Positions 1-33,912 of a stretch of DNA of 33,912 bases are shown here, piece by piece. The DNA is taken from positions 1 to 33,912 of IMG/VR virus record IMGVR_UViG_3300025889_000473. The stretch is one strand, 5' to 3'. Positions within the stretch are counted from its first letter, which is position 1; the number at the start of each line of letters is the position of its first letter. Made by a program: the position numbers and the translations under genes. The notes under the pieces are model-generated. The model was not told the DNA's origin. It worked only from the letters and a program-made list of their open reading frames with translations, and ran no database searches. The DNA is from a virus.

Positions 1-156
1 GGGCTGATTAACTACCCGCGTTTTCCGAGCGAACCGAGGGCCATCACGAACCGAGCGGTCATCATTGGTGATCGGCTGCGCGAGGGGTTGGGGCAGGACA
101 GTTACAGCATCCAGACGCCGGAAGAGACGATCTGGCGAAGCTGGCGAGAGGCTTAA
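1..156 (+). CDS. C-terminal fragment of an unidentified phage protein
   Basis: The reading frame is open from the first base and ends at TAA 154-156, giving the last 51 residues of a protein whose start lies outside the window. The fragment is basic and ends with a Trp/Arg-rich tail (TIWRSWREA). I do not recognise the family. Its stop codon overlaps a following ATG (TAATG), and it sits upstream of the terminase genes, so it probably belongs to the end of an early or packaging operon read on the plus strand. No function is proposed. Confidence 0.6.
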   Translation, partial: GLINYPRFPSEPRAITNRAVIIGDRLREGLGQDSYSIQTPEETIWRSWREA

Positions 157-226
157 TGTGGTGGGAATATCAGAGGGGGAAGTGATGGACCGGACGCACA
201 CCATTCACAACCGGAGGGGTAACTAA
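156..226 (+). other. Two coupled micro-ORFs (9 and 13 codons)
   Basis: ATG 156 opens a 9-codon frame (MWWEYQRGK) ending TGA 183-185. ATG 185 opens a 13-codon frame (MDRTHTIHNRRGN) ending TAA 224-226. Each start overlaps the previous stop (TAATG, TGATG, TAATG). A purine-rich Shine-Dalgarno-like run precedes each: GAGAGG at 145-150 and GAGGGGG at 173-179. They may be real small peptides, relays for termination-reinitiation, or chance. The chained overlaps are seen directly; translation is inferred. Confidence 0.3.
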
Positions 227-396
227 TGAACGGGGACATTCACATTATCCCGATCAACGATCTGCGCGATCATGCTGAGGGCCGCGATTGCTGGTGCAAG
301 CCGGTGGTGGCGGAAGAGGACGCAGGCGGCTTCATCATCGCTCACAACAGCATGGATCGCCGGGAACATACGATTGAGCAGGGGAGGGTGCACTAA
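226..396 (+). CDS. Small conserved phage protein, 56 aa
   Basis: A 56-residue acidic protein begins MNGDIHIIPINDLRDH and contains a CWC motif at about residues 24-26 and AHNSMDRRE near the end. This pattern (an HxxPxNDLxxH-type start, a CxC, then an H-[ND]-S-x-D-x-RE tail) recurs in short hypothetical proteins next to terminase genes in alphaproteobacterial phages; that comparison is from memory. The start has a strong ribosome site, GGAGGGG at 213-219. The ATG overlaps the previous stop and the stop overlaps the next ATG (TAATG at 394-398), so the gene is part of a translationally coupled chain leading to terminase. Function is unknown; the CxC and His could bind a metal. Confidence 0.7.
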   Translation: MNGDIHIIPINDLRDHAEGRDCWCKPVVAEEDAGGFIIAHNSMDRREHTIEQGRVH

Positions 397-419
397 TGGC
401 AAGCAAGCGCAGGCCATGA
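396..419 (+). other. 7-codon micro-ORF MASKRRP, possible leader or start of a frameshifted gene
   Basis: ATG 396 has the best ribosome site nearby (GGGGAGGG, 381-388, seven bases upstream) but runs only seven codons to TGA 417-419. That stop overlaps ATG 416 of the next gene. Either this is a leader peptide delivering ribosomes to 416, or the downstream gene once started here and has suffered a frameshift. MASKRRP would be a natural N-terminus for the basic protein that follows. Confidence 0.35.
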
Positions 420-928
420 ACTGCATGGCAAAGATCAGCAGACAGGCCCGGCCAGTCCCCCAGGACTTCGAAGTGATCTTCGTGGAAAAGGGCAGGCTCG
501 AATGCGAGACATGGTATCGCGCCCGCCGCACCACCATAACCCGGTGGCTGGAAGAATGCGGAAAGGACAGGCTTATCGACCGCCGCGCATCCTATGTCCG
601 CAGCCTTCGCAGGCAGGGCAAATGGATCACCCGATCTACGGACATGGTGGATCGCCGTGTTCCGAGAAAGACTGTCGCCCAGCGCATCAAGGATGAACGC
701 CGCGCAAGACCTCAGATGGCCCGCCTTGCAGCCGAACACCTGCGCAAGTCCGACAAGTGGGTAATCGTCCGTGTCAGCAACAATGAATGGATCGTGGGAA
801 CCCGCCGCCGTTCATCTGCCGAGGTTATCGAGATGGCTGAGCGAAAAGGCTTCGACCAAAAGGCAGCATGGGCAGAACGCATGAACCTACAGCAGAGCAA
901 CCCTAACGCGGTAAAGGATGGAGGATGA
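416..928 (+). CDS. Basic helix-turn-helix-like phage protein upstream of terminase, 170 aa
   Basis: A 170-residue, Arg/Lys-rich protein. Residues about 12-60 (PVPQDFEVIFVEKG, then TTITRWLEECGKDRL) read like a compact helix-turn-helix of the kind found in small terminase-associated proteins, where a short helix is followed by an RWLxE recognition helix. The rest is mostly basic helices with no motif I recognise. ATG 416 is chosen because it overlaps the stop of the preceding micro-ORF; ATG 425 is an alternative. The stop overlaps the terminase small subunit start as ATGA (925-928). A copy of the GAACCTACAGC late-promoter motif lies in its last codons (883-893). It may cooperate with the small terminase in DNA recognition; this is inference. 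Confidence 0.6.
   Translation: MNCMAKISRQARPVPQDFEVIFVEKGRLECETWYRARRTTITRWLEECGKDRLIDRRASYVRSLRRQGKWITRSTDMVDRRVPRKTVAQRIKDERRARPQMARLAAEHLRKSDKWVIVRVSNNEWIVGTRRRSSAEVIEMAERKGFDQKAAWAERMNLQQSNPNAVKDGG
883..917 (+). promoter_or_regulatory. Late-promoter motif copy 1, ahead of terminase
   Basis: Exact GAACCTACAGC at 883-893, followed after 18 bp by TAAAGG (912-917), a weak -10. The terminase small subunit ATG lies 7 bases further, at 925. This copy is inside the 3' end of the preceding gene and is the poorest -10 of the nine. Unlike the leaderless copies, a GGAGG directly precedes the ATG. Confidence 0.45.
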
Positions 929-1290
929 CACGCACCAAGCGCACAGATCGCGCGCGCGAGACATTCCTCGAAGCCATGCGCGAAACATGCAACGTCTCCC
1001 ATTCGGCGCGGGTGGCGGGGCTTGGGCGTCGAACGGTCTATGAATGGCGCGATGATGATGCGGACTTTAAAGCGGCTTGGGAAGACGCCGAAGAGGAAGC
1101 GGCAGACAGGTTGGAGAAGGTGGCGCGGGATCGTGCGATTGACGGATCTGACCGGATGCTGGAAATTCTGCTGAAGGCGCATCGACCCGAGAAATTTGTT
1201 GAGCGCCTGCGCAGCGAGTTGTCTGGTCCTGGCGGGTCACCACTACAGGTCACGACCATTGAACGCCGTATCATCGATCCTCGCGATTGA
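925..1290 (+). CDS. terS: Terminase small subunit
   Basis: A 121-residue protein. An N-terminal helix-turn-helix (about residues 10-45: FLEAMRETCNVSHSARVAGLGRRTVYEWRDDD) is followed by an acidic helical segment and by a conserved-looking SDRMLEILLKAHRPEKFVERLR block at about 74-95. This layout is typical of the HTH-type small terminase subunit of alphaproteobacterial siphophages, which binds the packaging site and presents it to the large subunit. The start overlaps the previous stop (ATGA), and the 3' end overlaps the likely start of the large subunit. Family assignment is by motif memory, strengthened by position. Confidence 0.85.
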   Translation: MTRTKRTDRARETFLEAMRETCNVSHSARVAGLGRRTVYEWRDDDADFKAAWEDAEEEAADRLEKVARDRAIDGSDRMLEILLKAHRPEKFVERLRSELSGPGGSPLQVTTIERRIIDPRD

Positions 1291-2644
1291 CACACCGCGC
1301 GTATTCGCGCCCCTGCTGAAGCCAAGCCGTTACAAGGGTGCTTATGGTGGCCGTGGCTCTGGTAAATCACATTTCTTCGCGGAGTGCATTGTCGAGGCCA
1401 TGGTGGCAGACCCGAACTGCACCGTGGTCTGCATTCGTGAAATTCAGAAAAGCCTTAAGCTATCCGCAAAGAAACTGATCGAGGATAAGATTGAGGCGTT
1501 CGGCCTTGGGCATATGTTCGAAGTGCAGCGAGACATCATCCTGCGCCGTGGCGGCAAGGGGCTTTGCATCTTCCAAGGTATGCAAGACCACACAGCCGAC
1601 AGCATCAAGTCGCTGGAGGGGTTCGACATCGCATGGGTGGAAGAGGCTCAATCCCTATCGCAGCGGTCCATGAACCTGTTGCGCCCGACGATCCGCAAGG
1701 ACGGTTCGGAAATATGGTTCAGCTGGAATCCCCGCCGCAAGTCAGATCCGGTTGAAAAGCTTCTGCGCGCCCGCACCCGTGATGACGCGATAGTCGTGAA
1801 AGCAAACTATACCGACAACCCATTCCTGCCGGACACGCTGCGGAAGGAGGCCGAAGACGACAAGGCTAATGATCCTGATGGATTTCCGCATACATGGCTG
1901 GGTGATTATGAAAACATGTCCAGCAAGGTGGTCATCCCTCGCATGTGGCTGGAAGCTGCAGTCGGCATTGATAGCGCACTGGGGTTGGAGATCACCGGCA
2001 AGACCTATTCCGCATTGGACGTTGCCGGGGCGGAAGAGGGTGGGGACGAAAATGCCCACGCAGTCCGCAAGGGTATTAAGCTTCTCGCTTTGGAAAAATG
2101 GAACGGGTTCGACACGTCGCAGACCACTCAGAAGGCAGTCGGTCTTAATGTCCAGCATGGCGCGCGTGAAGGCTATTACGACAGCGTCGGGGTGGGCGAG
2201 GGCGTAACCGGCGAATGGGCCTCCATGGGGCGCGAGAGGCGGCGCACAGCGGGTTATGAATTGAAGCCTTGGAATGGCGGGTCTTCGGTTTTGCATCCCG
2301 ACAAGCGCACCGACCCAACCAACGCGAACAGCCCTCTTAACAAGGATCAGTATCACAACCTGAAAGCGCAGGCTTGGTTCGCGCTTCGCCAGCGGTGCCA
2401 GGAATCGTTCAAGGCTTCGAAGGGAGAGGCGTACGATGCGGACAAGCTGTTCTGCATACCGCCCGACCTCCCGTATCTCGACCAATTGCTGGATGAACTG
2501 ACGCAGCCGCATAAGGCGACTTCGGCAACCGGCAAAACGATGGTCGATAAGCAGCCTGAGAACGCATCATCGCCAAACCTCGCTGACGCGGTGGTAATGG
2601 CATTCTTTCCGCTCGAAGGGGCCTACACGCTCGACAATGTCTAG
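1259..2644 (+). CDS. terL: Terminase large subunit (packaging ATPase-nuclease)
   Basis: Motor that drives DNA into the prohead and cuts it. From the chosen start the product is 461 residues. Walker A is GGRGSGKS at about 30-37 and Walker B is IAWVEEA at about 124-130, giving the ATPase half. The C-terminal nuclease half contains ALDVAGAEEGGDENA from about residue 252, with the metal-binding Asp at about 254, and YYDSVGVGEG further on. No ATG lies upstream of the Walker A region, so the start must be unusual. TTG 1259 (LNAVSSILAIDTPRVF) is preferred; TTG 1196 would add 21 unlikely residues, and ATT 1286 is also possible. It overlaps terS by about 30 bases. A promoter motif follows two bases after the stop. 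Confidence 0.93.
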   Translation: MNAVSSILAIDTPRVFAPLLKPSRYKGAYGGRGSGKSHFFAECIVEAMVADPNCTVVCIREIQKSLKLSAKKLIEDKIEAFGLGHMFEVQRDIILRRGGKGLCIFQGMQDHTADSIKSLEGFDIAWVEEAQSLSQRSMNLLRPTIRKDGSEIWFSWNPRRKSDPVEKLLRARTRDDAIVVKANYTDNPFLPDTLRKEAEDDKANDPDGFPHTWLGDYENMSSKVVIPRMWLEAAVGIDSALGLEITGKTYSALDVAGAEEGGDENAHAVRKGIKLLALEKWNGFDTSQTTQKAVGLNVQHGAREGYYDSVGVGEGVTGEWASMGRERRRTAGYELKPWNGGSSVLHPDKRTDPTNANSPLNKDQYHNLKAQAWFALRQRCQESFKASKGEAYDADKLFCIPPDLPYLDQLLDELTQPHKATSATGKTMVDKQPENASSPNLADAVVMAFFPLEGAYTLDNV

Positions 2645-2645
2645 C

Positions 2646-2679
2646 GAACCTACAGCAAGCCCCTGACCCGTCCTAATCT
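2646..2679 (+). promoter_or_regulatory. Late-promoter motif copy 2, leaderless portal start
   Basis: GAACCTACAGC at 2646-2656, a 17-bp spacer, then TAATCT at 2674-2679. The portal ATG is at 2686, six bases after the hexamer. That is where the first transcribed base is expected, and no Shine-Dalgarno sequence is present between. The motif directly follows the terL stop. Confidence 0.75.
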
Positions 2680-2685
2680 GCATCC

Positions 2686-4065
2686 ATGGGCAAAGTGGTG
2701 CAGTTCTTCGACCGGCTTACGAACGTCATGTCCGGTATGGGCACGACCGTCGATAAGCGCACCCACAGCCGCTATCATTTCGTGCCCGTCGATCCCGTCC
2801 AGGTCGAAGCGTCCTACCGCACATCGTGGCTGATGCGGAAGATCGTGGATATTCCCCCGCTCGACATGACCCGCGAATGGCGGTCATGGCAGGCGGACAA
2901 AGACGACATCGAAAAGATCGAGGCCGAGGAAAAGCGGCTTCAGCTAAAGGCCAAGGTCAAGCGCGCTCTGGTGCTGGCCCGCCTGTGGGGCGGTTCTGCC
3001 ATCATCATCGGTTCGGACGGTGAGCCTACCGAGGAACTGCGGCCCAACGCTTCCACGCTCAATTACCTGTATGTGGTCAGCAAGAACCAGCTTTCCTGCG
3101 GACAAGTGATTACCGACATCGCAGACCCGTATTACGGCAAGCCCAGCTATTACGAGGTCGGTTCCGGCAGTGAGCGCGTGTTCCTGCATCCGTCGCGGGT
3201 GGTGGAATTCATCGGTCAGCACGCGCCCGATGGCGGCAATCTCGGTGCTAACGGATTTTGGGGCGACCCGCTGTTCCAGTCGATTGCCGGTGCGGTGTCG
3301 AATGCCGATCTGGCGCAGGACGGATTTGCCTCGCTGATTGACGAAGCGAAGATCGACATCATCAAGATCCCCGACATGATGATGAATATGGGAACGGTCG
3401 AATACGAACAGAAGCTGATGAACCGGCTTGCTGCGGCTAAAATGGGCAAAGGCATACATCGTGCGCTGATCATCGACGGCAACGAGGAATGGGACCAGCG
3501 GACGGTAACGTGGGCGGGCATTCCCGACATCATCAACACCTATCTGCAGATCGTGTCCGGCGCTGCCGACATTCCGGTAACTCGTTTGCTGGGCCAGTCC
3601 CCAAAGGGCCTGCAATCGACCGGCGATGGCGAAGAGCGCGACTATCACGCGATGATCGCCGCCCGTCAGGACGAGATGCTTGCGCCCGCGCTTGACCGGA
3701 TTGACGAGGTGATGATCCGGTCAGCACTTGGGGATCGTCCGTCCGACATCTGGTATAAGTTCAACACGCTGGAACGCCTGTCACCCAAGGACGCGGCAGA
3801 GATCGAGAACAAGCGGGCCGATACGGTCAGCAAGTATTCGATGACCGGCCTGATCGAAGACACCGCCCTGTCTGCCATCGCCAAGAACGCGATCATTGAA
3901 AGCGGGCAATGGCCGGGTTCGGAAGCGGCATTCGAGGAAGCGGATCAAGACCCCGGCGACGAGGGCGATCTGCTGACCGAAGCGGAGCGTTTGGCAGCGA
4001 AAGGAGGCGATCCTAATCTAGTTGGTGCGGGTGGTCCGATTGGAAGCGGGCCACCCGTCCAATGA
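2686..4065 (+). CDS. Portal protein, DUF1073 type
   Basis: A 459-residue portal that forms the dodecameric DNA channel at one head vertex. The N-terminal half has the landmarks of the DUF1073 phage portal family: YRTSWLMRKIVDIPPLDMTREWRSW at about 44-68, ARLWGGSAIIIGSDG at about 98-112, and later SGAADIPVTRLLGQSPKGLQSTGDGEERDYH at about 290-320. The C-terminus is acidic and probably flexible. Pfam has filed this family under the name of the anti-CBASS protein Acb1, but length and location between terminase and minor head protein make portal the correct role. There is no ribosome site; the start is set by promoter copy 2. The stop overlaps a short ORF (ATGA). Confidence 0.9.
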   Translation: MGKVVQFFDRLTNVMSGMGTTVDKRTHSRYHFVPVDPVQVEASYRTSWLMRKIVDIPPLDMTREWRSWQADKDDIEKIEAEEKRLQLKAKVKRALVLARLWGGSAIIIGSDGEPTEELRPNASTLNYLYVVSKNQLSCGQVITDIADPYYGKPSYYEVGSGSERVFLHPSRVVEFIGQHAPDGGNLGANGFWGDPLFQSIAGAVSNADLAQDGFASLIDEAKIDIIKIPDMMMNMGTVEYEQKLMNRLAAAKMGKGIHRALIIDGNEEWDQRTVTWAGIPDIINTYLQIVSGAADIPVTRLLGQSPKGLQSTGDGEERDYHAMIAARQDEMLAPALDRIDEVMIRSALGDRPSDIWYKFNTLERLSPKDAAEIENKRADTVSKYSMTGLIEDTALSAIAKNAIIESGQWPGSEAAFEEADQDPGDEGDLLTEAERLAAKGGDPNLVGAGGPIGSGPPVQ

Positions 4066-4127
4066 CCTACAGGCATTTCTATCGAGACGCCGTGACAGGC
4101 CGGTTCGTATGGCACAATATGACCTAG
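4062..4127 (+). pseudogene. 21-codon ORF, probable remnant of a small phage protein
   Basis: ATG 4062 overlaps the portal stop (ATGA) and encodes MTYRHFYRDAVTGRFVWHNMT, ending TAG 4125-4127. The segment YRDAVTGRFV resembles the N-terminus of a widespread small phage protein that normally continues with an Ala/Asn/Pro/Thr-rich tail. Here it is cut after about 16 recognisable residues and runs into the next gene, whose start lies inside it. It looks like a truncated remnant kept for translational coupling, or a very short peptide. The resemblance is from memory. Confidence 0.35.
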
Positions 4128-4951
4128 CCGCCCTTGCCCGCCGTTCAGGCACCCGCAAGCGCATTACCACATTCCGGCCCATCAAGACCACGCAGGCGCA
4201 GGCAAACGATCTGGCCCGCATCTATCGCGACATCCTGACCCCATGGCTGGACAGCACGGACCGCATTATCGCGCTCTACACCTGCGATCTGGTGACAGAC
4301 AGCCCCGATGACATGGGCAGTCTGTTCGATGCGCTGGGCGAGGAACTGTCCCGGCTTGTGCTTGAACTGACCCCGAACTTGCGAAACTGGGCCTTCAGGA
4401 CCGAACGCTATCATCGCGAGAAGTGGCGATCGGCAGTCCTGGCAGGTGCTTCGGTCGATATCGGCACGCTGATAGGCCCACAGGACGCACAGGAAACGAT
4501 TGCGGCATGGCTGCAAAGAAACGTGGCGCTGGTGAAGGACATCGGCACACAGGCACAGGGGCGAATATCGGATGCAGTGTTTCGGGGCTACCAGCAGCGT
4601 AAGACGGCGGCAGAGGTGGCTAAGGATATTCGCACAGCAACGGGCATGGCCAAACGCAGGGCGAACAATATTGCCTCTGACCAATCCACCAAGCTGGGCG
4701 CGGCGCTGGACGCGGAAAGGCAAAGACAGGCGGGATTGACGATCTGGCGTTGGAATCACAGCGACAAGCGCAACCCACGGCCTGAGCATGTGGCCCGCGA
4801 CGGTAAGCTTTATGGCGACGATGCCGAGGATCGGGGCAAACTGAGCAACGGGACCACCGTATCTGCACCGCCAGCGGATCTACCGAGCGAACTGCCGTGG
4901 TGCGGGTGCAACCGGCAGGGGGTTATGGTGCTGGATGGCGAGGTGATCTAA
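4109..4951 (+). CDS. Minor head protein, phage Mu gpF-like
   Basis: A 280-residue protein. The last ~110 residues carry the Mu F-like domain: RRANNIASDQSTKLGAALDAERQRQAGLTIWRWNHSDKRNPRPEH, then DGKLYGDD and a closing PWCGCNRQGVM. This is the order W-x-W..D.R.R..H..(L/Y).....P..CRC/GC seen in SPP1 gp7/Mu F minor head proteins. The N-terminal part is helical and probably binds the portal. Such proteins are carried in few copies in the capsid and in some phages are ejected with DNA. ATG 4109 (MAQYDLAALARRSG) is preferred; an upstream ATG at 4022 would overlap the portal by more than 40 bases. Confidence 0.88.
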   Translation: MAQYDLAALARRSGTRKRITTFRPIKTTQAQANDLARIYRDILTPWLDSTDRIIALYTCDLVTDSPDDMGSLFDALGEELSRLVLELTPNLRNWAFRTERYHREKWRSAVLAGASVDIGTLIGPQDAQETIAAWLQRNVALVKDIGTQAQGRISDAVFRGYQQRKTAAEVAKDIRTATGMAKRRANNIASDQSTKLGAALDAERQRQAGLTIWRWNHSDKRNPRPEHVARDGKLYGDDAEDRGKLSNGTTVSAPPADLPSELPWCGCNRQGVMVLDGEVI

Positions 4952-4953
4952 GC

Positions 4954-4987
4954 GAACCTACAGCCCCGCACATCGCCCGCATATTAT
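4954..4987 (+). promoter_or_regulatory. Late-promoter motif copy 3, leaderless protease start
   Basis: GAACCTACAGC at 4954-4964, 17-bp spacer, TATTAT at 4982-4987 (five of six matches to TATAAT). ATG 4995 follows after seven bases without a purine-rich ribosome site. The motif lies three bases after the minor head protein stop. Confidence 0.75.
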
Positions 4988-4994
4988 TGCGGGC

Positions 4995-6212
4995 ATGTTT
5001 ACAGACCGCCTCACCCTCGACGGACCCAAGCGCCTCACAGGCGGTTACATGGGCGTTCGCGCCAAAGCGGCCCGTCTCGGCACCTACGATTACCTTGGCA
5101 GGGAGATCGATCCCGAAAACAAGCATGGCCTTCGCGATGCTGGCATGGTCAAGGTGCTGCGCGACGAGGACACGGTGTTCGACCAGACCGCCGCCCGCTC
5201 GTTCATCGGCAAGCCCATCACCGACAATCACCCCGCCGCTGCTGTAACGGCGGATAACTGGCGTCAGCACGCTCGCGGCACGATCATGGGCGCAATGCGG
5301 GAAGGGGACTACCTCGCATTTGATCTGCTTCTGACCGATGCCGACGCGATCAAGAAGATCGAGGCTGGCAAGCGCGAACTGTCCAACGGTTATTCGGCTG
5401 AACTGGAGTTCGGGGATTTCACTGATGCCGATGGCAACAAGTGTGTCGCCCGGCAGACCAAGATATTCGGCAATCACGTTGCCTTGGTCGATAAGGGCAG
5501 GGCAGGGCCAGAGTGCCGGATTGCCGACGCGGCCACCTGCGAGGGCATTCCGCGAATGCTTTTCGATGAGCTGGTCCAGCGAACCTACAGCGATAACGCA
5601 AGTCAAGGTAAAACCGAACCTGCACGCAGCGATGCGTCCGTTTCCCACGAGGGCCAGCCCCTCAAAGATGGAGGAAGCCAAGTGGCGACCAAGACGATCA
5701 CCTTTGATGGAATGCCCATCGAAGCCACCGATGCAGCCGAGGCGGCAATTCGCAAGGTCGAAGGCCAGCGCGATAGTGCCGTCTCGGCCAAGGACGCTGC
5801 AGAAGCAGCCCTTGCCACCGCTCAGACCGAAACCGCCACCAAGGACGCGGAAATCGAGACGCTGAAGAAGCAGATCGAAGACGCGAAACTGACCCCGGCG
5901 CAGCTTCGCGATGCCGCCAAGGAATATGCGACTGTCTGCGACAAGGCTTCGGCACTTGGCGTGAAGTTCGCTGACGACGCGGACATCGAGACGATCCGCA
6001 AGGCGGTGGTCGATGCCAAGATGGGCGAAGCTGCCAAGGATTGGTCGGCTGACCAGATCGCGGCCTCGTTCGCGGTTCTGGCGAAGGACGCCAAGCCCGC
6101 CGACAAGCTGCGCGATGCTTTCGCCTCCCCCGCCCCGCGCATGAATGACGGCGCGGCGATCCATGCGAACGCGCTTGCTGCACGCAACGCTCGCTTCAAC
6201 GCTGTCAACTGA
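4995..6212 (+). CDS. Prohead protease-scaffold polyprotein (DUF2213-like)
   Basis: A 405-residue protein in two parts. Residues 1-180 match DUF2213 phage proteins and show features of the S78/herpesvirus-type prohead protease fold: GKPITDNHP (candidate catalytic His79), GKRELSNGYSAELEFG (candidate catalytic Ser130) and FGNHVALVDKGRAG (His161 region). A linker (about 181-229) is followed by a charged, Ala-rich coiled-coil segment (about 243-300), which fits a scaffold, and a C-terminus ending NALAARNARFNAVN. Maturation cleavage of head proteins by the N-domain and capsid templating by the C-domain are inferred. An internal promoter motif (5581) and an internal ribosome site with GTG (5682) suggest the C-domain is also made alone. 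The start at 4995 is leaderless from promoter copy 3. Confidence 0.8.
   Translation: MFTDRLTLDGPKRLTGGYMGVRAKAARLGTYDYLGREIDPENKHGLRDAGMVKVLRDEDTVFDQTAARSFIGKPITDNHPAAAVTADNWRQHARGTIMGAMREGDYLAFDLLLTDADAIKKIEAGKRELSNGYSAELEFGDFTDADGNKCVARQTKIFGNHVALVDKGRAGPECRIADAATCEGIPRMLFDELVQRTYSDNASQGKTEPARSDASVSHEGQPLKDGGSQVATKTITFDGMPIEATDAAEAAIRKVEGQRDSAVSAKDAAEAALATAQTETATKDAEIETLKKQIEDAKLTPAQLRDAAKEYATVCDKASALGVKFADDADIETIRKAVVDAKMGEAAKDWSADQIAASFAVLAKDAKPADKLRDAFASPAPRMNDGAAIHANALAARNARFNAVN
5581..5614 (+). promoter_or_regulatory. Late-promoter motif copy 4, inside the protease gene
   Basis: GAACCTACAGC at 5581-5591, 17-bp spacer, TAAAAC at 5609-5614. It is the only copy deep inside a gene and lies in the linker between protease and scaffold domains, about 70 bp upstream of the internal scaffold start. 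In frame it encodes part of QRTYSDN, so selection on the protein cannot be excluded. The exact 11-base match and the spacer argue for a promoter. Confidence 0.55.
5682..6212 (+). CDS. Nested in-frame scaffold protein
   Basis: GTG 5682 is in frame with the protease gene and is preceded by GGAGG (5670-5674) at a seven-base spacing, a ribosome site far better than that of the full-length start. It would yield a 176-residue protein beginning (M)ATKTITFDGMPIEATDAAE. A strongly helical, heptad-like region at about 14-75 (QRDSAVSAKDAAEAALATAQ and onward) is typical of phage scaffolds. Lambda Nu3 inside C and herpesvirus UL26.5 inside UL26 have the same architecture. The nested start is seen in sequence; separate expression is inferred. 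Confidence 0.6.
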   Translation: MATKTITFDGMPIEATDAAEAAIRKVEGQRDSAVSAKDAAEAALATAQTETATKDAEIETLKKQIEDAKLTPAQLRDAAKEYATVCDKASALGVKFADDADIETIRKAVVDAKMGEAAKDWSADQIAASFAVLAKDAKPADKLRDAFASPAPRMNDGAAIHANALAARNARFNAVN

Positions 6213-6225
6213 GAAGGGCTGACCA

Positions 6226-6681
6226 ATGGCTGAAGTTCAGACCACCTACACCACGGACATCCCGGTCGGCTTTGCTGGCATGGTTGCCAACGGTGAAACC
6301 TCCAACCGCCTGACCCGCACTGTCGAGACTGCCGCTGGCATCGGCTTCGGCAAGGCCGTGTTCCGTGGCACGGGCGATCATGGTGTGACCGCCACCGCTG
6401 CTGCGAATACGTTCATGGGCATCACCATCGCCAAGACCGATCAGCCGCTGACCGCCTCGCGCGATGCGGATGAATACGCACAGTATGACAGCGCGGCCAT
6501 CCTGAACGAGGGTGTGATCTGGGTTGTCGCTGGCGAGGCCGTCACTGACGGGGCGGCGGCTTATGTGACCAGCGGCGGGGCCATCGTGGACACCGCGACT
6601 GACAACGTCGCCATTCCGGCAGTTTTCGACGGCACCGCTGCAAGTGGCGCGCTTGTCCGTCTGCGCGTCCTGCGTTCGTAA
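6226..6681 (+). CDS. Capsid decoration/stabilising protein, DUF2190-like
   Basis: A 151-residue beta-rich, Ala/Thr/Gly-rich protein located between the scaffold and the major capsid gene, where DUF2190 or head-decoration proteins normally sit. Recognisable points are PVGFAGMVANGET near the N-terminus, a central MGITIAKTD, and EGVIWVVAGEAVTDGAAAYV at about 93-112, the pattern of a small beta-sandwich. It probably binds the outside of the expanded capsid. A GAAGG ribosome site lies upstream of ATG 6226. Family assignment is by pattern and position. Confidence 0.75.
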   Translation: MAEVQTTYTTDIPVGFAGMVANGETSNRLTRTVETAAGIGFGKAVFRGTGDHGVTATAAANTFMGITIAKTDQPLTASRDADEYAQYDSAAILNEGVIWVVAGEAVTDGAAAYVTSGGAIVDTATDNVAIPAVFDGTAASGALVRLRVLRS

Positions 6682-6694
6682 GGAGGGATTACAA

Positions 6695-7705
6695 GTGACC
6701 ATCCAGAATCACAATTTCACGGACGCGGCGGGGAAGGTTGACTTCGTAGCCTGGGACGCGGCGCTTTCGGCTGAGGCGAAGTCCTTCCGTGATGCCAACT
6801 TCATGGACGCACAGGTCGGCATGGCCTTCCTGACGCCCCAGATGTATCGCATCGAGACGCAGGTCTACCAGACCCGCTACCCTTCGTTCGACTATGGCTC
6901 GCTGGCCTATGTGAACACCGAGGGCGGTCTGTGGTCGGTCGGCTCGGTCTTCTACAGCGGCGACATCGCCGGCAAGGCGGAGTTCTTCAACTCCGGTTCG
7001 TTCGACATGCCGTTTGCCGGTGTGAGCCAGACGCAGTTCGTGCAGGAAAACCGCCTCGCAGCCATCGGCTACGAGTGGGATATTGGCGAACTGAACCGCG
7101 CTGCCATGGTGGGCCGCAACCTGTCTTCGGACAAGGCGATGGCCGCGAGCAAGGTGGCAGAGAAGTTCTGCTACGACATCTTCATTTCGGGCAACACCGA
7201 AAAGAACATGACGGGCCTGATCAACAACGCTTCGGTTTCGGCTGCGGCTTCTACGAATGGCTCCTGGGGTGCGGCTACGGCTGACGAAATCCTTGCGGAT
7301 ATCAACGAGGTGTTGACCGATGTGAACACCAACACTGGTGAAGTTCACATTGCCGACCGCCTGCTGCTGCCGACTGCTAAGCTGACCAGCATTGCATCGA
7401 CGCGCGTTGGCGACACGAACGAGACGATCCTCGCCTTCGTTCGCCGCAACAATGTCTATTCGGCACAGTCGGGTCAGGATCTGACGATCCGCGCCCTGCG
7501 TGACCTGAATAACGTTGGCGGTTCGACCCGCATGGTGGCGTATGACAGCAGCCGCGAGGTTGTGCAGTTCCACCTGCCCGCGCCGCACCAGTTCCTGCCT
7601 GCCTATCAGAAGTCCTCGACTGTCTATGAAGTCGGCGGCCTGCTGAACATCGGCGGGACCGAGGTTCGCCTTCCCAAGGCAATCAGCTACAGGACGGGCA
7701 TCTGA
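6695..7705 (+). CDS. Major capsid protein, DUF2184-type HK97 fold
   Basis: A 336-residue major capsid protein. Landmarks are VGMAFLTPQMYRIETQVYQTRYPSFDYGSL near residues 36-68, a central ENRLAAIGYEWDIGELNRAAMVGRNLSSDKAMAASKVAEKF, GNTEKNMTGLINN at about 168-180, DRLLLPTAKLTSIAS, and the closing GGTEVRLPKAISYRTGI. These match DUF2184 capsid proteins of alphaproteobacterial siphophages. GTG 6695 is chosen because it has a near-perfect AAGGAGGG site directly upstream, suiting a highly expressed gene. There is no obvious long N-terminal delta domain, consistent with a separate scaffold protein. Confidence 0.9.
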   Translation: MTIQNHNFTDAAGKVDFVAWDAALSAEAKSFRDANFMDAQVGMAFLTPQMYRIETQVYQTRYPSFDYGSLAYVNTEGGLWSVGSVFYSGDIAGKAEFFNSGSFDMPFAGVSQTQFVQENRLAAIGYEWDIGELNRAAMVGRNLSSDKAMAASKVAEKFCYDIFISGNTEKNMTGLINNASVSAAASTNGSWGAATADEILADINEVLTDVNTNTGEVHIADRLLLPTAKLTSIASTRVGDTNETILAFVRRNNVYSAQSGQDLTIRALRDLNNVGGSTRMVAYDSSREVVQFHLPAPHQFLPAYQKSSTVYEVGGLLNIGGTEVRLPKAISYRTGI

Positions 7706-7881
7706 TGGCTGAGTTCACCAACACCGCGAAGGGCCTTCGTGGCATCAACATGAAGAACGGCGAAACGATCTTCATCGGTGCAGGTGAAACGATGACCGTG
7801 GACAAGCGGCAGGTTGCCAATGTTCACGAGGACATCACCGAGGCCAAGGAAGCCAAGAAGGCTGACAAGGCCGACGACTGA
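7705..7881 (+). CDS. Small head protein, 58 aa
   Basis: A 58-residue protein starting MAEFTNTAKGLRGINMKNGETIFIGAGETMTV and ending in a Lys/Asp-rich tail (AKKADKADD). The ATG overlaps the capsid stop (TGATG at 7703-7707), so it is coupled to capsid translation. The short beta-rich core with a charged tail is typical of small proteins that follow the capsid gene in this phage type, but I cannot name a function. A terminator follows 27 bases downstream, so it is the last gene of the head transcription unit. Confidence 0.75.
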   Translation: MAEFTNTAKGLRGINMKNGETIFIGAGETMTVDKRQVANVHEDITEAKEAKKADKADD

Positions 7882-7907
7882 CCCCCAGCGCCTCCACGCT
7901 GACGAGA

Positions 7908-7933
7908 GGGCCATCCTTCGGGGTGGCCCTTTT
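7908..7933 (+). terminator. Rho-independent terminator after the head module
   Basis: A nine-base-pair stem (GGGCCATCC with GGGTGGCCC, one G-U pair) closes a TTCG tetraloop at 7917-7920 and is followed by TTTT at 7930-7933. It lies between the small head gene and promoter copy 5, and would insulate the head genes from the connector/tail genes. It is the only convincing intrinsic terminator in the window. Confidence 0.88.
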
Positions 7934-7938
7934 GCGTT

Positions 7939-7972
7939 GAACCTACAGCGAATACGGATGCGCCCGTAATAT
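7939..7972 (+). promoter_or_regulatory. Late-promoter motif copy 5, leaderless connector start
   Basis: GAACCTACAGC at 7939-7949, 17-bp spacer, TAATAT at 7967-7972. ATG 7979 follows after six bases with no ribosome site. It begins five bases after the T-run of the terminator. A back-to-back terminator and promoter is the strongest positional evidence that the motif is a promoter. Confidence 0.8.
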
Positions 7973-7978
7973 CGCGGC

Positions 7979-8410
7979 ATGGCCTATGAGAACCCGACCG
8001 CTGACGATCTGCAATCGGCATTCCCCAAGTTTGCGGACGTTGCCGATGTAACCGTTGAGTTCTGGCTGACACGCGCCCGCCGTGCTGTCGATGAAAGCTG
8101 GTGCGAAGACGATTACGCGATGGGCCAGATGCTCATGGCATCGCACCTGATGACCCTGCAAGGGCTGGGCAGCGGCACCGAAGCCGAACTGGCTGCGCAG
8201 GGATTGTCGGATTTCAAGTCCGTCCGATCCGGCTCGTTTTCCTTCACGAAGGCCGAGGGGGAGGCCTCACAGGCTGCATCCGGCGAACTGGCGTCCACCA
8301 GCTACGGTCGGCAGTTCATCGCGCTTGCACGGGCCAACAGGGGCGGTCCTCGCATTACCCCTACCGGCACTGTGCCGTATAATTATTGGCCGTTCCCGGA
8401 GGGCGAATAA
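7979..8410 (+). CDS. Head-tail adaptor, DUF4054 type
   Basis: A 143-residue protein. Features are DDLQSAFPKFADVADVTVEFWLTRARRAVDESW at about 9-41, YAMGQMLMASHLMTLQG at about 45-61, and a C-terminal SYGRQFIALARANRGGP. These fit the DUF4054 connector family (HK97 gp6/SPP1 gp15-like helical adaptors), which bind below the portal. The gene starts without a ribosome site from promoter copy 5. The stop overlaps the next start (TAATG). Confidence 0.85.
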   Translation: MAYENPTADDLQSAFPKFADVADVTVEFWLTRARRAVDESWCEDDYAMGQMLMASHLMTLQGLGSGTEAELAAQGLSDFKSVRSGSFSFTKAEGEASQAASGELASTSYGRQFIALARANRGGPRITPTGTVPYNYWPFPEGE

Positions 8411-8847
8411 TGGGCCTGCTGACCGGGGATGTTTCCAGCGTCTTTTCATCGATCATGGGCGCGTTCTTTCTGGATGGAACGCTGCACCGTGCGACCCTGA
8501 CCGATGACGGCATGGGCGGCGGTTCGGCGTCATGGTCGGACACGCCGGTCAAAGCCCAACTGGACAGCACCACGCAGCAGCAACAGGCAGGCGAGGGCTA
8601 TACCGACAGGGACCAGCGCATCCTTGTCCTGGCACATGGCCTGACCCGCCCCGATCCCGACGATGAAATCACGCTAAACGGTGTCCGGTGGTCGATTGCA
8701 TCCGTGGGCCGCGATCCTGCCGGGGCATATTACGATCTGCGCGGGCGTTTCTCCGGCCATGTGGAAGCATCTGGCGAGGCTGGAATGCTGGACTTCTCCG
8801 ACCCTGCGAACAGCGCGCATCTTATTTACTTCATGGAGCCTGCATAA
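8410..8847 (+). CDS. Head-tail joining (stopper-like) protein
   Basis: A 145-residue protein with a helical N-terminus (LLTGDVSSVFSSIMGAFFLDGTLHRATL) and a beta-rich body with RILVLAHGLTRPDPDDEITLNGVRWSIASVGRDPAGAYYDLRGR at about 75-118. The pattern of a small beta-barrel with a late GxxWxIxxVxxDPAGAYYxLxxR strand is typical of head-tail joining or stopper proteins following the DUF4054 adaptor. Start and stop overlap neighbours as TAATG, giving a coupled connector operon. Confidence 0.7.
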   Translation: MGLLTGDVSSVFSSIMGAFFLDGTLHRATLTDDGMGGGSASWSDTPVKAQLDSTTQQQQAGEGYTDRDQRILVLAHGLTRPDPDDEITLNGVRWSIASVGRDPAGAYYDLRGRFSGHVEASGEAGMLDFSDPANSAHLIYFMEPA

Positions 8848-9377
8848 TGGCGATTACCGTCCTTGATGGGAATGGCGATGCCGTATCCCTCGAAACCCCC
8901 AATGCGAACGGGCGCGCTGCTGCATCCGCTTCGAAGCCGGTTGCTCTATCGACCGAAGACAAAGCCGCACTGGATGCCGTCACCACGGCGCTAGGCGGCG
9001 ATCTGAGCGTGACGGGCACGTTCTGGCAAGCCACGCAGCCTGTTTCGCTTGCCGACCCTGTGGCGGTTACAGGGACGTTCTATCAGGCGACACAGCCTGT
9101 CAGTGCTGCCAGCCTTCCCCTGCCGACCGGCGCGGCCACGGATGCAACGGTGGCTAGCGGCGTTCCCGCCACGAGTTGGGCGACAATCACGCCCGGATCT
9201 TCGACGCTGTCACCTGTCCCGAAGGCTATATGGGTCAATCAGGCTTGTGACATCACGCTAGAGGATGGTGACGCGACTTCGGTTGTGTTCACGGTTGCTG
9301 CAGCGGGGCCGCTTCCCGTGCGCCCCACGAAGATTACCGCCATCAGCACAGGCACGGTCGTCGGCTTCTACGACTGA
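8847..9377 (+). CDS. Structural protein with internal repeat, 176 aa
   Basis: A 176-residue beta-rich protein. A 13-residue unit VTGTFWQATQPVS/VTGTFYQATQPVS occurs twice (about residues 56-68 and 74-86) and a third, weaker unit may follow. The C-terminus (WVNQACDITLEDGDATSVVFTVAAAGPLPVRPTKITAISTGTVVGFYD) looks like a jelly-roll or Ig-like domain. Proteins like this occur in connector regions of many siphophages and are called spike or virion structural proteins. Exact role unknown. Coupled to its upstream neighbour by TAATG. Confidence 0.6.
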   Translation: MAITVLDGNGDAVSLETPNANGRAAASASKPVALSTEDKAALDAVTTALGGDLSVTGTFWQATQPVSLADPVAVTGTFYQATQPVSAASLPLPTGAATDATVASGVPATSWATITPGSSTLSPVPKAIWVNQACDITLEDGDATSVVFTVAAAGPLPVRPTKITAISTGTVVGFYD

Positions 9378-9784
9378 TGCCCAAGATCACCGGCCTCAAT
9401 GTCGTCAACGGCAAGTTAGCCCAGCTATCGGGCCAACAGAAGATTTCTCTGGTCGGGCAGGCATTGGTGGCAGGCGGGCAGGAGATCAAAGCCGAGGCTG
9501 CGCGTTCGATCACGGCAGGGGCGGTGTCAGGTAAGGACCATGTCCCAAGCGCGCCGGGTGAACCGCCGAACGAAAATACGGGCGTTCTTAGGTCGAACAT
9601 CGAGGTCACGCAGCCTGCGCCGCTTCGTGTCGAGATCAGTTCCAACGCCCCTTATTCGGCAGCGCTGGAAAACGGAACGAGCAAGATGCAGGCGCGCCCA
9701 TTCATGGGGCCTGCCGCCCGCAAGGCGAAAGCTTCGGTTATCGCCCGCGTCAACAAGGTTATCGACAAGCTAGTGAAGGGATAG
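9377..9784 (+). CDS. HK97 gp10-like tail-completion/connector protein
   Basis: A 135-residue protein with the gp10 signature: an N-terminal helix, SGKDHVPSAPGEPPNENTGVLRSNIEV at about 54-80, then NAPYSAALENGTSKMQARPFMGPAARK at about 92-118. The SAPGEPP...LR.SI and YA..LE.GTs...ARPfm.PA pattern is characteristic of HK97 gp10 proteins, which connect the head-tail interface to the tail tube. ATG 9377 overlaps the upstream stop (TGATG). Confidence 0.87.
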   Translation: MPKITGLNVVNGKLAQLSGQQKISLVGQALVAGGQEIKAEAARSITAGAVSGKDHVPSAPGEPPNENTGVLRSNIEVTQPAPLRVEISSNAPYSAALENGTSKMQARPFMGPAARKAKASVIARVNKVIDKLVKG

Positions 9785-9787
9785 ATC

Positions 9788-10066
9788 ATGGCCCGCTGGA
9801 TCAATGTGAAAGACAAGTTCGACTGGCATCATCCCGGCAAGAACGGCAAGATGACCGTTTACCGCGCTGGCGAGCATTATGTTGCCCGCGAGATTGCCGA
9901 TCTTGCCATTGCACAAGGAAAGGCGACAGAGGCGAAGAACGGTGGTAAAACATCTGCCGATGAAGCCCCCTCCACCAACAAGGATGACGCTGGACGAGTG
10001 GGTTCAGAGGATATTCTTTCTGATGATCGGGGGGAGTCTGGCACGTCCATGGATGACGCCGGATAA
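9788..10066 (+). CDS. Hypothetical connector-region protein, 92 aa
   Basis: The N-terminal 50 residues (MARWINVKDKFDWHHPGKNGKMTVYRAGEHYVAREIADLAIAQGKATE) form a recognisable small domain common in phage connector operons, with FDW near the start and an ADxAIAxGKA motif. Residues 55-92 are low-complexity and acidic (Asp, Glu, Ser). An overlapping +1-frame ORF beginning at 9987 runs through this tail, so the C-terminal part may be under reduced constraint. No function is known to me. Confidence 0.65.
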   Translation: MARWINVKDKFDWHHPGKNGKMTVYRAGEHYVAREIADLAIAQGKATEAKNGGKTSADEAPSTNKDDAGRVGSEDILSDDRGESGTSMDDAG

Positions 10067-10071
10067 CGACA

Positions 10072-10467
10072 ATGAGTGTGGCCCCCATTCTCGGCCTGCG
10101 GAGGGCGATAGTCACCCACCTGAGGGCTGACAGCACCGTTACGACAACGGCAGTGGACAGTCGTATCTATGGCGAGCGTGCACCTGCAGAACCGCAATGG
10201 CCGTTCGTCCGCTATGGCGTGTCCGATGCTGCCGGGGATCTGGTCAGCGTGCCCCTGCATGTCTTTTCCAAGGATGATTTTACCGACGATGTGAACGCCA
10301 TCGCGGAAGCGATCGGTAACAGTCTGGACGAGCGTGTCCTGACCGTATCGGAAGGCGTGAAGGCCTATCTGGCATGGCAGGGTGTTCAGGTCATGGGCGA
10401 TGCGGAAGAACAGTCCGCATGGCACGCCATCGTGACCATACAGGCCCGCATTCCGCAAGGCTGCTAG
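10072..10467 (+). CDS. Tail completion/terminator protein, DUF3168 type
   Basis: A 131-residue protein with the DUF3168 layout: VAPILGLRRAIVTHLRADSTVT at the N-terminus, DSRIYGERAPAEPQWPFVRYG at about 29-49, and LHVFSKDDFTDDVNAIAEAIGNSL at about 62-85. These match the tail-terminator family (lambda gpU/SPP1 gp17-like), which caps the tail tube at the head-proximal end. It closes the connector operon; its TAG stop abuts promoter copy 6. Confidence 0.85.
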   Translation: MSVAPILGLRRAIVTHLRADSTVTTTAVDSRIYGERAPAEPQWPFVRYGVSDAAGDLVSVPLHVFSKDDFTDDVNAIAEAIGNSLDERVLTVSEGVKAYLAWQGVQVMGDAEEQSAWHAIVTIQARIPQGC

Positions 10468-10468
10468 C

Positions 10469-10502
10469 GAACCTACAGCCAAATGCCACGAAGGATTATG
10501 GT
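10469..10502 (+). promoter_or_regulatory. Late-promoter motif copy 6, ahead of tail tube gene
   Basis: GAACCTACAGC at 10469-10479, 17-bp spacer, TATGGT at 10497-10502. The expected start of transcription (about 10509) leaves a 47-base leader before the tail tube ATG 10556, which has its own GGAG site at 10545-10548. This copy would thus give a conventional leadered mRNA for an abundant protein. Confidence 0.65.
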
Positions 10503-10555
10503 GGCCCTGACAAGCCCGCTGTGAAGCGGTGCGTCCCGATGATGGAGATTCTTGA

Positions 10556-11008
10556 ATGGCGCAGCCCGACATTATCCGCGGCACTTATTTCGCCCTGTCG
10601 ATGGGCGATGGTGAGGTAAGCGAAACCTTCACGCCGCTGTGCGGTATCAACACCCGTTCGTTCACCCAGCAGGCGAACACTTCAGACACCTTCATTCGCG
10701 ATTGCGCCGATCCTGAAGATGTTCCGATCCGCCGCCTGATCGTGACCGGCAAGCAATGGTCGCTGTCGGGCGAAGGTCAGTTGAACCGTGCGCAGCTGGA
10801 TGACATCACCACCGCGTTCGGCGTGACCAAGAATTATCGCTTCATCTTCACGGAGCCGAGCGACGACGAGGTGTTCCAGGGCTATTTCGAAGGCCCCGCC
10901 ATTCTCGTCAATCAGGCCATTACCGGCGGCGATGAAGAATACGCCACGATGTCGCTTCAGTTCGAAAGCGATGGCGAATGGACATGGACGACCGTGACGC
11001 CCGCCTGA
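10556..11008 (+). CDS. Major tail tube protein
   Basis: A 150-residue protein. Landmarks are MAQPDIIRGTYFALSMGDGEVSETFTPLCGINTRSFTQQANTSDTFIRDCADP at the N-terminus and QALITGG-like VNQAITGGDEEYATMSLQFESDGEWTW at the C-terminus, a pattern typical of tail tube proteins of alphaproteobacterial siphophages. It polymerises into the tube around the tape measure. GGAG precedes the ATG. The stop overlaps the chaperone start (TGATG). Confidence 0.88.
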   Translation: MAQPDIIRGTYFALSMGDGEVSETFTPLCGINTRSFTQQANTSDTFIRDCADPEDVPIRRLIVTGKQWSLSGEGQLNRAQLDDITTAFGVTKNYRFIFTEPSDDEVFQGYFEGPAILVNQAITGGDEEYATMSLQFESDGEWTWTTVTPA

Positions 11009-11445
11009 TGAACTCCATCGAACTCGACTTCGCTGATGGCGTTTACAACTTTGCGCTGCCGCTCGCTCAGATAGACGAGTTGCAGCGCAAATGCGGTGCT
11101 GGCATCGGGGCTATCTTCGCCCGCGTGATCAAGGGCGCGCACCACATTGGGGATGATGTGGTGCTGGCCCCGGCCTCTGCCGAGTTCTATGCGCTGGATG
11201 TCATTGAGACGATCCGGCAGGGATTGATCGGCGGCAAGCGCGGAATGGTCGATGGCAAGGAAATCGCTGTCACACCCGGCACCGCGCACAAGCTGATCAA
11301 CAATTACGTTCTGGAACAGCCGCTATCCTATGCGTGGGAATTTGCGGTTTCCATCCTTGGTGCGGTGATCGTCGGATATAATCCACCGGGGGAAGCAGAG
11401 CCGCCCAAAGCGGCGGCGGGGACGGAACCCTCGACTTCGGCCTAG
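11008..11445 (+). CDS. Tail assembly chaperone, gpG-like part
   Basis: A 145-residue protein of the Phage_TAC_11 (gene transfer agent-like) type: MNSIELDFADGVYNFALPLAQIDELQRKCGAGIGAIFARV, then PGTAHKLINNYV and PLSYAWEFAVSILGAVIVGYNPPG. It is the zero-frame product, ending TAG 11443-11445 after a Pro/Ala/Ser tail. The -1 frame is open from 11382 to 11639 and encodes the expected C-terminal chaperone domain, so a -1 frameshift product of about 210 residues is likely. ATG 11008 overlaps the tail tube stop; an earlier ATG at 10978 would overlap the tube gene. Confidence 0.85.
   Translation: MNSIELDFADGVYNFALPLAQIDELQRKCGAGIGAIFARVIKGAHHIGDDVVLAPASAEFYALDVIETIRQGLIGGKRGMVDGKEIAVTPGTAHKLINNYVLEQPLSYAWEFAVSILGAVIVGYNPPGEAEPPKAAAGTEPSTSA
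11382..11445 (+). promoter_or_regulatory. Window for programmed -1 ribosomal frameshift
   Basis: The -1 frame has a stop at 11379-11381 and is then open, while the zero frame stops at 11443-11445, so slippage must occur between. Two G-runs are placed to allow re-pairing after a -1 slip: GGGGG at 11388-11392 (zero frame CCG GGG GAA) and GGGG at 11418-11421 (zero frame GCG GGG ACG). No classical XXXYYYZ heptamer is in the right phase (CCCAAAG at 11403-11409 is out of phase). Confidence 0.55.
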
Positions 11446-11465
11446 TTCTAGCGAACTGTGCGCGG

Positions 11466-11639
11466 ATGAACGTTCCGCCCAGCGAGGCCAAGGCGCTTTC
11501 CTATTACGAATATCACCAGTTGCTCCATAACTGGAATAAGGGCGAAGGCGGGGACGACATCAAGGCCCCCGATGCTGCCACCACGCAGCGCATTCTCGAC
11601 AAGATCGCTGCCGACCCGCGCCTGACCAAAGCAGCCTGA
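11466..11639 (+). CDS. Tail assembly chaperone, gpT-like C-terminal part
   Basis: From ATG 11466 this is a 57-residue protein (MNVPPSEAKALSYYEYHQLLHNWNKG...), but the same frame is open upstream through TLDFGLVLANCAR. That segment completes the pattern of the second tail chaperone domain (a short helix, then P..A..LS..E...ll..WN). It is -1 relative to the upstream chaperone ORF and is therefore most likely expressed as a frameshift extension. No Shine-Dalgarno site is evident at 11466. Its TGA stop shares bases with promoter copy 7. Confidence 0.65.
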   Translation: MNVPPSEAKALSYYEYHQLLHNWNKGEGGDDIKAPDAATTQRILDKIAADPRLTKAA

Positions 11640-11671
11640 ACCTACAGCGCAAATCACCGCCCCCGTAATCT
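11638..11671 (+). promoter_or_regulatory. Late-promoter motif copy 7, leaderless tape measure start
   Basis: GAACCTACAGC at 11638-11648, 17-bp spacer, TAATCT at 11666-11671, then ATG 11678 after six bases with no ribosome site. The -10 and geometry are identical to copy 2. The motif overlaps the upstream TGA. Confidence 0.78.
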
Positions 11672-11677
11672 GCGTTC

Positions 11678-14600
11678 ATGGCAAGCGCAGAAAAAGTCGT
11701 CGTTGAACTCCTGGCAAAAACCGATGGGTTTGATGCCAAGATCCGTGGCAGCGGAACTGCGCTTAATCAGGTGTTGGGGAAGGTTCGGGATTCGTCCGAC
11801 AAGACGGAAAAGGCCGTCCGCGATGATTTCCGCCGCATTGAGCGGGAGATGAGCGCATCGTCCAGTAGGATTAGCGGCACCATCAAAGGACTGGCAGGGA
11901 CGCTGGCTGCTGCATTCTCTGGCCGTGAGTTGGTGGGCTTACTGGATAGCTTCACCCGCCTTCAGAACAACCTACGTGTTGCTGGCGTGGAAGGCGAAAG
12001 CCTTAAGCTGGTCCAAGATCGCCTGTTTGAATCTGCGCAAAAATACGGCGTGGAACTGGAGGGGCTTTCTTCGCTGTTTTCCTCACTCACACAGGCCAGC
12101 GCGGAACTTGGCGCAACACAGAACCAGATATTCACGATCACCGACGCAGTCTCTGCCTCGCTAAAGGTGACCGGCATCTCGGCAAACGAGGCAGGCGGCG
12201 CGCTCTTGCAGTTGCAGCAGGTGTTTCGTGGCAACAAAGTGCAGGCTGAAGAATACAACTCGCTGATCGACAGTCTCTATCCGCTTCTTCAGGCGGCAGC
12301 GGCAGGGTCTGACAGATGGGGCGGATCGGTCGGGAGGCTGACCCGCGACGTCAAGGACAGCAGCGTCACCAGCAAGGAGTTCTTTGACGCTATCTTGGCT
12401 GGCGCTGGTGTTCTTGAAGACAAAGCCGCTAATGCAACGCTGACCCTGTCGGCAGGTGTTACCACGCTGACGAATGCTTTGACGGTTTATTTTGGTGAAG
12501 CTGACAAGGCGAACGGTGTGTCAGCTGCTCTGGGTGCGACCCTTGCCAAGCTTGCCGAAAATTTAGACGTCATCATCCCGGCAATCACTGCCATCGCTGC
12601 GGCTATCGGTATACGATACGTTACGGCCATGGGCGCAGCGGCGGGCGCTACAATTGCGAAGTCCGTTGCGGATGTAAGGGCCACGCAGACGGCAGTCGCG
12701 TTAGCTGCGGCACAGGCGCGGCTCGGCCCCCTCATGCTGGGGAATGCGGCGGCGGCAAACGCAGCGGCGGCATCCGTCACTCGCCTATCCGTGGCGCAAG
12801 GTGTTGCGGCAAGGGGTGCTGCTGGACTGGCCGCGTTGTTCGGTGGTCCCGTTGGTCTTGCTGTCGCGGGTGTCGCTGCGGGTTTCTACCTTGCATCGAA
12901 GCGCGTTGAAGAGAATGGCAAGGCATCTGCTGCTTACCAAAAGATCGAAAGCGATGCGACCGACATTCGCAAGAGGGCTGCGGACGCTGCACAGACGCTG
13001 GCCACAGCGACTGGCAAAGCCGCCGTTGAAGCGCGCAAGAACGCCGCCGCCACGAAGGAAGAAGCGCGTGCGCTTATCGCGACTGCGCGTGCGGCCCTCA
13101 AGGCAGCAGAGGCCAAGGCTAAGGCTGCTGCGATTGAAATTCAGAGCAACCCCCTTTCGGGTGGCAGTTTCGCAGGTCCGAACCCAATTCGCGGTATCGC
13201 GTCAATGTTCGGTCTTGGCGGGCGCGGCGAGATGGCGCAGGCCAATGGAGACATCAAAGCTGCCAGAGCGGCTATCGAGGAGGCCAAGGCGGCATTGGCG
13301 GAGTTTGAGAACTTCCCCAAAATCAGCGGTGGCATTATTGAAGACGATAAGAAGCCCAAAAAAACACCCAAGCCGCCAAAGCCTGTTTCCGGCCCATCTG
13401 CGGAAGAACTGGAAAACGCATACACTTCCGACCTTGCACGCTTGCAGGCGGAGGAATTGCAGGCGCGCATTTCGCTTACGACCGATATCGACAAGCGGGC
13501 AGACCTGCAGCGTGAACTGCTGGCCTTGGAAAAGCGTGAACGGCTGCGCGAGATTGACACCCAATCGCAACGCGACTTGGCGGATGTCAATGCCGACGAA
13601 ACGACCACGCCCGAAGAGAAGGCCAATCTGGCCAAGTTCATCGACGAACAGCGGCAGGCACAGGTTGCCATTGTCGATGCGCTCTATGGCCGCGCGCAGA
13701 CTATTCGCGATGCAAACGGCGACATCGTCATCAATCCCGCCATTGGGCAATACACGCAGCAGGTTCTTGACGACCTGAACGAAGAGATACTGCGCCAGAA
13801 GCGCGACGATCTGGCGATGCAACTGGATGTGCTGGATAGCCAAGCCGACATCGAGCGCAATGTCGAAGCGCGCAATCAGATCGAACAACGCGCAATCGCC
13901 ATTCAGCAGGAGATCGAGCGCAGCCTGTTGGAGCAGCAGATTGCCAACGGCGAAATTGCCGAAGCCGACCGTGCGCGGGCATTGCTGGCCCAAAGGCAGG
14001 CCAATGACCGCGAGGCACTGAGCCAAAGCCAGCAGTCTCCTTTCGAGCAGTATATCTCCGACCTGCAGGATGCGCAGTCGAACATGTCGCTGGAACTGGA
14101 AAGCCTCGGCGTGGATGTTCTGAATACGTTCAACGACAAACTGGTCGATGCAATTGTAAACTTCCGCTCTCTTGGCGATGTCGGGCGGGCTGCATTGGCA
14201 ACGCTGACCGAGGGCCTTGTCAGGCTTGCACTTCAGCAGATTATATTGCGGACCATCGGCAGCACCTTGGGTCAGTCGGCAACGGCAGCGACCACGGCGC
14301 AAGCATCAGCAGCGGCGGCGGCATGGGCACCGGCAGCGGCGGCGGCTTCGCTTGCCACACTTGGCGCGAACGCTGGCCCTGCAGCGGCGGCGTTGGCATC
14401 CACCTTTGCCCTGTCGCAAGGGCTGGCTACAGTGGGTGCTGTTGGAAGGAAAGACGGCGGCCCGATCTATGGTGTGGGCGGCCCGCGTGACGACAAGGTT
14501 CTGATGGCGGCAAGCCCCGGCGAATATGTCATCAAGGCAACGTCCGCTTCGAAGCTGGGCAAGGGCAGTCTGGAATACATCAACCGGACGGGCGAACTGC

Positions 14601-14881
14601 CGCCTGCATTCGCTGAAGGTGGGTCTGTGCGGGCCATCCGTCCGAACAACAGCCCTGCCTCTGCGGGCCGGATGGGCGGCGGTCTGGATGAGAACGCCTT
14701 GCGCCGGATCGAAAGCGCGGTCGAACGCGGTGCGGCGGCTCAACAGCCGGTCAATCTCTATCCGACGATGAACCCGGCATCTGCGATGGAGGCGATGCTT
14801 TCCAGCCCCGGTGCACAGCGAAAGATACTGGACTTCTTCGGACAGAATAGCGGCAAGATCAATTCACGGCTTGCCCGATGA
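11678..14881 (+). CDS. Tape measure protein
   Basis: A 1067-residue protein, the longest in the window, setting tail length. The N-terminal region (about 85-260: FTRLQNNLRVAGVEGESLKLVQDRLFESAQKYGVELEGLSSLFSSLTQASAELG and on) matches the lambda-type tape measure N-terminal domain. Hydrophobic segments at about 295-325 and 375-410 may enter the membrane during ejection. A long charged coiled coil spans about 420-820. The Gly-rich C-terminus (GGPIYGVGGPRDDKVLMAASPGEYVIKATSASKLG) is the usual tape-measure tail tip motif. Translation starts leaderless from promoter copy 7. The stop overlaps the next gene (ATGA). Confidence 0.92.
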   Translation: MASAEKVVVELLAKTDGFDAKIRGSGTALNQVLGKVRDSSDKTEKAVRDDFRRIEREMSASSSRISGTIKGLAGTLAAAFSGRELVGLLDSFTRLQNNLRVAGVEGESLKLVQDRLFESAQKYGVELEGLSSLFSSLTQASAELGATQNQIFTITDAVSASLKVTGISANEAGGALLQLQQVFRGNKVQAEEYNSLIDSLYPLLQAAAAGSDRWGGSVGRLTRDVKDSSVTSKEFFDAILAGAGVLEDKAANATLTLSAGVTTLTNALTVYFGEADKANGVSAALGATLAKLAENLDVIIPAITAIAAAIGIRYVTAMGAAAGATIAKSVADVRATQTAVALAAAQARLGPLMLGNAAAANAAAASVTRLSVAQGVAARGAAGLAALFGGPVGLAVAGVAAGFYLASKRVEENGKASAAYQKIESDATDIRKRAADAAQTLATATGKAAVEARKNAAATKEEARALIATARAALKAAEAKAKAAAIEIQSNPLSGGSFAGPNPIRGIASMFGLGGRGEMAQANGDIKAARAAIEEAKAALAEFENFPKISGGIIEDDKKPKKTPKPPKPVSGPSAEELENAYTSDLARLQAEELQARISLTTDIDKRADLQRELLALEKRERLREIDTQSQRDLADVNADETTTPEEKANLAKFIDEQRQAQVAIVDALYGRAQTIRDANGDIVINPAIGQYTQQVLDDLNEEILRQKRDDLAMQLDVLDSQADIERNVEARNQIEQRAIAIQQEIERSLLEQQIANGEIAEADRARALLAQRQANDREALSQSQQSPFEQYISDLQDAQSNMSLELESLGVDVLNTFNDKLVDAIVNFRSLGDVGRAALATLTEGLVRLALQQIILRTIGSTLGQSATAATTAQASAAAAAWAPAAAAASLATLGANAGPAAAALASTFALSQGLATVGAVGRKDGGPIYGVGGPRDDKVLMAASPGEYVIKATSASKLGKGSLEYINRTGELPPAFAEGGSVRAIRPNNSPASAGRMGGGLDENALRRIESAVERGAAAQQPVNLYPTMNPASAMEAMLSSPGAQRKILDFFGQNSGKINSRLAR

Positions 14882-16065
14882 CCTATGATGTTCTGACCCC
14901 ATCGGCAGCACGGTTATGGGACTATGGCCCCGATTGGTCACGCGGTTACGAGTTCACCCGCTCGTTTAAGACCGACATTATCACCTCGCGCAACGGCACC
15001 GAACAGCGGCGGGCGCTACGGGATGTGCCGCGCCTGTCCATGCGGTATGCCACCATGCTTCGCGAGGGGGCGGGCAATCACTTCCTGCGCGCATGGCAGA
15101 ACAAGCCTGCTGCCATCCCCGATTACGGTCGGCACGCACTGACCACGGCGGCGGCATCTGGCGGGAATACGTCGATCACTGTCGCATCGCCATGGATTGC
15201 AGAGGGCCAAATCCTTGTCCTGTGCGGGGCCGTGCATGAAATGGTGGTGGTGGATGGGGTTTCCGGTTCGACCGTCAGCCTGACGGGTGCGCTGTCCAAT
15301 GCGTGGCCCAGCGGTTCGGTTGTAAGGCCGGGGATATTCGGACTGCTTTCCGGCAGTCTGAACGCATCGCGATTGAGGCGGGGCGCGAAGGAACTGCAGG
15401 TCGGTTTCGCGGCCTATCCTGGCGGCGAACCTCCCGAAGACGAAGGCACGGCATCCGACACCTTCAATGGCTATGAAGTCCTGACCGCAGAACCGGACTG
15501 GTCTGCATCGCCGGGGATCGAACACATATGGCCGGTTGAGCAAATCGACTTCGGTTACGGTCGGACAGCACAGTTTCGCCCCATAGAACGGGCTGAGACG
15601 GTCACTGAGGCCGAATACAGCGGTCTAAGCCGTGCTGGTGCCCAAGCCATCGAACAGACCTTCCTGCGGGCCAAGGGGCGGCGCGGGGCGTTCTATCGCC
15701 CGACCACGGAAAAGGATTTCACGCTAGCCGCTACGGCAACGTCAGGAACAAGCACATTCCTCGCTGCGGGGACCGACATCGCAACGGACTTTGGCTCGCT
15801 CGACTTTGACGAACAGCCCGAAGCGATCGAAGTGGTGAAGGTGGATGGAACGCGCATCCGCAGGTTGATCACCGGCATATCGTCAACGGGCGTCAACAGC
15901 CAGATTACGGTAAACAGTCCATGGCCCTCCGACCTGACAGCTGCGAATGTCGCCCGCATTTCGTGGATGCCGCTGGTCCGGTTCGCGTCGGATGACCTGA
16001 CAACGCTGTGGCGCACGCCCCTTAGCGCGACGATCCGCGCCAGTTTCCAATCGGTGAAAGCATGA
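14878..16065 (+). CDS. Distal tail protein-like
   Basis: A 395-residue protein directly after the tape measure. The N-terminus (TPSAARLWDYGPDWSRGYEFTRSFKTDIITSRNGTEQRRALRDVPRLSMRYATML) is a conserved start of a distal tail/baseplate hub-type protein in this phage group. Two repeated beta modules follow (SGGNTSITVASPW at about 98-110 and SSTGVNSQITVNSPWPS at about 343-360). The ending is PLSATIRASFQSVKA. It probably forms the ring joining tube and tip. Start and stop overlap neighbours as ATGA, so the tail-tip genes are tightly coupled. Confidence 0.7.
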   Translation: MTYDVLTPSAARLWDYGPDWSRGYEFTRSFKTDIITSRNGTEQRRALRDVPRLSMRYATMLREGAGNHFLRAWQNKPAAIPDYGRHALTTAAASGGNTSITVASPWIAEGQILVLCGAVHEMVVVDGVSGSTVSLTGALSNAWPSGSVVRPGIFGLLSGSLNASRLRRGAKELQVGFAAYPGGEPPEDEGTASDTFNGYEVLTAEPDWSASPGIEHIWPVEQIDFGYGRTAQFRPIERAETVTEAEYSGLSRAGAQAIEQTFLRAKGRRGAFYRPTTEKDFTLAATATSGTSTFLAAGTDIATDFGSLDFDEQPEAIEVVKVDGTRIRRLITGISSTGVNSQITVNSPWPSDLTAANVARISWMPLVRFASDDLTTLWRTPLSATIRASFQSVKA

Positions 16066-16925
16066 CATACGAAGCCTTCGAAGAAAGCCGCGACGATGGC
16101 GGACCGGTGCAATGCTTCCTGTTTCGCTATGGAACCGAGGCAGGCGAATATTACGCCTACACCGCGCACACCGATGCAATCACGATCGACCATGGCGGCT
16201 CTGTCGGAGAGATCACGTATGTGCCGGTGCCTATCCAGCGCGACGGCATCACCTCGAATGGCACGCTCGACAAGTCATCGCTGAAGCTGGGCATGGACAT
16301 CGGCACGGACCTGTCCGAACTGTTCCGCGTCTATCCACCTTCCAATGTCGTGACGCTGACGATCTACGAAGGCCACATCGACGACGCGGATTCGGAGTTC
16401 GTCGTGGTCTGGGCCGGCCGGGTGGTGACGGTATCGCGCGAGGGCGGGGAACTGGTGCTGTCGGGCGAGCCCGTGTCGACGCAAATGCACAGGCCGGGGC
16501 TTCGCCGGCATTACCAGTATGGATGCCCGCATCAGCTTTACGGGACACAATGCGGGGCGTCGAAGGCCGCGGCAACAGTGTCGGCAACGGTCGCTTCGGT
16601 GTCAGGTTCAACCGTTACGCTGACCGCAGGGTGGGAGGGTTCATTCACGGCGGCCAAGTTCCTGCGCGGCATGCTGGAATGGACGCCTTCAGGTTCATCG
16701 ATTGAGCGCCGCACGATCGTTCGAGTTTCGGGCGATACCCTGACGCTATCCGGCATCCCCAAGGGTCTGGCTGCGGCTGACGATGTCGACGTCGTGCTGG
16801 GCTGCAATCACAAGGCCTTCGCGCCGTCGGGGGACTGCGAAGCGCTTCATGACAACGTGATCAACTTCGGCGGGCAACCGTGGATCCCGATCAAGAATGT
16901 CATCAACACTAACCCGTATTATTGA
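16062..16925 (+). CDS. Tail protein, phage BR0599/DUF2163-like
   Basis: A 287-residue protein. The N-terminal half has PVQCFLFRYGTEAGEYYAYTAHTDAITIDHGG and an IQRDGITSNGTLDKSSLKLGMD segment. Residues 145-160 contain LRRHYQYGCPHQLYGTQCGASK, and the end is VLGCNHKAFAPSGDCEALHDNVINFGGQPWIPIKNVINTNPYY. The conserved cysteines and the C..DC...NFGG.PWIP.KN ending are typical of the BR0599 family, with the possibility that the Cys residues bind iron or zinc at the tail tip. It precedes the small membrane-like and tip proteins in the usual order. Confidence 0.85.
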   Translation: MTYEAFEESRDDGGPVQCFLFRYGTEAGEYYAYTAHTDAITIDHGGSVGEITYVPVPIQRDGITSNGTLDKSSLKLGMDIGTDLSELFRVYPPSNVVTLTIYEGHIDDADSEFVVVWAGRVVTVSREGGELVLSGEPVSTQMHRPGLRRHYQYGCPHQLYGTQCGASKAAATVSATVASVSGSTVTLTAGWEGSFTAAKFLRGMLEWTPSGSSIERRTIVRVSGDTLTLSGIPKGLAAADDVDVVLGCNHKAFAPSGDCEALHDNVINFGGQPWIPIKNVINTNPYY

Positions 16926-16934
16926 GGTGGCCTG

Positions 16935-17162
16935 ATGGCTTGGTGGCTCATTGTCGTAGCGGCGGTCGTATCGGTTGGGGTTTCTCTTCTTCTCGCACCC
17001 AAGATCAAGACGCCAAAGCCGGACGCGGTCAAGGATCTGGAAGACCCGACAGCCGAGGCTGGCCGACCAATCCCGGTGGTGTTCGGCACGATGACGGTCA
17101 AGGGCCTGAACCTGCTGTGGTACGGCGAGAAGAGCAAGCGGACGTCGAAGGTTAAAGCCTGA
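16935..17162 (+). CDS. Small tail-tip assembly protein with N-terminal membrane segment, 75 aa
   Basis: A 75-residue protein with one hydrophobic helix at about residues 3-21 (WWLIVVAAVVSVGVSLLLA), then PKIKTPKPDAVKDLEDPTAEAGRPIPVVFGTMTVKGLNLLWYGEKSK. The second half resembles the start of siphophage tip proteins (GRPIPVVFGT..v.gpnllwyGd), which in many phages lies in a separate small gene before the tip gene. Likely a tail tip assembly factor. GAGG lies ten bases upstream. Its TGA overlaps promoter copy 8. Confidence 0.75.
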   Translation: MAWWLIVVAAVVSVGVSLLLAPKIKTPKPDAVKDLEDPTAEAGRPIPVVFGTMTVKGLNLLWYGEKSKRTSKVKA

Positions 17163-17194
17163 ACCTACAGCCCAATACCCGCCAGTCCTAGCAT
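17161..17194 (+). promoter_or_regulatory. Late-promoter motif copy 8, ahead of tail tip genes
   Basis: GAACCTACAGC at 17161-17171, 17-bp spacer, TAGCAT at 17189-17194. Transcription would start near 17201, leaving a leader of about 33 bases before ATG 17235, which has an AAAGG site at 17230-17234. This copy therefore would not be leaderless. Confidence 0.65.
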
Positions 17195-17234
17195 CGTCCG
17201 TAGATAAGCGAGCGAGACCGGACGACCTAAAGGC

Positions 17235-17429
17235 ATGGACCTCATCATCACCATGGATGACTGCATCAAGGCGGGTCATTGCCCGACCGGCGTGCGCAGG
17301 TGGTTTCACGATCACGATCTCGATTTCCCCCGCTTCATGAAGCACGGCATCCCCGCCGACCAGATGCTCGCCACCGGGGATGCGCAAGGCCAGCAGGTCG
17401 TAGAACGGACGATTGCGCGCCGTGGGTAA
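17235..17429 (+). CDS. Small conserved phage protein in tail-tip region, 64 aa
   Basis: A 64-residue protein (MDLIITMDDCIKAGHCPTGVRRWFHDHDLDFPRFMKHGIPADQMLATGDAQGQQVVERTIARRG). Small proteins with the same plan (an initial short beta strand, a Cys-containing turn, R.wF..H.lD...f...GIpa..l.atGDa...rvv) are common in alphaproteobacterial prophages next to tail genes. Function is unknown. Its 3' end overlaps the next start by eight bases. Confidence 0.65.
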   Translation: MDLIITMDDCIKAGHCPTGVRRWFHDHDLDFPRFMKHGIPADQMLATGDAQGQQVVERTIARRG

Positions 17430-20328
17430 GTCGAAATCGCCAAAGGTCGAGGTCACCGAATACAGCATGTCCGAGCATTTCGGTATTTGTTCCGGGCCTA
17501 TCGACGCGCTCTTGAGCATCATCATCAAGGAAAAGACGGCCTGGACCGGTGAACTGATCGAGCAGGCATCTTTCAATATCGACCAACCCGAACTGTTCGG
17601 CGGCATCAAGAAAGAGGGCGGACTGGTCGGGAAAGTACACTTTTTCCGCGGCGAGAGTTCGCAACTTCTGACCGATAATCTGGCCCAGAAACTTGGGCGC
17701 CCTGATGGTGCGAGCTGCCCTGCGTTTCGAGGACTTGCCAGCCTGTTCTTCTACGGCAAGACCGGGAACGAGGGTTTCCTCTGGTCTGCCAACACGCCTT
17801 TCCTGCCCGGCGTCTGGGCCAAGGTGCGCCGCAAGCCTGTCGGGCTCAATCCTGATTATGCCCTGATCGTCGAAGGTGAGCGCGAGCCGCGGGCGATCTG
17901 CTTTGCGATCGATCTGTCCACGTCAATGAACGATAACGACAGGCTGACCATCCTCAAGTCTGCGATGTCGTCCGTGCTGAACCTGATCAAGGCCAGCGTC
18001 GAGAGCGGTGTCGAGATCGACTTGTCCGTGGTGACATTCGGGTCGCCTAGTCAGACCATTACACGCCGAAGCGCGGATGGTTCTGATGTGGACGCCGTTA
18101 ATAGCTGGGTTCAATCGCGCATCGCGAATGCCACTGACACGGACTTCCGCGCTGGCATGAACAGCGCCAAAGCCTTCTTTGACGCGACTGACGCGGCCAT
18201 TACTGACCGTTTCCTGTTTTTCATAACTGATGGCGGACCTTCAGTTGTTTCCGGCGCAACGCCAACCGAAATCGCTGAGCAGGCTGGCGCAATACTCGCT
18301 ACCATGGGCGCCATACAGTCCTTCGGTATCAACATCGACCTGACGGACACTTCTTACACTGAGGAGGTCGACAATACCCCGAGCGATGGCGTGCCCGTCG
18401 TCGACGATGGCGACGAAGCAGGTCTTACGAACGCCGTTACCAATGCGCTCTATCCTGACGCAGTCACTGGCAACGCGAACCCCGCGCATATCATCTACGA
18501 GTGTCTGACAAACACCAATTGGGGCATGGGCTCCCCTACCGCCGCGATTGATTACGACAGCTTCGACGACGCGAGCCTTGTCCTTTATGCCGAGGCGTTC
18601 GGCCTTTCGATGATCTGGACGCGGCAGGCATCGATTCAGGACTTTGTGCAAGAGGTACTGGATCATATTCAAGGGGTGCTGTTCGTCGATCCGTCGACCG
18701 GGTTGCTCACCCTGAAACTGATCCGCGGCGATTACGATGCAGAGACGCTGCCGGTCATCGATCCCGACAACGCAGACCTGACATCGTTCTCGCGCAAGCT
18801 GTGGGGCGACATCGTCAACGAGATCGTCGTCACCTGGACGAACCCGGAGAACGAACAGGAAGAAACGATTACCGCGCAGGATCTGGCGTCCATTGCGACC
18901 CAAGGCGCAATCGTATCGGATGGCCGGAACTACTACGGCGTTCGCAGCGCGCGTCTGGCGCAGGATCTGGCCTATCGGGACTTGCGTTCTGCGGGTCAGC
19001 CGTTGGCGACATGCGAAGCCGAAGTGGACCGCACGCAATGGCGCCTGCGGCCTGCATCGGTGCTGAAGGTCACATGGCCCGAATATGGCATTTCCGAACT
19101 GGTCATGCGGGTGACATCGATCGATTACGGCAAGCCCGGCGACCCGACGATCAAACTTTCGCTGATGGAAGATGTGTACGGTCTGGACGTAGGTTCCTAT
19201 GATGCACCGCCGACGACAGAATGGGTTGACCCGACATCCGAGCCGACACCGATTGAGACGGTCGAGATATTCACCCTGCCGCTGTTCCTCGCAGCTGACA
19301 CGACGGTGGCGGCATTCGTTGACAGTCCCGAATATCCCGAAGTGCTGGCGGGCATTCTGGCGACAACCGACAACACCGATACGTTCGAATATGAACTGTG
19401 GGATGATGTCACGCTGGCAAACGGCGATACGTCTTCGGAATCCATTGCGACGAACAACATCATCGGGCGCGGCGAACTGGCAGCCGATCTCGACGCAGAG
19501 GCTTTGTCAGCGGCGGTCAGCTTTGACAGTATCGTGGGGCAGACATTCCCGACCGTAGGCGGCTTTGCAATCATCGGGGAAGATGGCGAGGCCGGGAACG
19601 AGATCGTCCTCATCGATACCGGCGATTACGACCTGATCCGTGGCGTTCTCGATACGGTCCCCCGCGCTTGGCCGGCAGGAACGCCAGTCTGGTTCGTGGA
19701 CGGCTCAACTCTATTCGAAGATCCTCTCGTTCGATCGGCAGGCGAGACAGTCGATTACAAGCTCCTGCCGCGCACCTCGCAGGGTCTTCTCCCGTATGGA
19801 ACCGCGCCATTCGAAAGCGCGACCCTGACCGAAAGGCCATGGCTGCCGAATAGGCCAGCGAATGTGCAGGTCAATGGGGTCGGGTGGTCTTCGCCGTCAG
19901 ACGTCATCAACGCAGTAGGAGCGACGGTCACCGTCATTTGGGCGAACCGTAACCGACTAATGGAAGACAGCCAGGTTCTTTCATGGACCGATAGCACCAT
20001 GACACCGGAGGCGGGTCAAACCACCCTGATTGAGGTGCTGGATCCCGACGAGAACCTGCTTACCACGCATTCGGGTCTGACGGGCACGACGTTTGTTGTT
20101 CCTGGGCCGGACTATGACGGGATCGTTCGGCTGCGTGTGTGGTCGGAACGAACCGATGACGACGGCTACTTTCAGAGCCTTCAGTATTTCGAGCATTGGG
20201 TGCTTGTTGCCACCTCCACCTTGTTGGCGACACCTGATGACGAACTCAATGAGCCGCAATTCATCCTTCTGTCCGGCGATGCGACCGACGGGGATGACAA
20301 GATCGAACTCTCAGGAGACGCAGCGTAA
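17422..20328 (+). CDS. Tail tip host-specificity protein with inserted von Willebrand A domain
   Basis: A 968-residue tip protein. Residues 1-150 and 353 onward are the conserved siphophage tip scaffold: YSMSEHFGICSGPIDALLSIIIKEKTAW, then NPAHIIYECLTNTNWGMG at about 353-370, SFSRKLWGDIVNEIVVTW, and LRPASVLKVTWPEYGISELVMRV. Between them, about residues 157-345 form a von Willebrand A domain: AICFAIDLSTSMNDNDR with the MIDAS DxSxS at 164-168, a central TDTDFRAGM (about 238-246), and FLFFITDGGP with Asp270. The rest contains fibronectin-like beta modules. GTG 17422 is chosen; TTG 17413 is possible. The tip probably contacts the host receptor, and the A domain may bind metal-dependently to a surface ligand (inference). 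Confidence 0.88.
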   Translation: MGKSKSPKVEVTEYSMSEHFGICSGPIDALLSIIIKEKTAWTGELIEQASFNIDQPELFGGIKKEGGLVGKVHFFRGESSQLLTDNLAQKLGRPDGASCPAFRGLASLFFYGKTGNEGFLWSANTPFLPGVWAKVRRKPVGLNPDYALIVEGEREPRAICFAIDLSTSMNDNDRLTILKSAMSSVLNLIKASVESGVEIDLSVVTFGSPSQTITRRSADGSDVDAVNSWVQSRIANATDTDFRAGMNSAKAFFDATDAAITDRFLFFITDGGPSVVSGATPTEIAEQAGAILATMGAIQSFGINIDLTDTSYTEEVDNTPSDGVPVVDDGDEAGLTNAVTNALYPDAVTGNANPAHIIYECLTNTNWGMGSPTAAIDYDSFDDASLVLYAEAFGLSMIWTRQASIQDFVQEVLDHIQGVLFVDPSTGLLTLKLIRGDYDAETLPVIDPDNADLTSFSRKLWGDIVNEIVVTWTNPENEQEETITAQDLASIATQGAIVSDGRNYYGVRSARLAQDLAYRDLRSAGQPLATCEAEVDRTQWRLRPASVLKVTWPEYGISELVMRVTSIDYGKPGDPTIKLSLMEDVYGLDVGSYDAPPTTEWVDPTSEPTPIETVEIFTLPLFLAADTTVAAFVDSPEYPEVLAGILATTDNTDTFEYELWDDVTLANGDTSSESIATNNIIGRGELAADLDAEALSAAVSFDSIVGQTFPTVGGFAIIGEDGEAGNEIVLIDTGDYDLIRGVLDTVPRAWPAGTPVWFVDGSTLFEDPLVRSAGETVDYKLLPRTSQGLLPYGTAPFESATLTERPWLPNRPANVQVNGVGWSSPSDVINAVGATVTVIWANRNRLMEDSQVLSWTDSTMTPEAGQTTLIEVLDPDENLLTTHSGLTGTTFVVPGPDYDGIVRLRVWSERTDDDGYFQSLQYFEHWVLVATSTLLATPDDELNEPQFILLSGDATDGDDKIELSGDAA

Positions 20329-20924
20329 TGGCTAACAAGCAAATTAGCGAACTCACCGCCGTTGGCGGGATGGACGGGACCGAACTGTTTCACTTGATCG
20401 ACGCCAGCGGAAACAGCCGCAAGGTGACGCTTGATGAATTGAAGACGTTCGTGAACACCGATCCCAGTATCGTGTCGTCTAGCGCCCCGTATCGTGGTGC
20501 AAGAGCCTATCGCACGGCAAACCTCAATATTTCAAACGGGGTTTCTACCGCAATCTCATGGATGAGCGATGCCGCTCCGGATGGTAGGGACACGGACGGT
20601 ATCTGGAATATCGGCTCGCCTAATCGACTGGTCGTGCCCACTGGCGTAACGAAAGTTCGATTGGCTGCGAACCTATCGTGGGCGAACAATTCCACGGGCT
20701 TTCGTTCTACGTGGATGATGAAAAACGGCGCTACGTTCCATGGTCGGCCGCTCGACGTGCGTGTCGGTAACAGTACCACCTCGCTCAACATTGCGACTGC
20801 GGTGGTTGATGTGACGAGCGGCGATTATTTCGAACTATGGGTCTATCAGAACAGCGGCAGCACTCTCGCCTTGTCGGCGACTCAAGATATGTGGTTCGCC
20901 ATGGACATCGTTGAGGCAAGCTGA
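20328..20924 (+). CDS. Tail fibre/appendage protein, 198 aa
   Basis: A 198-residue protein. The N-terminus (MANKQISELTAVGGMDGTELFHLIDASGNSRKVTLDELKTFV) is the short attachment module found at the start of many phage fibre proteins (isqL...tg.d...vvd.g.tkkvtl.el). Residues about 55-198 are beta-rich with a jelly-roll look resembling C1q/TNF-like fibre heads (VTKVRLAANLSWANNSTGFRSTWMMKNG, ending SGDYFELWVYQNSGSTLALSATQDMWFAMDIVEAS). A receptor-contacting role is inferred. AGGAG precedes the ATG; the stop overlaps the protease start (TGATG). Confidence 0.72.
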   Translation: MANKQISELTAVGGMDGTELFHLIDASGNSRKVTLDELKTFVNTDPSIVSSSAPYRGARAYRTANLNISNGVSTAISWMSDAAPDGRDTDGIWNIGSPNRLVVPTGVTKVRLAANLSWANNSTGFRSTWMMKNGATFHGRPLDVRVGNSTTSLNIATAVVDVTSGDYFELWVYQNSGSTLALSATQDMWFAMDIVEAS

Positions 20925-22075
20925 TGGGAACGCTGATTGTCATTGCCGAGGGGCAGGACCGAGACCAGTTCATCGCCGCGCTTGGCTCGGTCAAATACGA
21001 AACGTTCAGCGCGTTGCCGCGCCATTTCCGCCTACCCAGCGTACAGCCCGAACAACTCCCACCGCTACCTGGGGTTGAAATCGCCGAGCGAGACGACATC
21101 CCGGTGAAAGGAACGGCGGATCAGTCCATCTCGATTGCAGCGGACATGACCGGCGGGAATTGGGGTCTCGTCCGACTGCTTAGGAGGCGTGCGCCTTGGA
21201 ACGTGGACCGGCTTGATTACAGTTTCCCGATCGACACGTTTTACCGGCCTAATAGGATCGGGACCGGTGTGGACATTTACTCATTTGATTCCGGCGTTCG
21301 GTTGACCCATTCAGAGTTCGGCGGCCGCGCTTCGAACGTCTACGAGTATTATTCCAGCGGCGGTGCTGGCGACGACTTCGGGCACGGGACCGGTACGATG
21401 AGCGTTGCCGCAGGATCTACAATGGGGCCGGCTAGAGGTGCCAGCATTCGATCTTACAAATGCATCAACGGAGGGGGCGCTGGCGATAACACCGCGTTCA
21501 TCACCACATTCAATCAGGCCCTCAGCGATTTTAACGCGCGGTCGAAACCGGCGGTTGCAAATATGTCGCTGAAAACAACCGGCGCCGTCATTAATTCCGC
21601 CATTTCAGACATGATCAATGCCGGAATGGTTGTTTGCGCCTCAGCTGGGAATGACATCGAAGATTTGGCTTCGATCGCCGTGTATCCCGCCGAGAGTGAT
21701 GCAGAAGTAATTGTCTGCGGCGGAATCGGCCCTGACGATAGACCGTATTACGAGTGGGGTTTCGGGACCAACTACGGATCACGGGTGGACGTGTCTTCGG
21801 CTGGCCAATCGGTTTACGGTGCAACACGGACCAGCGACACAGCTGTACGTATTTGGTCAGGTACTAGCTTCGCCGCCCCCATGGTAGCTGGCGTGATCGC
21901 TTGTCTCCTAGAGGGTGAAGCAAAACTGACCACCCGCGCACAGGTGCAGACCGTGCGTAACTATATCAGGAATACGGCAACGACTGGCAGACTGCGAAAC
22001 ACTATCCCGATAGACGCTTTGCCTGATCGCATCCTCTACCTCGATCCGACATTCACGGGATCGATTTTTTCCTGA
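20924..22075 (+). CDS. Subtilisin-like serine protease (S8 family) in the tail module
   Basis: A 383-residue S8 protease with an intact triad: Asp122 in VDIYSFDSGV, His154 in DDFGHGTGTMSVAAG, Ser315 in GTSFAAPMVAGVIA, and the oxyanion-hole Asn243 in ASAGNDIED. About 100 residues precede the catalytic core and could act as a propeptide or virion-attachment domain. No signal peptide is visible, so it should act inside the cell, in the virion, or after lysis. It is translationally coupled to the fibre gene (TGATG, GAGG upstream), suggesting a virion protein that digests host surface proteins or processes the fibre. Its last 40 bases overlap the convergent hydroxylase gene. Confidence 0.88.
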   Translation: MGTLIVIAEGQDRDQFIAALGSVKYETFSALPRHFRLPSVQPEQLPPLPGVEIAERDDIPVKGTADQSISIAADMTGGNWGLVRLLRRRAPWNVDRLDYSFPIDTFYRPNRIGTGVDIYSFDSGVRLTHSEFGGRASNVYEYYSSGGAGDDFGHGTGTMSVAAGSTMGPARGASIRSYKCINGGGAGDNTAFITTFNQALSDFNARSKPAVANMSLKTTGAVINSAISDMINAGMVVCASAGNDIEDLASIAVYPAESDAEVIVCGGIGPDDRPYYEWGFGTNYGSRVDVSSAGQSVYGATRTSDTAVRIWSGTSFAAPMVAGVIACLLEGEAKLTTRAQVQTVRNYIRNTATTGRLRNTIPIDALPDRILYLDPTFTGSIFS

Positions 22076-22866
22076 TCGGTGGCACGGCGGCCCTCACTCC
22101 GACGGAAGGGCAGGGTTAAGTATTCCCATACCGAGGTCGGCGGACCGTGTTCGTCTATGCCGACATCGGGCCATTCATCTCGGCGCGGGAAGTACGCGGT
22201 GCCGAACATCTTGTCCCAAACTAGCGTGAGCGAGCCGAAATTCCTGTCAAAGTGTTCTGGCTCTCGCGAGTGGTGAATCCGATGAGTTCGCGGATCTCCG
22301 ATAAGCCAAGCACCTCGACCGAGCGAAATGCTTGTGCTCGAATGAATGTACGTGCCCTGAAATAGAATGAAGAGCGTAGCGACCACCGCGCCGTTCCATG
22401 CGATGAGATGCGAGAGCGGACCCAGGATGATGATGGCCTTGAAAATCTGTTCGGTGAAATGCCCATAACCGCACGGGACCGAAAGATGGCGAACGGAATG
22501 ATGGACGGCGTGGAAACGCCATAGAAGCGGCAATGTGTGCTGGGCACGATGCACCCAATAATAGAAAAAGTCATACAGGACTATGGCGACAAAAGCTGAT
22601 GCCACGCTTCCGAGTACAGTTCTCGCGTCAAAAACAGGGTCGGGCCGGTAGTCATAGTAGAACAGTAAGGCTTGCAGTACGGCGAGAATATATGCCCCGG
22701 CCATAACCTGTATAAACATAAACCGGAGGCCATCGAGTCGCGCCCGCAAGGGAGCCTGTTCTCCCATTGGCCGAGCAAGCTCCATGGCGAAGACTACCGA
22801 AAAGATGCCGCACAGCAGAGCGAATTGTATAGCCGTAGATACAGCGATAGATGTGATCACAGTCAT
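22036..22866 (-). CDS. Fatty-acid hydroxylase/sterol desaturase-like membrane enzyme (moron)
   Basis: An integral membrane diiron enzyme of about 276 residues. The histidine boxes are clear: DFFYYWVHRAQH, FHAVHHSVRH and HRIHHSREPEHFDRNFG, the pattern of the fatty acid hydroxylase/sterol desaturase/carotenoid hydroxylase superfamily. Hydrophobic helices lie at about 6-30, 50-70 and 85-105, with another between the second and third boxes. It would oxidise a lipid or carotenoid of the host membrane. It is the only minus-strand gene in the late region, looks less GC-rich than its neighbours, and has no phage structural role, all typical of a lysogenic-conversion cargo gene. ATG 22866 follows GGGGCGGG; ATG 22881 is an alternative. 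Substrate unknown. Confidence 0.85.
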   Translation of the reverse strand: MTVITSIAVSTAIQFALLCGIFSVVFAMELARPMGEQAPLRARLDGLRFMFIQVMAGAYILAVLQALLFYYDYRPDPVFDARTVLGSVASAFVAIVLYDFFYYWVHRAQHTLPLLWRFHAVHHSVRHLSVPCGYGHFTEQIFKAIIILGPLSHLIAWNGAVVATLFILFQGTYIHSSTSISLGRGAWLIGDPRTHRIHHSREPEHFDRNFGSLTLVWDKMFGTAYFPRRDEWPDVGIDEHGPPTSVWEYLTLPFRRSEGRRATDQEKIDPVNVGSR

Positions 22867-22925
22867 TTGCCCGCCCCGCATGGTTTCATATCGACGGTAT
22901 CGGGCGCAATTGTTAAGAAAGCAAT

Positions 22926-22940
22926 ATCAAGCCGCTTGAT
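22926..22940. promoter_or_regulatory. 15-bp palindrome upstream of the hydroxylase gene (operator-like)
   Basis: ATCAAGC, one base, GCTTGAT: a perfect seven-base inverted repeat with a single central base, located about 60 bp upstream of the minus-strand hydroxylase start and 50 bp upstream of promoter copy 9. There is no T-run, so it is not a terminator. A dimeric repressor or regulator could bind here. Confidence 0.4.
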
Positions 22941-22991
22941 GCTTCATAGTGGCGCATAGCCGCTCAATGCCCCGTCCGTAGCGGACACCCC

Positions 22992-23025
22992 GAACCTACA
23001 GCCAATGTCCCCAAGACCGTAACTT
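22992..23025 (+). promoter_or_regulatory. Late-promoter motif copy 9, ahead of the lysis operon
   Basis: GAACCTACAGC at 22992-23002, 17-bp spacer, TAACTT at 23020-23025. Transcription would start near 23032-23033; ATG 23036 of a 17-codon ORF follows within a few bases. It is the last copy in the window, so all coupled genes from 23036 to 29586 appear to depend on it. Confidence 0.7.
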
Positions 23026-23035
23026 CGGGGGCATC

Positions 23036-23089
23036 ATGCCTGCACAAGCGAACATCGAGCGGAAGGGTCGGACAGGTGCCGGTCGATGA
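23036..23089 (+). CDS. 17-codon near-leaderless leader ORF of the lysis operon
   Basis: ATG 23036 lies ten bases after the -10 of promoter copy 9 and encodes a 17-residue basic peptide (MPAQANIERKGRTGAGR). Its TGA (23087-23089) overlaps the ATG of the next gene as ATGA. The next gene has no strong ribosome site of its own, so reinitiation from this short ORF is a plausible way to set holin-operon expression. It may be a leader peptide rather than a functional protein. Confidence 0.4.
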   Translation: MPAQANIERKGRTGAGR

Positions 23090-23367
23090 CGCACGCCATC
23101 ATGGTCGCGCATGGGCTGGCTGTGGTCCTGTTCCTGCTGGCGGCGTTCAAGCTTCGCGGTGCAGCCAAGTCCGCTTTCAAGCGAGAGCTTACCCCGCTGG
23201 AAGCGATGCAGGTTCCGATGTTCTTCGCTTGCCTCGACATCGCCTACAATCTGACCGTTTATCGCCTCTTCGATACGTCGTTCTTCATGCTGATCGGCGC
23301 GTGTCTGCACTGCGTCGTGGCCACGTTCACCATCATGTCTACTCGGGCAGTCAAGTCATGGCGGTAG
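23086..23367 (+). CDS. Small membrane protein, holin candidate 1, 93 aa
   Basis: A 93-residue protein with three hydrophobic stretches: about 3-20 (HAIMVAHGLAVVLFLLAA), 44-60 (PMFFACLDIAYNLTVY) and 65-84 (SFFMLIGACLHCVVATFTIM), ending with a basic KSWR tail. Size, topology and position at the head of the lysis operon fit a class I-type holin, but no family motif was recognised. It overlaps the leader ORF (ATGA) and the next gene by ten bases. Confidence 0.6.
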   Translation: MTHAIMVAHGLAVVLFLLAAFKLRGAAKSAFKRELTPLEAMQVPMFFACLDIAYNLTVYRLFDTSFFMLIGACLHCVVATFTIMSTRAVKSWR

Positions 23368-23777
23368 GGGACGGCGTGACTGAAATGGCGATGACGTTCG
23401 TGAAGACGCTGGCGACCGCCACGCCCATCGGACTGATTGCCGCAGCTCTCATCTCGTACATCCGCGCTCGACCGGAAATGGCGCGGATCAAGAAAGAGGG
23501 GGACGCGGCCTTCGCCGCACGCATGATGGAACGGGTCGAAGATTTGGAGCGGCGGCTCGGAAAAGCCGAGGCCGATTTGCAGGTTACCAGACATCAACTG
23601 AACAACGAGCGGCAGGCATTCGACATGCTGATCATGCTGCTTGAGTCCAATCCCGAAAAGGTGAGCGAGAACCTTGACCGGGTGAAGGCCTACCGCGCCG
23701 CGCAACGTGACGAGATCGCCCTTGAGAAGGGCGCGATTGCGGGTGCTGTCGTTTCGAGGAAGCGGAATGAGACATGA
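23358..23777 (+). CDS. Membrane-anchored coiled-coil protein of the lysis operon, 139 aa
   Basis: A 139-residue protein with a hydrophobic N-terminal segment (about 12-36: FVKTLATATPIGLIAAALISYIRA) followed by a long heptad-rich helix (about 45-105: RIKKEGDAAFAARMMERVEDLERRLGKAEADLQVTRHQLNNERQAF). One membrane anchor plus a coiled coil resembles phage lysis accessory or antiholin proteins and inner-membrane spanins, but a better spanin pair occurs at 26139-26669. ATG 23358 overlaps the previous gene; ATG 23385 is possible. Function uncertain. Confidence 0.6.
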   Translation: MAVGDGVTEMAMTFVKTLATATPIGLIAAALISYIRARPEMARIKKEGDAAFAARMMERVEDLERRLGKAEADLQVTRHQLNNERQAFDMLIMLLESNPEKVSENLDRVKAYRAAQRDEIALEKGAIAGAVVSRKRNET

Positions 23778-24372
23778 TCTTGTCAGCATCATCCTGCGCG
23801 CGTGGGACATTTATCTCGGAGCAAAACCGATGACGATGATAACTCCGCGCATTGCGGCTGAATTGCTTTATCACGAAGGCCTTGTCCGCGAAGCCTACAA
23901 GGATTCAGTCGGCATATGGACTTGGGGCGTCGGCATTACCGATGCGAGCGGGCATCACGTTGGACGCTACAAGGACAACCCGCAGACTATCGAGAAGTGT
24001 CTTGAGATTTACCTCTGGGCGCTGCGCGAAAAGTATCTGCCTACCGTGCTGCAAGCCTTTGCCGGTCACAATCTGACTGAGGCGCAGTTGGGGGCGGCCC
24101 TGTCGTTCCACTACAACACCGGGGCAATCGCCCGCGCCGATTGGGTGCGCAAGTGGAAGGACGGCGACAAGGATGGCGCACGCCGCGCAATCCTGAACTG
24201 GTCCAAGCCGAAAGAGATCATCGGACGCCGCAAGGGCGAACAGGCGCTTTTCTTTGACGGCAAGTGGTCAGGTGACGGGACTGTGCTCGTCTATAACGTC
24301 GCCAAGCCATCGTATCAGCCTGTCGGCGGGAAGCGCGTGAACGTCATGCCGGAACTGGAGCGGTTGCTGTGA
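23767..24372 (+). CDS. Endolysin, GH24 lysozyme family
   Basis: A 201-residue T4/lambda-type muramidase that cleaves peptidoglycan. The catalytic block is LLYHEGLVREAYKDSVGIWTWGVGIT, with Glu37, Asp46 and Thr52 arranged as in T4 lysozyme (E-8aa-D-5aa-T). Further family marks are LTEAQLGAALSFHYNTGAI and WVRKWKDGDKDGARRAILNWSK...GRRKGEQALFF. ATG 23767 has GAGG upstream and overlaps the preceding gene; ATG 23830, with GGAG at 23818-23821, gives a 180-residue version starting right before the catalytic domain. No secretion signal is clear, so a holin would be needed. Confidence 0.92.
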   Translation: MRHDLVSIILRAWDIYLGAKPMTMITPRIAAELLYHEGLVREAYKDSVGIWTWGVGITDASGHHVGRYKDNPQTIEKCLEIYLWALREKYLPTVLQAFAGHNLTEAQLGAALSFHYNTGAIARADWVRKWKDGDKDGARRAILNWSKPKEIIGRRKGEQALFFDGKWSGDGTVLVYNVAKPSYQPVGGKRVNVMPELERLL

Positions 24373-24785
24373 TCGAGCGCCGCCGCTCCATCCGAACATT
24401 CGCGCTGGTCTGCGTTGCCGTGACGAGCCTTTACGTCATGGGGATGCGGATCTGGGCCTATCAGATGATCGGCGCCGACTGGTGCGTGAAGGGGCTGGGT
24501 GCGGCCAAGTATGCCACTGGTCGGCCGGAATTCGCCCTCAAGCACTGTTTCGAAATCCAGCAACAGCAATTGAACGTCCTGCGCGAAGGATCGCTGATCG
24601 ACGGCGGCGTGGTTGCGCTGTGTCTGGCGGTCCTGATGGTGATCGTGGTGGCCGGGGGGCGTCTCTCATTCAAGGCTTCGAAGACTGGCGTGGAAACGAA
24701 CATCGGGCGCGATGAAGCCGCGCGCGCGGTGGCTGATGCGGCTGATGACATGGCCGATGAAATCACACGAGACGGAGAAAGATGA
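24369..24785 (+). CDS. Bitopic/two-helix membrane protein of the lysis operon, 138 aa
   Basis: A 138-residue protein with hydrophobic helices at about 10-30 (TFALVCVAVTSLYVMGMRIWAY) and 77-97 (DGGVVALCLAVLMVIVVAGG). Two Cys (WCVKG and HCFE) lie in the loop between, which would be periplasmic, and the C-terminal tail is acidic. The GTG start overlaps the lysozyme stop (GTGA). Coupling to lysozyme suggests a lysis-control role such as a holin or antiholin; no family was recognised. Confidence 0.6.
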   Translation: MIERRRSIRTFALVCVAVTSLYVMGMRIWAYQMIGADWCVKGLGAAKYATGRPEFALKHCFEIQQQQLNVLREGSLIDGGVVALCLAVLMVIVVAGGRLSFKASKTGVETNIGRDEAARAVADAADDMADEITRDGER

Positions 24786-25156
24786 TGTTCAAGGATCTCA
24801 AGATGATTGCCCTCGCGGCAACGGGACTTCGCAAACTGGCACTGATCATCGGCGGCGTGCTGATGGTGATGGGCCTGCTCACCGGAACCTTCTGGCTGGG
24901 TCTTCTCGGCTTCATTCTGGCGGCCGGTCTGCTCGGGGCGGAATGGTATGCAACCAAGAATCTGTCGGGCGTCCAGACGTTCGCAGGGGTTCAGCCTTCG
25001 ACGGACACGGTCTGGGAACAGATCATCATGGTCATCGGATCGATGCTGGTCACCTTCGGCGTGATGGAAGCGGAACAGTGGGCGATGCTTTCGGGCAGCG
25101 TCATCACGCTGATCACGCTGGTTCGCGATCTCATCAAGACGAAGAACCTCGCATGA
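24782..25156 (+). CDS. Holin-like three-helix membrane protein, 124 aa
   Basis: A 124-residue protein. Three strongly hydrophobic segments are at about 19-36 (LALIIGGVLMVMGLLTGT), 38-57 (WLGLLGFILAAGLLGAEWYA) and 82-112 (IIMVIGSMLVTFGVM...SVITLITLVRDL), with a charged C-terminus. Topology, size and position after the lysozyme make it the second holin candidate. It overlaps both neighbours (ATGA). Confidence 0.62.
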   Translation: MMFKDLKMIALAATGLRKLALIIGGVLMVMGLLTGTFWLGLLGFILAAGLLGAEWYATKNLSGVQTFAGVQPSTDTVWEQIIMVIGSMLVTFGVMEAEQWAMLSGSVITLITLVRDLIKTKNLA

Positions 25157-26142
25157 TCGACCGCGCCGCCTTCCTCGTCCGCTGCGCTCGCATCGGCAAG
25201 TCGCTCGAACTGAATCCGAAGCAGGCGAGGGAGGTCGGCACGGCTCTGGCGGATATTTTCTATGGGGTTGAGGACCCTACGCCGATTCCTGAACCGACCC
25301 CAGCACCCTTGCCGCTCGGCCCGATCAATGCCGTATACATCGGCAACAAACCTGAAGACCTCTACCAATACGAGGCATGGCTTGGCCGCAACGCGGATGC
25401 CGTCCAGCTGCATATCGGCAAGGCCGATTGGACAGATGCTCAGACGGGTTGGCTGTCGGGTGTCTGGAAGGACATCGACCGGGTCAAGCTATGGTCGATC
25501 CCGCTGATCCCTTGGTCGTCTGTCCTGTCGGTTGCGGCGAGGGGCGGCTACAATCAGCACTATGTGAAGCAGGCGCAGGACTTGCTTGCCAACTCTCCCG
25601 GCGACGATGCGATCAATGTCCGCGCTGCTTGGGAGATGAACCTTGAGCAGCCGTGGCATGCGAAGGGTCAAGAGGAACTGTTCGCTGAAGCACTGCGACA
25701 GATGATTACGTCGTATCACGGCGTGTCCAAGCGCTTCGTATTCGAGTTCTGCCCCGATAGCCAAGGCGACATGGCGACCGAGATGGTCGAGAAATGCTAT
25801 CCCGGCGATGAATTCATCGGGGTTATCGGGACCGATATTTACCACAACGACTGGAACCCGCAGGACCCGGACGAAGCATTCAATGACATCAAATGGCGGC
25901 CTTGCGGTCTGGAATGGCTGAAGCGTTTCGCCAGCGCCCACAACAAGCCGATGGCGATCTCGGAGTGGGGCGTGAAGAACCCCGACAGTTCGGATCTGAT
26001 CGGCCTGATGTTCGAATGGATGCGGGCGCATGACTGTTTCTACCACACCTATTGGAACGATGACGGCGGCTATCCCGGCAAGTTGAGCTTCAATCGCGCA
26101 CCAGCGCTGTCTGACGCTTACCGCGCAGAGTTCGGTCAATGA
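25153..26142 (+). CDS. GH26-like glycoside hydrolase
   Basis: A 329-residue protein. An N-terminal helical piece (1-40) and a Pro-rich linker (about 42-56) precede a TIM-barrel-like domain. Marks of GH26 beta-mannanase-like enzymes are INVRAAWEMNLEQPW with the candidate acid/base Glu161, a VIGTDIYHNDW strand at about 224-234, and MAISEWGVKN with the candidate nucleophile Glu271. It should hydrolyse a beta-linked polysaccharide, perhaps host exopolysaccharide or capsule, during entry or after lysis. The placement between holin-like and spanin genes is unusual. No signal peptide. ATG 25153 overlaps the previous stop (ATGA). Confidence 0.75.
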   Translation: MIDRAAFLVRCARIGKSLELNPKQAREVGTALADIFYGVEDPTPIPEPTPAPLPLGPINAVYIGNKPEDLYQYEAWLGRNADAVQLHIGKADWTDAQTGWLSGVWKDIDRVKLWSIPLIPWSSVLSVAARGGYNQHYVKQAQDLLANSPGDDAINVRAAWEMNLEQPWHAKGQEELFAEALRQMITSYHGVSKRFVFEFCPDSQGDMATEMVEKCYPGDEFIGVIGTDIYHNDWNPQDPDEAFNDIKWRPCGLEWLKRFASAHNKPMAISEWGVKNPDSSDLIGLMFEWMRAHDCFYHTYWNDDGGYPGKLSFNRAPALSDAYRAEFGQ

Positions 26143-26669
26143 TACCGGTTGGAGTGATAGGTTTTGCCCGCTCGGCTTGGGCGCTGATCGGCTTCCGCGG
26201 CGCGCTGGCAATAGGATTCGGGCTTGTCGCCATTTTGGCCCTGATAAGCCGCGACAATGCCCGCGACCGGGCAGAGGACATCCAGCAGGCCTATTTCCAG
26301 CAGCAAGCCGAATACAAGACGGCCCAGGCCGAGGCCGCAGTCAAGGCCAAGCAGGCACGCGAGGCGCAGGAACAGCATTACCGCGATCTACAGGAGCAGT
26401 CCGATGTTCGATTGGCTGAAGCCGAAAGCGAGGCTCAGTCTCGCGCTAATGATTTCATTCGCCGCAACCGGCTGCGGCAAGCAGCTTGTGGTGCATCCGG
26501 CGGAACCGGAACCGGCTCCGGAAGTGGCGGTGCCCAAAGCGATAACCGATCCTATTCCGACACCGAGTTGGTTGCAGTCCCCACCACGGACGTAAAGATC
26601 TGCACGACCCTGCACACCCGCCTGACCGCCGCGCAGGAATGGGCGCGAAGCCTCACGGAGAATAACTGA
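26139..26669 (+). CDS. Rz: Inner-membrane spanin (Rz-like)
   Basis: A 176-residue protein with one N-terminal membrane helix (about 12-37: AWALIGFRGALAIGFGLVAILALIS), then a long Gln/Ala/Glu-rich coiled coil (about 45-108), a Gly/Ser-rich stretch, and a C-terminal helix. This is the i-spanin layout, an inner-membrane anchor with a periplasmic rod that joins an outer-membrane lipoprotein to fuse the membranes at the end of lysis. The embedded o-spanin in another frame (26404-26595) confirms the assignment. ATGA overlap with the glycosidase gene. Confidence 0.85.
   Translation: MIPVGVIGFARSAWALIGFRGALAIGFGLVAILALISRDNARDRAEDIQQAYFQQQAEYKTAQAEAAVKAKQAREAQEQHYRDLQEQSDVRLAEAESEAQSRANDFIRRNRLRQAACGASGGTGTGSGSGGAQSDNRSYSDTELVAVPTTDVKICTTLHTRLTAAQEWARSLTENN
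26404..26595 (+). CDS. Rz1: Outer-membrane spanin lipoprotein (Rz1-like), embedded in Rz
   Basis: A 63-residue protein lying entirely inside the i-spanin gene in a different frame. MFDWLKPKARLSLALMISFAATGC is a lipoprotein signal with the acylated Cys at position 24 (lipobox AATGC). The 40-residue mature part is Pro-rich (AEPEPAPEVAVP, DPIPTPSWLQSPPRT), as usual for o-spanins. A GGAG lies eight bases upstream of ATG 26404. Too short for default gene callers, but the lipobox, Pro content and nested position are diagnostic. Confidence 0.88.
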   Translation: MFDWLKPKARLSLALMISFAATGCGKQLVVHPAEPEPAPEVAVPKAITDPIPTPSWLQSPPRT

Positions 26670-28525
26670 TGTTCGGTTTCGGTTTTGGTCTTGGCTTCAG
26701 TTCCGCGTCACCTTCGCCAAGCCCAACGCCTACGCCTACCGACACGCGGTACAAGATGGTCGTTACCGCCGATATTGATCCGGCAAACGAACGCGACGAT
26801 GAAAGTGCAGCTGCGCTATTCCTTGCTGCGCAAGACATTTACGACATCAAGGGTCTGATCGCTGATGCACCTGACGGCCAGACTTCCGGATGGGATGCGA
26901 TGCTTACCGCATACGATTCCGACTATGCCAAGCTGGCAACCTATGGAGCATCGGGCCAGTTCAAGACCAAAGCGGCTCTTGACGCGCTGAAGGTCCAGGG
27001 TCCAGCCGGTGACGCGCCTTCGCGTGGGTACTTCATATCCGGCGACACTGGCTATGCGGCGGCGGAAGCGGCAGCGGATCTAATTATTGCCGCTGCACAG
27101 GATGCCAGCCCGACCGGCACGTTCCAGACAAACCCGAAGGGAAAACTGCTCGTCATTTCGCAGGGTGGCTGCTCATCCTTCGCGCAGGCCTTGAACAAGG
27201 CAGTGACACGCGGTGTCATGCCTGACTTCTGCAATCGCGTCGTATGGCTGATTCAGTCCAAGCACAATTCGTACATGACGCAGAATTGCTGGAAATGGAT
27301 CATGGGGCAGCACTGGCAGTCAGCCGGTGTTCCCGGCAATTTCGGTGCGTTGCAGATCATCAACCCCTGCTATCAGGCCTATACCTGCAATGACGAAGCT
27401 GCCCCGGCAGAACAAGTCTGGAACTACGTACGCGGCTGTGGGGCCATGGGGCTTGCACTGGAGGCAGAGCGGATCGCGTCGAACTACACGAACCTGTATT
27501 TCCGCGCGGGTGACGGTTGGTTCTACTGGCTCCTGAAAGAGTTCGACCGACTTGCCAACTACGACCCTGCGAATGCATCGCTGCGTTGTGGACCGCTGCG
27601 CACGATTACGAACGGCACCCGCTATCCATGGGTGGTCGGCACATGGGGTCCGAGCGATGGCGCGGGTGGCTGGCCAACCACCGGAACAACCGATAGCCCG
27701 TATTCGCCTAATCATTATATCCCGCCTGACAGCGTGGTGGGCATTAACTCGGCCAAGGCCACGTCGAACATCGACGACTGGTACGACGAAGTGGTGCTGC
27801 CTCTGCTCGCTCGGTACAAGGCCGCAAATGCTAATCAGGTTTCGGCCATGGTCACGAACGAGTGGCTATTCAACGAAGGCAGTGGGCAGGTCGCAAACAA
27901 CGCGGTAACGGGCAAGCCCACGCTGCGCATGGGTTCCAGCACGGGCGCGGACGCAGCCGACCCGGCCTGGTCGCCGCAGGGCATCGAGGTTCTTTCCGGC
28001 GACTACGCCTTTGGTGCGAACGATACAGCGCTGAACGGTAATACCGGCCACACATGGGCGGCGATGGTCAAGCTGAACGCGGTCAGCACCAGCACCAACC
28101 AGACGATTATCGGGCGCGATGCGACCGGCAGCAATCTCAACCGCCAGTTCCAGATGCGGACGGTCAACGGCAAGCTGGATTGCTTTTGGCGTTACGGCGC
28201 AAGCACTAGCACTACAGCCGTGGCCGATACCGTCAATATGACCACGGACTGGACGCTAGTGACGCTTCACCTGAACCGCGACAAGACGCTGATCCTTCGC
28301 AAGAACGGGGTCGAAGTCGCCCGTGCCACGCTGGGCGGCACCCCGAATAGCGGCGACAATTACAATTTCACCATCGGCAGCCGCGACGGGTCCGACGCGC
28401 TCAATGGCAAGGTAGGCCTCATCATGCACGGCGAACGCCTGTTGCAGCGCCATCTTCCCGCGTTCGAGCAGAAAGCGGTGGCCGACTTCCTCGCAGCCCA
28501 TCCATCAGAGAGTTTCTCGCTATGA
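26669..28525 (+). CDS. Nucleoside-hydrolase-like (DUF1593) protein with C-terminal LamG lectin domain
   Basis: A 618-residue protein. A Phe/Gly-rich start and a Pro/Thr/Ser linker (SPSPSPTPTPTD) precede a nucleoside-hydrolase-like domain (about 28-375). Its opening VVTADIDPANERDDESAAALFLAAQDIYDIKGLI fits the metal-binding D-rich motif of the Sde0182/DUF1593 family. From about 390 to 610 follows a concanavalin-like LamG domain (NEWLFNEGSGQVANNAVTGKPTLR, AMVKLNAVSTSTNQTIIGRDATG, GKVGLIMHGERLLQ). It probably binds and possibly cleaves a surface glycan, as a virion or released enzyme. GGAG precedes the ATG, which overlaps the Rz stop; the 3' end overlaps the next gene (ATGA). Confidence 0.72.
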   Translation: MFGFGFGLGFSSASPSPSPTPTPTDTRYKMVVTADIDPANERDDESAAALFLAAQDIYDIKGLIADAPDGQTSGWDAMLTAYDSDYAKLATYGASGQFKTKAALDALKVQGPAGDAPSRGYFISGDTGYAAAEAAADLIIAAAQDASPTGTFQTNPKGKLLVISQGGCSSFAQALNKAVTRGVMPDFCNRVVWLIQSKHNSYMTQNCWKWIMGQHWQSAGVPGNFGALQIINPCYQAYTCNDEAAPAEQVWNYVRGCGAMGLALEAERIASNYTNLYFRAGDGWFYWLLKEFDRLANYDPANASLRCGPLRTITNGTRYPWVVGTWGPSDGAGGWPTTGTTDSPYSPNHYIPPDSVVGINSAKATSNIDDWYDEVVLPLLARYKAANANQVSAMVTNEWLFNEGSGQVANNAVTGKPTLRMGSSTGADAADPAWSPQGIEVLSGDYAFGANDTALNGNTGHTWAAMVKLNAVSTSTNQTIIGRDATGSNLNRQFQMRTVNGKLDCFWRYGASTSTTAVADTVNMTTDWTLVTLHLNRDKTLILRKNGVEVARATLGGTPNSGDNYNFTIGSRDGSDALNGKVGLIMHGERLLQRHLPAFEQKAVADFLAAHPSESFSL

Positions 28526-29586
28526 CCACACGACGCGAAGCCATCATGACGGCAGTCACCGCACTTGGCGCGGCCATTTGCGATGCTCTGGATATACCGG
28601 AAGCTGACGTATCGGAGCCTGTCCCCGAGGATCCCGAGCCGACCGTTCCTGCCGAACCTGTGCAATACGGGGCCATTCTGGAGCCGGAAGAACCGATCAT
28701 CACGCAGGAAGAAGCTTCTGTGGGTGCAGGCGGGATCAATCGCAAGGCCGGTCAGTCCATCGCCATGAAGGACGCATGGTGGTCGGACAACTGGATCGGG
28801 TGGAAGGGCAATGACAGCGGCGCCAATCCCCTGGCTGATGTAAGCTGTGAGGATGTATTCCTAGAGCGCTTCGGCCCGCTGATCGTGATGCGCGGCGCAC
28901 CGTCGATCTACCTCAACCGCATCATGAGCATTGAGGCGAGCGTTTCCAGCTATGGAATTGGCTTTCTGCGCGCCACTGACACCATCGGTAAACTGCGCGC
29001 CCACAACCTGACATTCCGTGGCGAACGCGAAATCACTAACGCCAACGATGCCTTTGCGGCGATATGTCTGTGGGGCAAGGACGGCGACACCTGCACCGAT
29101 TGGGAAGTCAGCCGGTTCGACTTCCGCAATGTCATAATGGCGGCGGGAAGCAATTACGCAAACGCAGATGGCATCAGCGTCGAACGCGGGCACGACCTCG
29201 GCCTGATCGAGCATGGCGTCATCAAGAACGTCTCGGATGCCGGGATCGACTGCAAGGGCGAGAACTGTCGCATCAATCAGGTGGACATCGAGAGCGCCCG
29301 CCAAAGCCTGAAACTATGGGATGCCTCCGACAAGCATGGACGCATCATCTCGCGTTCGCCGCGCTTTGCCCATATCATCGCCAAGCCCGGTGGATCTACA
29401 GAAGCCATCGTGATCGACAGGCTCGAAGCACCAGACGCGCCCACAAAGCCTATCGTGGCTTTCGAGAGCGGCCCCAGAAAGGTCGTCATCAATACGCTGT
29501 TTGCACCGGAAGACCAAAAGCTGTTCAGTGTCGAGAACGCCGCAGAGGGTTCGCAGCTATGGGTCAACGGCACGCAGGTCTTGTAA
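28522..29586 (+). CDS. Beta-helix protein, tailspike/pectate-lyase-like
   Basis: A 354-residue protein. An N-terminal segment with a twin-arginine look (TTRREAIMTAVTALGAAI) and an acidic Pro-rich linker (about 28-65) precede about 250 residues of right-handed parallel beta-helix: repeated short strands with Asn/Asp/Gly turns (DVSCEDVFLERFGPLIVMRGAPSIYLNRIMSIEA; GHDLGLIEHGVIKNVSDAGIDCKGENCRINQVDI). Such folds bind or cleave polysaccharides in phage tailspikes. No clear active-site pair was identified. It is the last gene of the operon starting at 23036. Whether the RR motif is a real Tat signal is doubtful for a phage protein. Confidence 0.68.
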   Translation: MTTRREAIMTAVTALGAAICDALDIPEADVSEPVPEDPEPTVPAEPVQYGAILEPEEPIITQEEASVGAGGINRKAGQSIAMKDAWWSDNWIGWKGNDSGANPLADVSCEDVFLERFGPLIVMRGAPSIYLNRIMSIEASVSSYGIGFLRATDTIGKLRAHNLTFRGEREITNANDAFAAICLWGKDGDTCTDWEVSRFDFRNVIMAAGSNYANADGISVERGHDLGLIEHGVIKNVSDAGIDCKGENCRINQVDIESARQSLKLWDASDKHGRIISRSPRFAHIIAKPGGSTEAIVIDRLEAPDAPTKPIVAFESGPRKVVINTLFAPEDQKLFSVENAAEGSQLWVNGTQVL

Positions 29587-29609
29587 CCGTTCCCCATCCG
29601 TTCCATTAT
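29581..29609 (+). promoter_or_regulatory. Sigma70-like promoter ahead of the zinc-ribbon gene
   Basis: TTGTAA (29581-29586), 17-bp spacer, CATTAT (29604-29609). ATG 29615 follows five bases later without a ribosome site, so this gene too may be leaderless. The -35 overlaps the stop codon of the beta-helix gene. It does not contain GAACCTACAGC. Confidence 0.4.
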
Positions 29610-29614
29610 CAGGC

Positions 29615-29860
29615 ATGGGCCGCATCAAGCTTGATTCGATAAACGACTTTGCCCGACACGGGTACAAGGTGAGGGTATCGTGCAAGTGCGGGCGCAAGGT
29701 GGACTGGTCTGCAACCGAACTGCTGATGCGCCTGCATGCCCGCAAGCTGCCGTATCAGGTGGACAGGCTGGAGCCTAAGCTGCGTTGCGGGTTCTGTCAT
29801 TCAAGAGGGGCACGGATTAGCCCTGTGTTGCCTGAGATGGCGCAGAGCAATGTGAGGTAG
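29615..29860 (+). CDS. Small zinc-ribbon-like protein, 81 aa
   Basis: An 81-residue basic protein with CKCGRK at about 23-28 and RCGFCHSRGAR at about 57-67, i.e. CxC and CxxC pairs about 33 residues apart, consistent with a zinc ribbon. Between them is a basic helix (ELLMRLHARKLPYQVDRLEP). Similar short zinc proteins are common in alphaproteobacterial genomes and phages and may bind DNA; I cannot assign a role. It is the last plus-strand gene and converges with the minus-strand accessory genes. Confidence 0.65.
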   Translation: MGRIKLDSINDFARHGYKVRVSCKCGRKVDWSATELLMRLHARKLPYQVDRLEPKLRCGFCHSRGARISPVLPEMAQSNVR

Positions 29861-30108
29861 CTGCGGCGTAGGAGGCCCCTGTCTCGCGCTTAAGGGTGAT
29901 CGGTCCCGCGCATCGAAGCTTCTAATCCTCGTCACCGCCCGCACATCGTGCCGCCGCAGCCCACAGAATATGCCAGAATCACCTTTTGTTCGCAAGCGAA
30001 ATGGGGTATGAAAATGGGGACGCGGGGTGTCGCCCTTTCGGCACCAGCGAGGGGCGGCCCGCTACAACGCCCTTCACGAAAGCCGGTGAGCGCCCCGGCC
30101 CGCGTCAT
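29861..30108. other. Convergent intergenic region, no gene recognised
   Basis: About 250 bases between converging genes. A plus-strand open frame crosses it from 29948 but has no codon pattern or motif and runs opposite to the next gene. Short GC-rich inverted pieces occur (for example GCCGG/CCGGC around 30082-30100), but none is followed by a T-run, so no intrinsic terminator can be called. Confidence 0.5.
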
Positions 30109-30384
30109 TCACTCCTGCGATAGAGGGGGTGCGGGTAGAGCGTCGTCCTGTTCCATAAGGTACGTCCGCACAGCGAGGCCGGTATCATTGAGCCTGGCTA
30201 CAACGCCCCATGTTCCGCCGCCATCTTCAGGCTTCTCTTTGAACAGACCCGCCTTGCTCAAGCGAGACATCGTTTCGGCCCCACAATTGCCGACATAGGT
30301 GCCCGCGTACTCGCACGGCATCGCCAAAAGGATCGCCTCCCGCTGCGCCTTTGTCAGACCAGCAGCTAATTCTTCCACGCTCAT
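30109..30384 (-). CDS. Hypothetical protein, 91 aa
   Basis: A 91-residue protein (MSVEELAAGLTKAQREAILLAMPCEYAGTYVGNCGAETMSRLSKAGLFKEKPEDGGGTWGVVARLNDTGLAVRTYLMEQ...). The pattern of helix, helix (ETMSRLSKAGLF), beta wing (WGVVARLNDTGLAVRTYL) resembles a winged-helix domain of the MarR-like shape where LT..G...R..L closes the wing. That would suggest DNA binding or a regulator of phage genes. AGGA lies nine bases upstream of its ATG. Third gene of a minus-strand group starting at 31320. Confidence 0.6.
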   Translation of the reverse strand: MSVEELAAGLTKAQREAILLAMPCEYAGTYVGNCGAETMSRLSKAGLFKEKPEDGGGTWGVVARLNDTGLAVRTYLMEQDDALPAPPLSQE

Positions 30385-30418
30385 TGGTCAGGTTCCTTTA
30401 TGCTTGAGAGAGGCGGGA

Positions 30419-30766
30419 TCATACGCCTGCGGACTTCATCAGTTCGTATGTGGCGGGCGCACGCCAGCTTGCGTGTAGCGGAGGAATTTTGCCGCCAGCC
30501 TCTTCAATGAAACTGGCGACAATCCCATCCCAATGGGGTAGCAAGCCCGCCCACCTCTCGCTGCACTTTGCCATCTCTGGCATCCGCGCCTTCCATTCGG
30601 GGAACGCCTCAAGCAAGCGAAGGCATCGGCCAAGGTCGGCAGGATCGGCGGGAACTGCGCCACCAGTTACTCCGAGCGTCATGTAGTGGAATATCGCTTT
30701 TGACGACATGCCGGTGTCCCAACCGTGCAGCCATTCTTCCATGCGCTTTGTATCGGGCAAGGCCAT
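30419..30766 (-). CDS. Hypothetical phage protein, 115 aa
   Basis: A 115-residue protein beginning MALPDTKRMEEWLHGWDTGMSSKAIFHYMTLGVTGG and including DLGRCLRLLEAFPEWKARMPEMA and WAGLLPHWDGIVASFIEEAGGK. Proteins with this arrangement (MSS.aI...MtG.......P.DP.D..RCL.LLe.iPe.r.rm..m......W..L...W) are common in proteobacterial prophages and lack a known function. ATG 30766 is chosen because it overlaps the upstream stop (TGATG) and has GGAG eight bases before it; a frame extending to 30826 is unlikely. Confidence 0.7.
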   Translation of the reverse strand: MALPDTKRMEEWLHGWDTGMSSKAIFHYMTLGVTGGAVPADPADLGRCLRLLEAFPEWKARMPEMAKCSERWAGLLPHWDGIVASFIEEAGGKIPPLHASWRAPATYELMKSAGV

Positions 30767-31320
30767 CAAATATCTCCTGACAGGCGGGCAATCTCGGCAA
30801 GGATGGGGGGACAGAGCGTAAACCACTCGCCTTCCGCTCGCCTGAACTTCCAGCGGTTGTGATACTTGCGCTCAAGATCCATCCCGCCTTCTACGGTGGC
30901 GAAGATCTGAAGGCGCTCGCCATGGGCGGTCTGTAGGTCGCGCAGCCGTGAATCAGGGTCGCGGCTGAAGCCTACCTTGACCAGCTTCCCCTCGGTCAGT
31001 TCGGTCCCGATGAAATAGACGCGATCGACGGGGCGGATCGGTGCCCAAGCCTCCATGCAATCGGTCATGATGCGGAAGGCCGGAAAGATGCCCTCGATGT
31101 CGCGGAACAGCTTCTTCTCTTGGCGCTTCCGGTCGGTCACGCAGACATCAAAGCGGTTGGTCCTGGCGTAGTTGGGGCCGAACTGTTCGCGAATGTAAAA
31201 AGGCCCCATGCCCATAGGCAGGCCGCTCGACGGGTGCGGGTCGCTGTTCCAATCGTTTTCCTCAGTGAGGAACGAAAGCCTTGCGAGGCGGTGGCGTAGT
31301 TCTAGAATCGGATCAGGCAT
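30766..31320 (-). CDS. GIY-YIG-like (T5orf172/MUG113) domain protein
   Basis: A 184-residue protein. Residues about 98-170 (RVYFIGTELTEGKLVKVGFSRDPDSRLRDLQTAHGERLQIFATVEGGMDLERKYHNRWKFRRAEGEWFTL) have the layout of the T5 Orf172/MUG113 branch of the GIY-YIG superfamily: a VYFIG strand, KVGFSRDPDSRL, a helix ending in E..yH..w, and a final EWF. Nuclease activity is possible but some of these proteins only bind DNA. The N-terminal part is unassigned. AGGAG lies six bases upstream of ATG 31320, next to the attP region. It heads a three-gene minus-strand group. Confidence 0.7.
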   Translation of the reverse strand: MPDPILELRHRLARLSFLTEENDWNSDPHPSSGLPMGMGPFYIREQFGPNYARTNRFDVCVTDRKRQEKKLFRDIEGIFPAFRIMTDCMEAWAPIRPVDRVYFIGTELTEGKLVKVGFSRDPDSRLRDLQTAHGERLQIFATVEGGMDLERKYHNRWKFRRAEGEWFTLCPPILAEIARLSGDI

Positions 31321-31347
31321 CGGGCGCTCCTATCGCTCGTTTGCTCA

Positions 31348-31382
31348 GGGCCGGTGCGGGTGGTGGTACACCCCATCGGCCC
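31348..31382. other. Long stem-loop between attP and the GIY-YIG gene
   Basis: GGGCCG (31348-31353) pairs with CGGCCC (31377-31382), and inside it GGGTG (31358-31362) pairs with CACCC (31369-31373) around a six-base loop. No T-run follows on either strand. It could be a transcript barrier between integrase and the accessory genes, a leader structure, or part of the attP intasome. Confidence 0.45.
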
Positions 31383-31390
31383 GCTTTGCC

Positions 31391-31412
31391 CTTGCGGTAA
31401 ACTTGCGGTAAA
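31391..31412. repeat. Tandem arm-type repeat, left side of attP
   Basis: CTTGCGGTAAA occurs twice in direct tandem (31391-31401 and 31402-31412). The core TTGCGGTAA reappears twice at 31613-31632 on the other side of the tRNA core with the same 11-bp period. Paired, helically phased repeats flanking the core are the expected arrangement of integrase arm-binding sites. Confidence 0.65.
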
Positions 31413-31507
31413 AATGCCGCGAAAGGGCTATTTGTTCTTAGCCCGTTCCGCTCCCGAACGCTAGGAAAATCGCGGTTTTCTGCCGTTTTCGCGCATGTCC
31501 GCTTCAA

Positions 31508-31551
31508 TGGCATTGTAGAGGTCAGGGGTTCGATCCCCCTCGGCTCCACCA
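31508..31551 (+). other. attP: Attachment site core: 3' half of tRNA-Ala(GGC)
   Basis: From the anticodon loop (TGGCAT, anticodon GGC at 31509-31511) through the T-arm (AGGGG TTCGATC CCCCT) to the acceptor end CGGCTCCACCA at 31541-31551, this is the 3' half of a tRNA-Ala. The 5' half is absent: no GGAGCC lies 70-80 bases upstream. Phages that integrate into tRNA genes carry such a copy to restore the gene. It lies 30 bases from the integrase stop and between arm repeats. The identity core may begin a few bases further left. Confidence 0.85.
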
Positions 31552-31580
31552 TCGCAAGCAACGGTAATCCTTGCATTTTC

Positions 31581-32810
31581 CTACCCATTGAGCGGCACCA
31601 CGTTGCCATCTGTTGCGGTAACTTTGCGGTAAAACGCGCCGGGGCAGGCCTTATCGATTTCATCGATGATGGCTTCAGTCGCTGCCAAAGCGAGGCCCAG
31701 ATTGGCCGGATCGGGCAAAGCGTAGATGTCGGAGATGGCGTGCTTCGCATGGCCTAGCATCATCTCGCCCTGCCGCCAGTTGGCCTCTCCGATCTTGCGG
31801 CGGGCCAGCGTTGCCATTGAGCGGCGAATAAGCTTCATGCCACCTTCGCGCTCTCCCGGCAGACCCAACTCTGCCGCCATGGCTTCCCAAGCTTTCCGCA
31901 CGCTGCCTACAGTGATGTAAGCGCCATCGGTCGCGTCGAGATGCGGGGCGAACTGCTTTGCGATAGGCACGGTCGGCCGGAACTTCTTGGTCTGGTCGCG
32001 CCCTTCGTAATTCAGTGACAGAACGCGAGCGTTCGAAAACCACTGGCGGCGCTTCGGATCTGTGTTGATGTCGTGGACTGCATCGGGGCGCGCCCATGTC
32101 GCCACGCTGGCCCGCAGGAAGTGCAGGAGTTGGCTGCGCTGCTTCACCAATGCGGCAAGCTGCTTTTCGGTCTCGTAGTTCGGCTTAGGCTTCGGGTGCA
32201 TGCAGTAGCGGAACATGGCGGCGAGTTCAGGGATGCCAGCGCGATAGATCGGCGTGCGGTTCATCTGTGCAAGCGGTATCGGCTTGAAGTTCGCCTTCAG
32301 CGGTTGCGTGGCGGTGATGGCTGCGGCGAGGGTGGCAATGCTGGCTTCGACCGTCGCTTTGCTGCGGGGCTTGCCCTGATAGGTCTGTGCGCGGCTCCAC
32401 TTGCGGAACTTGGCAACCCAGCCTTCATCGATCTGCGCGCAGGAAATGCCTGTCTGCCCGGTTTCGTCCAGATAGTCGAACACCTGGGACAAGCGGCTTT
32501 TCAGCGCAACGCGGGAAGCCTTCTCTGCCGACAGGACCATGTAGTCCGTCATGGCTTGCGTCACTGGCCCGCTCATTGCGCCATCGTAGGGGCGGTGGCA
32601 ATGCGGGCAGACCGTTTCGCCGTTGCTCTCTAGGTAGAGGCGGTCGAGTTCGGACTTTGCCTGCTGAACATCTGTCGTGCCCGCGCTACTGATCCGCTCG
32701 CGTCTGGCGATGGGGTCGTAGCGGACGATTTCGAGGTTCCGCCCCTCGCGCGGGTAGAGGCGGAAGTCCCCCCGTCGATAGAGCGGGTCCGGGCGCTTCT
32801 TTCTTGGCAT
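31581..32810 (-). CDS. int: Tyrosine recombinase (phage integrase)
   Basis: A 409-residue integrase. An N-terminal arm-binding region includes a CPHCHRPYDG element (about 68-77). A core-binding helical domain (about 80-175) and a catalytic domain follow. Catalytic candidates are Arg241 in TWARPDAVHDI, Arg330 in LIRRSMATLARRK, His354 in MLGHAKHAISDIY and nucleophile Tyr363. It recombines attP with the tRNA-Ala attB. GAGGAAG precedes ATG 32810. The gene points at the att core, ending 30 bases from it, and is overlapped at its 5' end by an excisionase-like ORF. Confidence 0.92.
   Translation of the reverse strand: MPRKKRPDPLYRRGDFRLYPREGRNLEIVRYDPIARRERISSAGTTDVQQAKSELDRLYLESNGETVCPHCHRPYDGAMSGPVTQAMTDYMVLSAEKASRVALKSRLSQVFDYLDETGQTGISCAQIDEGWVAKFRKWSRAQTYQGKPRSKATVEASIATLAAAITATQPLKANFKPIPLAQMNRTPIYRAGIPELAAMFRYCMHPKPKPNYETEKQLAALVKQRSQLLHFLRASVATWARPDAVHDINTDPKRRQWFSNARVLSLNYEGRDQTKKFRPTVPIAKQFAPHLDATDGAYITVGSVRKAWEAMAAELGLPGEREGGMKLIRRSMATLARRKIGEANWRQGEMMLGHAKHAISDIYALPDPANLGLALAATEAIIDEIDKACPGAFYRKVTATDGNVVPLNG
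31613..31632. repeat. Arm-type repeat pair, right side of attP, inside the integrase gene
   Basis: TTGCGGTAA at 31613-31621 and 31624-31632, period 11 bp, identical in core and phasing to the pair at 31391-31412. It is read on the opposite strand as part of the integrase C-terminus (FYRKVTAT). The repeat would be kept both as codons and as an integrase arm site. Confidence 0.6.
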
Positions 32811-32962
32811 AGCTTCCTCTGCTGTTCGGCGGCGGCAGTCGCAATCGTCTGCCCTACGCCAAGCGCGTTCAAAAGGTCGAGTTCTTCAGCGGAAAGCTGG
32901 AACGCCTTACCCTGCGAGGTCTTGCGCATCCACTTTCGGGCGATGTCGGAGATGTCTGTCAT
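32630..32962 (-). CDS. Small excisionase-position ORF, overlaps integrase start
   Basis: The first ~50 residues (MTDISDIARKWMRKTSQGKAFQLSAEELDLLNALGVGQTIATAAAEQQRK) look like a genuine small phage protein in the position where excisionase genes lie. The remaining ~60 residues (from about residue 51) are read through the integrase N-terminus in another frame and are Ser/Arg/Thr-rich without pattern. The natural protein may be about 55-65 residues, with a lost stop or a frameshift having lengthened it. ATG 32962 overlaps the upstream stop (ATGA). A helix-turn-helix character (FQLSAEELDLLNALGVG) is only suggestive. Confidence 0.5.
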   Translation of the reverse strand: MTDISDIARKWMRKTSQGKAFQLSAEELDLLNALGVGQTIATAAAEQQRKLCQERSARTRSIDGGTSASTRARGGTSKSSATTPSPDASGSVARARQMFSRQSPNSTAST

Positions 32963-33279
32963 TCGATCCCCCGAGCCTTCAGAGCGGCGTTTTCGTGATC
33001 CAGAATGTATGCGTCGTTCTCTGCCAATTCGGACAAGGCTGCGCGGGCGCGTTCACCTCGATCTTGGATAATATGCCCCTCTTCTGTAGAAAGTCCGAAA
33101 TCAGTTATATTGACATCGTATCCATCGTAATCTCGGTCGGCGTAGAACTCCAAAGCCCCTTCCAGAGCCTCGATCCGGTCGGCAGCTTCCAACAGCCCGC
33201 CGTGCACATGATCCGAATACACCAGTTCGCCATCTACAATGCGATCTGCGTAGTCCCTCAGTCTCTCTTTAAGTTCCAT
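32959..33279 (-). CDS. Hypothetical early phage protein, 106 aa
   Basis: A 106-residue acidic, mostly helical protein (MELKERLRDYADRIVDGELVYSDHVHGGLLEAADRIEALEGALEFYADRDYDGYDVNITDFG...AALKARGIE). The segment LLEAADRIEALEGAL is a typical short coiled coil found in many accessory early-region phage proteins, whose roles are unknown. AGGA lies eight bases before ATG 33279. Downstream it is coupled to the excisionase-position ORF by ATGA. Confidence 0.65.
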   Translation of the reverse strand: MELKERLRDYADRIVDGELVYSDHVHGGLLEAADRIEALEGALEFYADRDYDGYDVNITDFGLSTEEGHIIQDRGERARAALSELAENDAYILDHENAALKARGIE

Positions 33280-33305
33280 TGTTGTGGTCCTGGAATATAA
33301 GGGTT

Positions 33306-33731
33306 TTATGCCGGATCGGGGTCAGTTAGCCGCAATCCCTGTTGCAGGCATTCGCGCTGGATGCGGTCCAGATACGCAGTCATTTGCTTGACCTTCATGA
33401 TGCTGGAAACGTCGATCAGATCCATCGCCTTGATCTTCTGTTCATAGGGCAGGGGCTTGATCGCCCTGTCGTAGGTGTCGCGGAAGTCGTCATTGTCCTC
33501 GCGCAGGATCGGGACGCCGTAGCGCAGCTTCCATTCTCGCTGCACTTCGTCGGGTTCCATATCGCCGCGCTGGCGGGCCACTTCCCCGGCCCACATCCAT
33601 TGCAATTGGTTCTGGTCGAGCGAGCGGTTAGCCCCTTGCTGCCAGCGGACGGTGAGCGGCAGTTTCAGGGTTTCCAGCAATCGGAACAGATCGCCCCTGT
33701 CCTGTTCGGTTCGGATGATGCGGTGTGCCAT
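33306..33731 (-). CDS. ninB: NinB-like recombination protein
   Basis: A 141-residue protein with features of the NinB family, a phage single-strand DNA-binding recombination mediator. It has an initial beta strand and basic helix (AHRIIRTEQDRGDLFRLLETLKLPLTVRWQQGANRSLDQNQLQWMWAGEVARQRG), a central WKLRYGVPILREDNDDFRDTYDRAIKPLPYEQKIKAMDLIDVSSIMKVKQMTAYLDRI, and a short C-tail. The RS..QN.l.W....ia.q pattern and the closing Mt.yl..i are typical. It starts immediately after the upstream stop (TAAATG). It belongs to the early replication/recombination region that continues off the window. Confidence 0.7.
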   Translation of the reverse strand: MAHRIIRTEQDRGDLFRLLETLKLPLTVRWQQGANRSLDQNQLQWMWAGEVARQRGDMEPDEVQREWKLRYGVPILREDNDDFRDTYDRAIKPLPYEQKIKAMDLIDVSSIMKVKQMTAYLDRIQRECLQQGLRLTDPDPA

Positions 33732-33912
33732 TTATAGTCCGATACTCTCAGCCCAAAGGTCGTCTGCCTTCGCAAGCAAGTCGATCCCGTAGTGAATCCA
33801 GAAGCCCCGGTGAGACAGCGCCTCAACGCTTTCGAGCGGGCCGTGCTGGATCTGATGATGCCTCGGGCAGAGCGGCACGATGCGCTTGTGGCTTCGGCTT
33901 ATCCGCCCGCCT
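33732..33912 (-). CDS. C-terminal fragment of a phage HNH/Ref-like nuclease
   Basis: An open minus-strand frame enters from the right edge and ends TAA at 33732-33734, giving the last ~59 residues (GGRISRSHKRIVPLCPRHHQIQHGPLESVEALSHRGFWIHYGIDLLAKADDLWAESIGL). LCPRHHQ.QHGP followed by F...yG.dl...a..lw resembles the C-terminus of phage HNH nucleases of the Ref/DUF968 type that act in recombination. The His-rich segment would be part of the metal site. Identity is tentative because only the end is visible. It is directly followed by ninB. Confidence 0.55.
   Translation of the reverse strand, partial: GGRISRSHKRIVPLCPRHHQIQHGPLESVEALSHRGFWIHYGIDLLAKADDLWAESIGL

Follow-up and report, generated by a model that had tools for sequence, protein, structure and literature searches.

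A Repeated Late-Region Box and a Candidate Phage-Encoded Activator Predicted for a Probable Temperate Phage

What reads a DNA element that recurs, without a single change, nine times along the late region of one phage? The window analyzed here is a stretch of 33,912 nucleotides (IMG/VR record IMGVR_UViG_3300025889_000473). Its late module, which runs from terminase to lysis on the plus strand, holds nine exact copies of GAACCTACAGC that begin at positions 883, 2646, 4954, 5581, 7939, 10469, 11638, 17161, and 22992, all on the plus (late) strand. By chance 0.01 copies are expected, and nine were reached in none of 100 shuffles. The preliminary description of this DNA had reported nine identical 11-mers, and their number, coordinates, strand, and position in the late region were borne out, as was the longer match to AGCGAACCTACAGC in the four copies at 2646, 4954, 5581, and 10469. 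When up to two mismatches were allowed, the additional sites in the window were single and scattered.

At eight sites the box is followed, after exactly 17 bp, by a hexamer that begins with TA. The spacers and hexamers reported earlier were reproduced in full: 17 bp to TAATCT, TATTAT, TAAAAC, TAATAT, TATGGT, TAATCT, TAGCAT, and TAACTT, and 18 bp to TAAAGG at position 883. With the first base of the hexamer set as −12, the box occupies −40 to −30 at the eight sites with the 17 bp spacer and places TACAGC at −35, and at 883 it is found one base further upstream. No TTGACA-like −35 hexamer was found at any of the nine window sites. An ECF-type −35 element (GGAAC) was rejected because the spacing is incompatible.

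The reading that we favor, with a probability of about 0.75, is that the nine sites are the late promoters of a temperate phage, at which the box would be bound by a putative phage helix-turn-helix (HTH) protein encoded at 416–928 that recruits the host RNA polymerase. The boxes, their spacing, the start-codon geometry, the homology of the HTH proteins, and the covariation of box and HTH type are drawn from sequence, and from these we infer the binding, the sigma contact, the start sites, and the timing.

The same arrangement was found in other phages. A scan of IMG/VR with the pattern box-N17-TANNNT-N4-8-ATG returned 64 stretches; those with multiple copies are GC-rich (~0.61–0.68), and the low-GC stretches are single-copy and were taken as chance. 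The preliminary description had proposed searching related phages for the box, 17 bp, and TANNNT ahead of matching genes, and this combination is present, often in several copies, in GC-rich phage contigs. In 20 chosen IMG/VR records all boxes lie on one strand per record. One-base variants of the box also exist, several of them ahead of the same kinds of gene. Among 53 distinct exact boxes taken from the window together with 11 retrieved records, which were collected without a requirement for TA or ATG from records themselves found by a pattern containing both, TA was found at the 17 bp spacing in 49 of 53, and no other spacer tested gave TA in more than 3 of 53. The TATAAT-like hexamer at a fixed place fits a sigma70-type −10 element. 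No relatives were confirmed by means of the major capsid protein, and a literature search for the boxes returned no relevant paper by title.

The box might also be read by a sigma factor or regulator of the host, and the use of a −10-like hexamer makes the participation of the host polymerase probable. As the reader of the box, a host protein is nevertheless considered very unlikely. A scan of 84,980 species genomes with box-N17-TAWNYT-ATG gave 32 stretches with one match each, mostly from unrelated phyla, so that host genomes were set aside as carriers by this pattern and the matches were taken as chance. In addition, different boxes are used in phages of what is apparently one host order.

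The positions of the nine predicted promoters relative to the annotated genes (names from Pfam; the endolysin from a sub-threshold NCBIfam match) reveal a second regularity that was absent from the preliminary description. At 883, 2646, 4954, 7939, and 11638 an ATG is found 40–42 nt from the start of the box, which corresponds to predicted +1 to +3. The first promoter (box 883–893, 18 bp, TAAAGG at 912–917) overlaps the 3′ end of the candidate activator gene, where the box codes for its MNLQQ, and lies upstream of the terminase genes, with the ATG at 925 at approximately predicted +2. A similar overlap with the end of the HTH gene is found in relatives, where the C-terminus reads NLQ in HTH proteins of the same type as in the window and TLTAV in several of the second type described below. 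The promoter at 2646–2679 (box 2646–2656, TAATCT) places the portal ATG (2686) at predicted +1, that at 4954–4987 (TATTAT) places the ATG of the protease (DUF2213; 4995) at predicted +2, and those at 7939–7972 (TAATAT) and 11638–11671 (TAATCT) place the ATGs of the DUF4054 gene (7979) and the tape measure gene (11678) at predicted +1. The remaining sites lack an ATG nearby and keep the TA spacing. The promoter at 10469–10502 (TATGGT) would give a leader of ~50 nt ahead of the tail tube gene at 10556; that at 17161–17194 (TAGCAT) is upstream of 17235 and of the tail protein gene at 17422; that at 22992–23025 (TAACTT) precedes the lysis region (23086 onward; endolysin-like 23767–24372); and that at 5581–5614 (TAAAAC) is within the protease gene. 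Each of these eight has the 17 bp spacer, and all nine lie on the plus strand.

Since an ATG is found at an offset of 40–42 nt in 30 of the 53 distinct exact boxes, many of the late mRNAs are predicted from sequence to be leaderless. The same number could mean that the box is an RNA-level signal for translation or processing held at a fixed distance from the ATG. This explanation is extremely improbable: the TA spacing found in 49 of 53 copies extends to the window sites at 5581, 10469, 17161, and 22992, where no ATG occurs at that distance, and the predicted transcription start is downstream of the box. The prediction that many late mRNAs should be leaderless is reasonable because such transcripts occur in the alphaproteobacteria, with 171 in S. 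meliloti (PMC3616915).

The internal promoter at 5581, which was also not part of the preliminary description with its nested in-frame start, is followed by GGAGG and an in-frame GTG at 5682. These signals predict a nested product (5682–6212, plus strand) that comprises the C-terminal part of the protease open reading frame. A box inside the protease gene is also found in G009, G012, G014, and L168, and a Shine-Dalgarno-like sequence with an in-frame GTG or ATG follows the internal promoter in the window and in G009, G012, and G014. In phage lambda an in-frame internal start within the protease gene C makes the scaffold (Nu3), and by analogy the nested product described here is probably a scaffold. 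Unlike the lambda case, the nested start is predicted to be driven by a copy of the late box, which would yield this product separately from the full protease.

The protein proposed to read the boxes is 170 residues long and is encoded on the plus strand at 416–928 (start at 416, or upstream at 272), directly ahead of the gene for the terminase small subunit. In an all-against-all comparison, the box-bearing phages whose sequence extends over this region had the HTH gene directly ahead of their terminase genes, and a profile scan found 20 loci for it. The AlphaFold2 model of the protein predicts a four-helix HTH domain (residues 18–67; helices 18–25, 27–34, 38–48, and 50–67) with pLDDT of ~97 over the HTH, and the model of the HTH protein from the second class of phages described below is confident in the core and low in confidence overall. 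Foldseek with the HTH model returned weak matches only, the best of which is a viral transcription-regulator-like protein (E 0.06). The protein had no family match in Pfam, PHROG, NCBIfam, or the PDB, and the gene had no match in a search of phage records. Plasmids of Enterobacter and Citrobacter gave a weak match that was taken as unrelated. Among the proteins examined, which constitute a partial survey, neither a dedicated sigma factor nor a dedicated RNA polymerase was found. The earlier suggestion of phage-specific late promoters with an activator overlapping −35 is well supported, whereas its proposal of a partner encoded outside the window is not, since the strongest candidate, the HTH protein of 416–928, is encoded within it and is of a type that covaries with the box. 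Two side observations were made: at L176 (924–1379) the HTH core motif is apparently duplicated within one protein, and phage G014 encodes a protein (L138:559–1470) that matches GP88 and whose N-terminus is GcrA-like at a sub-threshold level.

A second class of box, here termed B to distinguish it from the A box of the window, was found at the same genes in phages where the HTH protein is of another type. The B box, (A/G)CGGCGG(G/T)AA, is typically 20 bp ahead of TA, and its hexamer is looser, with TA at that spacing in 24 of 39. It is carried by prophages in host genomes and by phage Yong-M3-232 (OM868076). Homologues of the HTH protein were found in 5 of the 401 genomes of the bacterial order reached via an attP-like tmRNA end; three of these (G861, G971, and G979) are prophages in which the head genes are related, the HTH protein is of a different type, and TGACGGCGGTAA is the box found at the corresponding genes. 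A first phylum sample of 395 genomes had given no HTH match, and the order of 10 genomes reached from it by the tmRNA route gave none either. B-type prophages are represented by the IMG/VR records 2915128050_000001, 2731957634_000001, and 2900186868_000002, which probably derive from isolate genomes. Each of ten IMG/VR loci with a B-type HTH protein has at least one B box, that of L213 being doubtful, and the A-type phage G014 has one incidental match to the B box. OM868076 contains no exact A box and carries GGCGGGAA at 40–43 bp ahead of five annotated starts. The A- and B-type HTH proteins are homologous (hhalign 98%, E 3e-14), as are the B-type protein and that of OM868076 (97%, E 1e-10), the typing of the latter resting on hhalign and position because the protein is short and its branch very long. 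The open reading frame at 42061 of OM868076 was rejected as an HTH homologue. Its match is confined to the additional N-terminal domain of G009, and the 69-residue open reading frame at 43079–43288 is the better counterpart. In G009 the HTH domain is fused to this N-terminal domain (18538–19617), which is a separate nearby gene in OM868076.

Box and HTH type change together. With HTH types assigned by hand from sequence and from the box present at each locus, a strict A promoter was found at 15 of 20 A-type loci, and all 11 B-type loci have a B box and lack an A promoter. Among the five A-type loci without a strict A promoter, L162 and L163 have one-base box variants, L176 has two copies of its own 11-mer, GAACCTAACCG, each with an 18 bp spacer, and in L161 and L174 less than 3 kb of sequence follows the HTH gene. 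At L168 GAACCTA is kept and the right half of the box is varied. L172 and L173 combine an A-type HTH protein with an A-like box, GGACCTAAGYC-N17-TA, in which the hexamer is TATAAT itself; the late genes of L172 are mostly unrelated, and its other matches are to early genes only, plus the terminase at 30% identity. The box class changes once on the HTH tree (100/99), four times on that of the large terminase, and twice on that of the major capsid protein.

The HTH gene is not the sole correlate of box class, because by nearest neighbor the portal and minor-head genes segregate with it as well. Because the window is a fragment, further regulators may be absent from it, and a different phage protein, for example from the missing early region, might read the boxes while the HTH protein merely travels along. 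We regard this as unlikely, since the remaining shared nonstructural genes annotated in G014, where the early proteins are partly annotated, are RecT, a YqaJ recombinase, and an AAA protein, and the HTH protein is the candidate for DNA binding at the boundary of the late module. The collective comparison points to a family of phage-encoded late activators with a switchable promoter specificity, for which the binding and the start sites are predicted.

In the mechanism that we propose, the HTH protein would be made ahead of the late phase and would bind the box at −40 to −30 in place of the absent host −35 element. It would then recruit the host RNA polymerase with the housekeeping sigma factor, which would contact the TANNNT-like −10 hexamer, and transcripts would start at many of the ATGs or within 1–2 nt of them, or further upstream where the leader is longer. 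In related phages the box and the protein would have changed specificity together. A bolder version, in which the HTH protein replaces sigma region 4 at −35 and defines a phage promoter class whose specificities are interchangeable (GAACCTACAGC versus ACGGCGGTAA) and whose late mRNAs are mostly leaderless, is offered only tentatively.

Phage activators of this general kind are known. P2 Ogr and Mu C/Mor are phage-encoded and turn on several late promoters in which a good −35 element is missing, which is the role envisaged for the HTH protein. They differ from it in that the Ogr/Delta, Mor, CII, Q, and GcrA families were not listed for 18 HTH family members (Pfam-A, E ≤0.5, where the HMMER filters may drop very weak matches), and in that the site here is a single nonpalindromic 11-mer overlapping −35. 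Lambda CII is likewise a phage HTH activator that functions at the −35 region with host sigma70; its direct repeats flank −35 at early promoters, whereas one box is found here, at late promoters. Caulobacter GafY (which functions with GafZ; GafA in Rhodobacter) is described as an alphaproteobacterial phage-type regulator of ~18 accessory promoters and of the GTA cluster promoter, whose −35 is degenerate; it contacts domains 3–4 of RpoD, binds at −123 to −113, and needs IHF (PMC11150451). The HTH protein, set beside GafY by description only, would similarly be a phage-type regulator at many promoters, but the GafY site is far upstream and the box here is at −40 to −30 with a fixed spacing.

The HTH protein might instead function mainly as an antiterminator loaded at each promoter, like lambda Q or GafZ, and not as an activator of initiation. 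Its gene is just upstream of the late module, the first box overlaps the 3′ end of that gene, and Caulobacter GafZ binds between −10 and −35 (PMC11150451). However, nine promoters, mostly near gene starts and without a −35 element, fit the control of initiation, and the box stands in for −35 and is not located between −35 and −10. Antitermination as the main function is quite unlikely. The preferred reading, in which the HTH protein activates initiation, offers a promoter code and a regulator, both open to testing, for late transcription in a group of temperate phages that are probably alphaproteobacterial, and this regulator matches no family searched. Leaderless late transcripts and a nested product with a promoter of its own are predicted, and the protein-box pairs form a natural series that could show how the specificity of such a protein changes.

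The host of the phage is probably a member of the Sphingomonadales, as suggested by the tmRNA route and by an integrase whose only plasmid match is from Sphingomonas. A partial tmRNA 3′ end at 31482–31551 adjoins the integrase gene and is probably the attP site, and the Sphingomonas plasmid prophage, as read from its annotation table, carries a related integrase. Two phages labeled as Synechococcus phages (L106 and L107) resemble prophages of the order reached by the tmRNA route, as seen for L106, and the host label may be wrong. The phage tail protein encoded at 17422–20328 of the window contains a von Willebrand A domain, and a subtilisin-like serine protease is encoded in the tail region at 20924–22075. 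Between the tail and lysis genes, a lipid-hydroxylase-like gene on the minus strand (22036–22881), with a sub-threshold match to the ornithine lipid hydroxylase OlsE, is possibly cargo.
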